In this document: piece by piece, positions 1 to 64,000 of the stretch
Layout: the number at the start of each line of letters is the position of its first letter
How positions within the stretch are numbered: position 1 is the stretch's first letter
Assembly: GCA_905233425.1 (NCBI GenBank)
Contig: CAJOEC010000023.1
Location: forward strand, 1 to 64,000
Length of the DNA: 64,000 nt
Direction: 5' to 3'
From: an uncultured Prevotella sp.
Lineage (GTDB): Bacteria > Bacteroidota > Bacteroidia > Bacteroidales > Bacteroidaceae
Notes under the pieces: model-generated
Databases searched by the model: none
What the model saw: only the letters and a program-made list of their open reading frames with translations
What the model was told of the DNA's origin: nothing
Position numbers and translations under genes: made by a program

Positions 1-257
1 TGCATCTTTAGATGCATTCGTGAAATGCTAGTCTGCATAGATAAAATTCGTGTAATTCGTGAAATTCGTGGTTTAAAAGAAAAGGTGGGAAACTTCAGTA
101 ATTATTATTCAAATTCGTGGGACAAATTATAATAATTATTCAAATTCGTTTCCAAAATATTTATAATGCGTTTGGTCTGGATCAATCCGTTCAATCGGTG
201 TAATCCGTGGTCGTTTTATAATCTGTGGTCGTTTGAATCTGTGTAATCTGTGGTCGT
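1..257. repeat. AT-rich intergenic stretch with short direct repeats
   Basis: No gene is seen here. The left part repeats ATTCGTG several times (about 18-70 and 112-148). The right part repeats AATCTGTGGTCGTTT and close variants three times (about 195-259). Such degenerate short repeats are common between genes in Prevotella-like genomes. A related sequence, ATTCGTTTCC beside an AT-rich tract, recurs in inverted orientation at about 1074-1090, so the gene at 258-962 is flanked by inverted copies. Confidence 0.5.
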
Positions 258-962
258 TTATTTTATCATGCGGTGTATCTGGGTGTCGGTGGCACGGGGG
301 ATGAGGGTGCGCAGATGGCGGAAGATGCGGTCGTAGGACTCGTCGGGGCTGCGGTCGCAGAGACAGGCGTCGCGTCCGTAGAGCTGCTCGGGAGTGGTGA
401 GCAGCGACCAGCCCCACCCGTACTGGCGGCCGTGGCGGTCGGTGGGGTAGACAAAGTCCTCGGTGACTATACGTGTGGCCATCTGAAGCCGGGTGACGTA
501 GGAGTCGAAACGACTGCGCATCTTCGGCCCGTCGAAGCCGCAGAGGGCACGCAGCTCGCGGGTGATGAGGCTGCCGTGGGTGGCCAGGGTCAGCATGATG
601 GTCTCCTCGATGTCGCCCATCGCCGGGCGGGCGCCGTCATCATGGCGGTCTCCAGCAGACAGCGGATGTCGGGCACGGCGGTAGTTGCAGAAATCGGGCC
701 ACCACTTCCGGCTGATGAAGCCCGCCTTGCCGGCGAAGAACTTGCCATAGACGTGGCCTCCGTCGGTGATGACCTCGCCCTTCCATTTCCATAGCGGCCA
801 GTCCCATCCGCCGTCGGGCAGGACGACGTAGCGGCAGTCGTCGTCGACCATGTCCTCGGCCGAGAAGCCGCCGATGCCGCTGTCGAGAAGGGGGAGGAAC
901 CCGATGCGCCCTATCAGCTCGATTAGCTCGGCGCTATTGTGAATCTTATTGTCCATATCCAT
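258..962 (-). CDS. AlkZ/YcaQ-related winged-helix protein
   Basis: A 234-residue protein. The overall pattern matches small Bacteroidales proteins annotated as AlkZ-related: an N-terminal IELIGRIGFLPL segment, a W-rich middle (GGWDWPLWKWKGE), YGKFFAGKAGFISRKWWP, then a winged-helix-like half with ITRELRALCGF and a basic region ending in YGWGWSLLTTPEQLYG. AlkZ/YcaQ proteins are HTH DNA glycosylases that unhook crosslinked bases, but this one is much shorter than YcaQ (about 400 residues), so a glycosylase activity is only inference. It stands alone, with repeat-rich DNA on both sides. A second Met lies two codons after the chosen start. Confidence 0.6.
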   Translation of the reverse strand: MDMDNKIHNSAELIELIGRIGFLPLLDSGIGGFSAEDMVDDDCRYVVLPDGGWDWPLWKWKGEVITDGGHVYGKFFAGKAGFISRKWWPDFCNYRRARHPLSAGDRHDDGARPAMGDIEETIMLTLATHGSLITRELRALCGFDGPKMRSRFDSYVTRLQMATRIVTEDFVYPTDRHGRQYGWGWSLLTTPEQLYGRDACLCDRSPDESYDRIFRHLRTLIPRATDTQIHRMIK

Positions 963-1164
963 TTATCTATTTCCTTAGTTATATAATTAAACACCAATTA
1001 TATATTAATTATTGTGTGCGTGGCAATTAAACTACCAAGGAAGAGTGACATACAAAACACATTATAATTATTATGGAAACGAATGTGAATAATATGAATA
1101 ATTTATTCCACAAATATTTATAATATAATGGTGATTTCTATTAATCTAATTAAATGGTGCGCAG

Positions 1165-1291
1165 CCACTCCCCTCTTGAACCCTGCCCTTACGGGGAGGG
1201 GCTGGGGGTGGGGTCTGTAACTTCTTGTCTACTAATTATATACTGACCCCACCCCTAACCCCTCCCCTACAAGGGAGGGGAAAGGCTGCGC
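1165..1291. repeat. GAGGGG-type inverted repeat pair
   Basis: Two arms face each other: one reads toward GGGGAGGGGCTGGGGGTGGGG (about 1188-1213), the other GACCCCACCCCTAACCCC (about 1246-1263). Each arm also holds its own small hairpin (CCCCTCTT...GGGGAGGGG; CCCCTCCCCTACAAGGGAGGGG). The same family is inserted in frame in the glycogen synthase gene 1.6 kb downstream. Confidence 0.75.
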
Positions 1292-1302
1292 TACCAAAAG
1301 TC

Positions 1303-1502
1303 GGCCTGAAAGGCCAATGAGCACATAGCCCAGGGCACCGCCCTGGGGATAGAGGGTGTACAGCCACCGCCCTGCAAGGGCAAAAGAAATAATAGGAGGC
1401 GACGCCTCCGTGTAATTCTTTTGCCCTTGCAGGGCGGAGTTCGCTTCATCAGCATACCCAGGGCGCTGCCCTGGGCTATGTGCTCATTGGCCTTTCAGGC
1501 CG
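1303..1502. repeat. Nested 200-bp perfect-type hairpin
   Basis: The arms GGCCTGAAAGGCCAATGAGC / GCTCATTGGCCTTTCAGGCC (1303 on and 1483-1502) continue inward through CAGGGC...GCCCTGGG, then CCGCCCTGCAAGGGCAAAAG / CTTTTGCCCTTGCAGGGCGG (about 1367-1386 and 1418-1437), and close at an apical GGAGGCGACGCCTCC (1396-1410). The whole unit can fold as one long structure. It carries no coding potential and looks like a dispersed palindromic repeat, possibly a small non-autonomous element. Confidence 0.7.
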
Positions 1503-1744
1503 CCTATTGGGTACAAGCGGATAATCATATATCATTAATTTTTGCGCTCAGCAATTAATGTACAATTAATGGTCAATTACATGGTAATTATATGTTCAAA
1601 AACAGGGGGTTATCACCCCCGTCTGTAATCTTGTCGCCCCTTTGGGGCTTTTCAACCGCACCAGCACGAAAGGCTTTTGGTGGCAGAAATGCTAAAAAGG
1701 GATAAAATATGAAGCGAATGAGCGTTGATTTATGGAAAAATAAG
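1503..1744. other. Non-coding AT-rich leader of the glycogen synthase gene
   Basis: No ORF of note. Around 1607-1655 there is another repeat-like GC patch (GGGGGTTATCACCCCC, CGCCCCTTTGGGGC) in otherwise AT-rich DNA. The rest leads into the promoter of the next gene. Confidence 0.4.
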
Positions 1745-1752
1745 TAACTTTG
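1725..1752 (+). promoter_or_regulatory. Bacteroidetes-type promoter of glycogen synthase
   Basis: A -7 box TAACTTTG lies at 1745-1752, 30 nt before the start codon, with a TTG at 1725-1727 as a weak -33 element. This matches the Bacteroidetes sigma-ABfr consensus TTTG-N19..21-TAnnTTTG apart from the slightly short spacer. Confidence 0.75.
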
Positions 1753-1782
1753 CAGCCTCTTAAACGAACAATTGTTTTATAG

Positions 1783-3570
1783 ATGGACAAAGAACTAATT
1801 ACCCCGGACTACATTTTCGAGTCGAGCTGGGAAGTGTGCAATAAAGTGGGCGGTATATACACCGTGCTTTCCACACGTGCAAAGACATTGCAAGAGAAGA
1901 TGCCAGACCGCATAATCTTCATCGGACCAGACTTCTGGAACAACAAGCCACAGGAAGGCGGCGAGGCCGCTGAAACGACCGACAGCCCCTACTTCCGCGA
2001 GGACAAGACGCTGATGGCCCAGTGGCAGCTGACGGCTGAAGAGCAGGGGCTGAGCGTCAGGGTGGGACGCTGGACCATCCCCGGCGAGCCTATAGCCGTG
2101 CTGGTGGACTTCAAACCCTTCTTCGAGCAGAAGAACGACATCTACACCTGGGCGTGGGAGCACTACGGCGTGGACTCGCTCCATGCCTACGGCGACTACG
2201 ACGAGGCCTCGATGTTCTCGTGGGCAGCAGGAAAAACCGTTGAGAGCCTCTTCCGCTTCATTTCCGGCGGCGAGGACATGAAAGCCGTCTACCACGCCAA
2301 CGAGTGGATGTGCGGCTTGGGCGCCCTATATATAAATAATGTGTTGCCGCAGATGGGGACAATATTCACCACCCACGCCACGAGCATAGGACGCTCGATA
2401 GCCGGCAACCAGAAACCGCTCTACGACTACCTCTTCGCATACAACGGCGACCAGATGGCCGGCGAGCTGAACATGCAGTCGAAACACTCCATAGAGAAAC
2501 AGACAGCACTCACCGTCGACTGCTTCACCACCGTCAGCGACATCACCGCCAACGAGTGCGTGGAACTGCTCGACAAGAAGGTGGACGTGGTGCTGCCAAA
2601 CGGATTCGACAACAGCTTCGTGCCCCACGGGGCAACGTTCACACGCAAGCGCAAGCTGGCACGGCGCAAGCTGCTCGAAGTGGCCAACGCGCTCATGGGC
2701 GAGCAGATGACCGACGAGGACACGCTCATCGTCTCGACATCGGGCCGCTACGAGTTCCGCAACAAGGGCATCGACGTGTTCATCGAGGCCATGAACCGCC
2801 TGCTGCGCGACCGCGAGCTGAGCAAGCAGGTGCTGGCATTCATCGAGGTGCCCGGATGGGTGGGCGAGCCAAGACAGGACCTGAAGGAAAGATTGAAGAC
2901 CCTCCCCCAACCCCTCCCTGTGAGGGAGGGGAGTGGTCACTCCCAAGGCACAAAAGAACCAGCAGAACATTCTACTCCCCTCCCTGCAGGGAGGGGCTGG
3001 GGGGAGGGTCTTGAGGTTCCCATGATCACCCACTGGCTGCACAACATGGGGCACGACAACGTGCTGAACATGATGAAATACTACGACATGCACAACCGCC
3101 ACGGGGACCGCGTGAAAGTGGTGTTCCTGCCGTGCTACCTCGACGGCAACGACGGCATTCTGAACCTGACGTACTACGACATGATACTGGGTAACGACCT
3201 CTGCATCTACCCCTCGTACTACGAGCCATGGGGCTACACCCCGCTTGAGGCCATCGCCTTCCACGTGCCCTGCATCACCACCGACCTGGCCGGATTCGGA
3301 CTGTGGGTGAACAAGGAGGTGGGACACCAGGGCGAGATCCAGGACGGCGTGAAGGTGATCCACCGCACCGACTACAACTACTCTGAGGTGGCCGACTACA
3401 TCAAGGACACCGTGGCCCTCTATTCGCACATGACGAAGAAGGAGACCGACAGCTGCCGCAAGAAAGCCGAGGCACTATCGAAGCACGCGCTGTGGAGCGA
3501 GTTCATAAAGTTCTACTACGAGGCCTACGACATTGCACTCCGCAAGGCCGAGAAACGGACAAGACAGTAA
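1783..3570 (+). CDS. Glycogen synthase, GT3-type, with repeat-derived insertion
   Basis: A 595-residue cytoplasmic glycosyltransferase that would extend alpha-1,4-glucan chains from a nucleotide sugar. The N-terminus has the donor-site signature WEVCNKVGGIYTV (residues about 12-24); near the C-terminus YYEPWGYTPLEAIAF carries the conserved E-x7-E pair of retaining GT-B enzymes. Bacteroidales homologues are usually about 550 residues. The extra length is explained by residues about 373-411, rich in Pro, Gly and Arg, encoded by an inverted pair of chromosomal repeats. Without that segment LKERLK would join directly to VPMITHWLHNMGHDNV, which reads as continuous family sequence. The next gene is convergent and a shared terminator follows. 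Confidence 0.9.
   Translation: MDKELITPDYIFESSWEVCNKVGGIYTVLSTRAKTLQEKMPDRIIFIGPDFWNNKPQEGGEAAETTDSPYFREDKTLMAQWQLTAEEQGLSVRVGRWTIPGEPIAVLVDFKPFFEQKNDIYTWAWEHYGVDSLHAYGDYDEASMFSWAAGKTVESLFRFISGGEDMKAVYHANEWMCGLGALYINNVLPQMGTIFTTHATSIGRSIAGNQKPLYDYLFAYNGDQMAGELNMQSKHSIEKQTALTVDCFTTVSDITANECVELLDKKVDVVLPNGFDNSFVPHGATFTRKRKLARRKLLEVANALMGEQMTDEDTLIVSTSGRYEFRNKGIDVFIEAMNRLLRDRELSKQVLAFIEVPGWVGEPRQDLKERLKTLPQPLPVREGSGHSQGTKEPAEHSTPLPAGRGWGEGLEVPMITHWLHNMGHDNVLNMMKYYDMHNRHGDRVKVVFLPCYLDGNDGILNLTYYDMILGNDLCIYPSYYEPWGYTPLEAIAFHVPCITTDLAGFGLWVNKEVGHQGEIQDGVKVIHRTDYNYSEVADYIKDTVALYSHMTKKETDSCRKKAEALSKHALWSEFIKFYYEAYDIALRKAEKRTRQ
2899..3015. repeat. Inverted repeat inserted in frame in glycogen synthase
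   Basis: Arms AGACCCTCCCCCAACCCCTC and GAGGGGCTGGGGGGAGGGTCT face each other (2897 on and about 2992-3012) and can form a long hairpin. Each arm contains its own CCCTCCCTGTGAGGGAGGG-type palindrome. The insertion keeps the reading frame (39 codons). It belongs to the same family as the pair at 1165-1291. Confidence 0.85.
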
Positions 3571-3588
3571 ATGTTCACGGATTAAGAG

Positions 3589-3623
3589 AAGGGGCGGCAG
3601 ACTTTGATGGTCTGCCGCCCCTT
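3589..3623. terminator. Bidirectional terminator
   Basis: Stem AAGGGGCGGCAGAC / GTCTGCCGCCCCTT with a 7-nt loop lies between the convergent ends of glycogen synthase and the YfhO gene. Confidence 0.85.
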
Positions 3624-3644
3624 CATCATGGTTTCTCACGATGG

Positions 3645-6245
3645 TCATTTGCCTGCGCCACGGCGCCGGAACATGAGCACTACGAGGAGGATGACCAGGA
3701 CAGCGAGGACGGCCAGCGATATGTAGGCAAGGGTCTCGGTGGTGTCGAGGGTCTTGGGGAAGAAGCTCAGCACTACCTCGTGCTGGCCCGGCCCGACACG
3801 GAGGGCACGCAGCACGTAGTCGACACGACCCAGCTCTGCCGGCTGCCCGTCGATGGTGGCCTCCCATCCGGGATAGTAGATCTCTGAGAACACCACTACC
3901 CCACCCTTCTGGCTCGTGACATTATATTTCAGCTGGTTAGGCTCATAGCTCGTCATCTCTGCCATGGCCGTGGAGTCCTGCACGGAGGCCTCGCCGAGCA
4001 CCGCCTGGAACTGCTTGTCGGCCACTGCCACACGACGCAGGTCGGCATCCATCAACCCGTCGAGTTCCTGGTTGGCGTTGTCCACATAGTCCACCTTGTC
4101 GACAAACCATGCGTTGCCCAAGGCGTAGGGGTTCTCGAGGGCGAAGCTCTTCTCCGGCTCCTGCGCGTTGGCCATGAGGAAATACTTGGTGTTGAGCATG
4201 TTGAGCACGTTCCAAAGGCTGTCGCCCGGTGCCTGGGTGAGGTCGCCGTTGGTGTCGCCGATGGTCTGGCGTGCGGTGGCCAACTGGTCGCTGATGTAAG
4301 CCTCTATAAGCTCCTGGTAGCGGCGCAGCTTGGCAGCGTGGTAGCCGCCCACGCTCTTGTGGTAGTAGGACGTCTCGTTCTCGTTGAACACGTTGCCGTT
4401 GAGGTTGAGCACGCGGTAGGAAAGCGCGGGGTCGGCGAGTATCTGGCGGTCGGCGGGCGTCAGCGGACGAATCTGCACGCGCTCACGGCGGGGCTTGAAC
4501 ATCGAGTCGTTGAGGTAGCGCTTGTTCACCTGCCACAGGTCGAAGAGACAGACCACAAGGATGATGGCCACCGTGGGGACGGCCTTCAGCTTCTTGGCGC
4601 GGTAGAGCAACAGGGCAATGGTGCCGATGGTGATGATGAGCATCGAGCGCCAGCAGTCGGCAGTAAACACGGCCTGGCGTGCACGGCTCAGAGTCTCCAT
4701 GAACGTGTTGAGGTCGGAGTCGGGCAGAGCCTGGCTGAAGTAGGAGTACTCGGCGTTGGTGTAGAAATCGAAGAACACGCCGGGCAGCAGGGCGAAGAGG
4801 AAGCAGAAGCCGGCGGTCAGAAGGTAGGCGACAACAACCGCCATCCCCTCCTTGGAGCGGGGGGCGGAGTCGCCTTTGGAGGCCGTTTTCGCTGTGGCGG
4901 AAGTATCAGCAGCAAGAGGTCGGGGCTGAATCCACTCTCTCAGCGCCAGCATGGCCAGCAGGGGTATGGTGAACTCGGCTATGACCAGTATCGACTCGAC
5001 GGCACGGAACTTGGCGTACATGGGCACGAGGTCGATGAAGAGGTCGGTAAGGCCCATGAAGTTCTTTCCCCAGGCAAGCATGATGCTGAGGAGTGTGGCT
5101 GCGAGAAGGCACCACTTCATTGGGCCGCGCACGATGAACAGTCCCAGGATGAAGAGGAACATGACGAAGGCTCCGACGTAGACGGGACCCATGGTGCCGT
5201 TGGCGCCCTCCTCCATGCTCTCCTCCCAGTACTGTGGCATCTGGTTGAAGAAATATCCGTAGGGCAAGGTCTGACCCTGGCCTAAGTTGAATGAATGTTT
5301 GCTGCCCTCCTCCTTGGCGGTGGCGTTCTCGCCCAGAGCACGCATCGACGTGCCGCCCTTGGCGTTGGGTATGAGCAGCGTCCACGTCTCGCCGATGCCG
5401 TAGCTGTAGTCGGTGATGTACGAGCGTTCCAGTCCGCTGCTGGTCTGGTTGTCGGCGTTCTCCTTCACCAGCTCGCTCTTTCCGCGCATCGTCTCCTTGG
5501 AGTACTGCCACGTGTGGTAGAGGTTCGAGCCGTTGATTAACACAGCCAGCAGACCGCCGGCGACAATGGCGCCAAGGGCCTTGAGCACTCTCTCCCTGTC
5601 CTTCCATGCCTCGATGACAAACGCCAATAGCATAAAGAGGATTACGAACATATAATAATATGTCATCTGCAGGTGGTTGGCGTGTATCTCCAACGCCCCG
5701 AAGAATGCCGTGACAATCAAGCCCCAAAGGTATTTCCCCCTGAAAGCCAGCACGATACCCGCAATCATAGGCGGCAGATAGGCCAAGGCCATGACCTTCC
5801 ACAGGTGGCCGGCGGCGATGATGATAAGGAAATAGGTGCTGAAGGCCCATAGTATGGAACCCAGTGCCGCCAGATGCCAGCGGAAGTCGAAGGCACGGAG
5901 CAGGATGTAGAAGCCAAGGAGATAGACGAAGACATACCACACGTTGTCGGGGAGCCACAGGTGGTAGGCACTCTCCAGGGCGTTGAGCGTGTCGGTGCTG
6001 CCGTAGGACGGAGCCATCTGGTATGTCGGCATTCCCGAGAACAGCGAGTTGGTCCAGCGGGTGCGCTTCCCGGTCTTTTGCAGGTACTCACTCTGCTCCT
6101 GTCCGGAGCCTATGCCGGCGGAAATGTCGCCTTGGTTGAGCACACGGTCCTCAACGTCGGCAGGATAGAAATAGGCAAACGCCAAAACGGCGAAAAACAA
6201 CACTGCCAGAACGTCGGGCAGCCACTGCTTCAATAGTTTCATCAT
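3645..6245 (-). CDS. YfhO-family membrane protein
   Basis: An 866-residue polytopic membrane protein. A first membrane span (residues about 10-28) is followed by a large periplasmic loop with GDISAGIGSGQE and WTNSLFSGMPTYQ, then about a dozen hydrophobic segments, a soluble domain (about 570-830) with DPALSYRVLNLNGN and YYPGWEATIDGQPAEL, and a last span before a basic tail. This layout and the YYPGW motif are typical of YfhO, a GT-C-like family implicated in Gram-positive teichoic-acid glycosylation; its Bacteroidetes substrate is unknown. The start is one of two adjacent ATG codons. The small gene upstream is only 10 bp away and probably co-transcribed. Confidence 0.85.
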   Translation of the reverse strand: MMKLLKQWLPDVLAVLFFAVLAFAYFYPADVEDRVLNQGDISAGIGSGQEQSEYLQKTGKRTRWTNSLFSGMPTYQMAPSYGSTDTLNALESAYHLWLPDNVWYVFVYLLGFYILLRAFDFRWHLAALGSILWAFSTYFLIIIAAGHLWKVMALAYLPPMIAGIVLAFRGKYLWGLIVTAFFGALEIHANHLQMTYYYMFVILFMLLAFVIEAWKDRERVLKALGAIVAGGLLAVLINGSNLYHTWQYSKETMRGKSELVKENADNQTSSGLERSYITDYSYGIGETWTLLIPNAKGGTSMRALGENATAKEEGSKHSFNLGQGQTLPYGYFFNQMPQYWEESMEEGANGTMGPVYVGAFVMFLFILGLFIVRGPMKWCLLAATLLSIMLAWGKNFMGLTDLFIDLVPMYAKFRAVESILVIAEFTIPLLAMLALREWIQPRPLAADTSATAKTASKGDSAPRSKEGMAVVVAYLLTAGFCFLFALLPGVFFDFYTNAEYSYFSQALPDSDLNTFMETLSRARQAVFTADCWRSMLIITIGTIALLLYRAKKLKAVPTVAIILVVCLFDLWQVNKRYLNDSMFKPRRERVQIRPLTPADRQILADPALSYRVLNLNGNVFNENETSYYHKSVGGYHAAKLRRYQELIEAYISDQLATARQTIGDTNGDLTQAPGDSLWNVLNMLNTKYFLMANAQEPEKSFALENPYALGNAWFVDKVDYVDNANQELDGLMDADLRRVAVADKQFQAVLGEASVQDSTAMAEMTSYEPNQLKYNVTSQKGGVVVFSEIYYPGWEATIDGQPAELGRVDYVLRALRVGPGQHEVVLSFFPKTLDTTETLAYISLAVLAVLVILLVVLMFRRRGAGK

Positions 6246-6255
6246 TAATTATGCT

Positions 6256-6420
6256 TTAATTTATATTTCCATTGTAGACGAAGAAATAGAGATACGCGAT
6301 GACGGCCACAATGACGGCCATGGCAATGACTCTCACAATGCAACTGACCACCTTCTTCATGGTCCATGCGGCCCCCACGATGATGGCCAAAGCCGCAACA
6401 TAATACATCCAGTCGTTCAT
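6256..6420 (-). CDS. Small two-span membrane protein
   Basis: A 54-residue protein starting MNDWMYYVAALAIIVG. The two hydrophobic stretches (residues about 5-17 and 25-48) are separated by TMKKVV, suggesting a helical hairpin in the inner membrane. A longer reading from 6465 would begin inside the -7 promoter box, so the ATG at 6420 is chosen. It directly precedes the YfhO gene and shares its promoter, hinting at a linked role. No family recognised. Confidence 0.65.
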   Translation of the reverse strand: MNDWMYYVAALAIIVGAAWTMKKVVSCIVRVIAMAVIVAVIAYLYFFVYNGNIN

Positions 6421-6462
6421 AAAGATTACTTGTGCAATAGCTTGTACTTTAGAATTATGGTG

Positions 6463-6470
6463 CAAAAATA
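6463..6470 (-). promoter_or_regulatory. Leftward promoter of the YfhO operon (-7 box)
   Basis: TATTTTTG on the minus strand, 42 nt before the start codon of the small membrane protein. Confidence 0.65.
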
Positions 6471-6544
6471 CTCATTATTTCGCAGACAGCAAAGATTTTC
6501 TGTAGATTTTTGTCGAAGAGTTAGGCAGTAAGCGGGAATTTTTG

Positions 6545-6552
6545 TACTTTTG
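6545..6552 (+). promoter_or_regulatory. Promoter of the MFS transporter (-7 box)
   Basis: TACTTTTG on the plus strand, 45 nt before the ATG at 6598. It is divergent from the YfhO promoter. Confidence 0.7.
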
Positions 6553-6597
6553 CACACAATTTCAATAACAAGTCACAGAATAGTGGAAAAAACTCGA

Positions 6598-7890
6598 ATG
6601 GAAAAAAGACGTTCTCCGTGGGCTTGGATTCCCACACTCTATGTGGCCGAGGGGCTGCCAAACGTGATAGTGACAGCCCTCGCCGTGCTCATCTACATGC
6701 AGTTGGGGATGAGCGATACCGAGATAGGCCTCTATACCGGATGGCTGGGTCTGCCGTGGATCATCAAGCCGCTGTGGAGTCCCTTCGTGGACCTGTACAA
6801 GACAAAGCGCTGGTGGGTGCTGGCCATGCAGATGCTCATAGGCGCGTCGCTTGGAGGTGTGGCCTTCACGCTCAACACGCCCTTCTGGTTCCAGGGCACC
6901 ATGTTCTGCTTCTTCCTGATGGCATTCAGCAGCGCCACCCACGACATCGCCGCCGACGGGTACTACATGCTGGAACTCGACGAGCACCAGCAGTCGTGGT
7001 TCGTAGGCATACGCAACACGTTCTACCGTCTGGCCGTCATCTTTGTCAATTTCGGACTGGTGGTCATTGCCGACCAGCTGCAGCGCATCTACCCCGACAG
7101 CCAGGCCTACACCTGGAGCCTGGTCTTCTATGGCATGGCCGCTCTGTTCATTGGGCTGTGGCTGTGGCACACACGCATGATGCCCCGCGCCGACGAGGAC
7201 GTGTCTCGTAAGGCGGAAGCAAGCGAGGTGTGGCGGGGACTCAAGGAAATGCTATGGTCGTTCTTCACGAAAATGCCGTGGCGGCCTCTGCTCGCGGCAA
7301 TAGTCTTCATACTTTTCTTCCGCTTCCCCGAGGCGTTGCTCAATGCCATGAGCAAAACGTTCCTCACCCGACCACAGGAAGACGGCGGACTGGGACTTAC
7401 ACTTGCACAGTATAGCCTCAGCTACGGATTCTTGGGGCTTATCGGACTCCTCTCAGGCGGCATCATTGGAGGCTGGATAGCCTCACGCGACGGACTGCGC
7501 CGCTGGCTGTGGCCCTTGGTGTGCGCCATCACTCTGCCCGACATTGTCTACGTCTACATGAGCTATATGCTCCCCTCGAACATGTTCGTCGTCAGCGCGT
7601 GCATCTTCGTCGAGCAGTTCGGCTACGGTGTGGGATTCACTGCCCTGACGCTCTACATGCTCTATTTCGCGCAGGGACAGTACAAGACGTCGCACTATGC
7701 CCTCTGCACGGGACTGAGTTATCTGGGTCTGATGCTGCCGGGAATGTTGTCGGGATACCTGAAGGATGCCGTGGGCTACCGCACCTTCTTCCTGATAGTC
7801 ATGCTGTCATGCATCGTCACCTTCGTTGTGGCGGCGATGATTCACATTGACCCCGAATTTGGCAAGAAGAAACGCGCTGACGGGAAATAA
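6598..7890 (+). CDS. MFS transporter, AmpG/PAT type
   Basis: A 430-residue inner-membrane transporter with about 12 predicted spans. TLYVAEGLPNV near the N-terminus and SATHDIAADGYYM (residues about 110-122) match the AmpG/PAT branch of the major facilitator superfamily, which includes muropeptide (AmpG) and acetyl-CoA carriers. The substrate here is not known; peptidoglycan fragments are the usual guess. A longer reading from a TTG at 6550 overlaps the promoter box and is rejected. It converges with the ABC-F gene with no gap between stop codons. Confidence 0.85.
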   Translation: MEKRRSPWAWIPTLYVAEGLPNVIVTALAVLIYMQLGMSDTEIGLYTGWLGLPWIIKPLWSPFVDLYKTKRWWVLAMQMLIGASLGGVAFTLNTPFWFQGTMFCFFLMAFSSATHDIAADGYYMLELDEHQQSWFVGIRNTFYRLAVIFVNFGLVVIADQLQRIYPDSQAYTWSLVFYGMAALFIGLWLWHTRMMPRADEDVSRKAEASEVWRGLKEMLWSFFTKMPWRPLLAAIVFILFFRFPEALLNAMSKTFLTRPQEDGGLGLTLAQYSLSYGFLGLIGLLSGGIIGGWIASRDGLRRWLWPLVCAITLPDIVYVYMSYMLPSNMFVVSACIFVEQFGYGVGFTALTLYMLYFAQGQYKTSHYALCTGLSYLGLMLPGMLSGYLKDAVGYRTFFLIVMLSCIVTFVVAAMIHIDPEFGKKKRADGK

Positions 7891-9925
<2,035 letters not shown>

Positions 9926-9937
9926 TAAATAATTGCT

Positions 9938-9975
9938 AAAAAAGGTCGGTAACAAATGTTGATACCGACCTTTTT
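9938..9975 (-). terminator. Terminator between the two winged-helix genes
   Basis: AAAAAAGGTCGGTA / TACCGACCTTTTT with an 11-nt loop. A/T runs on both sides would let it act in both directions. It follows the gene at 10001-10303. Confidence 0.8.
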
Positions 9976-10000
9976 CGTTCCTTTGAACTTTTGCAGTTCT

Positions 10001-10303
10001 TTATGCCAGAACGACTTTGTTGTCTTCAGTGCCGTTGAGTTTGCCCTCCTTGAAGAGCCATCCCAGACCCAGAAGAGTCTCTTCTTCCGAAATGTTAGCT
10101 TTCTTGGCAATCTCCTTCACAGAGAGTGCAGCCTCGGCTGCTGCCAGTGCCTGATAAACATCTCCAGCCTTGAAACCAATGCTCTCTGCACTAACACATA
10201 CTGTAGCCTTTGCAGCAGCACTCTTTCTTGTTGTGGTTGTTTTCTTGGCTGTAGTCTCTTTCACTTCTGCAGCCTTCTTTGTTGTAGCTTCTTTCTTTGC
10301 CAT
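10001..10303 (-). CDS. Histone-H1-like tail plus DUF2582-type winged helix
   Basis: A 100-residue protein. Residues 1-35 are Lys/Thr/Ala-rich (KKEATTKKAAEV, TTRKSAAAKA), like bacterial histone-H1-like tails. Residues about 40-100 form a winged-helix domain with GDVYQALAA, SVKEIAKKANISEEETLLGLGWLFKEGKL, matching the DUF2582 family common in Bacteroidales. Probably a small nucleoid-associated protein. It has its own promoter and a terminator directly after it. Confidence 0.8.
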   Translation of the reverse strand: MAKKEATTKKAAEVKETTAKKTTTTRKSAAAKATVCVSAESIGFKAGDVYQALAAAEAALSVKEIAKKANISEEETLLGLGWLFKEGKLNGTEDNKVVLA

Positions 10304-10353
10304 GATACTTAAAAAAATTTTACTTATTGAAGGTGAATAATTAAATTCGCGTG

Positions 10354-10361
10354 CAAAGGTA
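10354..10361 (-). promoter_or_regulatory. Promoter of the DUF2582-type gene (-7 box)
   Basis: TACCTTTG on the minus strand, 50 nt before the start codon. Confidence 0.75.
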
Positions 10362-10527
10362 CTCCTTTTTGTCGTTTCAAGTATCTGACTGTTAGCAGTT
10401 TCTTTCTATTTAACGCCTATTCTTGACAAAAGTCAATGGGCTTGACGAAAGTCAATGGCTACAACAACAAAATGATGAAAAACAAATAATTGTGTAAGAA
10501 AAATTTGGTTGTTTCCAAAATAATTCA

Positions 10528-10535
10528 TAACTTTG
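10528..10535 (+). promoter_or_regulatory. tRNA promoter (-7 box)
   Basis: TAACTTTG lies 17 nt before the first base of the tRNA. Confidence 0.75.
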
Positions 10536-10552
10536 CACCCGCTTTTGAGAAT

Positions 10553-10626
10553 GGTTCCGTAGCTCAGCTGGATAGAGCAACAGCCTTCTAAGCTGTGGGT
10601 CTCGGGTTCGAATCCCGACGGAATCA
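10553..10626 (+). tRNA. tRNA-Arg (anticodon TCT)
   Basis: Acceptor stem GGTTCCG / CGGAATC with one G-T pair, D arm GCTC...GAGC, anticodon stem ACAGC / GCTGT around the loop CTTCTAA (anticodon TCT), T arm TCGGG TTCGAAT CCCGA and discriminator A. CCA is not encoded. Prophage genes begin about 350 bp downstream, so the 3' half is the likely integration target. Confidence 0.95.
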
Positions 10627-10632
10627 CAGGAC

Positions 10633-10675
10633 AAATCTCCCAAAATCCAATATTTACAAGGATTTTGGGAGATTT
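10633..10675 (+). terminator. tRNA terminator
   Basis: A perfect 16-bp stem, AAATCTCCCAAAATCC / GGATTTTGGGAGATTT, with an 11-nt loop, followed by ATTTTCTGC. Confidence 0.85.
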
Positions 10676-10945
10676 ATTTTCTGCATTTTCCCTAAAACGT
10701 ATCAAAAACGTATCAAAACTGCCAGAAGGTTCTCAAAAAGCAGAACCACGCATGGCTCTGCTTCGGCAAACACCCCTTGTCTCCCGACAAAAGGTTCACA
10801 TCCATTTTTATGAGGTAAAAGTATGGGCTGCAAAAGTAATATATTTTATCTGAAAGGAAAAGTTAAGAAACCGTAAATTTGTAATTAAACCTATTTCGCG
10901 GTTTCCTTATGTAAATATTGTGAAAAACTGATGCAGAAATTGCCG
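10676..10945. other. Non-coding prophage junction region
   Basis: No convincing gene. Two adjacent direct copies of AAAACGTATC (10694-10703 and 10705-10714) could be integrase arm-type sites. A GC-containing patch, AGCAGAACCACGCATGGCTCTGCTT, lies at 10740-10764. With the tRNA and the phage genes on either side, this is the candidate attachment-site region, though no matching att repeat can be seen because the right end is outside the window. Confidence 0.4.
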
Positions 10946-10953
10946 TAACTTTG
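10946..10953 (+). promoter_or_regulatory. Promoter of the lysis cassette (-7 box)
   Basis: TAACTTTG, 25 nt before the holin start. Confidence 0.7.
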
Positions 10954-10978
10954 CGACATCTTTAAACAATGTAGCAAT

Positions 10979-11452
10979 ATGAATAGTCTGACAGAAATCA
11001 AAACTCTTGTCGTTACGGCTTTCGGACTCCTGACCAGCATGTTCTCGCCCATCCAAGACTTCATGATGGCCATGCTGATCCTGCTCACCGTTAACCTCTT
11101 CTTCGGCATAGCCTCAGCGGTGGCAAGGGGTGAGAAGTGGTCATGGAAGAAAGCGTCCATGTTCTTCGTGTTCTGCGGGGGTCTGTTTTTCTGCTTTGCG
11201 AGCATGTTCGCCGTTGGCCATTTCCTGCACAACGATGCCGAGGCCGCCTTGTGTGTGAAGTACGCCTGTTTCATTGCAGTGTGGGTGTTCGGGACGAACA
11301 TCCTGAAGAACTGGCGCAAGATGCGGCGCAAGGGAACGACCACGTATAAGTTTGTGGACATCCTGCTCTACGTCCTCACTGTGCAGTTTGTTGAAAAGCT
11401 GCCATGGGTGAAGAAGTGGCAGGATGAGCAAAGTGACTCTAAAGATGTTTAA
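10979..11452 (+). CDS. Phage holin-like membrane protein
   Basis: A 157-residue protein with four hydrophobic segments (residues about 8-25, 27-43, 57-77, 85-104), a basic KNWRKMRRKG after the last and a soluble tail ending QDEQSDSKDV. The pattern (short polytopic protein, MAMLILLTVNLFFGIASAV, first in a lysis cassette) fits the toxin-secretion/phage-holin (holin 4-type) families of Bacteroides phages. It would permeabilise the inner membrane late in infection. The next gene starts at or just inside its stop codon. Confidence 0.75.
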   Translation: MNSLTEIKTLVVTAFGLLTSMFSPIQDFMMAMLILLTVNLFFGIASAVARGEKWSWKKASMFFVFCGGLFFCFASMFAVGHFLHNDAEAALCVKYACFIAVWVFGTNILKNWRKMRRKGTTTYKFVDILLYVLTVQFVEKLPWVKKWQDEQSDSKDV

Positions 11453-11456
11453 GGAG

Positions 11457-11891
11457 ATGAAGATCGAGCTGCACAGGAAATGGCTGAAGCGCGGGTACTC
11501 CATCGGAATACTCTACATTGACGGTGAGCGCATCTGCGAGACGCTGGAGGACGAGGACCGCGGCCTTGTGGCGGGCATGAACCTCAGTGAGATCAAGAGG
11601 CGGAAGGTGAAGGGCGAGACGGCTATCCCGACGGGGCGGTACCAGATTACCTGGACCTATTCGCCGCGCTTCAAGAAGATGCTTCCGTTGCTTGTCGGCG
11701 TGCCGGGTTATGAGGGCGTGCGCATCCATTCTGGTAACAGGGCGAAGGACACTGAGGGCTGCATCCTGTGCGGTCGGAACACCGAGGTGGGCGCGGTGAC
11801 TAACTCCCGCTATTGGACAAACAAGGTGAACAGCCTTATCGAGAAGGCTGTCAAGGCAAAGGAAGAGGTGACGATTACTATACATTATTAA
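11457..11891 (+). CDS. DUF5675-family protein, probable lysis function
   Basis: A 144-residue protein matching DUF5675: MKIELHRKWLKRGYSIGILYI, ICETLEDEDRG, AIPTGRYQI, VPGYEGVRIHSGNRAKDTEGCILCGR. The RIHSGN...TEGCI pattern with His and Cys resembles L,D-transpeptidase-like or peptidase-like active sites, and the family sits beside holins, so a role in wall degradation is inferred. In-frame starts exist at 11424 and 11445 inside the holin gene; 11457 is chosen because homologues begin MKIEL. Confidence 0.7.
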   Translation: MKIELHRKWLKRGYSIGILYIDGERICETLEDEDRGLVAGMNLSEIKRRKVKGETAIPTGRYQITWTYSPRFKKMLPLLVGVPGYEGVRIHSGNRAKDTEGCILCGRNTEVGAVTNSRYWTNKVNSLIEKAVKAKEEVTITIHY

Positions 11892-11895
11892 ATAT

Positions 11896-12411
11896 ATGAA
11901 ACGCTCAAAGTATTTATACGGATCAGAGGTAATCATTGGTTTCATCATCGGGCTGATAGGGACGCATTTAATCAACCATTGTGTGTTGCCGACCGAAGAA
12001 ACTGCCATGCTTAAGACCGACACCGTGACCATACACGACACCGTGAATCACGTCAGCCTGGTTCCAGTCCGCGACACCATCGTCCGGTATATCAAGGAAA
12101 AGCCGGTTTTTATACACGACACCACTGTCATGTACAAGAATCAGGAAAACCTTTACACGACGGGCGACTCTGTCATCGTGCCCATTACGCAGAAGGAGTA
12201 CACCGACGACTCCACCTACCATGCGTGGGTGAGCGGCTACAGGGCACGTCTGGACAGCATCCAGACATACAGCCAGCGTGTGTTTGTCACCAAGACCATT
12301 TCTGTGACGTCACGGAAAAGATGGAGCTGGGGCCTGCAGGGCGGCCTCTACCTAACTCCAAAAGGCGTGCAGCCGGGAATAGGCGTCGGAGTTACATTCG
12401 GCTTGCCATAA
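11896..12411 (+). CDS. DUF6808-like membrane-anchored protein, spanin candidate
   Basis: A 171-residue protein with one N-terminal membrane helix (IIGFIIGLIGTHLINHC), then a periplasmic region rich in Asp/Thr/Val repeats (DTVTIHDTVN, VRDTIVRYIKEK) and a C-terminus RWSWGLQGGLYLTP ... GIGVGVTFGLP that ends like an outer-membrane strand. The order holin, DUF5675, this protein suggests a spanin-like role at the outer membrane; that is inference. It follows DUF5675 by 4 nt. The terminator just beyond it faces the other strand. Confidence 0.6.
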   Translation: MKRSKYLYGSEVIIGFIIGLIGTHLINHCVLPTEETAMLKTDTVTIHDTVNHVSLVPVRDTIVRYIKEKPVFIHDTTVMYKNQENLYTTGDSVIVPITQKEYTDDSTYHAWVSGYRARLDSIQTYSQRVFVTKTISVTSRKRWSWGLQGGLYLTPKGVQPGIGVGVTFGLP

Positions 12412-12446
12412 AAAACTGCGGGTGGGAAAACATAAAAATCCCCCGC
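12410..12446 (-). terminator. Leftward intrinsic terminator of the small RNA
   Basis: Read on the minus strand, GCGGGGG and CCCACCCGC pair across an AT loop and are followed by AG and six T residues. The T tract lies only on the minus strand, so it terminates leftward transcription. Confidence 0.75.
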
Positions 12447-12558
12447 TATTCAAAATAAGACGCTTCACTTTCCTACATTGAATCCCACAGAGAGGACGCG
12501 GGGGACTATGCCCTGATTCCTTTCTATGGGATTGATATGTCTTGTATGGAAAGTGAAG
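12417..12558 (-). ncRNA. Candidate small RNA with closed 5'-3' stem
   Basis: The leftward transcript would start at about 12558-12560 with the sequence CGCTTCACTTTCC, which pairs perfectly with GGAAAGTGAAGCG about 90 nt later (plus-strand arms 12461-12473 and 12548-12560). Inside this closing stem TACA/TGTA and AATCCCA/TGGGATT (12481-12487 with 12527-12533) pair again, leaving a central bubble with GC-rich sequence. An intrinsic terminator ends the unit. A closed stem with a central bubble recalls 6S-type RNA, but size (about 140 nt) and location in a prophage leave its class open. No ORF of note is present. Confidence 0.65.
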
Positions 12559-12564
12559 CGGGTG

Positions 12565-12596
12565 CAAAGTTACAAAGAATAATTGAAACGGACAAA
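12565..12596 (-). promoter_or_regulatory. Strong leftward promoter of the small RNA
   Basis: On the minus strand TTTG (12593-12596), a 20-nt spacer, then TAACTTTG (12565-12572): an exact match to the Bacteroidetes consensus. Transcription would start at the first base of the closing stem. Confidence 0.75.
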
Positions 12597-12606
12597 ATTT
12601 TGCACT

Positions 12607-12834
12607 ATGAAAGTTGTTGAACTGCTGAAATTATTGTGCGAAGGGTTAAAAATGCTCTCTGAAAGTGAGGGCAGGGTCGATGATTGGCGCTATGTTAGTA
12701 TGTACGAAGAATTTGTGCACATGCGCGACCTCGGATTGAAGTATAGAGAGGCGGTGAGGATGCTATCTGAAGAGTACCAGGTTGGTAGGGCTACGGTAGA
12801 AAGACTCCTAAAACGGATGGGCGCAGAATGTTAA
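12607..12834 (+). CDS. Small HTH protein
   Basis: A 75-residue protein starting MKVVELLKLLCEGLKMLSES. Its C-terminal half, KYREAVRMLSEEYQVGRATVERLLKRM, reads as a helix-turn-helix of the transposase or Mor-like kind (A..LS..Y.VG..TV.R...R). It sits alone between the small RNA and the next operon, so it may regulate late phage genes. Function not known. Confidence 0.6.
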   Translation: MKVVELLKLLCEGLKMLSESEGRVDDWRYVSMYEEFVHMRDLGLKYREAVRMLSEEYQVGRATVERLLKRMGAEC

Positions 12835-12873
12835 ATGACCTCACCTCTTGAGGGCTGAAACTCTCACTTATGG

Positions 12874-12905
12874 TTGCCCATTGGCCGTGGCAGAATGTAC
12901 CTTTG
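12874..12905 (+). promoter_or_regulatory. Promoter of the 13-16 kb phage operon
   Basis: TTG at 12874-12876 and TACCTTTG at 12898-12905 with a 21-nt spacer. The leader is about 80 nt. Confidence 0.65.
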
Positions 12906-12992
12906 TAAAGTCGATGCGCAACGACCTCGACGGAACCAACATCGAGAGCGAGAATAATAAACAAAAATTTCAACAATTCAACTTCTAAGATT

Positions 12993-14015
12993 ATGACTGA
13001 AGAGAAATTCATATCAGTAACTCCAAACGGCGGCCAGGGTGCCAGCGGATGGAGTCCTGCCGACTTTGCCGCAGTCATGGGCAATCAGAACCGAAACAAC
13101 AACGGAGGCCTGTGGGGCAATGGAGGTATGTGGGACGGAGTGCTCGGACTGTTCGGCCTTGGTATCGTGGCCAACATGTTCGGCTACGGCAATGGCAACG
13201 GTTTCGGATTTGGCGGCAACAACCAGGCTGCTGCTGGATATCTGGCCAACATGGAGAACAACAATTACGGGCGCGAGATTCTTATGCAGCAGATTACTGG
13301 CGTTGGCAACCGCGTGACAGAGCTTGCACAGGCTTTCAACACCTCTATTGATGCCGTTCAGGCTGGTCTGGCCAACATCACGCTTGCCATGACTCAACTT
13401 GCAGCTCAGAACAACATGAGCGTAGCACAGCTGCAGATGGCTCTCCAGAAGGGACAGAGCGATATCGCTCTACAGTTCTGCAACTGCTGCAAGGACCAGG
13501 CACTCGCCATGTGCCAGCAGACAAACACACTGGTTAACGCCGGTACGCAGAACACACAGCGCATCGTCGACAACCAGAACCAGAACACCCAGCGCATCGT
13601 TGACACGCAGGGAGAAGGCTTCCGCTCCATCCTCCAGCAGATGTACAACGACAAGCTTGAGGCAAAGAACGAGAAGATCCAGGAGCTTACGGCCCTCGCC
13701 TTGTCGAAGGACGGCGAGATAAGCCAGATGAAACAGAACCAGTACTTCGCCGGTCTTGTAGGACAGAGCCAGGCACAGACAGACGCCCGCCTCAACGCCA
13801 TTCTTGCAGAGGTGGAGGCCATCAAGCGCTGTCAGCCAGCCACCATGACCCTGCCCGACAACCGATTCCAGGCAGTGCCCACAGGCATCGCCAGCATCGG
13901 CAGCGACTTCATCGGCACACTGCTCGTGGCACGTCTGCTGGGACTGACTGGCAATAGCGGCAGCACTGGCGGAGGAGGAACCGACGGAGGCGGCACAACG
14001 CCGACCCAAGGTTAG
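12993..14015 (+). CDS. Gly/Asn-rich coiled-coil phage protein
   Basis: A 340-residue protein. Residues about 30-75 are Gly/Asn/Phe-rich with a hydrophobic stretch (GVLGLFGLGIVANMFGYG). Residues about 95-270 are Gln-rich helix and coiled coil, with two copies of the motif QNTQRIVD (about residues 188-206) and EAKNEKIQELTALALSKDGE. CNCCKD is a Cys cluster near residue 164. A second hydrophobic piece (IGTLLVARLLGL) precedes a Gly-Thr tail. Such proteins are found in many phages without a proven role; a virion or DNA-ejection role is possible. It heads an operon of five genes. Confidence 0.55.
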   Translation: MTEEKFISVTPNGGQGASGWSPADFAAVMGNQNRNNNGGLWGNGGMWDGVLGLFGLGIVANMFGYGNGNGFGFGGNNQAAAGYLANMENNNYGREILMQQITGVGNRVTELAQAFNTSIDAVQAGLANITLAMTQLAAQNNMSVAQLQMALQKGQSDIALQFCNCCKDQALAMCQQTNTLVNAGTQNTQRIVDNQNQNTQRIVDTQGEGFRSILQQMYNDKLEAKNEKIQELTALALSKDGEISQMKQNQYFAGLVGQSQAQTDARLNAILAEVEAIKRCQPATMTLPDNRFQAVPTGIASIGSDFIGTLLVARLLGLTGNSGSTGGGGTDGGGTTPTQG

Positions 14016-14116
14016 CCGTCCGACAGCAAAGGTACAGTAAGCGGCGGTAACTCCGCCGCCCTGCCCCTTCCAAAAAGACAACCAACAGTAATAACAAACA
14101 AAAAAAACGGAAGATT

Positions 14117-14665
14117 ATGTTTTCAAACTTAGCAAAGGGTGCCCGTCTCATGATTCTTGACATGGGCGACCACGTGACAGTGACAGAGGCTGTTGTGGAA
14201 AGTGTCAGCCAGCCTCACCCGAAGGATGCGCAGCCAAGCCAGGTGCTGCAGTCCATGATGTTCGGACAGCAGCAGGAGGCCGTCGTAGACATCGTGGTCT
14301 CTACACCATCAGGACAGCGCACGTTTCGCAATGCTCCGGCAACGGGAGCAGTGGATCGTGGCGGCTCGACTGTCATCACAGAAAGCCGCGAACTGATGGA
14401 TATAGAAGTGCAGAACCTCGACAAGATTAGTGCCGAGCACATCGCCAAGACTCCTTGGCATGAGAACGCACGCAAGGACTACGACATCATTCGCAAGCAG
14501 CTCAGCCCGCAGTACGCCCACGAGCAGGAGCGAGACCAGACCATCGAGAGCCTGAAGAAACAGTACGGAGAACTGAAAGACCAGAACGCCGACATACAGA
14601 AGACACAACAGGAGATACTCTCATTGCTCAAACAGAATGCACAGTCTTCCCCAAAAACACTTTAA
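14117..14665 (+). CDS. Phage protein with C-terminal coiled coil
   Basis: A 182-residue protein: a small N-terminal domain (MILDMGDHVTVTEAVVESV), a middle segment with VVSTPSGQRTFRNAPATG, and a C-terminal coiled coil (ESLKKQYGELKDQNADIQKTQQEILSLLKQ, written here in pieces: ESLKKQYGELKDQN and ADIQKTQQEI). No family recognised. It lies 100 nt after the previous gene and 4 nt before the next, in the same operon. Confidence 0.5.
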   Translation: MFSNLAKGARLMILDMGDHVTVTEAVVESVSQPHPKDAQPSQVLQSMMFGQQQEAVVDIVVSTPSGQRTFRNAPATGAVDRGGSTVITESRELMDIEVQNLDKISAEHIAKTPWHENARKDYDIIRKQLSPQYAHEQERDQTIESLKKQYGELKDQNADIQKTQQEILSLLKQNAQSSPKTL

Positions 14666-14669
14666 CGAC

Positions 14670-15095
14670 ATGAATAAGTCAGTAGATTTTATCATCAAGA
14701 CACGAAAGCTCTCACCACGTGAGGTGAAGAAGAAGCTCCGCGACTTCATCGACGACATCTCCGAGGACTGCGGGCCAGAGATTGAGGAGATGGCCGAGGA
14801 ACTCAAAGCGCACGGCGAAGAGTTCATCGACGCACTCAGCAATGGCGGCAGCGAACGAGGAGGGTATTACCGCAACGGCGGAGACTACGGCTATGGCAGC
14901 GGAGGTAGCTACCGCAATGAAAACCGAGGCAACGGCATGAGCGGAGCAGGAAGCTACCGCCGTGGACGCGCATGGCACCGCAACGAGGGAACGTGGGAGC
15001 AGCGCGAGGAACTGCGGAAGCAGAACGAGCAGCGTCTACAGGAACTTGAACGTCAGGCACAGGAACTGCGCCAGCAGCTCATGCAGGACATGTAG
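14670..15095 (+). CDS. Small charged phage protein
   Basis: A 141-residue protein. Residues 1-50 are helical and acidic (REVKKKLRDFIDDISEDCGP), residues about 52-105 are Gly/Tyr/Arg/Asn-rich (RGGYYRNGGDYGYGSGG) and the end is a coiled coil (RLQELERQAQELRQQLMQDM). The Gly/Tyr-rich centre is likely disordered. The ATG at 14670 follows the previous stop by 4 nt; an in-frame ATG at 14637 lies inside that gene. Function not recognised. Confidence 0.5.
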   Translation: MNKSVDFIIKTRKLSPREVKKKLRDFIDDISEDCGPEIEEMAEELKAHGEEFIDALSNGGSERGGYYRNGGDYGYGSGGSYRNENRGNGMSGAGSYRRGRAWHRNEGTWEQREELRKQNEQRLQELERQAQELRQQLMQDM

Positions 15096-15110
15096 TCTAA
15101 CCATGGTGGA

Positions 15111-15161
15111 CGGGTGTCTCGTAAGCTGCAATAAATGCGCAGCCTCATCAAAAGACACCCG
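15111..15161. other. Hairpin between phage genes
   Basis: CGGGTGTCT (15111-15119) pairs with AGACACCCG (15153-15161). An inner GCTGC/GCAGC stem sits in the loop. No T tract follows, so it is more likely an RNA processing or regulatory structure than a strong terminator. Confidence 0.5.
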
Positions 15162-15188
15162 CCCCCTTAAAAAACACCTGTTAAAAAC

Positions 15189-15596
15189 ATGCACAAAGAG
15201 ACAATGACAATCCTCGACCTCACTCCTGAAGGATATCGCGAATACAAGCGGCACAACGGTCCACACTTCAACCGCCCGCTCTGCGACTTCGCCGTCAGCC
15301 GAATGGAAGGCGCAAACGGAGAGAAAATTAAGGCAATGTCACGCCAGGAGGTGGAGCGCCTCCTCAAGGAGCAAGGCGTGCAGCTGGAGAACCTCGAAGG
15401 CTACGACCACGTCTTCGTAGCCAACATGGGACTCGCCGACTACCTCGGAGAAAGCGTCCCGGACATGCAGCACCTCGCACAATACATAAAGAACGTCATC
15501 GACGACCCCGACGGCTATCCGGGCATCGCATTCTGCCGATGGCTCGCAGACTGCGTGGCAAAGAAAACAGAAGTCCCATGGGACGAATGTCTCTAA
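15189..15596 (+). CDS. Hypothetical phage protein
   Basis: A 135-residue soluble protein. ILDLTPEGYREYKRHNGPHF and a later EYxxH-free acidic half with MSRQEVERLLKEQGVQ can be seen; the last helix carries PGIAFCRWLADCVAKK. No membrane segment or known motif. It is 10 nt upstream of the zincin gene, so the two are probably translated together. Confidence 0.45.
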   Translation: MHKETMTILDLTPEGYREYKRHNGPHFNRPLCDFAVSRMEGANGEKIKAMSRQEVERLLKEQGVQLENLEGYDHVFVANMGLADYLGESVPDMQHLAQYIKNVIDDPDGYPGIAFCRWLADCVAKKTEVPWDECL

Positions 15597-15606
15597 TACC
15601 ACAACT

Positions 15607-16014
15607 ATGATTTGGCAGACTATCGACATCGACGGCTACTGGCTCGCCACCGTCATCTACGTGCCTCAGCACCGTGATATGCCCTCGGTAGCTGAGGCTC
15701 TGTCGTCACTCGGCTGCACAGACAACGACATCAGCAACGTATGGCATCTTGTCACACGCCAATGGAACAAAGGCTTCACCTGGAGCAATCCACGCCGTCG
15801 CCGCAGCATCACCATCATCGGGCGGGCCACCGACTGGCCGCAGTTCTTCAACACCATCCTTCACGAAACCAAACACCTCGTCGACGAAATCACTGCCGCC
15901 TACGACGTTATGAACTACGGCGAACCGCCCGCCTATCTCCAGGGATTCCTCGGACAATCCATGGCTCCCGCTATCCGGCGCATCGTCTGCCCCTGCTGCG
16001 GCTACGCAAAATAA
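15607..16014 (+). CDS. Small zincin-like metallopeptidase
   Basis: A 135-residue protein with HETKH at residues 86-90 inside an alpha helix (TILHETKHLVDEIT) and GEPPAYLQG at 105-113, whose Glu is a good third zinc ligand. This arrangement matches small phage zincins of unknown substrate. ATDWPQFFNT precedes the active helix. The C-terminus has CPCCG, a possible extra metal site. It ends the rightward 13-16 kb operon. Confidence 0.7.
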   Translation: MIWQTIDIDGYWLATVIYVPQHRDMPSVAEALSSLGCTDNDISNVWHLVTRQWNKGFTWSNPRRRRSITIIGRATDWPQFFNTILHETKHLVDEITAAYDVMNYGEPPAYLQGFLGQSMAPAIRRIVCPCCGYAK

Positions 16015-16049
16015 AGGCGGCAACACGCTCACCTCCCCAGAAAAAGCCG

Positions 16050-16068
16050 TTTTCTCTGACAGAGAAAA
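16050..16068. terminator. Weak hairpin between convergent genes
   Basis: TTTTCTCT / AGAGAAAA with a 3-nt loop, followed by A runs. Confidence 0.35.
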
Positions 16069-16085
16069 AACAAAAAAACTCTAAC

Positions 16086-16886
16086 TTACTTCCTTGCTGA
16101 AATTCCAATTATTTTCTCAAACTCCTCTAAGGAATAAGGCATAACATTCTTGTTAATACATTCCAAGTAAAGGTCTGTATAAAACCATTCATCTTTAATA
16201 CTGTCACGAAACATTTCAATAGGACACAGTTCAAAATTCAAACGGTTCAGTTCAGAGTAAAGTTCATCAACATTTTCAAATTCCATCATTCTTGTTGTGT
16301 TTTCAGGAGGTATAGGCTGGTAATGCATTTCGCTCGCTTTTTCAAGATCCTCTTCTTTTCTGATGTAAACTAGAATATTATTTAAATCTTCACTTGTTAC
16401 ACATTGTGAACAAACTTTTTCAAGGTTTTCTCTTTTTATCAACGGAAAGGCAACAGGCTTAACGACTTGTGAACCACCGGATGTTTTAAATACAGCCTTG
16501 CATTTGCTTTTAGTGTGTAAAATGTCTGCTCTGTCAATAAACGCGAACTGTTCATCGTTATCATCCTCGTGGCAGTAATGACATGGAGTGCGCCCCATGG
16601 CAACAGCCTCTTCCATACTGATTCTCTTCTTTTCAGCTTGACAAGATTGCATACCATAGCAATCTTTGTTAGAATGATAGGCATGGGAAGTTCTGCCTGT
16701 GCAAATCCAAACCTCACCTGTTTTGCTTTCCTGGCTGTCATAGAACTGGCCGTTCTTCAATATCCTGCCGTCGGCTCCGCGCTGTGGCTGCTTGTTGTCG
16801 GAGCATGACACACAGACAACAAGTAAAGCCAACAGAATACACTTATATATGCTGTCTGTAGTTTTCGTCCTGTTACCTGTAATCAT
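16086..16886 (-). CDS. Lipoprotein-like moron gene of the immunity operon
   Basis: A 266-residue protein. A hydrophobic signal (residues about 16-27, CILLALLVVCVSC) ends at Cys28 followed by SDNKQ, consistent with a lipoprotein. Then comes a Cys/His domain: VWICTGRTSHAYHSNKDC, ISMEEAVAMGRTPCHYC, a pattern known in secreted Bacteroidetes proteins, followed by a second Cys pair (CKAVF, CSQC). The gene overlaps the upstream membrane protein by 14 bp and is in the repressor operon, so it is probably expressed in the lysogen. Exclusion of other phages is a reasonable inference. Alternative starts lie at 16904 and 16907. AT-rich relative to its neighbours. Confidence 0.6.
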   Translation of the reverse strand: MITGNRTKTTDSIYKCILLALLVVCVSCSDNKQPQRGADGRILKNGQFYDSQESKTGEVWICTGRTSHAYHSNKDCYGMQSCQAEKKRISMEEAVAMGRTPCHYCHEDDNDEQFAFIDRADILHTKSKCKAVFKTSGGSQVVKPVAFPLIKRENLEKVCSQCVTSEDLNNILVYIRKEEDLEKASEMHYQPIPPENTTRMMEFENVDELYSELNRLNFELCPIEMFRDSIKDEWFYTDLYLECINKNVMPYSLEEFEKIIGISARK

Positions 16887-17493
16887 AGTAATCTCTTTCG
16901 TCATCATAATAGTCTCTAATAATATCTTCAAATTCATCAAAATTGTCACGCACATAGTCTCTTATATCATCCACATGAATATAATCGCCATCTTCAAACC
17001 GAAATAACATATCTTCTTTTTCGTCACATTCATTGCATAAGACAAGTTGGCTGGCTTCGATTTCATCCGTTGTGACAAATCTTAATTTTGCCCTTTGATG
17101 TGTCATGAATCCGTAGAAATGCACACCAACACGATTAACAACGTGAAATGAGGTGTGGTAAACCGAATCACCAGACAGAACAAATCCGACAAGTTTTTGC
17201 CTGTCTATCTCTTCCTGCTCCCTTAACCATCTGTCTATCCATTCCTTTTCTCTTCGAACACTGTCTTGATAGTGAGGGTCATGGGCGAGTGAGTCTGCGA
17301 CGAAGGATTTTCTAATGGAATCGTTTTGCCATTTCTCTACTTTCCTGATGGAATCGTTCCGCCATTTCTCTATATAAGCCTCATGCATCTTCTCTTTCCG
17401 ATATGACGAATACCAGTCGCATCCTTTAAACAACAAGACCGCAACAATAAACCACATCAAGCATCCAAGGAAACTTTTTGCACTTTCGTTCAT
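16873..17493 (-). CDS. Membrane-anchored moron protein
   Basis: A 206-residue protein with one N-terminal membrane helix (FLGCLMWFIVAVLLFKGC), then a charged helix with two copies of the unit EKW(R/Q)NDSIRK, and a domain DSVYHTSFH ... TTDEIEASQLVLCNEC that looks like a worn version of the Cys/His domain of the lipoprotein downstream. The tail is very acidic (DYYDDERDYYDYR). It is 16 nt after the repressor gene. Starts upstream of 17493 would run into the repressor. Likely a lysogenic-conversion or exclusion protein, by position. Confidence 0.55.
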   Translation of the reverse strand: MNESAKSFLGCLMWFIVAVLLFKGCDWYSSYRKEKMHEAYIEKWRNDSIRKVEKWQNDSIRKSFVADSLAHDPHYQDSVRREKEWIDRWLREQEEIDRQKLVGFVLSGDSVYHTSFHVVNRVGVHFYGFMTHQRAKLRFVTTDEIEASQLVLCNECDEKEDMLFRFEDGDYIHVDDIRDYVRDNFDEFEDIIRDYYDDERDYYDYR

Positions 17494-17509
17494 TTCCACA
17501 TCTTTACAA

Positions 17510-17887
17510 TTACACAGCTTCTTTTTCAATATGTTCGTACTTGGCAAGTCTATTTACCAAATCAGATATTTCAGATTCCAATTCCTTGCACTTGTCACGC
17601 CACTCATCACGTTCCTCCTGAAGCTCCTTATACATCCATGCTGGCACAGAACGCTCATCTTTGTCATCTTTGGATGACACAAGCATCTCTCCATAGCCAG
17701 TTAAAAGCCATATCCTATTAAGAGTAGGATAAGATAGAAGAATCTTCTGCAATATAGGTTCTTTAGGCTGGTTTTTTAAGTTATTTATATAGCCATTAGA
17801 CAACCCGCATGCTTCTTCAAATCTTTTCTGACTAATTGAATTTGCTTTCAAAAACTCAATAAGTCTTTCTTTTACAGTTCTTTCCAT
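17510..17887 (-). CDS. Prophage repressor, XRE-like HTH
   Basis: A 125-residue protein. Residues about 5-45 form an XRE-type HTH (RLIEFLKANSISQKRFEEAC, GLSNGYINNLKN), followed by LQKILLSYPTLNRIWLLTGYGEML, the typical linker of Bacteroides phage CI-like repressors, and a coiled-coil tail (YKELQEERDEWRDKCKELES). The LexA/CI-type peptidase domain is absent, so induction would not go by RecA-driven self-cleavage. It is transcribed away from the Cro-like gene. Confidence 0.85.
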   Translation of the reverse strand: MERTVKERLIEFLKANSISQKRFEEACGLSNGYINNLKNQPKEPILQKILLSYPTLNRIWLLTGYGEMLVSSKDDKDERSVPAWMYKELQEERDEWRDKCKELESEISDLVNRLAKYEHIEKEAV

Positions 17888-17939
17888 ATCGTTAGCTATT
17901 TAGAAGCGTTTTAAATTAATCAATTTACCGAATATTTTT

Positions 17940-17963
17940 CTGTAAATTACTTGCCTGTTACAG
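17940..17963. promoter_or_regulatory. Candidate operator
   Basis: Inverted repeat CTGTAA ... TTACAG, 24 bp overall, centred 22 bp upstream of the rightward -7 box, where repressor could block the rightward promoter. Confidence 0.5.
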
Positions 17964-17973
17964 AAATTTCTTC

Positions 17974-17981
17974 TATCTTTG
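17974..17981 (+). promoter_or_regulatory. Rightward early promoter (-7 box)
   Basis: TATCTTTG upstream of the Cro-like gene; the leader is about 80 nt. Confidence 0.7.
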
Positions 17982-18038
17982 CACCCGAAAACGTTTAACA
18001 ACCGCTTTTGAAACATTTTAAAAACTGATTTAAGGCTG

Positions 18039-18046
18039 CAAAGTTA
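18039..18046 (-). promoter_or_regulatory. Leftward repressor promoter (-7 box)
   Basis: TAACTTTG on the minus strand, about 150 nt before the repressor start. It faces the rightward promoter, so the two transcripts overlap by about 45 nt. Confidence 0.65.
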
Positions 18047-18065
18047 AATAAAAATATTTACAATC

Positions 18066-18257
18066 ATGGTAAGAAAGAAGAAAATTATTCAGATCCCGCG
18101 AAGAAACGTGGCGATGCTCGCAAAGGCAACATTGTCGAGCGAGACATCAGTGTACAACGCCCTCGCCTTCCGCTCCGACTCCGAGACCGCCCAGCAGATC
18201 CGCCGTCTCGCCCTCTCTGAATACGGCGGCATAGAGACAACCAAGACAATCATGTAA
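18066..18257 (+). CDS. Cro-like small HTH protein
   Basis: A 63-residue protein. Its N-terminus is basic (MVRKKKIIQIPRRNV) and the rest reads as a LacI-type HTH: VAMLAKATLSSETSVYNALA, FRSDSETAQQIRRLALSEYGG. First gene of the rightward operon and divergent from the repressor, so it probably plays the Cro role. It is a common first gene in Bacteroides phages. Confidence 0.7.
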   Translation: MVRKKKIIQIPRRNVAMLAKATLSSETSVYNALAFRSDSETAQQIRRLALSEYGGIETTKTIM

Positions 18258-18271
18258 GCCATTCACCCACT

Positions 18272-18664
18272 ATGAAGGACTACAACGACCACATCAAGAA
18301 GAGCCACATCAGGGCCGTCGAGAAACTCAACGCCGACCTGGAAGCATGGCGCAAAGAGACGGGCGAGGAAGCCCCAACCCTCTACGAGGACGCAAACACC
18401 AGCTTCACCTTGGCCAACATCACCGTTGAAAACGGATGGCTGAAGTTCGACTATGACGGCCATCCTGACAGTGTGTTCATGGTAGAGCAGGACGAAGACG
18501 ACGGCATGTACTACGAAGTGGAGGGCATCGACAGCATCCCCGACTACATCAAGTTCTGGCGTTCCTGCCTACGCCGCGCCAAGCGATATTGGTCAATGGA
18601 CCCTGACAAGCTCGACCGCATCCAGGACGGCGAGGAAGAGGACATAGAAGAAGAGGAGGAATGA
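18272..18664 (+). CDS. Acidic hypothetical protein
   Basis: A 130-residue soluble protein: an N-terminal helix (HIKKSHIRAVEKLNADLEAWR), a beta-rich centre (GWLKFDYDGHPDSVFMVEQD), a Trp-rich helix (YIKFWRSCLRRAKRYWSMD) and a tail of Glu/Asp. It may be an inhibitor-type or single-strand DNA mimic by charge, but nothing proves this. The next gene overlaps its stop by 4 nt. Confidence 0.5.
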   Translation: MKDYNDHIKKSHIRAVEKLNADLEAWRKETGEEAPTLYEDANTSFTLANITVENGWLKFDYDGHPDSVFMVEQDEDDGMYYEVEGIDSIPDYIKFWRSCLRRAKRYWSMDPDKLDRIQDGEEEDIEEEEE

Positions 18665-19203
18665 TCATGTCAAACAAACAAGAATCTCTTAGCGACTACT
18701 ACACAATGGCAAAGGAGATTGCCAAGGTGGAAAAAGAATTCAACATTGAGCATTGGGTTTACATTACCATTGACAGGAATGGCGACAAAGAAGGCGAATA
18801 TATCAACCTTTATCACTACGATCTCCCTCGTCATATTGCAGAGAAATACGATTGGGTCATCCGTTGGCGCACCGCAATGCTTCAATGTAAGTACCCACGC
18901 TATAGTGTATGCTGCCGCCATTCGCCTTACCGTAAGGTTATGGGAGCCAATATAGGCATGCAGAAAGACCTTTACACATTTATCGCTGCCAAAGCCCAGC
19001 TCACAAAGCAGCAACGCGACGTTGACTCATACATTCAGCACGAAAAGAAATCTAACATGTTCTTTAATGAAGATACAGACGAACAACTTATCAAGGCAAA
19101 GGAAAAGCTCGTTCGCAAACGGGAAGCAGTCATTCAGGCAGAAGCACGGTTGATTGAAAAGGTTAAACAGGTCAAACAGTCACAATACTATACACTGAAA
19201 TAA
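18661..19203 (+). CDS. Hypothetical phage protein
   Basis: A 180-residue soluble protein. The first half is mixed alpha/beta (WVYITIDRNGDKEGEYINLY, HYDLPRHIAEKYDWVIRWR). The second half is a long charged coiled coil (LIKAKEKLVRKREAVIQAEA). CKYPRYSVCCRH gives a small Cys/His cluster. A second ATG lies two codons on. No family recognised. Confidence 0.5.
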   Translation: MIMSNKQESLSDYYTMAKEIAKVEKEFNIEHWVYITIDRNGDKEGEYINLYHYDLPRHIAEKYDWVIRWRTAMLQCKYPRYSVCCRHSPYRKVMGANIGMQKDLYTFIAAKAQLTKQQRDVDSYIQHEKKSNMFFNEDTDEQLIKAKEKLVRKREAVIQAEARLIEKVKQVKQSQYYTLK

Positions 19204-19214
19204 TAGACTGACCC

Positions 19215-19430
19215 ATGAGAGACAGCACCATCGACTACGTCGCAGTCAAGAACCCGCTCGGCACCATCATCTGGAAACGCAAGGACGGCTCAGTCCACAT
19301 CCGCGTCGAGATGACACAGGAACAGCTGAACGCCACCATCGAAAAAGCATTTTCATCCTTAAAGTCCCGCCGCTCTCTTTCGTCCGTTCCCCCGGCTGAG
19401 AGCCGGGAAACCCAGAAACAACAGCCATGA
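19215..19430 (+). CDS. Small protein with R1 repeat as its C-terminus
   Basis: A 71-residue protein. Residues 1-50 (VKNPLGTIIWKRKDGSVHIR, TQEQLNATIEKAF) look like a real small beta-alpha fold. The last 17 residues (SSVPPAESRETQKQQP) are translated from an R1 hairpin repeat that supplies the tail and leads into the stop codon. It overlaps the next gene by ATGA. Confidence 0.5.
   Translation: MRDSTIDYVAVKNPLGTIIWKRKDGSVHIRVEMTQEQLNATIEKAFSSLKSRRSLSSVPPAESRETQKQQP
19378..19407 (+). repeat. R1 hairpin copy, inside a gene
   Basis: TTTCGTCCGTTC followed by stem CCCGGCT / AGCCGGG with loop GAG. Translated as SSVPPAESR. Confidence 0.9.
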
Positions 19431-19717
19431 CACCCACCCAGCTCACCCTCGACCTCGACGACTACGGCCTCAGCCGCGAGCAGGCCTGCATCCTCTGCCA
19501 CCTCTCAGCTGAGTGCTCCGGCTGCTGCGCCAGGTGCACCCACCCCAACGGATGCCCAGGCCAGACTTGCAGCCAGCCATCTCGTGAACGCGAAGGCAAC
19601 CGTTGGGAAGCATGGATGCACATCCTGGGGACTGCCCTCCCGCAACTGGCACAATACATAGCCCCGGAACTCCGAAAGAAATACGGCATCAACAAACTAA
19701 TACGCAAACAACTATGA
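19427..19717 (+). CDS. Cys-rich protein with clamp-binding-like N-terminus
   Basis: A 96-residue protein. The N-terminus MTPTQLTLDLDDYG contains QLTLDL, close to the hexapeptide clamp-binding motif of Hda (QLSLPL). The centre is a Cys cluster (CILCHLSAECSGCCARC, then CPGQTC), probably zinc-binding. The C-terminus is a helix (ALPQLAQYIAPELRKKYG). A role at the replication clamp is an inference from the motif. Confidence 0.5.
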   Translation: MTPTQLTLDLDDYGLSREQACILCHLSAECSGCCARCTHPNGCPGQTCSQPSREREGNRWEAWMHILGTALPQLAQYIAPELRKKYGINKLIRKQL

Positions 19718-20019
19718 ACAACAAGACATCATCACAGATGGCCGAACTCTACGGCCTACCATCCAGCACAGCCTTCAATAAGCTCCTCGCACGCTGCGGC
19801 ATACTCATACACAACGAAAAGGGCTACGTCATAGCAGAGACACTGAGCGGACAGGGCTACGCCACAACCGTCACCTGCTGGTTCTTCCTCCCCTCAGGAC
19901 AGAAGGCCTCAAAGAAACGCGCCGCATGGACAGAGAAAGGACAGGCACTCATACACCAGCGTCTCGGCCGCCTCGGCATCGTGCCCAAGGACCAGCAGCG
20001 CAAACTCTTCACCAACTGA
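19714..20019 (+). CDS. KilAC/antirepressor-C-like protein
   Basis: A 101-residue protein: SSTAFNKLLARCGILIHNEKGYVIAE ... GYATTVTCWFFLP ... AAWTEKGQALIHQRL (the first piece spans two short motifs, SSTAFNKLLARCG and ILIHNEKGYVI). This order of motifs, ending in WTEKG..xIH, is that of the C-terminal ANT/KilAC domain of phage antirepressors, without an N-terminal Bro or AntA domain. It overlaps the previous gene's stop by 4 nt. It could counter a repressor or bind DNA. Confidence 0.6.
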   Translation: MNNKTSSQMAELYGLPSSTAFNKLLARCGILIHNEKGYVIAETLSGQGYATTVTCWFFLPSGQKASKKRAAWTEKGQALIHQRLGRLGIVPKDQQRKLFTN

Positions 20020-20037
20020 CAAGCACCACACACCACT

Positions 20038-20379
20038 ATGGACCTCCACACCATCCTCTACTCGCCCAACGCAGCCAACATTCAGGTCGTCATCAACGCA
20101 GAAGAGCTGCGCAAATGCTTCGAGAAATTCACAGACTGGGGAATGAAGCGCATAAAGGAGCGCGACGAGCCTACATACTACAGCCGCGAAGAACTGCTCC
20201 AGCTGCTCCACTGCTCAGACCCCACCCTCCTGCGCTACCGCCGAAAAGGCATCATCCCCGAGCCCGTCACCATAGAGGGCCGCGTACTCTACGACAAGGC
20301 CAAGGTGCGAGAGGCCATGCTCAGCGGAAACATCCGACTCAAGCGAAGGTACAACCACAAGACCGGAGACATCGAATGA
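20038..20379 (+). CDS. HTH protein, excisionase-like (first paralog)
   Basis: A 113-residue protein with an N-terminal helical part and a MerR/HTH_17-type domain: YYSREELLQLLHCSDPTLLR, YRRKGIIPEPVTIEGRVLYDK, KVREAML. These are DNA-binding folds of excisionases and small regulators. The related gene at 21827-22147 shares the core (TREEVMQLLHISNGTLYNF). The last codons overlap the next gene. Confidence 0.65.
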   Translation: MDLHTILYSPNAANIQVVINAEELRKCFEKFTDWGMKRIKERDEPTYYSREELLQLLHCSDPTLLRYRRKGIIPEPVTIEGRVLYDKAKVREAMLSGNIRLKRRYNHKTGDIE

Positions 20380-20549
20380 ACCAGAACCGTGCACAAAGCG
20401 AATTGGAAGCAGCCCTGTACTCCATCAGCGCAGACATATACCAGCGGGCCGCCACCACCGGCATACACTCCCTCGAAAGCCTCTGCCGCAAGGCCCACAT
20501 CATACAGCTGCGCCTACGCTCCATGAAAAGCGGCAGCGAGAAAGAATAG
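20376..20549 (+). CDS. Small helical protein
   Basis: A 57-residue protein, MNQNRAQSELEAALYSISAD..., almost wholly helical and charged. It is translationally coupled (ATGA) to the HTH gene. No family recognised. Confidence 0.45.
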   Translation: MNQNRAQSELEAALYSISADIYQRAATTGIHSLESLCRKAHIIQLRLRSMKSGSEKE

Positions 20550-20686
20550 AACAGATAAAACAGCCTGTCAACGTCATCACCGCCAGACAGAAGAACATCC
20601 CAAACGGAAAACCTCCATTTTCATACGATTATTTCGTCCATTGTCCCGCCTGGTAGGCGGGCACCATCAAATTAAAAAAAACAATT
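20550..20686. other. Short gap holding an R1 copy
   Basis: Nothing else is seen in these 137 bases. The R1 copy lies in their second half. Confidence 0.5.
20632..20661 (+). repeat. R1 hairpin copy
   Basis: TTTCGTCCATTGT then CCCGCCT / AGGCGGG with loop GGT; 25 nt before the next start codon. Confidence 0.85.
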
Positions 20687-20989
20687 ATGAAAACCAACGA
20701 CATCAAACGCCTTGAAAAAAAACAAGAGCAGATTTTCCAGTATGCTGCTATATTTCAAATGGCACTTGCCAACGTTTTCAATGATGAAGAAAATGATTAC
20801 TTCATCGAAATAAAGAACGAGGACATCACAGACATTGTGACCGGCTCAGTTATCGGTTACTTGAGTTTCATTAGTCACCTGACACGCCGAAAGGGTAACT
20901 TCCATGACCATTTGCACTTGGTTGATGACATACTTCTTCAGTACCTTATGCAATATGGTAGGCAGAATGATGATGATGACGAAGGATAA
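20687..20989 (+). CDS. Hypothetical protein
   Basis: A 100-residue, mainly helical, acidic protein (KRLEKKQEQIFQYAAIFQMA, ITDIVTGSVIGYLSFISHL, tail RQNDDDDEG). More AT-rich than its neighbours, suggesting separate acquisition. No motif recognised. Confidence 0.45.
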   Translation: MKTNDIKRLEKKQEQIFQYAAIFQMALANVFNDEENDYFIEIKNEDITDIVTGSVIGYLSFISHLTRRKGNFHDHLHLVDDILLQYLMQYGRQNDDDDEG

Positions 20990-21008
20990 CCACTAAAACC
21001 AACAAATC

Positions 21009-21629
21009 ATGAGCAAGTACAACAGACCATGCCGACTGAAAAAGGAGGCCAGGCCATTCTTCGAGGAGAAGTTGGCCGAAAGAATATTAAGTTTTGACCA
21101 GTGGCATAACTACTACCACATGGACGAAAACGCGCTGGAAGAGGTGCAAGAGGTGTATATCACCTATGGCAACAAACGCTATTCGAAATACAGTACGTCG
21201 GGCGTGTATGATGACCTCGGCGGATGGGCCAACCCCGATAATGACGAATTCAAGAAAAACGGAGAGGCAGGAGGCAAGTTCTGCTTCACCATACACTTCC
21301 CGTCAATGAAATTTGAGGAGCACGACAAATTCTCAAAGGGACGGCTGATTGCCGGGTTGATGGATAGGATTCAGCAGGTTGCCGACAGGTACTTCGAACA
21401 GTTCGCATCAGGAGAAATCGACGACATCGGAAACGAAAAAAAAGAAATGAATTACGACCACTACTACATCATCACTGCCATCAACCGCCAGACCGGCCTT
21501 CGTGAACCCATCTCCTCGCCCCGCTGCTACTCAGTAGCCTACCGCATGCTACTCAAAAAGCAGTCAGGCAAGCGCGGCGCCCTCCCGCGCAAATACATGA
21601 ACCCACGTCTGGAGGAATACCCACCATGA
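21009..21629 (+). CDS. Two-part protein with a small ITAIN-type domain
   Basis: A 206-residue protein. Residues 1-145 form an acidic alpha/beta part (VQEVYITYGNKRYSKY, GGWANPDNDEFKKN, FCFTIHFPSMKFEEHDK). The last 60 (YYIITAINRQTGLREPISSP, SVAYRMLLKK) resemble the separate small protein at 26306-26494 (YCITAINILTTRREPVTPP), so this looks like a fusion of two phage domains. The first part is richer in A/T than the second. Function unknown. Confidence 0.5.
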   Translation: MSKYNRPCRLKKEARPFFEEKLAERILSFDQWHNYYHMDENALEEVQEVYITYGNKRYSKYSTSGVYDDLGGWANPDNDEFKKNGEAGGKFCFTIHFPSMKFEEHDKFSKGRLIAGLMDRIQQVADRYFEQFASGEIDDIGNEKKEMNYDHYYIITAINRQTGLREPISSPRCYSVAYRMLLKKQSGKRGALPRKYMNPRLEEYPP

Positions 21630-21642
21630 CCAGCGCCCCCCC

Positions 21643-21673
21643 CCTCGTCCGTTCCCCCGGCTGGGAGCCGGGG
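21643..21673 (+). repeat. R1 hairpin copy with shifted leader
   Basis: CTCGTCCGTTC then CCCCGGCT / AGCCGGGG with loop GGG. Followed by a second small palindrome CGGCGGCAGCCGCCG (21682-21696). Confidence 0.85.
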
Positions 21674-21826
21674 AAAACCCACAGCAACGGCGGCAGCCGC
21701 CGGTCGGCAAGGAATAGGCCGGGCATCCGTTTCATCGGGTTTCGCGGGTGCACACAGCGCAACCAGGAACGCGCAACGTCAGCAGTCCAACTCTGCAGCC
21801 GCCTCAACAACAAAAAAACAACCGCA

Positions 21827-22147
21827 ATGGAAACACCCCTACACCAGCTCATCAACTCACGACAGGCATCATCAACGCTTCTCGTGCTCTCCGCAGCCGA
21901 CCTCAAGGCACTCACCGACACACTCGTCACCGAGACACGCCGCGCAGTGGAGGAGCAGCAACGCCCAGTCTACCTCACACGCGAAGAGGTTATGCAGCTC
22001 CTCCATATCTCCAACGGAACACTCTACAACTTCGTCCGCGCAGGAAAACTCAACCCCGTCATGGTCGGAGACAAGAAACGCTACATACGCTCAGAAATCG
22101 ACGAAGCCATCCGTAAAGGACAGCTCGCCAAATACATCCACAAATAA
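21827..22147 (+). CDS. HTH protein, excisionase-like (second paralog)
   Basis: A 106-residue protein: helical N-terminal half (SAADLKALTDTLVTETRRAV), then an HTH_17 domain YLTREEVMQLLHISNGTLYN, FVRAGKLNPVMVGDKKRYIR. Compared with 20038-20379 the recognition helix differs, so the two may read different sites, for example excision and transcription. A longer in-frame reading to 21626 passes through the R1 copy and is not used. Confidence 0.7.
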   Translation: METPLHQLINSRQASSTLLVLSAADLKALTDTLVTETRRAVEEQQRPVYLTREEVMQLLHISNGTLYNFVRAGKLNPVMVGDKKRYIRSEIDEAIRKGQLAKYIHK

Positions 22148-22166
22148 CCCCCAAACAATCACAGTC

Positions 22167-22322
22167 ATGAAACAGCTAATCAAGATCCTATTCACAGACG
22201 ACGACCAACCCACAGGACGCCGCGACACATCTACAGCAATGCAGATCCTCGCCACAGCCATCTTCCTCCTCCTCTTCATCCTCGTATGCGGGTTCGCAGG
22301 ATGGCTCGACAGCCGCTGGTAA
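22167..22322 (+). CDS. Small single-span membrane protein
   Basis: A 51-residue protein, MKQLIKILFTDDDQPTGRRD..., with one hydrophobic helix (MQILATAIFLLLFILVCGFA) near the C-terminus and a cytoplasmic-looking N-terminus. Its size and topology fit phage membrane regulators or exclusion peptides. Ends just before an R1 copy. Confidence 0.55.
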   Translation: MKQLIKILFTDDDQPTGRRDTSTAMQILATAIFLLLFILVCGFAGWLDSRW

Positions 22323-22330
22323 ACTCCCCC

Positions 22331-22361
22331 TTTTCGTCCATTCCCCCGGCTGAGAGCCGGG
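22331..22361 (+). repeat. R1 hairpin copy
   Basis: TTTTCGTCCATTC then CCCCGGCT / AGCCGGG with loop GAG; 16 nt before the next start codon. Confidence 0.9.
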
Positions 22362-22377
22362 CCAACACCCCAAAACC

Positions 22378-22620
22378 ATGCAACGACAACCCATCAACAT
22401 CATCCGAGACAACAAGCGCAAACGCTGCGCCACATGCCGACACGCACGCCTCATCAGCTACGGACTCTATGAGCCGCTGCTCGCAGAGTGCACACTCCAG
22501 CCAAACCCATACGACCGGGGCGGACACCCTTTCGCCATCATGGTAGCAAACCTGCAGCGGTGCAAGCAGCACGATTTCCGGCACAGCCCAGCCAACAAAG
22601 AAAAACGACAGAAGAAATAG
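22378..22620 (+). CDS. Cys/His zinc-finger-like protein
   Basis: An 80-residue basic protein with C-x2-C (RCATCRHARL), a later single Cys (ECTLQPNPYDRGG) and C..H (RCKQHDF), enough for one zinc site. The ends are Lys/Arg-rich. Likely binds nucleic acid. Ends 9 nt before the replication gene. Confidence 0.5.
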   Translation: MQRQPINIIRDNKRKRCATCRHARLISYGLYEPLLAECTLQPNPYDRGGHPFAIMVANLQRCKQHDFRHSPANKEKRQKK

Positions 22621-22629
22621 CCATGCAGC

Positions 22630-23571
22630 ATGAAAGGATTCATCAAACTGCCACGCTCCTTCCTGCAATGGGAGTGGTGGAACCGACAGCCTCACCTGTC
22701 GCTCTTCCTCTGGCTCCTCATAAAGGCACACATCACCGACCAGAAGATTCAGGGCATACTGGTACGCCGAGGCTCAGTACTCACCACCTGGAACGAACTG
22801 CAGAACGCCACAGGATGCTCACGAGGAGCACTCTCACGCGCACTGAAAGACCTCTTGGACAGCGGAGAAATTATCACAAGAACGGACTGCAAGAAAACCG
22901 TCATAATCATCTGTCACTATGAAGATTACAACGGAGGCGACAACACGCTTTGGACTGATAGCGGACTGACAGCGGACTGTCAGCGGACTGATACACATCT
23001 TATTAAAGGAGAAATAGAGAATGAGAAAGATATATATAGCGCGTCTGCGCGAGATTTTTCTGACGATGGCTTTGTCTCTGAAAGCGACTGCCGCGCCTGG
23101 ATGCGGCGATACAACCGCATCGCAGCAGCCTTCGGGGCGCCACCGGCCGACAAGCTCACCGACAAACGCATACTCAAAATACAGCAGCGAGTCCGGGAAC
23201 GCGGACGTGGCTCAGTCGACATCATGTTCCAACGCCTGGAGCAGTCAGCCTACTTCTTCGCCGACGGTTCTCACGGCTTCCGTGGCGACTTCACCAACCT
23301 CTGGTCCTCCAACACCTACACACGAGTCATCGAAGGCAACTTTATCCCCAACAAACCACCGTGCCCGCCGCATCAGCGGCAGGAAGCGCCCAAAGAGGAG
23401 AAACCGCCAACAGGATCCTGGCTCGACGACTACCACGAGGAGAAACGCGCCACACCCTCCGAGCGACAGCAGCAGATGCGCCAGTACGCTCGCGAACACC
23501 CCGACAGCTATGTTGCCAAGATGGTCGCCGACTGGGACAAAGAAAAACAAGTACAAACCCCCAAAAAATGA
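22630..23571 (+). CDS. DnaD-like replication initiation protein
   Basis: A 313-residue protein with an N-terminal winged helix, MKGFIKLPRSFLQWEWW ... LVRRGSVLTTWNELQNATG, CSRGALSRALKDLLDSGEI, ITRTDCKKTVIIICHYEDYN. This N-terminus is the usual start of phage replisome organisers of Bacteroidetes. The C-terminal half has a helical lobe (SDCRAWMRRYNRIAAAFGAP) with KILKIQQRVRERGR, followed by a Pro-rich linker with an R2 repeat (KPPCPPHQRQEAP) and a basic tail. Likely recruits the host helicase at the phage origin. The linker tolerates the repeat. Confidence 0.65.
   Translation: MKGFIKLPRSFLQWEWWNRQPHLSLFLWLLIKAHITDQKIQGILVRRGSVLTTWNELQNATGCSRGALSRALKDLLDSGEIITRTDCKKTVIIICHYEDYNGGDNTLWTDSGLTADCQRTDTHLIKGEIENEKDIYSASARDFSDDGFVSESDCRAWMRRYNRIAAAFGAPPADKLTDKRILKIQQRVRERGRGSVDIMFQRLEQSAYFFADGSHGFRGDFTNLWSSNTYTRVIEGNFIPNKPPCPPHQRQEAPKEEKPPTGSWLDDYHEEKRATPSERQQQMRQYAREHPDSYVAKMVADWDKEKQVQTPKK
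23356..23382 (+). repeat. R2 hairpin copy, inside replication gene
   Basis: CCACCGTGCCC then GCCGC ATCA GCGGC. Translated in the linker. Confidence 0.75.
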
Positions 23572-23577
23572 CAACAC

Positions 23578-23724
23578 ATGACAGACCTCGAATACTACCG
23601 CTACAGAAAACAGCTCCAACAGCTAAGGAAGCTCGAGAAGGAATACCCAACGAGAAGCATCAGCAACACCATCCAGAACATCGATGCCCGTCTCCAATAC
23701 CACTACGCCACCCGCAAGCACTGA
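23578..23724 (+). CDS. Small basic helical protein
   Basis: A 48-residue protein, MTDLEYYRYRKQLQQLRKLE..., entirely charged helix. It lies a few bases after the replication gene and may be a small accessory. No family recognised. Confidence 0.45.
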   Translation: MTDLEYYRYRKQLQQLRKLEKEYPTRSISNTIQNIDARLQYHYATRKH

Positions 23725-23790
23725 CACTCACACCCGTTGTCACTCACCCCCCCGTTGTCACTCACCCCCGTCATCCCCATTTTATTCCCC
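23725..23790. repeat. Short tandem repeat
   Basis: Three nearly equal units of CCCGTTGTCACTCACC or shorter, ending at an R1 copy. The C-rich end (CACCCCC) resembles the C14 tract at 26527. Confidence 0.6.
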
Positions 23791-23795
23791 ATTCT

Positions 23796-23827
23796 ATTTT
23801 CGTCCATTCCCCTGCCTGAGAGGCGGG
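23796..23827 (+). repeat. R1 hairpin copy
   Basis: TTTTCGTCCATTC then CCCTGCCT / AGGCGGG with loop GAG, one imperfect pair. Confidence 0.85.
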
Positions 23828-23850
23828 CCCACAAAAAAGCACCACCCACA

Positions 23851-24354
23851 ATGAAACACAAAGAATCCGACCTGCAGATCCGCTGCCTCAAATGGTTCCG
23901 CTACCAGTACCCCGCCTACGCCCCCCTCCTCTACCATCCAAAGAACAAGCGCAACGGAAACCGCCGCCAAGGAGCCATCGCCAAGGCAGAGGGCGTGCAG
24001 CCCGGCGTCGCCGACCTCATACTGCAAGTGCCCTCCATCGTCGGCGACGAACTCACACAAGGCACATACGCCTTCAACAAAACAAACCGCCTCTGCCACT
24101 CACTCGCCATCGAGCTTAAGACCAAGACAGGCCGCCAGTCAAAGGAGCAGCGACGATGGCAGCGCTATTTCGAGGCAGCCGGAGGAAAGTACATCGTCAT
24201 ACGCTCCTACGAAGAGTTCACTGCCCAGCTAACCACCTACCTCGACACAGTGCTGCCACGAATACACGACGACATCAACAGCACCCACGCCGACATACAG
24301 AGCGAGGCCGACGAAGCCGCCCGACAGCAGTTCCAGAAAATCCTCCACCCGTAG
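23851..24354 (+). CDS. VRR-NUC-family nuclease
   Basis: A 167-residue protein with the VRR-NUC layout: MKHKESDLQIRCLKWFRYQYP, GAIAKAEGVQPGVADLILQVP (catalytic Asp in GVADLIL), then SLAIELKTKTGRQSKEQRRW (E-x-K), and YIVIRSYEEF. VRR-NUC proteins are PD-(D/E)XK nucleases of phages and of junction-resolving pathways. Probably cuts branched or recombination DNA. The window reads without gap into the ParB gene via an R2 copy. Confidence 0.8.
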   Translation: MKHKESDLQIRCLKWFRYQYPAYAPLLYHPKNKRNGNRRQGAIAKAEGVQPGVADLILQVPSIVGDELTQGTYAFNKTNRLCHSLAIELKTKTGRQSKEQRRWQRYFEAAGGKYIVIRSYEEFTAQLTTYLDTVLPRIHDDINSTHADIQSEADEAARQQFQKILHP

Positions 24355-24384
24355 CAGGGGCAAGCCCCGCGCCAGACCGGCCAG

Positions 24385-24413
24385 CCACCGTGCCCGAAGC
24401 ATCAGCTTCGGGG
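24385..24413 (+). repeat. R2 hairpin copy
   Basis: CCACCGTGCC then CGAAGC ATCA GCTTCGGGG. A further small hairpin (GGGGCAAGCCCC) lies at 24357-24368. Confidence 0.8.
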
Positions 24414-24443
24414 TAGTATAAACCCTCAAAAAAACAAACCACT

Positions 24444-26216
24444 ATGACCACCACAACACCCACAACCATCCAAAACATCCGTCTCTTCCTCATCACTCCC
24501 TCGCCCCTCAACCCCAGAAAGACCATCGACGAGGACTCCCTGAAGGAGTTGGCCGCCAACATCGAGAAGCAGGGCCTCCTGCAGCCCATCACCGTCCGCC
24601 CCGTCTCCCCGGCCTCCTCCCGTCCGTCCCCACTGCCCCCTCCCCCCTTTTCGTCCGTCCCCTCTTTCGTCCATTCCCCCCTTTCGTCCCCTCTTTCGTC
24701 CATTCCCCCGGCTGAGAGCCGGGACGGCCGGGCCCCCTACGAGATCGTCTGCGGCGAGCGACGCTACCGCGCCTGTTCCCTCCTCCACTGGGAGACCATC
24801 CCCTGCATCATCCGCCCCATGACCGACGAGGAAGCACTCGACGCCATGATCACCGAGAACCTCCAGCGTCGCGACGTCGACCCCGTCGAGGAGGCAGAGG
24901 CCTTCCGCATCCTCTCCCAGCGAGGACAGACCGTCGACGACCTCGCCGCACGCTTCGGAAAGTCCACCGCCTACATCCGAGACCGCATGAAGCTTACCAG
25001 CCTCATCCAACCGCTGCAGAAAGCCCTCTCACACCAACAGCTCACACTCCGCGGCGCCGTCCTCCTCTCCCGTCTCTCAGACGATGACCAGAAGCAGTTC
25101 ATCAAACGCGAACTCGAACGTGGCCACGACATCGCCGACTCCGACAAACAACTCTCAACCGGCTACGTCGAAGAGTGGCTCGACCGCTTCTTCCGCAACC
25201 TTCACAAAGCACCCTTCCAGGACGGTGAGACACTCGACGAGGCGTGGAACCCAGAAGGCATCCACATACGCCGCTGCGACCGCTGCGACTGCAACACCAA
25301 CAACCATGGATGCCTCTTCGCCGACATGAAGCTCACCGAACCGCAATGTACCGACGAGCGATGCTACAACCGGAAAACCGACATCTACTACGACTGCATC
25401 ATACAGCAGCTTGACGCAAGAATCGTACGCGAAGGAAAGCACCCGGCACCGGGGCAGGTCATCATCGTTGACGGTGAGCCTTACTCACAGGAGGCAAAGG
25501 AACGCCGCTCACAGTGGCTCACAAAAATAAAGTGCTACGGCTACCGCTTATTCACGGCGAAGGAGACAGACATATACTACGGCACCCCGGAAAAGTTGCT
25601 CGGCAAAGGAGAACTCATCGAGGGCATCAGCATCTACAACATATCACAAGCCTACCATGACCCCATCCGCTACTACCGCCTCCACTCAGCCACAGTGCCC
25701 GGGGCGTCAGCCCAGGGAAACCTCCCCGCACGCCTCGCAGAGAGGGCAGCAACCATCGCCCAAAAGACCGAGACAAAGGTTGCCAACTACGCCAAGAAGA
25801 ACTTCGACAAAGACGCATACATCGCCGACGACTCCATCCTCAACGAGTGGGAGAAAACCATCGTCTGGGCAATCATCTTCGAGGCCGTCGACTACCTCGA
25901 TAGAGTCACCCTCATACCAGAAACAAAATACAATACTCCCACCATCCAGCAGATACGCTCCTTCCGCGACAGACAGAAGACCGTACGCCTCACAGAACAT
26001 ACATACGGCCCCTCAAACGCATGGATGCGGCGCGCCATCGCTAACTGGGCCAAGAAGTCCTACCACGAGTCTTTCCTCGAGGAACTGCTCAAACAGTCTT
26101 CCACGGAACACTACGCCCACATCGCCGAGTTCCGCGACGACGCCCGCACCCGCATCGACTCCATCAGCCAGGAACTCCACGACATGGGCTACGACGAAAA
26201 CGCCAACCCCCTCTAA
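24444..26216 (+). CDS. ParB-like protein interrupted by repeats
   Basis: A 590-residue protein. LNPRKTIDEDSLKELAANIE, KQGLLQPITVRPV and YEIVCGERRYRA (residues 99-110) make the ParB N-terminal CTP-binding/nuclease-type domain; an HTH follows (TVDDLAARFGKSTAYIRDRM). Residues about 54-97, rich in Pro/Ser, are a run of R1 leaders plus one full R1, placed in a loop between two strands of the ParB fold. A Cys cluster (CDRCDCNTNNHGC, CTDERC) follows near residue 300 and may bind zinc. An R2 copy lies at about residue 416. Segregation, DNA bridging or nicking are possible; function unproven. Confidence 0.75.
   Translation: MTTTTPTTIQNIRLFLITPSPLNPRKTIDEDSLKELAANIEKQGLLQPITVRPVSPASSRPSPLPPPPFSSVPSFVHSPLSSPLSSIPPAESRDGRAPYEIVCGERRYRACSLLHWETIPCIIRPMTDEEALDAMITENLQRRDVDPVEEAEAFRILSQRGQTVDDLAARFGKSTAYIRDRMKLTSLIQPLQKALSHQQLTLRGAVLLSRLSDDDQKQFIKRELERGHDIADSDKQLSTGYVEEWLDRFFRNLHKAPFQDGETLDEAWNPEGIHIRRCDRCDCNTNNHGCLFADMKLTEPQCTDERCYNRKTDIYYDCIIQQLDARIVREGKHPAPGQVIIVDGEPYSQEAKERRSQWLTKIKCYGYRLFTAKETDIYYGTPEKLLGKGELIEGISIYNISQAYHDPIRYYRLHSATVPGASAQGNLPARLAERAATIAQKTETKVANYAKKNFDKDAYIADDSILNEWEKTIVWAIIFEAVDYLDRVTLIPETKYNTPTIQQIRSFRDRQKTVRLTEHTYGPSNAWMRRAIANWAKKSYHESFLEELLKQSSTEHYAHIAEFRDDARTRIDSISQELHDMGYDENANPL
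24648..24723 (+). repeat. R1 copy preceded by three leader-only copies
   Basis: TTTTCGTCCGTCC, CTTTCGTCCATTCCCCC, CTTTCGTCCCC, then a full R1 with CCCCGGCT / AGCCGGG, loop GAG. In frame inside the ParB gene. Confidence 0.85.
25689..25716 (+). repeat. R2 hairpin copy inside ParB gene
   Basis: CCACAGTGCC then CGGGGC GTCA GCCCAGG. Translated as ATVPGASAQ. Confidence 0.7.
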
Positions 26217-26220
26217 CTCT

Positions 26221-26288
26221 TCCCTTCATTCCCCCGGCTGAGAGCCGGGCAAAAATACTTTCGTCCATTCCCCCGGCTGAGAGCCGGG
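26221..26288 (+). repeat. Two R1 copies in tandem
   Basis: Copies at 26221-26249 (leader worn to CCCTTCATTC) and 26259-26288 (TTTCGTCCATTC). Both have CCCGGCT / AGCCGGG with loop GAG. They lie between the ParB gene and the next. Confidence 0.9.
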
Positions 26289-26305
26289 CCTAAAAAACCT
26301 TCATC

Positions 26306-26494
26306 ATGACAAATAGAAAACAATACTGCATCACCGCCATCAACATCCTCACCACACGCCGCGAGCCTGTCACCCCTCCCTGCTCCCTGAAGACAGCCCG
26401 CCGCCTCCTCGACCGCATGAACAACACACCACGCCGCAAAGACACCCCCTACAGCCTCTACATCATCGAGGCCTACCCCAAGGCCACCGTGTAA
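26306..26494 (+). CDS. Small ITAIN-domain protein
   Basis: A 62-residue protein, with YCITAINILTTRREPVTPP and KTARRLLDRMN. Related to the C-terminal 60 residues of 21009-21629. Probably a small beta-alpha regulator. Its stop falls inside an R2 copy. Confidence 0.5.
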   Translation: MTNRKQYCITAINILTTRREPVTPPCSLKTARRLLDRMNNTPRRKDTPYSLYIIEAYPKATV

Positions 26495-26512
26495 GCCGCG
26501 TCAGCGGCGCCT
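26482..26512 (+). repeat. R2 hairpin copy at a stop codon
   Basis: CCACCGTGTAA then GCCGC GTCA GCGGC. The repeat supplies the stop of the small gene. Confidence 0.7.
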
Positions 26513-26526
26513 CAACCCTCAACTCA

Positions 26527-26540
26527 CCCCCCCCCCCCCC
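26527..26540. repeat. C14 homopolymer tract
   Basis: Fourteen consecutive C residues directly ahead of a coding region that has no start codon. Confidence 0.9.
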
Positions 26541-27077
26541 GGTCATCCCGCCACCATCCTCTCCTCCACCGACCGCGCCTACGTCCGCCTCGAACTCTCA
26601 GGCCTACAGCAGCACGCCAAGCCCGGCGAGATATTCTTCCTCACGCACGAGATCCAGGCAGAGCCTCCACTCTCCAAGCCAGAGCAGTACCTACTCTTCG
26701 TCTACGAAACACGCAACCGCCAGCGACGCTACTTCGACCGCCGACCCATCGCCACAAAGGAAGAAAACGCAGCCAACCTCAAGGAAGCCCTCGCCTACGA
26801 GACACACCTCGACCAATGGAACAACCGCACACGCGCCTACATCGACAGCCACCCGGGCTTCGAGAACGTCCTCAAAAGCCTACCTCCCAGCGATGACAAA
26901 GCCCGCCACTTCGCCTTCTTCCAGGTCGTCGAGGAGTGGCGAAAACAGTGGAAGGCCTACTTCACCTACAAAAAACTCAAAAACAAAGACCCCGCCATAG
27001 AGGCAGAGAAGAGAAAGCAGTGCTACGACTTCGAGCACGCCATCGACAACTACATCACAAAATCACTACGGATATGA
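26541..27077 (+). CDS. ORF without start codon behind the C14 tract
   Basis: An open frame of 178 codons with normal phage codon use and protein sense: YVRLELSGLQQHAKPGEIFF, EQYLLFVYETRNRQRRYFDR, KEENAANLKEALAYETHL, FFQVVEEWRKQWKAYFTYKK. It overlaps the next gene by ATGA, as real genes do in this operon. No ATG, GTG or TTG is found in frame at its 5' end: the frame runs back through the C14 tract into the preceding R2 copy. It could be expressed only if tract length changes or by frameshifting, or it may be a truncated gene. No family recognised. Confidence 0.55.
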   Translation, partial: GHPATILSSTDRAYVRLELSGLQQHAKPGEIFFLTHEIQAEPPLSKPEQYLLFVYETRNRQRRYFDRRPIATKEENAANLKEALAYETHLDQWNNRTRAYIDSHPGFENVLKSLPPSDDKARHFAFFQVVEEWRKQWKAYFTYKKLKNKDPAIEAEKRKQCYDFEHAIDNYITKSLRI

Positions 27078-27370
27078 CAAGATTTGAATTCGACATCCTC
27101 TATTCGGGAAAGAAAATAGAGATGGACGGCAAAACCTACTGCGTCATCGGCATCCAAAAGCGTTTCGGAAGAGTACGGCTCCAGCAGATAGTTTTCTACT
27201 ACGACGCCAGGGACGACGACTACGACACCTACGATGAATGTCAGGAAGCCCTGGAAGTGGCCATCTACAATGCGGAAGACGACGAAGAGGCAGAAGAACT
27301 CGCCGACTGCGACATAACCTGGCACCTCTTCGGTCTCCCCTTCTGGATGCACTACAAGGACATCACCTAA
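27074..27370 (+). CDS. Acidic hypothetical protein
   Basis: A 98-residue protein. N-terminal half beta-rich (FDILYSGKKIEMDGKTYCVI, RVRLQQIVFYYDARDDDYD), then an acidic helix (EALEVAIYNAEDDEEAEELA), then WHLFGLPFWMHYKDI. It is coupled to the start-less ORF before it. No family recognised. Confidence 0.5.
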   Translation: MTRFEFDILYSGKKIEMDGKTYCVIGIQKRFGRVRLQQIVFYYDARDDDYDTYDECQEALEVAIYNAEDDEEAEELADCDITWHLFGLPFWMHYKDIT

Positions 27371-27430
27371 TGGGCGGAACCCGTCCCCATAATCAGCGAC
27401 CCCCGCCTTCGTCCAAGAGCCGCATAAAAA

Positions 27431-27460
27431 TTTCGTCCATTCCCCCGCCTGAGAGGCGGG
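27431..27460 (+). repeat. R1 hairpin copy
   Basis: TTTCGTCCATTC then CCCCGCCT / AGGCGGG with loop GAG; about 30 nt before the next start. Confidence 0.9.
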
Positions 27461-27491
27461 CCATCAATAACCCTTTAAAAACAAAACAACA

Positions 27492-27833
27492 ATGACAGAC
27501 AAAATCTCACAAGCCCTGGAAAACCAGGCAAATGCCTACTCGCGTATTAACAACCTCACCGACACCGACCGAGGAACACTCGCAAAGGCTTTCATCGACG
27601 GAGCAGAATGGCTCTTCAACAAGCTATACACAGCCTCCCCCTCACCCAGCGAAGACCTTTCGTCCGTTCCGCCCGCTGAGAGCGGGCAATACCCCCATAA
27701 CCTCGAAGGAATGACCATCTTCAATGCCCATGCCTGCGACTCCTGCCCCTGCGAAACCTACTACTGCATGAAGCTGCACCTCATAGGAGGGGCCTCAATC
27801 TGTGTCAGAAAACTTCAAGAACAACAACAGTAA
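27492..27833 (+). CDS. Small protein split by an R1 copy
   Basis: A 113-residue protein. N-terminal half helical (LAKAFIDGAEWLFNKLY), then SSVPPAESGQYPHN from an R1 copy, then a Cys-rich half (HACDSCPCETYYCMKLHLIG, ICVRKLQ) that could bind zinc. The repeat sits between the two domains. No family recognised. Confidence 0.5.
   Translation: MTDKISQALENQANAYSRINNLTDTDRGTLAKAFIDGAEWLFNKLYTASPSPSEDLSSVPPAESGQYPHNLEGMTIFNAHACDSCPCETYYCMKLHLIGGASICVRKLQEQQQ
27658..27687 (+). repeat. R1 hairpin copy in frame, GC-swapped stem
   Basis: TTTCGTCCGTTCC then GCCCGCT / AGCGGGC with loop GAG: a stem with changed yet still paired bases. Confidence 0.9.
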
Positions 27834-27837
27834 AGTC

Positions 27838-28170
27838 ATGAACCAGGAACTGAAGAAAAAGCTCATCAAGCGCAATGAGGAAATGAAGGCGGCATTACCT
27901 CACCTCTACGACATCGAATGGGTGGAGAAAACTGCCAGCGAAGGATGGGAGGAAATGGTGAAGGGACTGGAAAAAGCCATGCCTGGATTCGGCAAGATGG
28001 CAGGAGCAGAAGACGGACTCAACATCTTCGCCGTCATCTACTACTCAGCTTTCGAGTCCGCCCTGAACACCTTCTTCCAGCAGGTTCTCGATGACTCGCT
28101 TGCCCAAGTTGAGATCACCATGAACGAGCTACAAAAAATAACAGCATGTATAACCACAAAAACAGAATGA
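27838..28170 (+). CDS. Helical hypothetical protein
   Basis: A 110-residue mainly helical protein (EWVEKTASEGWEEMVKGLEK, NIFAVIYYSAFESALNTFFQ). Starts 5 nt after the previous gene. No family recognised. Confidence 0.5.
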   Translation: MNQELKKKLIKRNEEMKAALPHLYDIEWVEKTASEGWEEMVKGLEKAMPGFGKMAGAEDGLNIFAVIYYSAFESALNTFFQQVLDDSLAQVEITMNELQKITACITTKTE

Positions 28171-28481
28171 TTATGGAATTAATAGGAAAGAAAGTCATCA
28201 TCCGTGCCGACCGCGCTGGTGTGTTCTTCGGCACTCTCACGGCTAAGACCGACACGCCGGCGGGCGTGGAGGTGGAACTCAGGGACTCGCGCCGCCTGTG
28301 GTACTGGGACGGTGCGGCATCGCTCTCGCAGCTTGCTGTAGAGGGCACGAAAGCCCCCGACAACTGCAAGTTTACGATCACGGTGCCGCAGCATGTCGTC
28401 ATGCAGGTGATAGAGATCATCCCCTGCTCGGAAAAAGCCGTCAGGTCTATAGAGTCTGTGAGTATATGGAGAAGGAGTTAA
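28167..28481 (+). CDS. DUF6948-like protein
   Basis: A 104-residue protein: KKVIIRADRAGVFFGTL, VEVELRDSRRLWYWDGAASL, VVMQVIEIIPCSEKAVRSIE. The RRLWYW and EIIPCSEKA motifs fit the DUF6948 family, common next to phage accessory genes in Bacteroides. Overlaps the preceding gene by ATGA and the following one by 16 bp. Confidence 0.6.
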   Translation: MIMELIGKKVIIRADRAGVFFGTLTAKTDTPAGVEVELRDSRRLWYWDGAASLSQLAVEGTKAPDNCKFTITVPQHVVMQVIEIIPCSEKAVRSIESVSIWRRS

Positions 28482-29221
28482 ATAAGCGGATAGGGTTGTT
28501 CCTTGCCGTCGGCGACGGCGACGGCTCCAGCTACGGCTACGGCGACGGCTACGGCGACGGCTACGGCTACGGCGACGGCTACGGCGACGGCTACGGCTAC
28601 GGCTCCGGCGACGGCGACGGCGACGGCTCCGGCTACGGCTCCGGCGACGGCTACGGCGACGGCGACGGCTACGGCGACGGCGACGGCTACGGCGACGGCG
28701 ACGGCTACGGCTACGGCGACGGCTCCGGCTCCGGCTACGGCATCCCGGTGTTCAATGGTCGTAAGGTCTACCAGATAGACGGCGTGGCCACCCTGATTGA
28801 CAGTGTTCGCGGCAATGTGGCCAGGGGCAGCATCCTGCAGGCTGACTTCACGCTCACCCCTTGCTGGGTAGTGCGCGAAGGAGACCTCTTCGCCCACGGC
28901 GACACCCTCCGCGAGGCACACGAAGCAGTAATGGCCAAAGTCCTCGAGGTTTCGCCGCTTGAAGAGCGTATTGCCAGGTTCCGGGAGCAGTTCCCTGACC
29001 CCGACGGGAAAATCCCCGCCGCGACACTCAACAGCTGGCACCAGGTATTGACCGGTTCGTGCGAGGCAGGACGCAAGGCCTTCGCCCGCGACCGCGGCAT
29101 CGACTTAAGCAACGACAGTTTCACTGTGCGCCAGTTTGTCAATATCACTTGCAACGCATACGGCTCGGATGCCATCAGGTGTCTCGCTGAGGCTTATGGC
29201 ATAAAGATAAAGACAGAATGA
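28466..29221 (+). CDS. Protein with long Gly/Asp/Tyr tandem array
   Basis: A 251-residue protein. Residues about 14-93 consist only of GDG, GYG and GSG triplets in changing order (for example GYGDGYGDGYGYGDG), from 6-nt units GGCGAC, GGCTAC and GGCTCC. It ends at GIPVFNGRKVYQIDGV, followed by a folded domain (WVVREGDLFAHGDTLREAHE, a DUF7666-like motif) and a helical end (SWHQVLTGSCEAGRKAFARD). Bacteroides phages often carry proteins of this layout, and the role of the array is unknown. The DNA is expected to change length easily by slippage. Confidence 0.65.
   Translation: MEKELNKRIGLFLAVGDGDGSSYGYGDGYGDGYGYGDGYGDGYGYGSGDGDGDGSGYGSGDGYGDGDGYGDGDGYGDGDGYGYGDGSGSGYGIPVFNGRKVYQIDGVATLIDSVRGNVARGSILQADFTLTPCWVVREGDLFAHGDTLREAHEAVMAKVLEVSPLEERIARFREQFPDPDGKIPAATLNSWHQVLTGSCEAGRKAFARDRGIDLSNDSFTVRQFVNITCNAYGSDAIRCLAEAYGIKIKTE
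28508..28742 (+). repeat. Hexanucleotide tandem array
   Basis: About 39 units of GGCGAC, GGCTAC or GGCTCC in one run of 235 bp, in frame. Confidence 0.9.
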
Positions 29222-29718
29222 CCTATACTTCAGTCTCCGCCGTCTATGTCCGTTGGTACGGTCGTGTCCTACAGGGCACGGTCGTACCCAACGCCACACC
29301 CTCAGACTCCCTCTTCGGTTCCATGGTGGCCGTCACCATCCCCATACAAGGCACCACGGCCACAGCCCTCTTCAACCCCGCCCACGTCTATGAGTCGGCA
29401 GAACTGGCATCCGAAAAACCCGCCGCCGTGCCCCCGCCCCCCTCTTTCGTCCATTCCCCCGGCTGTGAGCCGGGACCGCCCTCACAAGCAGCCCTCGAAG
29501 CCCACCGCCGGCGTTACCGTGACTTCAAGGCCGCCCACTGGGACCATGAGCACAATCACCTCCAGGTCGGTTTCCTCGAACAGGGCTACCAGCTCTTCCG
29601 GCAGGGCATAGCCATGAAGATGCAGCTGAGCAAATTACAGTCAAATAAGGACACACCCCCAAACCCGCCAACACCGAAGAAAAAAGCCACCCCAATCCAA
29701 CTATCACTTTTCGACTAA
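29218..29718 (+). CDS. Protein with QLSLF clamp motif and R1 insertion
   Basis: A 166-residue protein. Residues 1-65 form a small beta domain (AVYVRWYGRVLQGTVVPNAT, SMVAVTIPIQGTTATALFNP). Residues about 75-90 (SFVHSPGCEPGPPS) are translated from an R1 copy. The second half is a basic helix (RRRYRDFKAAHWDHEHNHLQ). The last residues, PIQLSLFD, contain QLSLF, the pentapeptide that binds the bacterial sliding clamp. It is plausible that this protein hooks onto the host clamp during phage replication. ATGA overlap with the previous gene. Confidence 0.55.
   Translation: MTYTSVSAVYVRWYGRVLQGTVVPNATPSDSLFGSMVAVTIPIQGTTATALFNPAHVYESAELASEKPAAVPPPPSFVHSPGCEPGPPSQAALEAHRRRYRDFKAAHWDHEHNHLQVGFLEQGYQLFRQGIAMKMQLSKLQSNKDTPPNPPTPKKKATPIQLSLFD
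29445..29474 (+). repeat. R1 hairpin copy in frame
   Basis: TTTCGTCCATTC then CCCCGGCT / AGCCGGG with loop GTG. Translated as FVHSPGCEPG. Confidence 0.9.
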
Positions 29719-29725
29719 AGTTACA

Positions 29726-30373
29726 ATGAACAACAAGCCACTTTCGTCCATTTACACGGCTGAGAGCCGTGTCAAACCCACCATCTACATCTCAGGCCCC
29801 ATCAGTGGCCACGACCTCGAAGAGCGCCGGCACACCTTCCAACAGGCACAAACCTTCCTCGAGGCACAAGGCTACCACGTCTTCAACCCCATGAAGAACG
29901 GACTGCCCCCAGACGCACCGACACGAAGGCACATGCACCGCGACATCTTCAACCTCCTCTACTGCGACGCCATCTACCTCCTCCGCCGCTGGACACACTC
30001 CAAAGGCTGCAAGCTCGAGTTCGACGTCGCCACCGCCATCGGTCTCGACATCTACTTTGAAGAATCAGGAACCATGATAAAATTTGAACATATTCTATGT
30101 GTTTTAGAATCATTCATTAACACAATTCCAGAAAAAAGTATAGAATGGACGGAAGATGATAAAAATAAAGTTACTCTTTTTATGCAATTAGTAGAAGGGT
30201 GTGATAACTATGAAGAATTATCTAATTGGCTCAAATCCCTCAGACCTCAGAACAGGTGGAAGCCAAGTGAAGAACAGATGAATATGTTAGATGAAGTGAT
30301 AAGAAATCCATATCTTTCTACTGCTGAATATAATGGACTTATGGCATTGAAAGAACAACTTAAAGCATTATAG
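29726..30373 (+). CDS. DUF4406 protein with grafted C-terminus
   Basis: A 215-residue protein. After a start and an R1-derived segment (LSSIYTAESR), PTIYISGPISGHDLEERRHT opens the DUF4406 nucleoside-2-deoxyribosyltransferase-like fold, with AQGYHVFNPMKNGLPPDAPT, MHRDIFNLLYCDAIYLLRRW and CKLEFDVATAIGL. At about residue 113 the DNA changes from C-rich to AT-rich, and a different piece begins (MIKFEHILCVLESFINTI, then NWLKSLRPQNRWKPSEEQMN). The tail is also found, frameshifted, two genes on. The enzyme domain may act on phage nucleotides or on host signalling nucleotides; not proven. Confidence 0.65.
   Translation: MNNKPLSSIYTAESRVKPTIYISGPISGHDLEERRHTFQQAQTFLEAQGYHVFNPMKNGLPPDAPTRRHMHRDIFNLLYCDAIYLLRRWTHSKGCKLEFDVATAIGLDIYFEESGTMIKFEHILCVLESFINTIPEKSIEWTEDDKNKVTLFMQLVEGCDNYEELSNWLKSLRPQNRWKPSEEQMNMLDEVIRNPYLSTAEYNGLMALKEQLKAL
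29742..29773 (+). repeat. R1 hairpin copy with altered stem at a start codon
   Basis: TTTCGTCCATTTA then CACGGCT / AGCCGTG with loop GAG, extended by A-T pairs. Lies directly after the ATG and a few codons. Confidence 0.9.
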
Positions 30374-30375
30374 TT

Positions 30376-30732
30376 ATGGCACAGTACATAGATAAAGACA
30401 CTTTATTAACAGAGATAGAAAGAAGACAAAAAGAAGAAGTATTTTATGATGAAGATGGCTCATTTGCTTCATGGGCTGACCAGAATCACTATTTTACTTT
30501 GGAGTCTATTAAAAATTTTATTGACACCATTGAAGTGAAAGATGTGAACTTAAAGGAAGAAATAAAGAATAGAATAGATAACCTTTCCAATCTATATTGT
30601 TATATGGAAGATTTATTTAATGGCGAAGATGAAGAAGGTGTCTATCCTATTCCTGAAAATGTAACAAATGAGTTATTTGATTTCGCCAAACATTTCTTTG
30701 AACTTGGTATGCAGGTAAGTAATAAAATGTAG
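30376..30732 (+). CDS. AT-rich hypothetical protein
   Basis: A 118-residue acidic helical protein (AQYIDKDTLLTEIERRQKEE, SIKNFIDTIEVKDVNLKEEI). AT-rich and with A/T-ending codons, unlike the C-rich genes before it. Part of an island at 30.06-31.98 kb. No family recognised. Confidence 0.5.
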   Translation: MAQYIDKDTLLTEIERRQKEEVFYDEDGSFASWADQNHYFTLESIKNFIDTIEVKDVNLKEEIKNRIDNLSNLYCYMEDLFNGEDEEGVYPIPENVTNELFDFAKHFFELGMQVSNKM

Positions 30733-30747
30733 GAAGGAAAATAAGTT

Positions 30748-31717
30748 ATGTCACAAGAAGAAAAAGCCAAACGCTATGACGAGGCTTTAAAAGTAGCAAA
30801 AAGAAACTACGAAGCTATAGTAGAAATGGATGACGATTGTACATTTGCAAAAGAAAGTATAGTTAATACTTTTCATCATATATTCCCAGAATTCAAAGAG
30901 TCAAAGGATGAGATGATAAGAAAAGAAATTATTAATTACTTTACGGAAGGTAGAGAATTTCTTAGTCTGTGTAGTTTTGATAGAGAACGCATTCTTGCTT
31001 GGCTTGAAAAGCAAGGTGAGCAGAAGTTCGCTGATAAGATTGAACCAAAGTTTAAGGTTGGGGATTGGGTAGTGTTTAATAATAAACATCAATCTATTTA
31101 TCAAGTAGAAAAAATAGAAGATGGGTATTATATTCTTAGACATACGCATGGTGGAACACTTAGAGTATGTGTACTACATGATGAAAGTCTTAGGTTTTGG
31201 GCAATTCAAGATGCAAAGGACGGTGACGTGCTTGTTGCCTCTGATGGTTCTATCTTTCTTTTCAAAGGTACAATTGATTGTGCTTGCAAACATTATGTCG
31301 CTCTTACAACTGACGATGTTGTTAAATTCAATGAAGGATTAGAACATTATTGGGAAACTTCTACCGCAGTCCATCCAGCCACCAAAGAACAACGTGATAC
31401 TCTAATAAAGGCAATAGCTGATGCAGGATATGAGTGGGATGCAGAAAAGAAAGAATTGAAGAAGATTGAGCAGGAGCCTGCTTGGAGTGAAGAGGACGAA
31501 AGAAATCTTAAAGGGGTAATAGACGAAATTGAGGCAAACAAAAATGGGGTTCTTTCTTGGCTCAAATCTCTCAGACCTCCAGAACACTTGGAAGCCGAGT
31601 GATGAGCAGATGGAAGCACTTGCTAATGCTTTAAGTCTTGCAAAGAATTGTGGTGAAGAGAGTGCATTTGACCTTAGAACATTATATGAACAATTAAAAA
31701 AACTAAGAGAGGAATAG
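30748..31717 (+). pseudogene. Frameshifted phage protein of the AT-rich island
   Basis: The first frame ends as LKSLRPPEHLEAE at 31602. Removing one C near 31578-31582 would restore LKSLRPQNTWKPSDEQMEALANALS..., which continues in the next frame to a stop at 31717. The intact gene at 29726-30373 has the matching CCTCAG and the same tail (LKSLRPQNRWKPSEEQM). So this is one gene of about 322 codons with a +1 insertion. It contains a domain with KFKVGDWVVFNNKHQSIYQV and GDVLVASDGSIFLFKGTI, of the small beta type common in phages. Whether the shift is real or a sequencing error cannot be told. Confidence 0.7.
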
Positions 31718-31719
31718 TT

Positions 31720-31983
31720 ATGAAAGCAAATGAAGCACCCGAGAAGTTGTATATTGATAGTAGAGAGCACTGGATGAAGTCATGGACTGCCTTTACGACA
31801 AAAGCAAAAGGTGATGACATTGAATACACCCGCACTGATGCCTTTATTGAGAAGGCGATAAACTTTCTAAACTATAAACTTGGTGATGTAGTAGCAACAC
31901 GAGTGTCTGGTACAATAATACCACATCATGTTGCGAAACAAGAGGTAATTGACGAATTTGTAAAACACATGAAAGGTGAGTAA
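31720..31983 (+). CDS. Hypothetical protein ending the rightward operon
   Basis: An 87-residue protein (APEKLYIDSREHWMKSWTAF, DDIEYTRTDAFIEKAINFL), AT-rich. It directly follows the frameshifted gene. No family recognised. A terminator lies 170 bp further on. Confidence 0.5.
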   Translation: MKANEAPEKLYIDSREHWMKSWTAFTTKAKGDDIEYTRTDAFIEKAINFLNYKLGDVVATRVSGTIIPHHVAKQEVIDEFVKHMKGE

Positions 31984-32119
31984 GAATCCGTTTTGATTTG
32001 TTTGAGGGTTGCATAGATTGGCTCCTTGCACATCATTTCGACTATCGTGGACTAATAAACCATAAACAAGCAAAACGAAAATCAAACAACAACTCCAATT
32101 CCTAACCAATGTCCTGTAT

Positions 32120-32186
32120 GTCGCTGTATCGCAGCGACTAACCGACACACAAACACTCCCCGCTACCCGTCACGGACAGCGGGGAG
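32120..32186. terminator. Hairpins between converging operons
   Basis: A small stem GTCGCTG / CAGCGAC at 32120-32138 and a stronger one CTCCCCGCT / AGCGGGGAG (32156-32164, 32178-32186) followed by CTTTA. It separates the rightward accessory operon from the leftward tail operon. Confidence 0.7.
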
Positions 32187-32226
32187 CTTTACACTAACCA
32201 AAAATCAAATAACTATGAAACATTCC

Positions 32227-33618
32227 TTAATCGTAAATCCTTCCTTTAATTACGGCCTTGCCGAACCGCTCCATGCTCTTGATGAAGCTGCGGAAGCACC
32301 CGTAGGCCGTCACGGTGGCCTCCTCGCGTGTCACCTCAACCGCATATTGGTTGCTCCACTTTCCGAGGTTCTGCCCGATGTCGTAGATAGGCGATGACAC
32401 GGCAGCACGGAATCCGCCTGTGTAGCGTATCAGCGCACGCCCGTTGTCCTGTCGGCCGAAGTACCCGCCAGCCTGTATGGTAGCCCTGATGTCGGCATCC
32501 TCGACGTTGGTGTCTATCGCACGGAGGCAGTTTTTGATGATTCCGTCAATGCGGATGTCGGTACACCAGTTGGCGTAGACACCCCCTGGCTCGTCGGTAA
32601 AATAGTTGGTGGCTCGTATGCCAGTGCCGAAGTTCGTCACAAGGGCGTTTATCCTCACTCCAGTGACGAAAGCCTTGTTCCCGGCCATCGCCTTGTTCTC
32701 AACGGGGTTGATATTGATGGCAGTACCATCCGCCGCCGGGAGCACGTAGGGGTTATCCGCTGGCGGGTTTGCCGCTTTGACAGCCGTGTTGATCGTCAGC
32801 CCCCACACCTTTTCCCCGCCGTCGGTTCTCACCTCGATGCAGTTCTGCGTGTAGTGCTGGCACAGACTCACGTCGAAGTTGCCACCATCGATGGCCACCG
32901 ATGCCTGGTTCCAGTTTGCGCCCTCCTTAACAGCCACACGCAGCAGCGTAATATCCTTGTCGGTGAAGACCACCGCCGCCCCGTTGATATTAGGCTGGCA
33001 CTCAGCGAGGGAAAGGCACATCGTGGAACCCTCAAAGGTGAGACGCTTCTCCTTGCGCAGTACAAGCGTCTCACCGATATAGTAGGCCACGGGCGGGAAG
33101 ACCATCTCGCGGAAGGCGGAGTCAAGAGCCAGCTGCAAGTCAGCCGAGCAGTCCGCCCTCTCCTGTATGCGCCACACAGCACCTTCATCATCGTTTTCGT
33201 TCATTGTCCCGGCTGATAGCCGGGAAGCCTCGGCCCACCACAGCGCGTTACCGATACACCGCCAAGTGCCCTTGACGGCCACACCCTTGAAGATGCGCCT
33301 GTTGGTGGCCACAATCTCAGAGTCGCGGCCAACCAACGTGCCGTTGCTTAGCGTGCCGCCACGGAACTCCAGCGTGCACCCCTTTGGCAGCGTCACCGCC
33401 GCTCCGCCAAGGTCGTAGCCCCACTTCACCACATAGATGACATTCTCCCTTGTCACCTGTTCGACGAAGCCCTTGTTCTTTGCCACCGTGACAATCCGGC
33501 TCTCACTGCTGACAGCCACCGCCTTTGCCACCGTCACCAGCCCCTCGCGCTTTCCAGCAGCAACCATCTTCCCAGCCTTCTCACACGACTGTACACTCCT
33601 TTTCACTTCCATAATCAT
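32227..33618 (-). CDS. Tail spike-like protein (last of tail operon)
   Basis: A 463-residue protein. The N-terminal part has VVKWGYDLGGAAVTLPKGCT, LEFRGGTLSNGTLVG, a motif shared with the larger spike at 37993-40425 (NFDLGGETVSVPSHCIVEFD). It continues as a right-handed beta-helix-like repeat region (GGNFDVSLCQHYTQNCIEVR, GVRINALVTNFGTGIRATNY), the usual fold of capsule or polysaccharide depolymerases. At about residue 130 SRLSAGTMNENDDEG is encoded by an R1 copy on the opposite sense. Likely binds or degrades a host surface glycan. An alternative start lies at 33612. Confidence 0.6.
   Translation of the reverse strand: MIMEVKRSVQSCEKAGKMVAAGKREGLVTVAKAVAVSSESRIVTVAKNKGFVEQVTRENVIYVVKWGYDLGGAAVTLPKGCTLEFRGGTLSNGTLVGRDSEIVATNRRIFKGVAVKGTWRCIGNALWWAEASRLSAGTMNENDDEGAVWRIQERADCSADLQLALDSAFREMVFPPVAYYIGETLVLRKEKRLTFEGSTMCLSLAECQPNINGAAVVFTDKDITLLRVAVKEGANWNQASVAIDGGNFDVSLCQHYTQNCIEVRTDGGEKVWGLTINTAVKAANPPADNPYVLPAADGTAININPVENKAMAGNKAFVTGVRINALVTNFGTGIRATNYFTDEPGGVYANWCTDIRIDGIIKNCLRAIDTNVEDADIRATIQAGGYFGRQDNGRALIRYTGGFRAAVSSPIYDIGQNLGKWSNQYAVEVTREEATVTAYGCFRSFIKSMERFGKAVIKGRIYD
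33194..33224 (+). repeat. R1 hairpin copy inside a leftward gene
   Basis: TTTTCGTTCATTGT then CCCGGCT / AGCCGGG with loop GAT. The element keeps + strand orientation though the gene is on the minus strand, so it is read there as RLSAGTMNE. Confidence 0.9.
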
Positions 33619-33637
33619 TCAACTCTTTTCGTCTCTT

Positions 33638-33674
33638 ATAGCGGAAGCTGGCCACTAAGACCAGCATCCGCTAT
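33638..33674. other. Hairpin before a tiny ORF's stop
   Basis: ATAGCGGA AGCTGG ... CCAGC ATCCGCTAT, imperfect 14-bp stem. No T tract follows on the minus strand, so termination is uncertain. Confidence 0.45.
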
Positions 33675-33683
33675 GTACCTACT

Positions 33684-33773
33684 TTATGCAAAAACCCTCT
33701 TAACTTCTTTATCTCCTATATACCTTTTCTTCAACTCTGCAATGTTGGCTCTTCTCATGAGGATATTGCTCAT
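33684..33773 (-). CDS. Tiny basic protein
   Basis: A 29-residue ORF, MSNILMRRANIAELKKRYIG..., with several Arg/Lys. Its start lies 4 nt beyond the stop of the large tail gene, so coupling is possible. Found by reading; short and not confirmed. Confidence 0.35.
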   Translation of the reverse strand: MSNILMRRANIAELKKRYIGDKEVKRVFA

Positions 33774-33776
33774 ACC

Positions 33777-36700
33777 TTAATACTGAGAAATTACTTTCCT
33801 GTCACCATCTTCATAACTGATACAGATACTTTCGCGGTGAATGAGGTTTCTGTCAAAGTTATTGCCAACTCTGTAAAGCCTTATCCTTTTAGTCTTTGTG
33901 TCAATAGATGTCAGAGTGAAGTGATTCTGATTTATAGTATCTGGAATAGATACAGTATCATTCATTATTCCAGGGTCGCTGTAACCTCCTCTTGGGTAAA
34001 CGCAAAACATTTGGTTGGGATAGTTAGCAAGTTCGTCTTTTACATACACGCCAATAGCATCAAAGTGCCAGTGCCCAAACATATACATTATAAATACTCC
34101 GCCATTCTGTTGGAAAGTATCAACTTGTTCAAGAATATGTCTAAACAAAGTTCCATTGTCATCATCACCAGGGCCAACAATATCCAAGTCAGCAGAAGTA
34201 AAATTGCAATTCCAGAATGTCATCCGATTATTCGTAAGTGGAATGTGTGCAGCAATAATGACGTGTCTTCCTAACGCTAATGCACTATTTGCATTGTTCT
34301 CTCCATAAAGAGTATTTTCAAGCCAATTACTCTGTTCTCGGTCAAAGTGCATACTGTCATATACTATAAGTCTTACATTAGCATCTACATAGTCTTTGTA
34401 ATAGTAGCACTTTTCATCAGTATATTCTACACCCCAATCCTCAATTCCTTGCATGTAGAAATCAAATGTTTCAGCAGCAGTAGCCAATCGTCCTGTCCCA
34501 GTTTCAGGGTCTGGGTAATTGGCTACATCATGGTTGCCTATTACTTTGAATAGACTATTATATCCTTCAATATCAGGCCATGTTTTATGAGCCGTTGAAC
34601 GCCAGTCGTTAGAAGCAATATCACCAAGAATAATACCATCGTCAATATAATCACTATATTGGGCTATAAAGTCCAAGAAATTCTGCATATTTGACGTGGA
34701 ACCGTGGATATCTGTCAAAGTAGCCAATGTAAGTGTCTTATAAGTAATATAAGGCTGACCACCAGGAGACGGGTCATCGGGGTCTAAGGACGGCCTTTTG
34801 CAAACAGTCCTATTCAACGACTTTACTATTGGCAGGAACTTTGACTCAGGGAACATTTCTGTAGACTCAACAGCCTTGGAAATCTCCTTATAGAAGCCTT
34901 CTGTTACATCATAGCCATTGACAGTTAATTTATTAATGTACCCTGTTCTATCAACATTGCTAATAAGCCTGTCTATCAAGAAATATTTTGCATCCGAAGG
35001 TGCTGTTCCTGTATATGTCTTATTGCTCGAAGACAAAGCTATTGGAGTAGTATCGTCACAAAGAACAATACTATCAGAAGAATGCTCCTTGAGATAAGCA
35101 AAATTCAAAACAGTACTACCTATTGAAATATTTATACTATCGCCACCAGATATAGGTATGATAGAATGTTTGCCAGCTCCTAATTCACCACTACCGCTAA
35201 TCCACTTATCAAATAGAGGAAGTTCACTCAATGGAACACCATAATTTTCAGACTTGATAGTATCTACTATAGTAGTGACACCAATATTATCCCTTGCCTG
35301 TGCCTTTTGAGCATCAGATAAGTCTTGTACATTAGTAGAGACGAAATCATTTAATTGATTAAGATATACAGTCTTTGCCGTAACAGGGCTTTTCTTATTT
35401 GTCTGGAAAGATAAAAGAATATAGGTAGCATTAGCGGTATCAGATGACTGAATTGCAATGTTCTGCCAGGAATTATTTTTTATTCCGTATTGTTTTAATA
35501 TATTATAGTTTTCATCAACAATAAAGATATTAGAATAAGAACTATCTGAACAAAAACAATAGAGCAAATAATCCGTATCAGGAATAATGTCAATAGTACA
35601 TATTGAATAAGAATTGGATTCTGTCTGTGTTGCAACACCATTTACATTTTTCCATGCTTTGATATCTTCAATCGCAAGTTCTACATCCACATTGTAAGTT
35701 CCGATGCTGTCTGTAAGCTTATCAGTTACATTAGTAGTTGCATAGTTTTGTAGAGCTGCATATACAGCACCACTATCAATAGGATTATGACTGTTCTCAG
35801 TTGGTGCATCGTCAAATGTTCCATTCCCAAAACCAAGATTCTGTCTTGCCTGTTTCTTTTCGACATCAGTAAAACTCTGGCTATCTACTGATACAAGTTT
35901 CGGTAACTCATCATCAATCTCGTTAATCCTTGTCTTTACGTCTTTCAACTCATAAAGACTAAAGTTTGAAATCGTGACATCCAAAGGATAGGTAAGAGTG
36001 TCTATACTACCATAATAAATATACAGAAAACTCCAGCCAGAGGTCTTTTGAATATTGATTTCAATATGACCATTTTTGATATATACAGTTTTACCAGAAT
36101 AGTAGTCTACTATATAAATTACTCCACCTGTCGAACTTTCAGAAGCACTCAGACGTGCTAACGTATCATCCCCCTCATAACTGACATCAAAACTAAGGTT
36201 ATACACCTTACCGTTCTCCAACGAGGACAAATTCATCCTAATTGCAGACGATTGTATTGAATTAGCCAACAGATGCCAAATGCCATTATGACCACTTTCA
36301 TCCAATTCAAAAGTGGCTTTCGATGTTGAGTTTCTATTGCCCCATGAACTAGCAATACTTGTTTTGTCAACATCAAAAGTTGTAGCATCATGCACCATTC
36401 TGAAAGTACCGTTACTGTCTGGAATATTCTGACTGTCAAGCGTTGGTGCTGCGTCCACTCCTTGCCAATTAGCAGTATTGGTAAAATCAGTAGCAGCTGT
36501 AGAAGCATTATCAAGAGTATGCATCAACCTATATTGCACATACTTGTTGTCACTATTAGGTACAGAACCATTGCCAGGACTCTCTACAAACTTCACACTC
36601 ATGCCTGGCTGCCTTGCGCTTGTGGGAACCTTTGCGAGGGCGGTGGCCAGCGTGTAGGTGTTGCCGCCGCTGCCGTTCCCCGTGGGGAAATGCTTGCTGA

Positions 36701-37253
36701 CATCGTAGGCGCCGCCAGAGCTGCCGCCCGCGACGTTGTTGGCGAAGTATGCGTCGTTGTCGCTGCCGTCCTTGCCGAGGTAGACCTCGACCGTCTCGCC
36801 CTCCTCCCAGGTGTTGGAGGCGCTGACAGGCTCGCCGTCGTAGTAGAGAGGCAGCGCGCCCGTGTTGTTGATGTTGAGGGTCACGCCGCTTGCGGCCGTG
36901 TTGGCATGGGTCATCCGCACCTTCATGCTGCCGCCGCTCTTGTAGCCGCTGCCCAGCACATAGTTCTCCGCGCTGAAAGCCTTGTCGGCGACGTCGGCCC
37001 CGGTGCCGCAGACGTAGAAGCCCATCTTGGCCTCGTTGCAGTTGGCCTTTGCGGCAACATCGATAGCGTCTTGCTGCTGGGGACTCAGACCTGCAATAGC
37101 ATTGTCAATCCTCTGCACATGGTTATATGTCTCAGCATTTATCTGACTCTGCTTCCTCTCATTGTTGGTGTCAAGCACCTGGTCGGCGGTGGTGACGACC
37201 TTCTCATAGCTTGTGGAGTCTATCCTGCCTGCGATCTCAAATATATCAGCCAT
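33777..37253 (-). CDS. Tail protein with metallophosphoesterase domain
   Basis: A 1158-residue protein. Residues 1-230 are GC-rich phage sequence (DQVLDTNNERKQSQINAETY, NTGALPLYYDGEP). From about residue 230 (near 36560) the DNA becomes AT-rich and A/T-ending. The C-terminal third (about 839-1090) holds a calcineurin-like phosphoesterase: LTDIHG, GDIASND, GNHDV, AAHIP and GHWHFD, all metal-binding motifs of the family. Between them lie several carbohydrate-binding-like beta segments. Such a domain could cleave a phosphodiester in a host capsule or glycan. It overlaps no neighbour and is followed by the tiny ORF. Confidence 0.7.
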   Translation of the reverse strand: MADIFEIAGRIDSTSYEKVVTTADQVLDTNNERKQSQINAETYNHVQRIDNAIAGLSPQQQDAIDVAAKANCNEAKMGFYVCGTGADVADKAFSAENYVLGSGYKSGGSMKVRMTHANTAASGVTLNINNTGALPLYYDGEPVSASNTWEEGETVEVYLGKDGSDNDAYFANNVAGGSSGGAYDVSKHFPTGNGSGGNTYTLATALAKVPTSARQPGMSVKFVESPGNGSVPNSDNKYVQYRLMHTLDNASTAATDFTNTANWQGVDAAPTLDSQNIPDSNGTFRMVHDATTFDVDKTSIASSWGNRNSTSKATFELDESGHNGIWHLLANSIQSSAIRMNLSSLENGKVYNLSFDVSYEGDDTLARLSASESSTGGVIYIVDYYSGKTVYIKNGHIEINIQKTSGWSFLYIYYGSIDTLTYPLDVTISNFSLYELKDVKTRINEIDDELPKLVSVDSQSFTDVEKKQARQNLGFGNGTFDDAPTENSHNPIDSGAVYAALQNYATTNVTDKLTDSIGTYNVDVELAIEDIKAWKNVNGVATQTESNSYSICTIDIIPDTDYLLYCFCSDSSYSNIFIVDENYNILKQYGIKNNSWQNIAIQSSDTANATYILLSFQTNKKSPVTAKTVYLNQLNDFVSTNVQDLSDAQKAQARDNIGVTTIVDTIKSENYGVPLSELPLFDKWISGSGELGAGKHSIIPISGGDSINISIGSTVLNFAYLKEHSSDSIVLCDDTTPIALSSSNKTYTGTAPSDAKYFLIDRLISNVDRTGYINKLTVNGYDVTEGFYKEISKAVESTEMFPESKFLPIVKSLNRTVCKRPSLDPDDPSPGGQPYITYKTLTLATLTDIHGSTSNMQNFLDFIAQYSDYIDDGIILGDIASNDWRSTAHKTWPDIEGYNSLFKVIGNHDVANYPDPETGTGRLATAAETFDFYMQGIEDWGVEYTDEKCYYYKDYVDANVRLIVYDSMHFDREQSNWLENTLYGENNANSALALGRHVIIAAHIPLTNNRMTFWNCNFTSADLDIVGPGDDDNGTLFRHILEQVDTFQQNGGVFIMYMFGHWHFDAIGVYVKDELANYPNQMFCVYPRGGYSDPGIMNDTVSIPDTINQNHFTLTSIDTKTKRIRLYRVGNNFDRNLIHRESICISYEDGDRKVISQY

Positions 37254-37264
37254 AGTCTTGAATG

Positions 37265-37996
37265 TTAATTGTTAGCGACGGTAATTCTGTAAGTAAAGGT
37301 ACCGGCGCCGCGCTCCTCGGTGTTCTGGTAAGCCCTGTAGCCAGTCTTGTCAGTCGGTATCTCGGTAAAGGCAAGGCTGGTGTCGTAGGTAGACACAAGG
37401 GCGAGTGCAGAGAGCCTGAAGTTGTCGGGGACTTCAATGAAGATGTGGTCCTGGGCGGCAGTCGTGATTCTCTTCGTGAAGCTTCCGGCGGCATGGGGCG
37501 TGTTTTCTTCCGTCATGGCGGCATGGGCGTAGTCGGCACCGTGGCCGGTAGAGATGGGTCTGACACCGACGCAGCTTTTGCTGGCGACCTTTGTCATGTC
37601 GCCAATCTCGAAGACGGCGGTATAGTAGTTGTTGCCGTCCACGGCATCGATGGTGTCGGCATAACTCAGCGCCTTTCTGTTGGTGGCACTGTCCGAGAGG
37701 CTTGCGATAGGGCTGACCCCGTCGGGCTTCGCGCTGTAGCTGCCCCTGTATATATAGATATGGTCGGCGTCGGTGCTGATGGTGGCCGCGAGGCTGATGC
37801 TCCTGCCCTCGCCCACGAACACGGGGCTTGTGGCGTCGAGACCCACCGTGATGGCCTTTCCGAGCACTATGCTGTTTATCTTGTCCTGCGTCAGCCCTAT
37901 CTCGTCGTCGATCACGTCCTCGGCACCGCACACATGGCCTCCGTTGGCCGCATTGTATATCCGCGAAGGGATAGCCGTTCTCTTCTCGTCTGTCAT
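37265..37996 (-). CDS. Tail fibre-type protein
   Basis: A 243-residue beta-rich protein (AITVGLDATSPVFVGEGRSI, HIYIYRGSYSAKPDGVS, NNYYTAVFEIGDMTKVASKS). It overlaps the preceding spike gene by 4 nt (ATGA) and lies 11 nt before the chimeric tail gene. Its role as a chaperone or a fibre adaptor is not known. Confidence 0.5.
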   Translation of the reverse strand: MTDEKRTAIPSRIYNAANGGHVCGAEDVIDDEIGLTQDKINSIVLGKAITVGLDATSPVFVGEGRSISLAATISTDADHIYIYRGSYSAKPDGVSPIASLSDSATNRKALSYADTIDAVDGNNYYTAVFEIGDMTKVASKSCVGVRPISTGHGADYAHAAMTEENTPHAAGSFTKRITTAAQDHIFIEVPDNFRLSALALVSTYDTSLAFTEIPTDKTGYRAYQNTEERGAGTFTYRITVANN

Positions 37997-40425
37997 AGCT
38001 GTTCTCCTCCATTTATGTTGTTGTCGTTGTTGTCATTCCCCTCGTTATCCCCGCCCGAAGAAGGTGTGTCGTCGCCATCGCTGCCCTCACCTCCGCCGCC
38101 GGGTTCCACAGTGCCGCTGCCACTTTGGGAGGGGATAGTCACTGGGGTGCCGTCGGCATAGACCCATTGGCTCCCGCCGGCGTAATAGACGGGCTTTGTC
38201 ACTGCAGGGCTGCCCTCGGTAAGCATGAACATGAAGCCTACATAGACATCGGTACTGGGGGGAAGGTTGCCGACAGAGCCGGAACGCCTTACGCCAGCGA
38301 CAGCACCGTCGTACTCATTCCAGCGCTTCACATCGCCGCTCTGCTTGAAATAGACAGTCCTGCCCAGTGTCGTGTCCCTGTAGGCAAAACCGTTGTCAAA
38401 CGCGCCAAGAGCCTCAGTAGGCCGCTGGGCAGTGGTGCCGCGGCTCCTCGCGGCATGGAACCCCTGTTCATCATACCAGGAGTTCTTTAACGCGCCCGTT
38501 TGCTGGTCAGTGTACACCTGAGCAAAGTGTAAGGTCTTGAAAAAGCCCTCGTCGTTACAGAAATACACAGCCTCGTTAGTGTGCTCGTTGTAAAAGGGAA
38601 TGTTTGCAAGGCTTCCGTACCTGAAGCCGAGGAAATGGCCTCCGCCACTACCTCTTGCCACATTCAGTATCTTCTTCCCTTCGTCATACGTGATGGTGTC
38701 GATATTCTTCACGACATCCCTGACCGGGTTGTATTCTGTCATCACGCCTTTGAGCTTAGTGGTCGCAAGTGAGGGCGACCAGTAGAAGCAAGCCTCGTAC
38801 ATACGCCCGGTCTTTGCCCCGCCACGGTTCGCCTCGTACACATGCACGCAGCAGAAGGCCACATTCTTCTCAACCTTGACCACATATTCCCTCTGTCCGC
38901 TGCCGTCAATGCCTAAGTTGGCACACACCTTCGAGTAAAACTCACTGTAAGGGCTGCCAAAAGGTGTTATCCAGTACGTGCCGCTCGGGACATTGTTGTA
39001 GATGTCGCCGAAGGTCACGTCCCTGTTCTCCTCGCGGCTTTCGGGCAGCATGTCGGTGAAACGGTAGCAGGGGTCGGCGAGATTGTTGGGTCCTATGTTT
39101 ATGTGCCCGCCTGTATATGGGTAGGCGTTCCTGTTGCCGTCGAGGGAGTACTTGAAACTGCCGTCTTGGCCGTCGCCGTCCCATTTCCCGTTATACTTCG
39201 CGTCAATGCCAGTGGGGAGGTTGCCGTTGGCGTCGCGTGCCAACTTCACGCCGTTGAGCGTGTGGTTCCTTATCCTGTACAGTTTGCCGTATGCGCCCTT
39301 GTACTGCGTGGCCACCTTGTCTATCGTGAGTCCGTAGCAGTTGTTGTCCATGTCCACAAGGTAGGGCACCTGGTACTCGCTGGAGTAGAAGTCCCAGAAG
39401 TCGGTGCCGTTTATGAGTATGTCGCGCACCATGTCCGCCTTCACGCCAGCCCACATCATCCTGTTGGCCTGTATCTCGCAGTCGGTAATCTTTATGTTGT
39501 TGCACTCGCCGTTGTCCCATCCGATGAAGCCGTGCTTGGGGTATTCTAAGCGTGCGGGTTCGTCGGGGGTGATGAGCAGACCATGGGCGGTGTCCTGTCC
39601 GAGAGCCTTTATCTCGCCGTCGTAAGGGTCTACCCAGTCTTCGATGTCGTTCACGCCCCTGTTGAGCAGGAACCCGTAGTTGGTGCCGCCAATGACGACC
39701 TTGTCGAAGTGGAGGGCTGTCATCCATGAGTCATAGCAGGTGTCGCACCACACGCCGGCAAGCAGGTTTATGTCAATCTTGCAGTTCGACATGCAGAAGT
39801 CATAGAAGCCCTGGTGTGTCCCCAGGTGCTCGCCTCCGGCGTAGTTGAGGAGGGCGACAGCAGCACCGCCATACCACAGGCTCCTCCTCTCATGCCTGAA
39901 GCTTCCGTCGGCGTTGCGTATGCCGTCATTCCTTCCGCCGATGAAATTGACGTTGTCAATCTTTATGTTGATGACATTGAGGTACTCGCGATCCCGCTGG
40001 TCCCACACGTCGCCCCACAAGTCCTCATAGACCCTCGTCCAGTCGAGGGTGACAATGCCCCTCCCGACAGGCACGGCGTGGGGATGGTAAAGCTCCAGCC
40101 CGCACACACGGCTTTGGGCGTGAAGCCCGATGAACAGACTCTCGCACCTTGTGCCAGTGGTGCTGCCGAAGACGCTGCACCACGGACCGAGCGACAGAGT
40201 GCCGTTGTTCACGCTTCCGCCGTCGAACTCCACAATGCAGTGGCTGGGCACGGAGACAGTCTCCCCCCCGAGGTCGAAGTTAGACCTCACCACATACTTT
40301 GTGTCCTCGTCGGTCACCTGCAGGCCGAAGGGGATGTTCGGCTTCAGGTACTTGGTTCCATATATCCTGTCGGGGTCGCTGTTGACAGGCCCGCCGACAA
40401 ACACGTTTACATTAGGCTTTCCCAT
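37993..40425 (-). CDS. Tail spike, beta-helix type
   Basis: An 810-residue protein. The N-terminus MGKPNVNVFVGGPVNSDPDR is a virion anchor typical of Bacteroides phage spikes. NFDLGGETVSVPSHCIVEFD follows, then a beta-helix region (NINIKIDNVNFIGGRNDGIR-like repeats, NNIKITDCEIQANRMMW) and a C-terminal part with GTTAQRPTEALGAFDNGFAY and an acidic Gly/Ser tail ending SSGGDNEGNDNNDN. Probable depolymerase or receptor-binding protein. Confidence 0.65.
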   Translation of the reverse strand: MGKPNVNVFVGGPVNSDPDRIYGTKYLKPNIPFGLQVTDEDTKYVVRSNFDLGGETVSVPSHCIVEFDGGSVNNGTLSLGPWCSVFGSTTGTRCESLFIGLHAQSRVCGLELYHPHAVPVGRGIVTLDWTRVYEDLWGDVWDQRDREYLNVINIKIDNVNFIGGRNDGIRNADGSFRHERRSLWYGGAAVALLNYAGGEHLGTHQGFYDFCMSNCKIDINLLAGVWCDTCYDSWMTALHFDKVVIGGTNYGFLLNRGVNDIEDWVDPYDGEIKALGQDTAHGLLITPDEPARLEYPKHGFIGWDNGECNNIKITDCEIQANRMMWAGVKADMVRDILINGTDFWDFYSSEYQVPYLVDMDNNCYGLTIDKVATQYKGAYGKLYRIRNHTLNGVKLARDANGNLPTGIDAKYNGKWDGDGQDGSFKYSLDGNRNAYPYTGGHINIGPNNLADPCYRFTDMLPESREENRDVTFGDIYNNVPSGTYWITPFGSPYSEFYSKVCANLGIDGSGQREYVVKVEKNVAFCCVHVYEANRGGAKTGRMYEACFYWSPSLATTKLKGVMTEYNPVRDVVKNIDTITYDEGKKILNVARGSGGGHFLGFRYGSLANIPFYNEHTNEAVYFCNDEGFFKTLHFAQVYTDQQTGALKNSWYDEQGFHAARSRGTTAQRPTEALGAFDNGFAYRDTTLGRTVYFKQSGDVKRWNEYDGAVAGVRRSGSVGNLPPSTDVYVGFMFMLTEGSPAVTKPVYYAGGSQWVYADGTPVTIPSQSGSGTVEPGGGGEGSDGDDTPSSGGDNEGNDNNDNNINGGEQL

Positions 40426-40431
40426 ATCTCT

Positions 40432-41556
40432 TTATCCGTTTATGTCAATATTGTAATTCCCTGCGCTGAAGCTGTTCTCGCTGACATACACCCAGTACTC
40501 GTTGCCGCCGATGACCGTAGGCTCCGCAGGCTCAACAAAGGCAATCTCTATGCCGTTGATGTCGGCGCGAATGAACTTGCTCTTCAAGGCGCTGCCGAGG
40601 ATGACCACAATGTGCTCGCCGTCGCCGACCTCGCGGTCGTAGGCGTTCCTCATGCCGTGGCCCACGCTGATGGCATAGGCAGGGAGGATGATGTCGGCAT
40701 AGTCGCCACCGTCGGCAATGGCTCCGAGGAATGCGCTTGGGTAGTGGACGATTGTCTCCTGCCTCATGTACTCGATGCCCATAATCTGCGCCTTGCACTT
40801 AATCTTTATCCTGTCGTTGACAAGCCGCTCCAAAGGCAGTTCGACGGTCTCGGTGAAGCCTCCTGTCCTCTCCTTTGCGAGGAAAGCGGTGGAACGCTCC
40901 TCTGTCTCCTCGTTGTCGTCGTTCCAGTAGAACCTTATCCACTCGAACATGCCGATGGTCTCGCTGTCGTCGGTCCTGGTGCTCGCGGCGATGGTCACCG
41001 TGCAGCCCTCCTCGCCGATGTAGTAGGTGGGCGTGACAACCATGTTGATGCCGCGGTAGACCTCGCCCGTGATGTCCTCGAGCTTCTGCCAAAGGGCGTC
41101 GAAAGCTTCGGTGAGTGTCTTTTGGCACACGCCAATCAGTTCGTTGCTCCCGAACGTGCTGGCCAGCGCATAGCCGTTGGCGGCAGCGCTCCTTATCTCG
41201 TTGAGCAGTGAGGGGTCGAGTTTCTTCTCGGTGACGGCATAGTTGGCGATGTCGGGGGTCTTCACCTCTCCGTCGCCGATGTGTCGGCTTTTCACCTCTC
41301 CGTCGCCTATGTTCACCGCCTTGACCTCTCCGGGGGCGATGTGCCGGCTCCTCACGCTGTTGTCGGCCAGTGCGCGGCTGTCTACACAGGCGTCGCTGAG
41401 GTGCTCGTTCCTTATCGCACCCACGAGGATGTGGAACCAGTCGATAACACGCTGTGCTATCTTACTGCCGGTGATGGCTCTGTCTGCCACGTCTCGCGTC
41501 TGCACCAGCACGCGCCAGCCTGCAACATGCTGGCAATACTCAAACATCTTCATCAT
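40432..41556 (-). CDS. Tail-fibre or appendage protein
   Basis: A 374-residue protein. The first third repeats short units (SRALADNSVRSRHIAPGEVK, AVNIGDGEVKSRHIGDGEVK), as seen in beta-prism or collar-type fibre shafts. The rest is beta-rich (TYYIGEEGCTVTIAASTRTD, EWIRFYWNDDNEETEERS). Starts with MMKMFEYCQHVAGWRVLVQT. No enzyme motif. An R1 copy lies directly in front. Confidence 0.5.
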   Translation of the reverse strand: MMKMFEYCQHVAGWRVLVQTRDVADRAITGSKIAQRVIDWFHILVGAIRNEHLSDACVDSRALADNSVRSRHIAPGEVKAVNIGDGEVKSRHIGDGEVKTPDIANYAVTEKKLDPSLLNEIRSAAANGYALASTFGSNELIGVCQKTLTEAFDALWQKLEDITGEVYRGINMVVTPTYYIGEEGCTVTIAASTRTDDSETIGMFEWIRFYWNDDNEETEERSTAFLAKERTGGFTETVELPLERLVNDRIKIKCKAQIMGIEYMRQETIVHYPSAFLGAIADGGDYADIILPAYAISVGHGMRNAYDREVGDGEHIVVILGSALKSKFIRADINGIEIAFVEPAEPTVIGGNEYWVYVSENSFSAGNYNIDING

Positions 41557-41562
41557 TATTTT

Positions 41563-41593
41563 TTTTCGTTTATTGTCCCGCCTGGCAGGCGGG
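41563..41593 (+). repeat. R1 hairpin copy between leftward genes
   Basis: TTTTCGTTTATTGT then CCCGCCT / AGGCGGG with loop GGC. Confidence 0.9.
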
Positions 41594-41598
41594 CTATG

Positions 41599-41865
41599 TC
41601 ATACAACAAAACATTTCGTCACTACCACCGGCGTTGCCAGCCGCAGCTGTTCTTCGCGATTGGTGGTGACGTGTATCTCGAAAGCAGTGCCGCTCTCCGG
41701 TGTCTGTCCGTAGTTGGCCCAGCCGCCATCGCGTTCCTGTTTCAGTGTCACCACAGGGGCGCGGCTCTCCAGTTCTATGTGAACCGTTGCCGCATCATCA
41801 ACGCTGAACACTTCGCTGATCCAGCCGTTGACTTCATCGTCAAATGTAAACCTCAGCTCTCTCAT
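41599..41865 (-). CDS. Small beta-sandwich-like protein
   Basis: An 88-residue protein (MRELRFTFDDEVNGWISEVF, ATVHIELESRAPVVTL) with alternating beta pattern. Likely a small virion decoration or adaptor protein. It sits between an adaptor-like gene and the appendage gene. Confidence 0.45.
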   Translation of the reverse strand: MRELRFTFDDEVNGWISEVFSVDDAATVHIELESRAPVVTLKQERDGGWANYGQTPESGTAFEIHVTTNREEQLRLATPVVVTKCFVV

Positions 41866-41912
41866 AGTCGTAATGCACCTTGCGCTTATCCCACAAGGTC
41901 TTCTTCAGTCCA

Positions 41913-42608
41913 CTAATCATCCCGTCCTGTAGACTGCGGCACTGCCGCAGTTCTTGGGTCCAAGTAGCGAAGCGAGATGGCAAACAGCGGACCGGCAAGT
42001 TCCTCCCTGAACGCCGTCATCGTCAGGCCTGCAACCTGATATATCAGTGAGGCTTCAAGGAGCGTCGGGACTGCAACGTCCTCTTCCATGTCATTCTCGT
42101 CAAAATCATGGTGCTTGGGCTTGCGGACAAACGTGAACTTCAGCGTGTCGTCTGACGTTCGCGCACAGTACATTTCTAAGTACTTGTCCCCGCCGTCGTA
42201 TGTCACAATGTTCACCGGGCGGTCCCAGCTCCCACGGGCATACTCATCCACCTGCATCAGTGCCTCTGGGCTGGTGTCGGGAAGGGGCTTGGGATAATGT
42301 GTCCACGATGAAAGACGGGCCTCAACGATATGCAGCAAGTCCGAAGGCAGCTTCAAACGGCCTACAAGGGTCACGCCGTCTATGCTGAAACCGGCTGCCT
42401 CTGATGACGACAGACCCTCAAAAACGCTGCTGTCAAGACGCTCCAGGGGGGCACTCTCTATCACCCACTGAAGAGCATATCCTATCTTGTCGATGATGAT
42501 CTTCGTCAGGTTCTGCTCGTCCTCTGGCTCTTCTATGAGTGCTCCCTCGTTCTCCGTCAGCTCGTCAATGGCAGCACGTACACGACTCACTATCTCCTTT
42601 ACCTTCAT
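41913..42608 (-). CDS. Head-tail adaptor-like protein
   Basis: A 231-residue protein. The N-terminal helices (VKEIVSRVRAAIDELTENEG, KIIIDKIGYALQWVIESAPL) and the following VARLSSWTHY-type region resemble phage gp6-like connector proteins. The C-terminus ends DPRTAAVPQSTGRDD, of which the last dozen residues come from an R3 palindrome, so the repeat forms the tail. An R1 copy lies just upstream. Confidence 0.55.
   Translation of the reverse strand: MKVKEIVSRVRAAIDELTENEGALIEEPEDEQNLTKIIIDKIGYALQWVIESAPLERLDSSVFEGLSSSEAAGFSIDGVTLVGRLKLPSDLLHIVEARLSSWTHYPKPLPDTSPEALMQVDEYARGSWDRPVNIVTYDGGDKYLEMYCARTSDDTLKFTFVRKPKHHDFDENDMEEDVAVPTLLEASLIYQVAGLTMTAFREELAGPLFAISLRYLDPRTAAVPQSTGRDD
41921..41952 (+). 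repeat. R3 palindrome
   Basis: TCCTGTAGACTGCGGCA...TGCCGCAGT, a near-perfect palindrome with a 1-bp centre. A second copy is at 55028-55058. Confidence 0.75.
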
Positions 42609-42623
42609 CCTTCTTTGCGCTCC

Positions 42624-42654
42624 TCTTTCGTCCGTTAACCCGGCTGTGAGCCGG
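42624..42654 (+). repeat. R1 hairpin copy between leftward genes
   Basis: TTTCGTCCGTTAA then CCCGGCT / AGCCGG with loop GTG. Confidence 0.85.
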
Positions 42655-42662
42655 AAAAACAG

Positions 42663-43166
42663 TTAACCCTGCTTAATCGTTGCCGTCACGCCGTGCTCTT
42701 TCAGCACCTTCCGTGCCTCGGCAGCACTTGTCACCTGTACGTTGAACGTCTGCGCTATATACACGATGGCCTCGCCCAGGTTGCTGAACGTCTTCCGCTC
42801 TCCTGTATAATTCGCTCCTCCACCGTCAACCACCGTGCCCGAAGCTTCGGCTTCGGAATCACCACGACCTCCGCCTGTCTGCGAAAGGCGCGTCTCCTGT
42901 CTGGTTCGCATGCTCGCGGCCTTTTTCGCGGCCTTATCACGGTCACAGGATTCTTCAACGCTGCGCTCCAGAACGATATCCTTGTCCTTGAAAAGCTGGC
43001 TCCCCTCAATGGCCCGTTGCTTGAAAAGGTCATTAGTGTAGCACTTGGCCGGCGTACCGTTATAGGTGTTACCGTCAATAAAAGCCACCCTCACGTTCAC
43101 ACCCTTGTATTTCAGTGTCACGTCGAAGGTGTTCTGTTTCATCCTCAGTTGATAAATCTTCAGCAT
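42663..43166 (-). CDS. Hypothetical virion protein with R2 insertion
   Basis: A 167-residue protein. The first half is beta-rich and basic (TFDVTLKYKGVNVRVAFIDG, CYTNDLFKQRAIEGSQLF). The middle (SEAEASGTVV) is read from an R2 copy. The C-terminal half is a small helical domain (EAIVYIAQTFNVQVTSAAEA, RKVLKEHGVTATIKQG). The gene sits just after the capsid gene; head completion is possible. Confidence 0.5.
   Translation of the reverse strand: MLKIYQLRMKQNTFDVTLKYKGVNVRVAFIDGNTYNGTPAKCYTNDLFKQRAIEGSQLFKDKDIVLERSVEESCDRDKAAKKAASMRTRQETRLSQTGGGRGDSEAEASGTVVDGGGANYTGERKTFSNLGEAIVYIAQTFNVQVTSAAEARKVLKEHGVTATIKQG
42830..42859 (+). repeat. R2 hairpin copy inside a leftward gene
   Basis: CCACCGTGCC then CGAAGC TTCG GCTTCGG. 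Same + orientation as all other R2 copies. Confidence 0.8.
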
Positions 43167-43220
43167 GTCTTATAATATTATTGTGTTAGTGTACACCCCC
43201 GCCACGGGGCGGTAAAATAT

Positions 43221-43266
43221 GGAGGCTGCGTCATGTCGCGTTTTCTGCGCCACATGCGCAGCCTCC
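43221..43266. other. Strong hairpin upstream of leftward gene
   Basis: GGAGGCTGCG...CGCAGCCTCC with CATGT/ACATG inside: about 15 paired bases and an 16-nt loop. Similar GCAGCC sequences occur at 15125-15145. It could process or stop the capsid transcript. Confidence 0.6.
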
Positions 43267-43298
43267 TGGCATGGATGGGGTGTGTCTCTATTTGTTGC

Positions 43299-43330
43299 TC
43301 TTTCGTCATTTCCCCCGCCTGGGAGGCGGG
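43299..43330 (+). repeat. R1 hairpin copy at the 3' end of the capsid gene
   Basis: CTTTCGTCATTTC then CCCCGCCT / AGGCGGG with loop GGG. It follows the stop codon of the capsid gene. Confidence 0.85.
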
Positions 43331-43344
43331 CATCCTTCATTCAG

Positions 43345-45153
43345 CTACACAGTGCCAGTGTACTCAACCCACTGACTCTGGTCGGCATCCCACTGCCAGG
43401 CCTTCTCGCCGTCGAGAACAACACCGGTGTACTCCGACCAGGCATTGCTCTCGTAGACGTAGTACTTGCCTTCCTCGTAGGTGACGGCATCGGGGGCAGT
43501 GCCAACGGTGATGTCCTGCGTCGGGGCAATGATGTCGCCCTCCGTCGGATTGGCGGGCAGCTGGCTCACGGCTGTCACGGGGCCGTCCTCGCTCAGCAGA
43601 CCGTCAAACGAAATAATCATCCCGTCACTCGGATTGCTCGGAATGGCATCCACAACCTCCACAACAGTGGTGTCGCCGCTGATGTTCTTGTCAACAATCT
43701 GGTCGCTCGGGCCAATCAGCATCGAGTTCTGGCCACGAAGTGCCAAGGCGCCTATCTCCGTGTAAGTGTAACGCTGGGCCTCGCGTGCGTCGTTCCCGGC
43801 TTTGTTCAGGTCGATGTTACTCTCCTTCTTCACCTTGTGGTAGTAGCGCGCAATCTGCAGAGGAACAGCAACGCAGAAGTCCCCATAGCCAAGCTCGTCC
43901 ATCATCGGGGCGTAAACAATGTGCAGTGTGCCAAAGTTCGACACAAGGTCGCGAACGACAATGCCGTAGTCCGTCTTCCGGTGGTCGTACTTCGCGTCCG
44001 TGTGCTTGATGATCTCCTCCATGTTCGCTATCTCGGCCACCTTGTTCTTGCCGCAGAGAAGATAGGACTCGGTGGTCTCGGCGTACTTGGTGAACATCAC
44101 CTTGCCAATGGCAGTGATATGCACGTACTTGAACTTGCCTTCAATGCCCAGCGTGTTAGTCAGCTGGCGCAGGATGCCCTGAGAGGTGTACACATACTCC
44201 TCGTTGCCATCCTTGGTACGCACCAGGAAGCGGGTCTGCTCGCCGTCCCACAGATCGCGCTCAAACTTCTTCGAGAAGTTGCCGAGGGCCTGGTCCCGCA
44301 TCTCCTCAAAGCCCCAAGGAGTCTTCTGCAGGATCTCACGCTCATGGTCGGTGATAAGGATGTTGAACAGGCGCTTCTGCAGATAGACACGTACAGAACG
44401 GGGCTGAGAGTTGTCGGGAGAAACAATCTTCTGGCTCTCACTGCCGGCATAGCTGGAGATAAACATCTCAGTATTGGCGGGAATCGCCGGAACGAGATAA
44501 TCGCGCAGATAGTCACTCACCGTGCCTTCAATCTTTGCCTTACCGTTTAACGGACGGCAGGTAATCTCGTCCTCGTCAGCAGCGCTTACATACAGAATCA
44601 GGTCACCCTTAGTAGTCTTCGTCGTGCTGCCCTTCTCGTAGCCCTTCACACCCTTCACGATGATGGTAGAACTCACACCGGCCTGGTGGAAGTCTCCGCT
44701 CACGTTAGAAGCACTCAGCTTGATGCTCTCGGCCTGGGCAATGTCGTCAGTTGTCCGCAGCGTCAGGTCTGCCTCACCGATGCGGAAGTGGTCTATCTCG
44801 TAACCCTTCACGCTACGCTGAACGGCAACAGTCCTCGCAAAGTTCAGCAACACATACTTCGCGGCATTGTACTTCACCACGTCGGGGTCGTACTCCTCGG
44901 CGGCCAACTCGCCACGTCTCATCTGCGTGGCACTGCCCTGCGTACCGGGAAGTCCCTGGCCAGCATCCCTGCCTTCAGGAGCCAGGTCACTCTTGTCCGG
45001 GTCTACCGGGTCAGGGTTTTGCGGGTCGGGGTCTACTACCGCCGCTCCCTCGGCCAGGCACACGCCGGCACCGCCACTCAATACTGCAATCACTGTGAAC
45101 AGCAGGCTGATAAGCAGCCCGTGTTCCCTCACAAAGTTCTCAATCTTTTTCAT
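43345..45153 (-). CDS. Major capsid protein with membrane-like N-terminus
   Basis: A 602-residue protein. It lies directly downstream of the scaffold gene, and its middle carries RKTDYGIVVRDLVSNFGTLH, a pattern of HK97-type capsid proteins of Bacteroidetes phages. Residues 1-35 read as a signal or membrane segment: KKIENFVREHGLLISLLFTV, then SGGAGVCLAEG, followed by a Pro/Asp-rich linker (DPDPQNPDPVDPDKSDLAPE). The C-terminus has two short Trp/Tyr units (YYVYESNAWSEYTGV, WQWDADQSQWVEYTGTV), a likely surface decoration. A prohead protease might remove the N-terminus. Confidence 0.75.
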   Translation of the reverse strand: MKKIENFVREHGLLISLLFTVIAVLSGGAGVCLAEGAAVVDPDPQNPDPVDPDKSDLAPEGRDAGQGLPGTQGSATQMRRGELAAEEYDPDVVKYNAAKYVLLNFARTVAVQRSVKGYEIDHFRIGEADLTLRTTDDIAQAESIKLSASNVSGDFHQAGVSSTIIVKGVKGYEKGSTTKTTKGDLILYVSAADEDEITCRPLNGKAKIEGTVSDYLRDYLVPAIPANTEMFISSYAGSESQKIVSPDNSQPRSVRVYLQKRLFNILITDHEREILQKTPWGFEEMRDQALGNFSKKFERDLWDGEQTRFLVRTKDGNEEYVYTSQGILRQLTNTLGIEGKFKYVHITAIGKVMFTKYAETTESYLLCGKNKVAEIANMEEIIKHTDAKYDHRKTDYGIVVRDLVSNFGTLHIVYAPMMDELGYGDFCVAVPLQIARYYHKVKKESNIDLNKAGNDAREAQRYTYTEIGALALRGQNSMLIGPSDQIVDKNISGDTTVVEVVDAIPSNPSDGMIISFDGLLSEDGPVTAVSQLPANPTEGDIIAPTQDITVGTAPDAVTYEEGKYYVYESNAWSEYTGVVLDGEKAWQWDADQSQWVEYTGTV

Positions 45154-45204
45154 CTTCTTCTTTTTGTTAAATAATGGTTATCGTTTATTTGTCCAATATC
45201 CCTT

Positions 45205-45273
45205 TTTTCGTCAGTTGTGACGCCTGAGAGGCGGCTCTCGCCCTTTCGTCAGTTGTGACGCCTGGCAGGCGGC
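45205..45273 (+). repeat. Two R1 copies in tandem
   Basis: Copies at 45205-45237 and 45244-45273, both with leader TTTCGTCAGTTGTGA. Stems CGCCT / AGGCG. They lie between scaffold and capsid genes. Confidence 0.85.
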
Positions 45274-45274
45274 T

Positions 45275-46117
45275 CTAAATCCCAAGACTCTCCTGAAAAG
45301 CCGCCAGGCTCCCGTCGTTCTTCTTCCGCTTCTCAGGCATCTGGCCACCGCCATTGCCGCCAAGGTTCGGCACGCCGCTGCCAAACGTCCGCTTCGGGTT
45401 CTGCATCTTCTCGTTAAGCGCGGTGGCACGGGCCTTGTCGGCTGCAGCAGCAACGTCACCGTCATAATTACGGGCGTTGAACAGCGCTTCCCACATGCCC
45501 TTCGTCACAATGCCCTTGCTCGCTAACTGCATGAAGCCCTCCTTGCCAACGGGGTTGCCGTCTTCATCCAGCTCACCGAAGAAGTCCTTTGCCATCTTCA
45601 CACACTGCTCGTCGCTCAAGCCGCGCTCGGCCTGCAGCTCCTTCAGCGTCTCGAAGCTCTTGACGGCGTTCTGACCGAGTTCCTCTCTCTCTTTCTTTGC
45701 TGTCTCCTCCTTCTCCTGGAACTTCAGAAGGGCCTCACCCATCGTCGTCGCAAACTCCGGGTTCGTGGCCAGCTCCCTAATGTCGGCGTCGGGACCTATG
45801 TTCTCGGCAAGGTACGCAAACGGGTTGGTACCGTTCTTTGCTGCCATCACCAGACCGGCAAGCAACGGGGTCTTGTCAAAGGCTTCGCCAAGCTGCCTGT
45901 TGCTCTCACGGTAGTTCTCCAGCTCGTCTAAGTTTTGGTTCGCCTGGCCGTAGAAGGCTTCCTCATCGTCAAGGTTCAGGTCGGGATGGGCCGCGCTGTA
46001 GCGGCTCCTGTATCGCTCACGCGCACTCTGCGCTGTGGTTGTCTCAACCGCTCCTGATACCTCTGCTTCTTTCTTAGTTGCCATTTTCTGTTCGGTATTT
46101 GTTGATGTTTCGTTCAT
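45275..46117 (-). CDS. Capsid scaffold-like protein
   Basis: A 280-residue protein, helical and charged: NLDELENYRESNRQLGEAFD, KFQEKEETAKKEREELGQ, KMAKDFFGELDEDGNPVGKE, and a Gly-rich basic tail (GGNGGGQMPEKRKKNDGS). This composition, a lack of Cys and the place directly before the capsid gene fit a scaffold protein. An in-frame ATG at 46084 (MATKKEAEV) is a possible start. Confidence 0.65.
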   Translation of the reverse strand: MNETSTNTEQKMATKKEAEVSGAVETTTAQSARERYRSRYSAAHPDLNLDDEEAFYGQANQNLDELENYRESNRQLGEAFDKTPLLAGLVMAAKNGTNPFAYLAENIGPDADIRELATNPEFATTMGEALLKFQEKEETAKKEREELGQNAVKSFETLKELQAERGLSDEQCVKMAKDFFGELDEDGNPVGKEGFMQLASKGIVTKGMWEALFNARNYDGDVAAAADKARATALNEKMQNPKRTFGSGVPNLGGNGGGQMPEKRKKNDGSLAAFQESLGI

Positions 46118-46146
46118 GCGAGGATTGGCCCTCGCGCTTTACGCCA

Positions 46147-46154
46147 CAAAATTA
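46147..46154 (-). promoter_or_regulatory. Leftward head-gene promoter (-7 box)
   Basis: TAATTTTG on the minus strand, 29 nt before the scaffold start. No clear -33 element. Confidence 0.5.
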
Positions 46155-46262
46155 ACTCAACGCCACCCTCCCTTTTTCACAATATTTCCACACATTGCCG
46201 CGAAAACACCCACAAAAGCCACCCTACGAAAATATTGTGAAAAAAATACTCCCTCTCCCGCC

Positions 46263-46270
46263 TATCTTTG
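46263..46270 (+). promoter_or_regulatory. Rightward portal promoter (-7 box)
   Basis: TATCTTTG, 97 nt before the portal start. Its leader RNA would carry two R1 hairpins. Confidence 0.6.
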
Positions 46271-46287
46271 CACAAAAATGACACATC

Positions 46288-46357
46288 CTTTCGTCAATTC
46301 CCCCGGCTGAGAGCCGGGAACAGTCATTTTCGTCAATTCCCCCGGCTGAGAGCCGGG
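46288..46357 (+). repeat. Two R1 copies in the portal leader
   Basis: Copies at 46288-46318 and 46327-46357 with leader TTTCGTCAATTC. Stems CCCCGGCT / AGCCGGG, loop GAG. Spaced by GAACAGTCA. Confidence 0.9.
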
Positions 46358-46366
46358 CTGCAACTA

Positions 46367-48412
46367 ATGAATATGGAAAGACCTCTACTCACACTCGACG
46401 ACGTGCAGCCTCTCAAGAAAGGCAACCGGCGTGACACCGTCGCCTACCGCCGCGAACAAAGCCTCCAGGGTGCCAACTACGACCAGAAACTCCTCGCGGA
46501 GTGCGCACGCTCATGGCTCAACAAGGAGGATTTCCGCCGTGAGAGGGCCGACATCCTACGCATGCTCTTCGGAAACCAGTGGGGCGACATCATCAATGTC
46601 CATGGACTCGGCACCATGTCCTCTGAGGAGTGGCTGCAGCGGCAGGGACTCACCCCGCTGAAGAACAACGTCATGATCTCTCTATGGATGTCCGTCTTCG
46701 GCATACATGCAAAGCAGGAGACGGAGCCGGTATGCTATGCACGAAACCAGAACGTAAAGGCACTCTCCGACAATCTCTCAGCAGCCATACAGTCCAACTG
46801 GCAGAACCAGTACATGTCCGAGAAACTCGACGCTACCTTTGCCGAGTTCCTCATCTCCTCGGCAGCATTCATGCGAAACACATTCGAGGAGCGCTGCGAA
46901 CTCCACGACTCCTACAACGACTGCATAAACCCCTACTTCATGTTCTGGGAGGGGGGATTCGACCCCACTCACCAGGACCTCCGGCTCATCGGATGCCTCC
47001 ACGACATTTCACCAGAGGAGCTTTACTTCCGATTCGCACGCCCGGAATACGGCCTCACCATCTACGACCTCGACCAGATCTACTCCCTGGCAACATTTTC
47101 GTCCGTTGCCCCAGCTGGCAGCCGGGCGGCTGCCATGTCCGCAAACCAGATCAACGAACGCTACGACATCGACTCCCTCTCTTTCTACCGCCCTTCCGAC
47201 ATCGGACTCTGCCGCGTCATAGAGGTGTGGCGCGAAGAGGTGAAGCCGCGATACCAGTGCTTCGACCCCCTGGCTACTGACCAGCTCGACAAGTATTTCC
47301 GATGTGAAAAGGCCGACCTACACCACGTCATTGACATCAACCGCCAGCGAAAGGCACTCTACGACCAGCAGGGGGTGCCAACACAGAAAAGGGCCTACAT
47401 CACCGCCCGCGAAATCGTCGACAAGTTCTGGCAGTACTATTTCCTCGCACCCGACGGACGCATACTCTGTGAGGGGGAGTCGCCCTACGACTACCGCTCC
47501 CATCCCTTCACCGTGGCCCTCTTCCCGTATGTCAACGGTGAGGTGCACTCTTTCATGGGTTCCTTCAAGGACCAGCAGATCTACATCAACCGCATGGTCT
47601 CCATCAACGACTGGGCCATACGCACCGCTGCAAAGGGAATGACCTTCCTCCCACTGTCGCTGAAGCCCGACGGAATGACCATCGAGGATTATGCCGCACA
47701 GAAGTCGCGCTTCGACGCTGTCTTTGTCTACGACGATACCAAGTCACGCACAGGAGTCATGCCACAGTTCTTCTCACACTCAGCCTTCAATACTGGCGCC
47801 AACGAGATGCTGCAGACGCAGCTCAACATGATCCACGAGGTCAGCGGTGTCTCGGGAGCACTGCAAGGAAAGACCCCAGCATCGGGCACAGCAGCATCAC
47901 GCTACGCCATGGAGGCGCAGAACGCCACAACTACCATATATCCCCTCATCAAGAAGTTCAACGGCTTCGAGGAGCGAGTGGCCATAAAGACGCTCATCAC
48001 ACTGCAGCAGTTCTACGAGGAAGGACGCGACATCACACCAAAGAAGGCCGACCACCAGGTATTCTACCGCGCCAACGCCTGCCGGAACATCAAGGCGAAT
48101 ATCTCCATCAAGAACTCGGCGGCATCGGCCGCCTTCTTCCAGATGGGAAACGAACTGCTCAACAACCTCTTCGACAAGGGGGCCATCGACGTGCGCACGT
48201 TCCTCAAAAACATCGACGCGCCATTTGCCGACAAAATCCTGCAGGACATCGACTCCTATATGTCCCAGCTGCAACAGGGGCAGCAGCCCTCCGCTCCCGT
48301 ACAGGTTCCCGGCGCAAACCAGCAGCAGGCTGCGACGGCGGCCTCCCTGTTACAAGGCCCCGGGCAGCTGCTCACCCGCCAGTCTCCATCATCCCCCTTC
48401 AACGCAATATAG
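46367..48412 (+). CDS. Portal protein
   Basis: A 681-residue protein. Features of portal proteins: large size, EKLDATFAEFLISSAAFMRN, FMFWEGGFDPTHQDLRLIGC, VIEVWREEVKPRYQCF, FYFLAP-like strands, EMLQTQLNMIHEVSGVSGAL, KFNGFEERVAIKTLITLQQF, and a flexible C-terminus rich in Gln. At about residue 243 an R1 copy is translated in frame (ATFSSVAPAGSRAAAM) in a loop between helices. The ATG at 46367 is used; upstream codons read through two R1 repeats. The three genes that follow are also structural. Confidence 0.75.
   Translation: MNMERPLLTLDDVQPLKKGNRRDTVAYRREQSLQGANYDQKLLAECARSWLNKEDFRRERADILRMLFGNQWGDIINVHGLGTMSSEEWLQRQGLTPLKNNVMISLWMSVFGIHAKQETEPVCYARNQNVKALSDNLSAAIQSNWQNQYMSEKLDATFAEFLISSAAFMRNTFEERCELHDSYNDCINPYFMFWEGGFDPTHQDLRLIGCLHDISPEELYFRFARPEYGLTIYDLDQIYSLATFSSVAPAGSRAAAMSANQINERYDIDSLSFYRPSDIGLCRVIEVWREEVKPRYQCFDPLATDQLDKYFRCEKADLHHVIDINRQRKALYDQQGVPTQKRAYITAREIVDKFWQYYFLAPDGRILCEGESPYDYRSHPFTVALFPYVNGEVHSFMGSFKDQQIYINRMVSINDWAIRTAAKGMTFLPLSLKPDGMTIEDYAAQKSRFDAVFVYDDTKSRTGVMPQFFSHSAFNTGANEMLQTQLNMIHEVSGVSGALQGKTPASGTAASRYAMEAQNATTTIYPLIKKFNGFEERVAIKTLITLQQFYEEGRDITPKKADHQVFYRANACRNIKANISIKNSAASAAFFQMGNELLNNLFDKGAIDVRTFLKNIDAPFADKILQDIDSYMSQLQQGQQPSAPVQVPGANQQQAATAASLLQGPGQLLTRQSPSSPFNAI
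47096..47126 (+). repeat. R1 hairpin copy in the portal gene
   Basis: TTTTCGTCCGTTGC then CCCAGCT / AGCCGGG with loop GGC and one mismatch. In frame. Confidence 0.85.
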
Positions 48413-48414
48413 AC

Positions 48415-48443
48415 TTTCGTCAATTCCCCGGCTGAGAGCCGGG
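48415..48443 (+). repeat. R1 hairpin copy between portal and next gene
   Basis: CTTTCGTCAATTC then CCCGGCT / AGCCGGG with loop GAG; 16 nt before the next start codon. Confidence 0.9.
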
Positions 48444-48459
48444 ACAAAAAGTAAAACTC

Positions 48460-49437
48460 ATGGACTTCACCCTCGACTTCTCCTACCTCTACGCCACCGT
48501 CGCACGCTCACTCTCCATCATCGGAAAGCGCAGCACCGACGACAAGGGAAACCGCATCTTCGCCGACATCACACTCGGCTCACGTGAACAGGCCGTCGCC
48601 TACGACTTCTTCACAACCGCCGTCATCGACCTCTGCACAGAGCTGTCGAAGTTCATGACGGCAGAACTCCACGACCTCCCGGAGTATACACAGACCGTCT
48701 ACACCACCTTCTGGAGCACGGAGTCGCCAGCATCTCTTGCGCCCCTCATAACTGCCTCCGACCAGCTCCTCTATAACCCCAGCGCCAATACTCTCCACAC
48801 ATCAAGCCTATCATATCCTTTCAGCGCCACCACTCCCGACACTGACTCCCTCTTTGACTACAACGGCAACTTCTATAAATGGGACGGCGACGAACTCCCC
48901 CAGCTTACTGATGAAGAGACAGCCCTACTTTCTACAGAACAAAGGGAGGCTGCCACAAGACTTTCCTTCTTCAACACAGACCCGGCATCCGTCCAAGCCA
49001 GTCAGGCCGGCATATACATCTATTATAATAACGCCGTCTACTGCTCTTCACGTTCCGCTTCGTTCTCTCAAGGCGTCACTCTTCCCGCTGGATCTGTTGT
49101 CGTCGACCCGCAGGGCAGGGCATACCTCCGACAGTCTGACACGCTGCTCAATATTCCTGCCGGAGCACAGGAGAGCGTCACCATATCCATCGACGTGCCA
49201 GCCAACTGGAACACGGCACTCATAACGTCTCTCTCACAGGCACTCAAAAACTACTGCGTCGCCTATGCTCTCTACTCCTGGTTCGTCATCACCGCTCCAC
49301 GCATCGCTGAGAAATACCTCCTCGATGCAAAGAACATGATTGCTGCAGTCATACGCATCGCCCACGAGAAAACGCCTCCTAAGGAAGTACTGCCCTTCAA
49401 GCACCCCACAGCCTCCTTCACTGATTACACAACATGA
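48460..49437 (+). CDS. Structural protein, first of three related
   Basis: A 325-residue protein. Near its C-terminus TISIDVPANWNTALITSLSQ, ALKNYCVAYALYSWFVITAP, AEKYLLDAKNMIAAVIRIAH. The same order (a short strand, an AxLxQxYVxxxMxYLWW-type helix, P..K....Y...A..DL..I.R, KKxP) recurs in the next two gene products, so they are likely paralogs. The insert between (residues 90-220) is specific to this one. Probably connector or neck proteins. Function not known. Confidence 0.55.
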   Translation: MDFTLDFSYLYATVARSLSIIGKRSTDDKGNRIFADITLGSREQAVAYDFFTTAVIDLCTELSKFMTAELHDLPEYTQTVYTTFWSTESPASLAPLITASDQLLYNPSANTLHTSSLSYPFSATTPDTDSLFDYNGNFYKWDGDELPQLTDEETALLSTEQREAATRLSFFNTDPASVQASQAGIYIYYNNAVYCSSRSASFSQGVTLPAGSVVVDPQGRAYLRQSDTLLNIPAGAQESVTISIDVPANWNTALITSLSQALKNYCVAYALYSWFVITAPRIAEKYLLDAKNMIAAVIRIAHEKTPPKEVLPFKHPTASFTDYTT

Positions 49438-49451
49438 TTACACAACATAAC

Positions 49452-49521
49452 CTTTCGTCAATTCTCCCGGCTGATAGCCGGAAACAGTCATTTTCGTCAA
49501 TTCTCCCGGCTGATAGCCGGG
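49452..49521 (+). repeat. Two R1 copies in tandem
   Basis: Copies at 49452-49482 and 49491-49521. Leader CTTTCGTCAATTC; stems CCCGGCT / AGCCGG; loop GAT. Same spacer GAAACAGTCA as in the portal leader. Confidence 0.9.
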
Positions 49522-49550
49522 AACAGTCATAAACTAAAAAAATTACAGTC

Positions 49551-50441
49551 ATGTCAAAATTTCTAAACCTGAGCCTCAACCGTAAGCTCATCTTCGAAGC
49601 AGTCAAGGCCGACAGCTTCATCAACAGCAACATCATCAAGGCCAACAACCCGGAGGAAAACGCCTCCCAGGCATACAACACAGCTGCCGGAGACGACACC
49701 TACCAAGAGCGAAAACTAGAACGCACCCTCGGCGAGGCCGTCGGAACGTTCGAGGCACACCTCGCAGAGTTCGTCGACTCCACAGTCGAAAACGGAGGTA
49801 TCTCCGACACGCTCGCAAACGTCCAGGAGAACGGCGATTTCACTATCAGTGTCATCGTCAGCGAACGCTACAACAACGGACTCGTCTCGCCAATAGCGAA
49901 GCTCGCACAGGGGTACATCATCAACCTCATGCTCTACTACTGGTACCAGCCCATAGCACCCGCACTCTCCAAGGACTATCTCGCCTTCTCCGAGACTTCG
50001 CTCGGAAACATCCGGCTCTGCCTCGCTAAGACGGCACCCGCAACAAACAGTGTCAGCTATGACGACGTGACGGGAACGGTGGTAGGCAGTGCTGCGACAA
50101 CTGAACAGCTGGTGGCGCAAATAGCATTCGATGACAATGCTAATGCTTTCCTCGTCAGCAGGGAACTACTCACATCCAATTTCGCCAATAACGGTTACGT
50201 ACATATTCAGCATACAACACCGGGCAAGGGATTCGATGTCGGGGTCGTGACACCTGTCGACGGAGGAGGAACTAGAAAAGAACACCTCTTCACCATTGGA
50301 ACACCCCACAACCTCACAAACTCAGAGTGGAGAACTCTCTCAGGAAGAACGGAAGCCATTGTCTACTTTGCCGCTACCGACGGGACCAACCCGCAGGGAT
50401 ATGTGCTTCAAATCTACACCAGGACAAATGCAACTGCATAG
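49551..50441 (+). CDS. Structural protein, second of three related
   Basis: A 296-residue protein: RKLERTLGEAVGTFEAHLAE, ISVIVSERYNNGLVSPIAKL, AQGYIINLMLYYWYQPIAPA, FSETSLGNIRLCLAKTAPAT. These elements match those of 48460-49437 and 50445-51296. The C-terminal 110 residues are a separate beta domain (NANAFLVSRELLTSNFANNG, YVHIQHTTPGKGFDVGVVTP). Likely in the same virion complex. Confidence 0.6.
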   Translation: MSKFLNLSLNRKLIFEAVKADSFINSNIIKANNPEENASQAYNTAAGDDTYQERKLERTLGEAVGTFEAHLAEFVDSTVENGGISDTLANVQENGDFTISVIVSERYNNGLVSPIAKLAQGYIINLMLYYWYQPIAPALSKDYLAFSETSLGNIRLCLAKTAPATNSVSYDDVTGTVVGSAATTEQLVAQIAFDDNANAFLVSRELLTSNFANNGYVHIQHTTPGKGFDVGVVTPVDGGGTRKEHLFTIGTPHNLTNSEWRTLSGRTEAIVYFAATDGTNPQGYVLQIYTRTNATA

Positions 50442-50444
50442 ACC

Positions 50445-51296
50445 ATGCCGGATAAAATCATCAAAATCCAGATCATACACTCACTCGCCAGGAACTCGGC
50501 GAAGAACGAGACGTTCCAGAAAGGGGTCGTCGACAAGGCCGTCGACCAGAAGCTCGTCGTGGCTGCATACCATGAACAGGCAGGTAACGAGCCATATCAC
50601 GAGGCAATGCTCGGAAGATACCTCTTCTCACAAATAGAACGGCTGAAAACGTTGTTCGCAGACTATCTCACAGGAGAGGGCAATCTGGCAGAGGATGCTA
50701 CCATCGATTCTACGGAGACAGACGGCGTTACGGACATACTGCTGTCTGTCTCCGACAGATTCAACAACGGATTCGTCAAGACGCTCGCACGACTGGCACA
50801 AAAGTATGTCGAAGACCGTATGGTCTACCTCTGGTGGCTGCCTGTCAGCAAAGAGTTCGCGGCTCTCTACGAAAAGGCGGCCGAGGATGACCTGCAGGGC
50901 ATCATCCGGTGCTTCTCAAAAAAGGCACCACAGGCTCCGACCTACGACTTCCCTACAGCCATCACCCTGCGATACCCCCTCTTGCCACCAGTCCCCGCCA
51001 CAGTGCCCGAAGCTGACGCTTCGGGCACAGTGCCAGCGCAAACACTCTTCGCAAACCCCTTCATCATCGCAAAAGGTGACAGCACCGAAATTTCATATAC
51101 CCTCACAGGGGAAAACGGAAGAATGCCCATCGACGACATCATAGTGCGCTGCGACAACGCCTGCTGCAAGCCTTGCATCACATCTAACGGCCGGTGGAGC
51201 CTGAAGGCTGAAAAAGCTGGATTCACAGTCGTCACGCTCTTCTCACGACATAACGACAATGTCCATGCATCCTTTGCCGTGCGCGTCACGCCATAG
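50445..51296 (+). CDS. Structural protein, third of three related, Ig-like tail
   Basis: A 283-residue protein. LLSVSDRFNNGFVKTLARLA, QKYVEDRMVYLWWLPVSKEF and LQGIIRCFSKKAPQ give the shared core. An R2 copy is read in frame (ATVPEADASGTVPAQ) as the linker to an Ig-like C-terminal domain (TEISYTLTGENGRMPIDDII, AEKAGFTVVTLFSRHND). Starts 3 nt after the preceding gene. Confidence 0.6.
   Translation: MPDKIIKIQIIHSLARNSAKNETFQKGVVDKAVDQKLVVAAYHEQAGNEPYHEAMLGRYLFSQIERLKTLFADYLTGEGNLAEDATIDSTETDGVTDILLSVSDRFNNGFVKTLARLAQKYVEDRMVYLWWLPVSKEFAALYEKAAEDDLQGIIRCFSKKAPQAPTYDFPTAITLRYPLLPPVPATVPEADASGTVPAQTLFANPFIIAKGDSTEISYTLTGENGRMPIDDIIVRCDNACCKPCITSNGRWSLKAEKAGFTVVTLFSRHNDNVHASFAVRVTP
50998..51032 (+). 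repeat. R2 hairpin copy in frame, palindromic on both sides
   Basis: GCCACAGTGCCCGAAGC, TGAC, GCTTCGGGCACAGTGCC: longer than other R2 copies. Confidence 0.85.
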
Positions 51297-51308
51297 CCCA
51301 TTTCCTCT

Positions 51309-51340
51309 CTTTCGTCAATTCCCCCGCCTGAGAGGCGGGG
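51309..51340 (+). repeat. R1 hairpin copy
   Basis: CTTTCGTCAATTC then CCCCGCCT / AGGCGGGG with loop GAG. Confidence 0.9.
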
Positions 51341-51378
51341 CAGAAAAGAAACGAATCACTTGCCAATTACCACAGCTT

Positions 51379-51863
51379 ATGCACCCGCAAATTATCAACA
51401 TCGTCCTGCTAAAAAAAGAACTCCTCCACGACATCGAGGCCGAGACCACCCGCATCGAGCGGGCCGCCCAGCCTACCGCCCAGTCGGCCGCGCAGAACGC
51501 CTCTTTGCCACATCCGATCCTCTCCGATGACGATGCCTACTCCGTCTCACGAGAGATAGACAAGGCCTTCAACACGGCTCTTTCACGCATCCAGGCATAT
51601 CTTACCATCCCTGCCGGTGCCGCTCATCATGTCACTACAAACCACGCACACGACTGGCAGGAGCGAGCCTCGAACCGCTGCGCGACGCCGTACATACCTA
51701 CATCGTGAAGTCTGTAGTCCTCGCCATCCTCTCTCCGTCCTTCACCGACGATAAGGCCATCCCGCTCATAGCACAGCAGCAGGAACGCGCATACAACGAC
51801 ATCAACGCCCTCGTCAACTCACGCATCGGCCCTCTCCGCATTCACCCCACATTCCTCGGATAA
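51379..51863 (+). pseudogene. Frameshifted structural protein gene
   Basis: First frame: MHPQIINIVLLKKELLHDIE ... REIDKAFNTALSRIQAYL, ending at a TGA near 51708 after out-of-frame residues. From about 51657 the -1 frame gives good sense: EPLRDAVHTYIVKSVVLAIL, DDKAIPLIAQQQERAYNDIN, ending at 51863. Together the two pieces read as a small head-tail or neck protein. The shift site has no slippery heptamer, so it is more likely a deletion, or a base error, than programmed. Other structural genes around it are intact, which makes a base error possible. Confidence 0.65.
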
Positions 51864-51878
51864 TCATCGTATCTTCTC

Positions 51879-51908
51879 TTTCGTCCATTCCCCCGCCTGT
51901 GAGGCGGG
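51879..51908 (+). repeat. R1 hairpin copy
   Basis: TTTCGTCCATTC then CCCCGCCT / AGGCGGG with loop GTG; 20 nt before the next start codon. Confidence 0.9.
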
Positions 51909-51927
51909 ACAAAAAAGAAACAAAGAA

Positions 51928-52221
51928 ATGACAAAGAAGCCAGGCCGTCCGCCAGGAGCGCAGAACAAGGTAGGCCGCGACGAGAAGGAATTTCTCAAAG
52001 GCCTGCTCGGCGATACTCAGAAGGAGTACCGCGACGCGTTCATATACTACGCCCGCCGCTCGAAAGAAAACGAGGACGACCGACGCTTCTTCGTCTCTCT
52101 GCGCAATGACATCTCTAAGATGATCGTACCAAAACCCGTAGAGGTCGACGCACAGCTCAACGAGTCGCAGTTCAAGCAGCTCGTCAATCTCGCTGCAGTC
52201 TGGACCGACGACATCGAATGA
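51928..52221 (+). CDS. Putative small terminase or DNA-binding protein
   Basis: A 97-residue protein. The N-terminus has an AT-hook-like GRPPGAQNK, then FLKGLLGDTQKEYRDAFIYY and helices with RRFFVSLRNDISKMIVPKPV. The basic hook plus helices and the place next to the terminase gene fit a small terminase or DNA-recognition subunit. It converges with the large terminase, which is unusual. Similar proteins are also seen in Bacteroides phages as unnamed genes. Confidence 0.5.
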   Translation: MTKKPGRPPGAQNKVGRDEKEFLKGLLGDTQKEYRDAFIYYARRSKENEDDRRFFVSLRNDISKMIVPKPVEVDAQLNESQFKQLVNLAAVWTDDIE

Positions 52222-52267
52222 CCACTGCCAGTGCAGGGCGGTTCACCCGCACTGGCCATAGCGCCAA

Positions 52268-54490
52268 TCACACATCCGCGGCCGTGCCGCTCCTCATCGT
52301 GTAGCTGTCTGCGCCCTCTCCATCCTTTGCCATCCACGCCGGGGCATCCATCTTCGTCTGGCTGATATAAAGCCCTATGCCCGTCGACATCACAATGTCA
52401 TCGTGAGCCTCGTTGCCGTTGGCATCCTTTCCTTCCACATTGCCGATGCTGCCGTCGTCGTGACGCTCGTAGATGGTCATCTCGTCATAGCACTGCACGT
52501 CAGGCTCGTCATACAGCTGGTCGTCCACGTAGGCGATGTAGTTGTCTATCACATACTGTTTCGTCAGGCGGTTCGTCTGGAATCCGTATTTGTTCACATG
52601 CTTCTTCGTCACAGAGTCCACCGTCGTCTCACGGATATACAGGTTCGGGTAGTAGTCGGCTATCTCGTCGATGATGGTGCCGAAGTGGTCGCCCTCGGTG
52701 TCTATCTTGCCTTTCTCCGTCTCTGCCGTGTTGCTCTCGAACACCAGCAGCGCGTCACCGTACCAGTGGGCTATCTGGGCAGCCTTCCACGCCAGCAGGT
52801 CGTGCCTGATGTGGCCGCGCCAGCGGGCCACAACCTTGGGAACACCGCCAAACATCATCTGGAACCTGTCTATAACCGTTATCACAGAGTAGTCAGAGTG
52901 CTTGCCGGCACCGCCTATGTCCACACTCGCCACGAAGCGGTTCGATACCTTCAGGCAGTCGGGCATCTGCCACACCTTCATCACTTCGCCGTCGCCGATG
53001 AAAGGCACGAACTTCGCGGTCTTGATGGCATTAGCACCCTTGGCGTAGTCGCCCACGATGTTGCCTACGGCTATCGGCTTTTTCTCACCAAGCTTCTCAT
53101 GCCGCCGAAGGGACTCCACGGCGTAAGGGTCGAAAATCAGCCGGCCGCTCGCCCTGAACGCCTCCACGTCGTCGCTCGGAGCCTCCGTAGCTATGTAGGT
53201 GTGGCTCCTGAATGTGTTACGGCGGTGGCGGTACCAGTTGATGGCCTCAAACGTAGCGCCTTTCTGCCACAGCTGCCAGAAGAACTTGCCCGTTTCCTGC
53301 CAGCCCTCAGGACAGTTGCCGTTGTCCTTGTTCTCTAGCAGCCAATGCGCAAAGCTGCTGGCCAGTGCCGAGTAGCCCTTGTCCTCCTCCACCCTCCTCC
53401 ATGCTATGCCACGACCGTAGATGTTGGGCCATTTCTCGTCAAGCTCCTTCCTGTCGTTCTCTATCTGGAAGAAAGCGATGAAGATGGCACGCCAGGCAGA
53501 GGGCAGGGCCGGGTCCTTGGCGCGGCGGTACATGTCGGGGAAGAAACCGGCGGCGCTCCTACCCGACGACTCCATGATCTCCACTGTGTCAGGCTCCAAG
53601 GGTATACCGCCGTCTATACTCGACAGCACTTCCTCAGGCTCTTTCTCCGGCGTTTTCTTCCAGTAGGCCACCTCCGAGAAGTGCGCCATCTTAGTGTCCG
53701 CACTGCGCAGAGAGTCGTATTTCTCGTAGGAGCCTACGCTGATAAGACGGAAGCCCAGCTCTTCGTCGTGCTGGTTCTTCACGATGAAGTCGCTCTTAGA
53801 GTCCTGGTAAGAGCCGAGCCTAAGCACGTCCCCCTTGTCGCCGATGCTCCAGCCGGGCTGGTTCTGCACCATCTTCGTGAACATGGCCTTGATCCTCTTC
53901 GTAGCGTCTTTCACGTGTGCCAGGATCACCATGCCCCAGCCTTCAGGGTGGCGGAAGTCCTGCATCCATTTCTCGTAGCCCTCGCTCAGAGTGGAACCGC
54001 CCCACTGACGGGCCTTAAGGATGATCAGGCGGATGGGCTGCCTCTTCGCGCGCATGTCCTCCAGCTCGGCAAGGACTAAGCGCTGGGGGTAGTTCAGCGA
54101 GAAGGGCTTCATCACGCCCGTTATCTTGTTCGTTATCTGGTAGAAGATGTAGAAGGCAAAGGCTGGGTCTTCGGTGGCACGTATGCGGCATATCATCAGC
54201 ACCACGTCCTGGAACAGCTCGTCAGTGGCCTCCTCCTTCAGCTCATGCTCTATGTAACCCTTCACGCTGCGCCACTTGATGACCTTGCGAAGCTCCACGT
54301 TGTGCTCCACGCAGCGCAAAGGCATCAGCATCTTGCGGCAGAGAGGGAAGTCCTCTATCACCACCTTCCTACGCTCGCCGGGACAGCCGCGCCCGCTTAT
54401 GGGGTTATACCCCTCGAAGATCTCCCTGTTACGACGTATGTTCTCAGAAACAAGAGCCGACACAGTCATACCTTCCGTGTTATCATTCAT
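52268..54490 (-). CDS. Terminase large subunit
   Basis: A 740-residue packaging motor. Walker A-like KARQWGGST at residues about 159-167, then the motif HFSEVAYW (Walker B region), SNxG-type coupling region, and nuclease part with SVDIGGAGKHSDYSVITVID, GDALLVFESNTAETEK and EAHDDIVMSTGIGLYIS. ATPase pulls DNA into the head and the nuclease cuts it. The longer reading to 54859 overlaps the rhomboid gene and lacks family sense, so the ATG at 54490 is taken. It overlaps no neighbour (5 nt to the rhomboid gene). Confidence 0.9.
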   Translation of the reverse strand: MNDNTEGMTVSALVSENIRRNREIFEGYNPISGRGCPGERRKVVIEDFPLCRKMLMPLRCVEHNVELRKVIKWRSVKGYIEHELKEEATDELFQDVVLMICRIRATEDPAFAFYIFYQITNKITGVMKPFSLNYPQRLVLAELEDMRAKRQPIRLIILKARQWGGSTLSEGYEKWMQDFRHPEGWGMVILAHVKDATKRIKAMFTKMVQNQPGWSIGDKGDVLRLGSYQDSKSDFIVKNQHDEELGFRLISVGSYEKYDSLRSADTKMAHFSEVAYWKKTPEKEPEEVLSSIDGGIPLEPDTVEIMESSGRSAAGFFPDMYRRAKDPALPSAWRAIFIAFFQIENDRKELDEKWPNIYGRGIAWRRVEEDKGYSALASSFAHWLLENKDNGNCPEGWQETGKFFWQLWQKGATFEAINWYRHRRNTFRSHTYIATEAPSDDVEAFRASGRLIFDPYAVESLRRHEKLGEKKPIAVGNIVGDYAKGANAIKTAKFVPFIGDGEVMKVWQMPDCLKVSNRFVASVDIGGAGKHSDYSVITVIDRFQMMFGGVPKVVARWRGHIRHDLLAWKAAQIAHWYGDALLVFESNTAETEKGKIDTEGDHFGTIIDEIADYYPNLYIRETTVDSVTKKHVNKYGFQTNRLTKQYVIDNYIAYVDDQLYDEPDVQCYDEMTIYERHDDGSIGNVEGKDANGNEAHDDIVMSTGIGLYISQTKMDAPAWMAKDGEGADSYTMRSGTAADV

Positions 54491-54495
54491 CACTT

Positions 54496-55008
54496 TTATT
54501 CCCGTGCCCATCCGTATGCGAAACCTCCCATCAGGCAATACAGGTGCAGACACCAGTTCACGTGCGGTATCACCGCCCCAACAAGTGCAAACAGCAGCGC
54601 CTTCCAGCAAAATCCAAGAAACAGTTTCCTCCGCCGTCCTGTCTGCTGCCGCACGACAGCCGACCCCCATTTCATCCCCATTATCGCAAACAGCACGCCG
54701 CTGAAGCCCAGAGTCATGCCTCCGTCTCCCCACAGGTACCACACCGGCAGCCACGACATCACAAAAGCCGTCAACACACCCTCCTTCAGCCACAGCCGAC
54801 CACCCATCAGCCACCACGCAAAAAGGTTGCCGCACAGATGCCACACATTGCCGTGACACAGCATGTACACAGCGTGCATCAACACCTCAACACCCACTGT
54901 GACCGGCGGTTCACCCGCCGGACTCACATACCCCACCTGCGGCATCGCTATCCACCATGCCACCAGCACCACCGTCACCGCCACCTTCTCGGTCGTAGTC
55001 CTGCTCAT
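54496..55008 (-). CDS. Rhomboid-family intramembrane protease
   Basis: A 170-residue protein with about six membrane segments. Motif H57-x3-N61 (HLCGN) in the second span, GFSG with Ser103, and a last span with H155 followed by Gly162 at +7 (HLYCLMGG). These match the oxyanion residues, nucleophile and general base of rhomboid serine proteases. It overlaps the following gene by 4 nt and lies directly next to the large terminase. A rhomboid in a phage late region is unusual. Possible substrates are a phage or host membrane protein, for instance the membrane-like N-terminus of the capsid protein in this genome. Confidence 0.75.
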   Translation of the reverse strand: MSRTTTEKVAVTVVLVAWWIAMPQVGYVSPAGEPPVTVGVEVLMHAVYMLCHGNVWHLCGNLFAWWLMGGRLWLKEGVLTAFVMSWLPVWYLWGDGGMTLGFSGVLFAIMGMKWGSAVVRQQTGRRRKLFLGFCWKALLFALVGAVIPHVNWCLHLYCLMGGFAYGWARE

Positions 55009-55460
55009 TGGCCTCCCCCTTTCTTCCTGTCCTGTATACTGCGGCAGTGCCGCAGTCTCTCCTCACGCCATATCTGACCCATACGGCTTGCCTCGATATA
55101 GAAACGCGGGGCGGGCTCCAGAACGGCAAAGTGCAGCACATAGTAAAGGCTCCTGCCACAGTAGGCCCGCTTCTGCCACAGACTCAGCACGGTCTCGAAC
55201 AGGGCCTCGTACATCTCTCTCTTTAAAGGCGACAGACTCTCTATCCTGCTCCTGTCGCCATGTAGCATCGGCGACAGGTACTGGTGCGCTCTACGGCTGC
55301 TCACGTAGAAACGCGGCGCAGGATGACGCACAACACGCTCCCAAGCCTCTGTGTTGTTCCTGCAGGAATAACTCCCGCACACCTCACGGTAAACGTCCAT
55401 AAGGTCATTCTTCATCACTGCTAAAATGCTGTTCTCCCTTTCCTTCATTGTAATAAGCAT
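55005..55460 (-). CDS. Hypothetical protein before the rhomboid gene
   Basis: A 151-residue protein with two copies of a short unit, PAPRFYVSSRRAHQYLSPML and PAPRFYIEASRMGQIWREE, separated by helices. The C-terminus (RLRHCRSIQDRK) comes from an R3 palindrome. Similar small proteins occur in Bacteroides phages without known function. An internal ATG at 55448 is an alternative start. Confidence 0.5.
   Translation of the reverse strand: MLITMKERENSILAVMKNDLMDVYREVCGSYSCRNNTEAWERVVRHPAPRFYVSSRRAHQYLSPMLHGDRSRIESLSPLKREMYEALFETVLSLWQKRAYCGRSLYYVLHFAVLEPAPRFYIEASRMGQIWREERLRHCRSIQDRKKGGGQ
55028..55058 (+). repeat. R3 palindrome
   Basis: TCCTGTATACTGCGGCA...TGCCGCAGT, matching 41921-41952. Here too it forms the C-terminus of a leftward gene. 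Confidence 0.75.
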
Positions 55461-55470
55461 TTCGTTATTC

Positions 55471-55505
55471 CCCCCTCTGTAGGGACGCGACGTGTCGCGT
55501 CCGCA
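55471..55505 (+). repeat. R4 palindrome
   Basis: CTGTAGGGACGCGACG then TGTCGCGTCCGCAG: GGACGCGACA/TGTCGCGTCC arms. A type of palindrome widespread in Bacteroidales genomes. Confidence 0.6.
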
Positions 55506-55521
55506 GTCCCTGCCAGCCCCC

Positions 55522-55554
55522 CTTTCGTCCGTTCCCCCGGCTGGGAGCCGGGGC
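55522..55554 (+). repeat. R1 hairpin copy
   Basis: CTTTCGTCCGTTC then CCCCGGCT / AGCCGGGG with loop GGG. Confidence 0.9.
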
Positions 55555-55562
55555 CTGAACTC

Positions 55563-58166
55563 CTATCTTATCTTGTTCGTCCTGCGCTCCTGAGTCACCA
55601 GCACAATGCCCTGCACCGTGTCTGTAGCAAGAAGACCAGTCAGCGTAAGCTCCATCCTGTAGTATTTCCAGGGCACGCCCCTTATCCCCTTCAGCTTCTT
55701 CCAGTTCCTAAGGTCGTTCGACCCAAAGATCTCCAGACTGCCGCTGGCAATGCGGCTCTCAGTTGTCTCTGTGGTCTCTCCGCTCACAGGCGAGACAACC
55801 TCAACAGTAACGTCGTAGGGAGTGAAGTCGCATAGCGTCCGAAGCTGCATGATGCTCTTCAGAGCCAGCCCGTTTCCCAGCTTCAAAGGACGGCTGACGA
55901 GATGTGCGTCCACGGTCCGCTCGTCATCGTCAGGCAGCGGGCGTCCAAGAAAAGACAGCAGCGTGCGGGTAGTAGTCCCTGTCCCTATGAGATAGTCAGG
56001 GTAGTCGGCTACAATCTCGCCCACCGCCTCGTCAAACGTCACCACTGTGAAAGAGCCCGACTTCATGCCGTACAATAGCGCATACTTCCCTGCCTCGTAG
56101 CCATAGATCGCAGACTCCGGGAATATATAAAGCATACTGTCTCTGTAGTCGTAGGCCATACGGCAGTTGGCAAAAGCGTCCGTCTGCAGCTGCCCGCTAA
56201 CACAGGCCACCCTCCCGCCGTCGACTACCATCAGCCCCTTCTTGCTCGTGAAATACACAGCACCGTCCACCTCAATAGCCTCAGCGTCCCTGTTCATCAC
56301 CTCTCTGCTCATAGGGCGCGCACTCACATAAACACCCGTGCTGCCCACATTCAAAGCCCACATGCCGTCATTCGTGAACACCACCAAAGGGTACTCGCCA
56401 AACTGCCCCTGGCTCAGGGCTGTAGTAAGAGAAGCAAAACCCATGACCTCACCACTCCCCACCTGCACAACTCCCTCAGGACGGAAAACAAACGGATTGT
56501 TCACCTCACTGACCCACACCTGGCTCGGAAGTGTCTCAGGCCCGGTGGCAGTAGGCAAAACATCTGTCGTATCCTCGGCGGCAATATCCACATCCTCACC
56601 GGGCAGGGCGTGAAGATAGAAAGCACCGTTAAGCGAAGGATGCTCGCTCAGCTTGTACTTCCTCCCGTCCACACTGACAATCTTCGCCCGAGGGTCAGGA
56701 TAGTAGAAATACAGGTCCAGACGCTGCCCCGTCGTGAAAGTTTTCTCCACCCTCCTGTCGCCGGAAGGCGTGGAGATACCAACAACCACATTCTGCTCAC
56801 TCCCGGGAGTACTGCCATACGGGAAAATATACTCCTCAATATCAGCAAACCCACGAACAACATTACCCAAGTGAAGACGGTTGTTCAGACACTTCACAAC
56901 ACCACCGTTCAGACTGCAGCGACTGTAAAAGTCAATAGGCAACTGCTGCTGAGAGGTGAGGTTCTCCAAAACATGTGGCTCTATCAGGGAACGCGTCGAC
57001 GTAAACACATTGTTAGCGTCAGAACGCTGAGTGCCAAGGGAGAAAAGACGGTAGAACACGCTGAGAGACTTGATGTTGTTGATAATGTCAGCGTCTTCAT
57101 ACCGTTTCAGAGGGTAGAAATACGTGTGATACAGCTCGGTCGTATCAGGCGCGTTGACAAACGCATATTCAAAAGCGGCGCCAACATAGTCATGGGCAAT
57201 ACTATACACAACTTCACCATTGACAACACTCCTCAAAGGCCCGTCAGGGTTAATGTCCTGATCCGACAGAGTGTCATATATTTGAGCCTCCTCCGTCACA
57301 AAAACCACAACATCCTTCACAATGTCAGCAAACTCAGAGTAGTCGAAATTGGCACAAAGCTCCAATTCATGCCCGTATGTCTGCAGTATCACATGAAAAT
57401 AGTCAGAATATGGGTCAGTCTTAGCCCAAGTCGAGTGCCTCACGGAAGGAAACAACAACTGGGGGGCTGACTGGTAGATATAACTGCCATCGTAAAGCTC
57501 CAAGGCACAACAGGCAAAAAACGGGCGCGAGAACAACTTTTCGGTACGCAGAGAATTGAGGTTCTTCGAGTAAAGGCCAATGACAAGGTCGTTATACGCC
57601 CCACGCGCACCCTTAACCACGTATGCTTCATAAATATCTCGGTAGAAATCGCTGTCGCCAAGAGAGCAAGACCACTCAATATTTATTGTCTCCCCACTGA
57701 CAAGCTTCCCGCTCCAATGCTTCGCACTTTCCAGCGTACCACCCACACGGAACTTCACCTCCGGCACAGGAATCCTGTCACCCAGATAATTGTACCCGTC
57801 ATCCTTCCACAGCACATAGTGAACACCGCCCTCATCACGCACAACCAGGATGTTACCTATCGCCTGAACCTTCAAGCCATTGCCCACAGACAGCCCGCCT
57901 ATAGCAGTGCTACCGTTATAAAGCACCCCACCGCCGCTGAAAATATAGCTCTTGCTGCTGTCCTGATGGTGGTGCACAAACACCAGCGTCCTGCCTGTTA
58001 CTGTACCCCCAACCTCCAGAGCCACCGGCTTCTGGACAACACGATGCTCACGGCCGTCATAGTACAGCCCCTCCTCCTCCTGCAACTCTTCATCGCTGCA
58101 TACCACATCACTCGGGACGTTAGTCATCCCCCTCCCAAACAACAACTCATGCTTCTTCATAACCAA
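55563..58166 (-). CDS. Large beta-rich tail protein
   Basis: An 867-residue protein, start MVMKKHELLFGRGMTNVPSD, a start shared by hypothetical tail proteins of Bacteroides phages. The body is beta-rich, with repeated Trp/Tyr/Gly strands (VGGTVTGRTLVFVHHHQDSS, FIFP/YIFSGGGVLY-type blades) and looks like a beta-propeller hub or 'stabilisation' protein of a short tail. KLYFYYPDPRAKIVSVDGR marks a central domain. Probably forms the tail tube or nozzle. Not confirmed by homology search. Confidence 0.55.
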   Translation of the reverse strand: MVMKKHELLFGRGMTNVPSDVVCSDEELQEEEGLYYDGREHRVVQKPVALEVGGTVTGRTLVFVHHHQDSSKSYIFSGGGVLYNGSTAIGGLSVGNGLKVQAIGNILVVRDEGGVHYVLWKDDGYNYLGDRIPVPEVKFRVGGTLESAKHWSGKLVSGETINIEWSCSLGDSDFYRDIYEAYVVKGARGAYNDLVIGLYSKNLNSLRTEKLFSRPFFACCALELYDGSYIYQSAPQLLFPSVRHSTWAKTDPYSDYFHVILQTYGHELELCANFDYSEFADIVKDVVVFVTEEAQIYDTLSDQDINPDGPLRSVVNGEVVYSIAHDYVGAAFEYAFVNAPDTTELYHTYFYPLKRYEDADIINNIKSLSVFYRLFSLGTQRSDANNVFTSTRSLIEPHVLENLTSQQQLPIDFYSRCSLNGGVVKCLNNRLHLGNVVRGFADIEEYIFPYGSTPGSEQNVVVGISTPSGDRRVEKTFTTGQRLDLYFYYPDPRAKIVSVDGRKYKLSEHPSLNGAFYLHALPGEDVDIAAEDTTDVLPTATGPETLPSQVWVSEVNNPFVFRPEGVVQVGSGEVMGFASLTTALSQGQFGEYPLVVFTNDGMWALNVGSTGVYVSARPMSREVMNRDAEAIEVDGAVYFTSKKGLMVVDGGRVACVSGQLQTDAFANCRMAYDYRDSMLYIFPESAIYGYEAGKYALLYGMKSGSFTVVTFDEAVGEIVADYPDYLIGTGTTTRTLLSFLGRPLPDDDERTVDAHLVSRPLKLGNGLALKSIMQLRTLCDFTPYDVTVEVVSPVSGETTETTESRIASGSLEIFGSNDLRNWKKLKGIRGVPWKYYRMELTLTGLLATDTVQGIVLVTQERRTNKIR

Positions 58167-58185
58167 TCACCAATAAAAACAAAAA

Positions 58186-58213
58186 GCCACCGTGCCAGCC
58201 GCGTTAGCGGCGC
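58186..58213 (+). repeat. R2 hairpin copy
   Basis: CCACCGTGCC then AGCCGC GTTA GCGGC. Lies between two tail genes. Confidence 0.75.
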
Positions 58214-58221
58214 AAACACCC

Positions 58222-58968
58222 TCACTCACCACCACCACCTCCCCCTTCAGAGCCGCCCTCGGAACCCTCAGAACCCTCAGAGCCGCCCTCAGAGCCGCCC
58301 TCCTGCACAGTCCTGCTCTTTGCCGCCACAATCATCATCGCCTGAGCCCAGCGGTACGCAGCACTGGCATAACACAGCATACTGCCGTCAGAAAGCATGT
58401 CAGCACGCGGGATGCTGCCGATCATCCCCTGAAGGGCAGCTATCGCAAAGTGGTCGCGGACTTCCAGCTCCTCCAGGACAACACCGCTCTCGTCTTCCGC
58501 ACGAGTGTCCTGAGTGGGAGCAAGCCACACATCCACAACATACAGCATCTTGCCTACCAGGCCGGGATGCGTAAGGCAGCGCGTGATCCTCCCGCTACCG
58601 TCAAAGAGAACCTCGTTGCCGCCAAGGCCCACAACGTAGAAAGGATAGGGCGACACGCCCGACATCACACCGCAGTAGGTGAGGTCGCTGGGGTCAAACA
58701 GCCCGGTAGGATGACCTTCACCGCCTGTCTCACCCTCTTCGCCCTCCGGTTCTGCCGGTTCTGCCGACTCACCCTCCGGAGCGGACGGTTCCGTCGTCTC
58801 GCCCTCAGAGGTGGCCGGTTCCGCCGACTCAACCACCGAAGTGGTTTCTTCATCGTCATCAGTACTAACGGGGATGGAGAAGTCGGCATTGTTCGGAACG
58901 CCTATCAGCATACCGCTCTTCGCCTTCGCAAGGTCAAAGTCCATCCAATCGTATCTGTTCATTGCCAT
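58222..58968 (-). CDS. Acidic-linker virion protein
   Basis: A 248-residue protein. N-terminus RYDWMDFDLAKAKSGMLIG, a long Glu/Pro/Ser/Gly linker (EGETTEPSAPEGESAEPAEP) and a folded centre (YCGVMSGVSPYPFYVVGLGG, GKMLYVVDVWLAPTQ, AAYRWAQAMMIVAAKSRT), ending in Gly/Ser/Glu repeats (GGSEGGSEGSEGSEGG). The linker repeats GEG/AEPEG units. Probably a virion component that binds the tail. Start MAMNRYDW is used. Confidence 0.5.
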   Translation of the reverse strand: MAMNRYDWMDFDLAKAKSGMLIGVPNNADFSIPVSTDDDEETTSVVESAEPATSEGETTEPSAPEGESAEPAEPEGEEGETGGEGHPTGLFDPSDLTYCGVMSGVSPYPFYVVGLGGNEVLFDGSGRITRCLTHPGLVGKMLYVVDVWLAPTQDTRAEDESGVVLEELEVRDHFAIAALQGMIGSIPRADMLSDGSMLCYASAAYRWAQAMMIVAAKSRTVQEGGSEGGSEGSEGSEGGSEGGGGGGE

Positions 58969-59091
58969 AATCGTTCCCTTTAAAAGAAGCAACACTGCCA
59001 ACGCCGCAAAGGTAAAGCAATAAACAATACCCAACTGTTAATAATCAATAAAAAAAAGCGACCGCCGTATTTCACACTGCCACCGCCCCTT

Positions 59092-59124
59092 TTTTCGTCC
59101 GTTCCCCCGGCTGAGAGCCGGGGC
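59092..59124 (+). repeat. R1 hairpin copy
   Basis: TTTTCGTCCGTTC then CCCCGGCT / AGCCGGGG with loop GAG, 6 nt beyond the stop codon of the giant gene. Confidence 0.9.
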
Positions 59125-59130
59125 CTGCCT

Positions 59131-62100
59131 CTATATGTCTATCCGCTCCATCTGCTCCAGCGTCCACCTCCGCCTGTCCCTTAACAGCTTCATCATCGGC
59201 CCGTCGGCTCCACCCCCCAGCATCCCTTTGTGCTGGCGTATCAGGCTCTCCCCGGTCTTCATCAGCTGCTCCGCCTCAAACCACTTCGCGTTGTCCTCAC
59301 GGTAGACAGCAGCCTGCTCCTGCATACCGGCATCGAGCAGCTCCTTCCATTTCTTCACGTGCTCGTTGATCTTCCGCTTCATCTGCTTCATCTTCACATC
59401 AGCCTCAATATCATCAGAAGTGGCCAGCTCCAGATAAATTTCGTCCGTTGACCCGCCTGAGAGGCGGCCTTCTTCCTCCTCCCGGTAGCTCCGCGCCTTC
59501 TTCACTGCCGCACTGCCCGGCTTGCGCTCGCCAGACTCTATCAGACGCTCTATCCGCGCTTTCGCCCGTCTCTTCTCAGCTGCCGTCTTGGAATTGTCGA
59601 AAGCATCCCTGGCTGCAGCCATAGGATCCTTGCCGCCGTCGATGGCGTTCAGCTCTTCTATCATGGCCTGCTTGTAAAGGGACTCGCTCTCCTTGATGAA
59701 GTCCTTGTCGCTCTTCTCACTGGCGGCCTTCTCGCCTTTCTTCAGGTCGTCCATTATCTTCTTGTAGTGGTCTATCACCATGGCGCGGGCGTAGTCCTTG
59801 CTGCCTGTCAACTCCTTTAACTTCTCGTTGGCTTCCTTCAGGGCTGCCTTGTCGCCGCTCTCCTTGGCGTCGACAGCCTTCTGCTGCCACCCTCTCACCT
59901 GATGCATCAGCTCGTCGTGCTCCTCAGTCAGACCGTAGTACTCGTCACCGAGCACACCGCCGCCGTCGCGCTCAACAGGCCTGTTGAGGAAGCGGTTTAT
60001 TACGGGCGTCTGGTATATCTTCGGCACCTCGCCCTGCGCTGCCGTCACTACTACGTCAAAGGCTTTCGACACGGTATCATACATTCCGCCAAAATACCCT
60101 TGCAGCAGATGGTTCCACACTGCAGGATTGTTCACATAGTCGCCCCAGAAAGGCAGATGCTTCTCCACCACGCCTTTACTGAACTCGTCACCGCCGGTCC
60201 ATTTGTTGACTGCTTCGCTCACTTTCACCATCCATGCCGGAGTGCTGACGTATGCCTTGCTCCACTGAGGCGCATACTTGTTCCCTTGGTTCTCCTTCCA
60301 TATCGGCTTGCCGGTGAAGTCCACGTTCAAACCTACCTGCATCAACGGCTGAACCATGGTAGGTACAAAATCCACCATCAGGTTCCCTCCGTTGCCCGTC
60401 GGATTGATGGGCACAAGGTCGGCAACAGAAGAAAACATCTCTACTCCCCAATTATTCACCGGGTGATCCATAACAATGCTCGACAGCATCTCACCCACAC
60501 CGTAAAACACCCTGAACTCCTGAGCAAGCGGTATCGTCACAAAGTTCTTCGTACCGGGAAGCCAGAAAACAAGGTTGTTCTTCCTCACCCAGGGCGGAAG
60601 GTTCCAGTATGCTTCCTTGTCATCGTCATCACCAAGCATGTTCAGCAGCCACTGGTTGATAATAGGCATCAAAGCACCGCCAGCGACAAACGCAGCCGTT
60701 ACTGCTCCGAACTTTAGCGGATGACCCTTAGCCATCCTATACATGTTTGCCAAAGCCTGAATAGCCGGGTTCACGAAGATAAACAGGTCTCTCGCCTCAG
60801 CATTGCCAAGGCCGCCCGTGCCTTTCCTGTTGAAGTTTAGCGTCACGTCCTTGGCATCAGCAATACTCTCCTCCAGCGTCTTACCCATCTGCCTGCTCGT
60901 CATATACACGATGAAGCGCGTGGCATCCTCCGCACAGCGGTTGTAGAACTCAAACGTCTCGCCCATCAGCCGCAGACCCTTCCCTACGTATGTCTCCTTC
61001 ACTGAGCGGCTCGGTTCTCCCGAGCCGAAAAGGCTGCTGCCGTTCATCTGCGCCACCTCCTTGCGCATCTTCTCCTTGAAGCTCTCGACGCTCAGCATGT
61101 TCACAAAACCAGTCTCGCCGCCCTCGTCCATGAACTCCTTGAACAGACGTTCCGTCTCGTTGCTCTCGTCAAGCGTACCCTTCATCCACTTACGCAGCAG
61201 ACTCGGCATCAGACCCGTTGGCTGCTTGCTCGCCGGTACCCACTTACTGCTCTCGCCAACCCTCGGAGCCAGCACCTTCGCCACATTGGCGATGAAGCGT
61301 GCGTTATAGACCGGCCCCTCGTTCACAGCCACGCTGGCCCCTGCCATGTTCAAGTCCCTACTCAAATTGCTAATCACAAAAGCAGGGTTTTTAGACGTAA
61401 AGAACTCAGCCATCGCACGGTTCAGTTTCGCCACCTTCTGTCCTAACCAAGTGTCGCTTATCCTATTAACTGCTCTGGCACCACTGCCGTTCAAAGCCTG
61501 GGCTGCCTTCGGATTCCCATTAATATAAAGTTGGTAAGTCCGCCCGGCTCGCTGCACTTCCACCACGTGCTCACTCTTCTGTCCGCTCGTAGCATGGACA
61601 TTGAGACGCAGACGGCCCCTCACAGGCATAGCTCTTCCCTCTCGCTGCTTCGCGGCCATCTCCTCGTTGAAGTCGCTCACTATCTGGGCCACCTCGTCAC
61701 CGCTCTTACCGGCTGTGTCGGCACTCCTAAGCACCCAAAACGGGGCATCACCCTCTGCCGCTATATTCTCATACCACGACTCGCTTATGCTCACAAGGCT
61801 CGTCGGATTGTTCATCACGTAGTTCAGGAAGTGCTGCTTCATCAGGTTCCTGTGGCCGCTCAGGATGGTGCTCACGGCGATATTCCCGATATATGCCAGA
61901 GGATCCTCGGCCTTAGAGGTACGCCCCCAGGTCTTCTTCACGGCTGGGGAAAATACATTCTCCTTGCCCATATAGGTGTACACATCGCTTGCCTTGTCCT
62001 CATCCCAGCCTCGAAGCGGTATGTAGAAGTCAAACATACCCTTCACCTTCTCGTAGGCTTTCTTGTCAATAAGACCGCTCTCGTAGCTCTCCCTAAGCGT

Positions 62101-64000
62101 CTCTTCGGTTGCCGCGTTTATCCGCTTCCACAGCTCCCGCGCCCCTTTCGTCCGTTCCTCCGGCTGAGAGTTGTGGATGGCCGCTGCCTCTCCAGCAAAG
62201 ACCGCATCCTCTGCCTCCTGCCGTGCTGTCAGATACGCCTGTCTCATCGCTTCGTCATACTGCTTCCACAACGCCCGGCGCTCTTTCGTGTCGATGGCAC
62301 GCTGCGCAGCACGCCTTATCTTCTGAGCATCGTCATACATCTTCTTTGCGAAGGTCTCCGTAAGCCCTGAATAGTCCTTCTGGTAATCATCATAGTAGCT
62401 CTCAGCAACCGTCCCCTTTTCGTCCATTCCCCCGCCTGAGAGGCGGGCTTCATCTTTCTTGGTTCCCTTTCCCAGCTGCTCACGTATCACCTTCTCAATA
62501 ATTCTCAAGTACTCGCCATAGCTGATGTTGCCATTGTCGTATTCTTCCTTCGCGTGCTTATAGGCAAACCGCTCTCTCACACTGTCCATGAAGTCGTCGG
62601 CACCTGTACGCTCCCGCTCTTCCAGCTCTTGCTTCTTGGCTTTATAGTCGTCTTCTGTCACCCTGCCTTTCACATACTCCTTCTCTAACTTCTTACGCTC
62701 CTCAGCTACGTCGGAGGCTATTTTTGCTTTGGCACCATCTCGGAAAGCATAGTATACGTTACGCTCCAAACCGCTCTTTGCTATTATGTAATCCATGCCC
62801 TGCTCGTGCGTCCAGCCATGTTCCTTGCAGAAGTCGTTGAAAGCCTTCAGCATCGGACGGTAGAATCGCCAGTCATACTGCTCGGTCCTGTTCTTGGCCC
62901 TGCCGTGCATCCTGTTCTCAAACCTGTAGGCATCCTCAGCTCCAGTGGCCACGTTACCCGTCTCGGCCGCAATGGCATCCTGGATCGCTTTCAGACCCAC
63001 CATCGAGTCCTGCCACGCCTCCTGCCATTTCAAGCTACGCTTCGCCACTTCCTTTTCGTACTGCTCCTTAGCGACGTCATCACCCCTGGTATCATCCTCA
63101 CTGATTTGCGCCTCCATCTGTCCTGCCTCCTGCCCTGACTGCGCGGCCTCCATGACCTTTCCGAAGTCCTCCTCCACCAAGTCCCTCACAGGCATCCGCA
63201 CGATAGCCTCAAGCGAACTCCAGTCATCGCCTATTGTCCGGCTCTTCTTGCCGCCGAACAGCCGCAAGATGGCCTCCCAGAACTTCCGCAGCACACTCTT
63301 CACCTCATCGATGATCTTCTGTGGCGTGTCCTTCTTGAAAGCAGCCCTCATGAACTCCTCTTCGCCGGTGGTTCCAGAAAGCCTCGAATGTACCTCACTG
63401 GCCATCCTGTCCTCATCCTCCCAGATATTCCTATAGTCCGGATTCTTGCGTATCTCTTCCCAGACAGCAGTATGCTTCATCGCGGCCACAACCTTCTTCC
63501 ATAGCTCCGGCTGCTCCTTCTGGCACCACTTGTCCCATAGGTGTGTGCACTCATGCAGCGGCGTGTTGGGATTCAGCCCCCCGGCGGTCAGATACACCTG
63601 TTTGCCGTCGATCCAGCCTAATATCCGCTTCCCTTCACGCTGGAACATAAACTGAATATTCACCTCTTCACGATGGGCAATGCCTGTGGTGTCCTTGTAC
63701 TCGCCGCTGTAAAGTGTCTGCTCAATGCTCTTGATAATATCAACGTAGGGATTGCCAGAAGCTTTGGAAAGCTCTTTGTCAGGATAAAAGAACTCAACAA
63801 TATGTGCCGCGCCATCGTTATTTACACCATTGTTAGGCTTGCGTGATATGACAATGCTTATACCTTCCTGCTCACCTCGATAGTCAAATGATGATACGGT
63901 CGCATTGTGATCGGACAAGCGCATAGTGACGATAGTACCATTCTTGGCTTGTATGGTCACATACTCACTTTTGGAACCATCTCTTTCGGCTCCAAGGGCA
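59131..64000 (-). CDS. Giant polyvalent protein with zincin domain (partial)
   Basis: At least 1620 residues, open to the window edge (no stop before 64000), so the N-terminus lies outside. Near its visible start is a zincin, HECTH (about residues 136-140 from the first visible Met), in GGLNPNTPLHECTHLWDKWC. Later comes a helical C-terminal half of the LPD38/large polyvalent type (DLNMAGASVAVNEGPVYNAR, VEKHLPFWGDYVNNPAVWNH). Residues in between are coiled coil (KKLEKEYVKGRVTEDDYKAK). Three R1 copies are read in frame (RLSGGGMDEK and RLSGGSTDE among them). Polyvalent proteins of this kind are carried into the host with the phage DNA. Confidence 0.7.
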   Translation of the reverse strand, partial: ALGAERDGSKSEYVTIQAKNGTIVTMRLSDHNATVSSFDYRGEQEGISIVISRKPNNGVNNDGAAHIVEFFYPDKELSKASGNPYVDIIKSIEQTLYSGEYKDTTGIAHREEVNIQFMFQREGKRILGWIDGKQVYLTAGGLNPNTPLHECTHLWDKWCQKEQPELWKKVVAAMKHTAVWEEIRKNPDYRNIWEDEDRMASEVHSRLSGTTGEEEFMRAAFKKDTPQKIIDEVKSVLRKFWEAILRLFGGKKSRTIGDDWSSLEAIVRMPVRDLVEEDFGKVMEAAQSGQEAGQMEAQISEDDTRGDDVAKEQYEKEVAKRSLKWQEAWQDSMVGLKAIQDAIAAETGNVATGAEDAYRFENRMHGRAKNRTEQYDWRFYRPMLKAFNDFCKEHGWTHEQGMDYIIAKSGLERNVYYAFRDGAKAKIASDVAEERKKLEKEYVKGRVTEDDYKAKKQELEERERTGADDFMDSVRERFAYKHAKEEYDNGNISYGEYLRIIEKVIREQLGKGTKKDEARLSGGGMDEKGTVAESYYDDYQKDYSGLTETFAKKMYDDAQKIRRAAQRAIDTKERRALWKQYDEAMRQAYLTARQEAEDAVFAGEAAAIHNSQPEERTKGARELWKRINAATEETLRESYESGLIDKKAYEKVKGMFDFYIPLRGWDEDKASDVYTYMGKENVFSPAVKKTWGRTSKAEDPLAYIGNIAVSTILSGHRNLMKQHFLNYVMNNPTSLVSISESWYENIAAEGDAPFWVLRSADTAGKSGDEVAQIVSDFNEEMAAKQREGRAMPVRGRLRLNVHATSGQKSEHVVEVQRAGRTYQLYINGNPKAAQALNGSGARAVNRISDTWLGQKVAKLNRAMAEFFTSKNPAFVISNLSRDLNMAGASVAVNEGPVYNARFIANVAKVLAPRVGESSKWVPASKQPTGLMPSLLRKWMKGTLDESNETERLFKEFMDEGGETGFVNMLSVESFKEKMRKEVAQMNGSSLFGSGEPSRSVKETYVGKGLRLMGETFEFYNRCAEDATRFIVYMTSRQMGKTLEESIADAKDVTLNFNRKGTGGLGNAEARDLFIFVNPAIQALANMYRMAKGHPLKFGAVTAAFVAGGALMPIINQWLLNMLGDDDDKEAYWNLPPWVRKNNLVFWLPGTKNFVTIPLAQEFRVFYGVGEMLSSIVMDHPVNNWGVEMFSSVADLVPINPTGNGGNLMVDFVPTMVQPLMQVGLNVDFTGKPIWKENQGNKYAPQWSKAYVSTPAWMVKVSEAVNKWTGGDEFSKGVVEKHLPFWGDYVNNPAVWNHLLQGYFGGMYDTVSKAFDVVVTAAQGEVPKIYQTPVINRFLNRPVERDGGGVLGDEYYGLTEEHDELMHQVRGWQQKAVDAKESGDKAALKEANEKLKELTGSKDYARAMVIDHYKKIMDDLKKGEKAASEKSDKDFIKESESLYKQAMIEELNAIDGGKDPMAAARDAFDNSKTAAEKRRAKARIERLIESGERKPGSAAVKKARSYREEEEGRLSGGSTDEIYLELATSDDIEADVKMKQMKRKINEHVKKWKELLDAGMQEQAAVYREDNAKWFEAEQLMKTGESLIRQHKGMLGGGADGPMMKLLRDRRRWTLEQMERIDI
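59439..59468 (+). repeat. R1 copy in the giant gene (1)
   Basis: TTTCGTCCGTTGA then CCCGCCT / AGGCGG with loop GAG. Read on the minus strand as RLSGGSTDE. Confidence 0.9.
62145..62174 (+). repeat. R1 copy in the giant gene, worn (2)
   Basis: TTTCGTCCGTTC then CTCCGGCT / AGTTGTG: the 3' stem half has decayed. Confidence 0.6.
62417..62448 (+). repeat. R1 copy in the giant gene (3)
   Basis: TTTTCGTCCATTC then CCCCGCCT / AGGCGGG with loop GAG. Read on the minus strand as RLSGGGMDEK. Confidence 0.9.

What the first reader, a model, noticed from the sequence alone, without database searches (positions are those of the whole stretch)
19378..62448. Dispersed hairpin element R1 present in 31 copies, all in the same orientation
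Each copy has leader TTTCG(T)CC/CA-ATTC or close, then a stem-loop of 6-8 bp (for example CCCGGCT, GAG, AGCCGGG). Stems differ between copies yet stay paired (CCCGCCT/AGGCGGG, CCCGCT/AGCGGG, CACGGCT/AGCCGTG), which shows selection for the hairpin. All copies read the same way on the + strand although genes around them run both ways (rightward at 19-30 and 46-52 kb, leftward at 33-46 and 55-63 kb). No copy is seen in the chromosomal flank or before 19 kb. A strand-locked repeat argues against a transcript signal and for a replication, packaging, recombination or DNA-uptake mark, or for a mobile micro-element inserted by a strand-aware mechanism.
Basis: partly seen in the sequence, partly recalled or inferred. 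Interest (0 to 1): 0.95.

Follow-up and report, generated by a model that had tools for sequence, protein, structure and literature searches.

The report
Strand-locked mobile hairpins in a prophage
A 30-letter DNA hairpin occurs 39 times in one Prevotella-type prophage, always on the same strand whichever way the genes run, and it is likely a tiny mobile element that slips into single-stranded DNA while the phage replicates.

Summary
A covariance model finds 30 R1 copies in the window (plus one degenerate and one truncated) and 9 beyond it, all 39 on the + strand, all inside a 64-kb prophage (att repeats at 10693 and 74599).

R1 is an insertion. Six long phage relatives with the same late-gene directions carry none, nor do 12 records at 3 mismatches. 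Copies sit in coding linkers, in three frames of one 4023-aa gene.

The lock is not an R1 function. A second, unrelated prophage in another Prevotella genome has 14 of 14 on one strand. Other tagged hairpins in the prophage are locked alike (R2 7 of 7, GTAG-type 5 of 6). In the chromosome R1 and R2 partly agree in strand locally; GTAG-REPs do not.

Best reading: a non-autonomous, REP-like micro-element that inserts into single-stranded DNA, its strand set by replication. It works like IS200/IS605 or TnpA-REP systems but fails most CGTC-REP criteria. The enzyme is unknown, and the GC-skew sign does not fit the simplest lagging-strand version.

The parts
10693..64000 (.). Prophage, left part (whole: C23:10693-74624; integrase C23:73154-74611, minus strand)
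   Evidence: 26-bp direct repeat at 10693 and 74599 next to tRNA-Arg 10553-10627; integrase Pfam hits; portal, SU10 capsid and terminase hits
19378..19407 (+). R1 copy
   Evidence: CM 51.1 bits
20632..20661 (+). R1 copy
   Evidence: CM 48.3 bits
21643..21672 (+). R1 copy (first two bases changed)
   Evidence: CM 37.5 bits from 21645
22332..22361 (+). R1 copy
   Evidence: CM 51.8 bits
23798..23827 (+). R1 copy
   Evidence: CM 46.4 bits
24665..24679 (+). R1 truncated copy, 29 nt before the next
   Evidence: CM 13.9 bits; repeat family D9
24694..24723 (+). R1 copy, in frame inside the ParB-like gene
   Evidence: CM 51.8 bits; frame
26220..26249 (+). R1 copy with a degenerate leader, tandem partner of the next
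   Evidence: CM 29.9 bits from 26225
26259..26288 (+). R1 copy
   Evidence: CM 51.8 bits
27431..27460 (+). R1 copy
   Evidence: CM 51.3 bits
27658..27687 (+). R1 copy, inside an ORF
   Evidence: CM 44.7 bits
29445..29474 (+). R1 copy, inside an ORF in the one frame where the consensus has a stop; this copy has TGT in place of TGA
   Evidence: CM 51.2 bits; frame
29742..29771 (+). R1 copy
   Evidence: CM 44.6 bits
33195..33224 (+). R1 copy, antisense inside an ORF
   Evidence: CM 46.6 bits
41564..41593 (+). R1 copy
   Evidence: CM 43.0 bits
42626..42655 (+). R1 copy
   Evidence: CM 42.9 bits
43301..43330 (+). R1 copy
   Evidence: CM 44.5 bits
45206..45235 (+). R1 copy, tandem pair
   Evidence: CM 42.0 bits
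45244..45273 (+). R1 copy, tandem pair
   Evidence: CM 39.2 bits
46289..46318 (+). R1 copy, tandem pair (39-nt period)
   Evidence: CM 50.3 bits
46328..46357 (+). R1 copy, tandem pair
   Evidence: CM 50.3 bits
47097..47126 (+). R1 copy, in frame inside the portal gene
   Evidence: CM 43.8 bits; extra residues against 11 of 11 homologues
48415..48443 (+). R1 copy (one base shorter)
   Evidence: CM 39.1 bits
49453..49482 (+). R1 copy, tandem pair (39-nt period)
   Evidence: CM 43.6 bits
49492..49521 (+). R1 copy, tandem pair
   Evidence: CM 47.5 bits
51310..51339 (+). R1 copy
   Evidence: CM 49.8 bits
51879..51908 (+). R1 copy
   Evidence: CM 50.7 bits
55523..55552 (+). R1 copy
   Evidence: CM 50.2 bits
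59093..59122 (+). R1 copy
   Evidence: CM 51.1 bits
59439..59468 (+). R1 copy, antisense inside the 4023-aa gene 59131-71202(-)
   Evidence: CM 45.1 bits
62146..62175 (+). R1 degenerate copy, antisense inside the 4023-aa gene
   Evidence: CM 15.7 bits
62418..62447 (+). R1 copy, antisense inside the 4023-aa gene
   Evidence: CM 51.3 bits; absent from the three homologues aligned there
23356..23383 (+). R2 tagged hairpin (CCACnGTG tag)
24385..24412 (+). R2 tagged hairpin
25690..25717 (+). R2 tagged hairpin
42830..42857 (+). R2 tagged hairpin
50998..51028 (+). R2 tagged hairpin (long palindrome, so it also reads on - at 51033)
54894..54921 (+). R2-like tagged hairpin
58187..58214 (+). R2 tagged hairpin (imperfect)
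32115..32138 (+). GTAT-tagged hairpin
41928..41951 (+). GTAG-tagged hairpin
55033..55056 (+). GTAT-tagged hairpin, same stem family as 41928
55478..55502 (+). GTAG-REP; the family has 179 matches in the genome (90+/89-)
22952..22991 (+). Tandem 11-bp iterons (3.6 copies) inside an O/DnaD-like helicase-loader gene (22630-23571): candidate phage origin

Best explanation
R1 is a 30-nt tagged hairpin that is predicted to be a non-autonomous, REP-like mobile element, likely inserted through single-stranded DNA by a strand-specific enzyme, so that the strand it lands on would be set by the direction of replication. Shown: R1 is absent from relatives with the same late-gene directions; its core is 30 nt with no consistent target duplication; the hairpin is kept by compensatory changes; all 39 copies in the prophage are on one strand; a second unrelated prophage shows the same; other tagged hairpins in the same prophage share the strand; chromosomal copies partly agree in strand with their neighbours. 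Inferred: the 5' tag plus folded stem is recognised on one DNA strand, as TnpA-REP and IS200/IS605 transposases do with theirs; phage replication exposes mainly one strand, which would give both the excess of copies in prophages and the lock; copies survive only between genes or in frame in loops and linkers. Not identified: the enzyme.
For: 39 of 39 copies + in C23 and 14 of 14 + in C32, whose phage is unrelated (SPP1-type portal). No R1 in 6 long relatives by CM (341 kb) or in 12 records at 3 mismatches, with the same late-gene directions. In-frame copies in variable loops, three frames used in one gene. Stem covariation. Sharp 30-nt core, no consistent target-site duplication. R2 7 of 7 and GTAG-type 5 of 6 on the same strand of the prophage. 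Chromosome: R1 and R2 pooled agree in strand in 31 of 37 pairs within 10 kb (permutation p 0.0008), R1 with R2 on a contig in 20 of 27 (p 0.018), against 11 of 37 for the GTAG-REPs examined (61 after collapsing 74 exact matches, of 179 in all); 21 of 28 R1 lie on the local gene-majority strand (p 0.013). About 100-fold higher density in the prophage. The phage lineage has a strand asymmetry in base composition beyond coding bias, in this prophage and five of six relatives. In print: IS200/IS605 orientation follows replication direction (PMC5371812, passages); TnpA-REP acts on one strand of single-stranded REPs only (PMC8266576, passages).
Against: No transposase was found with R1: 4 Y1 genes in the genome, none with R1 within the about 3.2 kb fetched around each, and none on C23. 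CGTC repeats elsewhere also lack one. By the usual rule (recalled) that the lagging-strand template is G-rich, R1's tag strand lies on the wrong strand: the R1 strand is C-rich. The C32 prophage has no strand skew (-0.004, few + genes), and one of six relatives has none. Chromosomal agreement is partial: taken apart, R1 gives 16 of 17 within 10 kb (p 0.006) but 16 of 23 per contig (p 0.074), R2 9 of 12 (p 0.08) and 19 of 31 (p 0.14), and R1 with R2 within 10 kb 6 of 8 (p 0.18); the pairs are not independent. Leader similarity rises only weakly with proximity (p 0.0035 with, 0.034 without tandem pairs; whole element 0.17 and 0.60), so the copying route is not visible. Local orientation in the chromosome could also follow transcription (21 of 28).
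Confidence: 0.6

Rival explanations
1. Strand lock by descent: one founder R1 multiplied inside the phage by local copying (slippage, template switching or exchange between copies) that keeps orientation, without any strand-specific enzyme.
For: C23 prophage copies form their own subfamily: C at element position 12 in 23 of 36 against 1 of 24 host copies, p 2e-6 (C32 has C in 2 of 11). Head-to-tail tandem pairs with 29 to 49-nt periods occur. Chromosomal neighbours partly agree in strand.
Against: Copies sit at dozens of sites with no shared flanking sequence. Whole-element similarity does not fall with distance (p 0.60 without tandem pairs). R2 and GTAG-type hairpins share the same strand, which would need coincidence.
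Confidence: 0.2
2. R1 is a mark that the phage uses, such as a priming site on one strand, a packaging or a segregation signal.
For: Strand lock, about one copy per 1.4 kb over 19-73 kb, restriction to the prophage within contig C23, and a ParB-like gene in the phage.
Against: Relatives at 66-76% portal identity lack R1, including one (G370) with a homologue of the ParB-like gene. Copies are unevenly spaced: 10.7-19.3 kb has none, 32.2-38 and 38-42 kb one each. R1 also lies in host genes.
Confidence: 0.08
3. R1 acts in RNA, as a terminator, a stabiliser or a 5'-leader element.
For: Several chromosomal copies lie just upstream of start codons on the gene strand, and two follow a TAnnTTTG-like sequence (that promoter motif is recalled, not tested).
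Against: In the prophages R1 ignores gene direction: 16 of 37 (C23) and 2 of 13 (C32) are on the gene strand. The aligned flanks show no T-run after the hairpin. Many copies are inside reading frames.
Confidence: 0.05
4. The phage acquired R1-laden modules from another phage in which R1 was already locked.
For: The stretches with least strand skew (10.7-16 and 32-42 kb) hold 0 and 2 copies, as expected of younger modules.
Against: It only moves the question to the donor; no viral record in IMG/VR matches the exact pattern. Two skewed stretches (16-19 and 52-58 kb) also hold only 0 and 1 copies.
Confidence: 0.07

Closest known systems
CGTC-tagged REPs (CGTC-1 to CGTC-4; includes Neisseria dRS3 and Rickettsia RPE-4/RPE-6)
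   Same: Short palindrome with an unpaired CGTC motif at one end, intergenic and in-frame intragenic copies, no dedicated transposase (PMC3733652: abstract, sections 6, 15, 16 and passages).
   Different: R1 has a 7-bp stem set 6 nt from the tag, a 3-nt loop, no A/T pairs at the stem base, rarely a CCA tail, no head-to-head dimers in the prophages, and is strand-locked there.
GTAG-REPs with RAYT/TnpA-REP
   Same: Tag 5' of a hairpin, many copies, no gene of its own, thought to move as single-stranded DNA.
   Different: No GTAG tag and no R1 copy beside the four Y1 genes; GTAG-REPs in this same genome are 90+/89- and those examined are not concordant.
IS200/IS605 (IS608)
   Same: Orientation follows replication direction because insertion targets the lagging-strand template (PMC5371812, passages); no consistent target duplication here.
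   Different: R1 is 30 nt, carries no gene and has one hairpin, not two ends.
Rickettsia palindromic elements
   Same: In-frame palindromic inserts inside protein genes; R1 is 10 codons long and, read by eye, its consensus is open in 5 of 6 frames.
   Different: R1 is far shorter than RPE-1 (length recalled) and is concentrated in prophages.

Membership tests
CGTC-REP super-family (PMC3733652) | Unpaired CGTC (or TGTC/CCTC) motif at one end | tested here: met
   TTTCGT invariant and the following C at least 90% in 61 aligned copies
CGTC-REP super-family (PMC3733652) | Stem of 8-9 bp starting with A/T pairs | tested here: not met
   7-bp stem, G/C at its base; the one T-A pair closes the loop
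CGTC-REP super-family (PMC3733652) | Loop of 4 or 5 nt | tested here: not met
   3-nt loop, GNN in nearly all copies
CGTC-REP super-family (PMC3733652) | Short unpaired tail, mostly CCA | tested here: not met
   CCA follows 2 of 36 C23 copies and 3 of 11 C32 copies
CGTC-REP super-family (PMC3733652) | Mostly head-to-head dimers | tested here: not met
   0 of 53 prophage copies inverted; the close pairs are head-to-tail
RAYT-mobilised GTAG-REP | GTAG tag next to the stem | tested here: not met
   Consensus
RAYT-mobilised GTAG-REP | Copies flank a Y1/RAYT gene | tested here: not met
   4 Y1 loci, no R1 in about 3.2 kb each
IS200/IS605-like single-strand transposition (works like) | Orientation follows replication direction | tested here: inconclusive
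   Locked in two prophages and partly concordant in the chromosome, but the skew sign does not fit and C32 shows none
IS200/IS605-like single-strand transposition (works like) | Insertion without target-site duplication | tested here: met
   71 copies, 24 offsets tried: best excess 8 against 4.3 expected for 2-mers, 4 against 1.7 for 3-mers, 2 against 0.2 for 5-mers, at different offsets
IS200/IS605-like single-strand transposition (works like) | Single-stranded intermediate cut by a Y1 enzyme | not testable with these tools
   Needs biochemistry

The most novel reading that the evidence does not exclude
A phage-borne population of gene-less 30-nt micro-transposons that insert only into the strand left single during phage replication, through an unknown CGTC-hairpin-specific enzyme, so that every such prophage carries a fossil compass of its own replication direction.
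Probability: 0.3. Interest if true: 0.85.

Novelty: new variant of a known kind. Interest (0 to 1): 0.62.

Why it matters
How tagged palindromic repeats without a transposase (the CGTC type) spread was left open in print (PMC3733652, abstract and section 16). Here several hairpin families sit on one strand of a prophage, their absence in relatives gives a before state, and the strand carries the information. That makes the single-strand, replication-coupled model of REP spread directly testable, and such repeats could serve as a readout of phage replication direction.

Tried and rejected
Rejected: an RNA family (Rfam at gathering thresholds finds only the tRNA); a mark shared by the phage family (0 of 12 relatives); R1 as the ends of a Y1 element. 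The guess that R1 spreads locally was tested and is weak.

Rows set aside when strands were counted. Two C32 'R2 minus' rows are R1 stems with a CAC.GTG beside them. C23 51032/51033 minus is the mirror of a long palindromic R2. C23 50082 and C32 71454 and 33730 (minus) show no hairpin when their letters are read. The GTAG-type minus hairpin at 12271 is kept in the count (5 of 6), though its stem is unlike the others.

Replichore test: no complete genome with R1 was found. The six same-genus genomes beside G000, chosen for few contigs, lack the GTAG family, and 380 of 398 same-genus genomes have no R1-like match at 2 mismatches. The order-wide CM scan scored only 18 candidates per genome, so its copy counts are lower bounds. 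No phage relative close enough for base-level empty sites was found; protein-level comparison was used, and four of the nine copies in the 4023-aa gene could not be aligned to a homologue. Search of C84's homologues shows only that the R1-bearing stretch (between residues 517 and 553) lies outside the aligned blocks of its best hits.

In print: the listings showed no paper on strand-locked hairpins in prophages and one search returned none; these are open-licence papers only, and only the titles and abstract starts listed were seen.
Full report
OBSERVATION. A covariance model built from 61 distinct copies finds 30 R1 copies at 29.9 bits or more in the window, 9 more on the same contig up to base 73148, and on the other strand only mirror matches of the same hairpins, 19.2 bits or less. 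One degenerate copy (62146) and one truncated copy (24665) bring the window to 32. Each of the 39 has E of 2e-5 or less in 552 kb. Stem changes are compensatory (4 of 7 pairs). The conserved core is 30 nt, mostly with a pyrimidine before it and no conserved flank after it.

SETTING. The window is the first 64 kb of a 102-kb contig of a 4.93-Mb draft genome. A 26-bp direct repeat at 10693 and 74599, beside tRNA-Arg, with an integrase at 73154-74611, delimits a 63.9-kb prophage. It has a portal protein, an SU10-type capsid protein and a terminase hit, a ParB-like protein, and an O/DnaD-like helicase-loader gene that holds 3.6 tandem copies of an 11-bp unit. The host belongs to the genus of a genome deposited as Prevotella sp. 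RGIG5135: G1010 in the same-genus set has the same match coordinates as that record's G060 (inference).

R1 IS AN INSERTION. IMG/VR holds 12 relatives with portal proteins 65-78% identical. None has R1 at up to 3 mismatches, and the CM finds none in six of them fetched whole, 41.6-65.3 kb each and 341 kb in all; some may be fragments. Their late genes run in the same mixed directions; the early region is inverted in five of the six. In the portal, R1 at 47097 adds residues in a variable loop against 11 of 11 homologues. In the 4023-aa gene 59131-71202 (minus), nine copies (one degenerate) lie antisense and in frame, in all three frames (4, 3 and 2 copies). Where homologues align (five of nine) the places vary in length; at 68576 the gain is about 10 residues. 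In the one frame where the consensus has a stop, the copy at 29445 has TGT instead.

THE STRAND LOCK IS NOT ABOUT R1 ALONE. R2 (CCACnGTG plus hairpin) is + at all 7 places in the prophage, and GTAG/GTAT-tagged hairpins at 5 of 6 (rows set aside are listed under tried and rejected). In G060 contig C32 another prophage, with an SPP1-type portal, a terminase, a tape-measure gene and its own integrase, carries 14 R1 copies of 25 bits or more, all +, though its genes run mostly leftward (2 of 13 copies on the gene strand), and 3 R2 on the same strand. In both prophages R1 points toward the integrase end (n = 2). The CM finds no R1 in the contig flanks of either prophage (the C32 limits rest on a 13-bp repeat at 8705 and 72604).

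THE CHROMOSOME. At 1 mismatch or fewer the genome has 58 R1, 34 on C23 (all +) and 24 elsewhere (9 +, 15 -): about 0.53 per kb of prophage against 0.005 per kb outside. On 20 fetched host stretches (17 chosen because they had hits; the other 3 have none) the CM finds 28 copies above 25 bits; 21 of 28 lie on the local gene-majority strand (p 0.013) and 19 of 27 on their own or next gene's strand (p 0.052). R1 and R2 pooled agree in strand with neighbours in 31 of 37 pairs within 10 kb (p 0.0008) and 55 of 81 per contig (p 0.008). Taken apart: R1 16 of 17 and 16 of 23 (p 0.006, 0.074), R2 9 of 12 and 19 of 31 (p 0.08, 0.14), R1 with R2 6 of 8 and 20 of 27 (p 0.18, 0.018). The shuffles do not model shared descent of neighbours. 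GTAG-REPs in the same genome are 90+/89-, and the 61 examined (collapsed from 74 exact matches off C23) agree in only 11 of 37 pairs. R2 genome-wide is 30+/35-. C23 prophage copies are their own subfamily (position 12 is C in 23 of 36 against 1 of 24 host copies, p 2e-6; C32 2 of 11), so they likely multiplied within the phage lineage.

MECHANISM. A hairpin with a one-sided tag, no gene, no consistent target duplication, and a strand fixed by the replicon rather than by genes or by repeat family is what single-strand transposition predicts. IS200/IS605 elements insert into the lagging-strand template, and their orientation follows replication (PMC5371812, passages). TnpA-REP binds only one strand of single-stranded REPs (PMC8266576, passages). 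The phage lineage has a strand asymmetry in third-position GC skew beyond the coding component: -0.217 here, -0.07 to -0.14 in five of six relatives, about 0 in the sixth and in C32. Within the prophage the stretches with least skew (10.7-16 and 32-42 kb) hold 0 and 2 R1, but 16-19 and 52-58 kb are skewed with 0 and 1. The sign is a problem: R1's tag strand is C-rich, whereas the lagging template is usually G-rich (recalled rule). Either phage replication differs from that rule or the recognised strand is the complement. The enzyme is unknown: four Y1 genes exist, none beside R1; two of them lie beside hairpins of another family.

KNOWN KINDS. R1 resembles CGTC-tagged REPs, which include Neisseria dRS3 (pattern ATTCCC-N8-GGGAAT; PMC3898611, passages) and Rickettsia RPE-4/6, and which have no known transposase (PMC3733652: abstract, sections 6, 15, 16 and passages). 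It meets the tag criterion but fails on stem, loop, tail and dimer type, so it is not filed there. R1-like matches at 2 mismatches occur in 18 of 398 same-genus genomes, with more than two in only three (66, 21 and 7), and the exact pattern in 7 genomes of a public set, all titled as Prevotella or other Bacteroidales families, most from ruminant stomachs by their titles.

VERDICT. The enzyme and the exact strand rule are open.

Noticed in passing
G000:C10:7254-8525 (L017), G060:C20 near 91.9 kb (L034), G066:C3 near 11.5 kb (L043), G061:C54 near 43.1 kb (L040): One unnamed host gene region with the same 3' flank carries R1 copies in four genomes, in one of them four tandem copies of 63 nt, in three of them in both orientations: an old, shared R1 site.
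   Followed up: partly
Host contigs C9, C12, C18, C19, C21, C25, C70: Chromosomal R1 copies are often embedded in CTCAACCCTCAACTC-type 7-nt tandem arrays ahead of genes.
   Followed up: no
window 28510-28741: An 18-nt repeat array (12.9 units of CGGCTACGGCGACGGCTA) inside a phage ORF.
   Followed up: no
L006 (G000:C75) and L007 (G000:C53): Y1 transposase genes of QKEHH type; L006 has CCCAGGGCAACGCCCTGGG-type hairpins on both sides, L007 two such hairpins on one side. The motif resembles TnpA subclass 1.2 of PMC6006769 (passages), there described as generally without terminal hairpins.
   Followed up: partly
window 10693-32200 against G368, G373, G375, G370, G365: The early module of the phage is inverted relative to the late module in five of six relatives; G372 has the same arrangement as the window.
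   Followed up: no
G000:C23:101060-101223: Four GTAG-tagged hairpins in head-to-tail tandem in the host flank.
   Followed up: no
window 33777-37253 and 37993-40425: Two long leftward genes with a weak or no phage-family match, little strand skew and no R1 inside: probably a young module.
   Followed up: no
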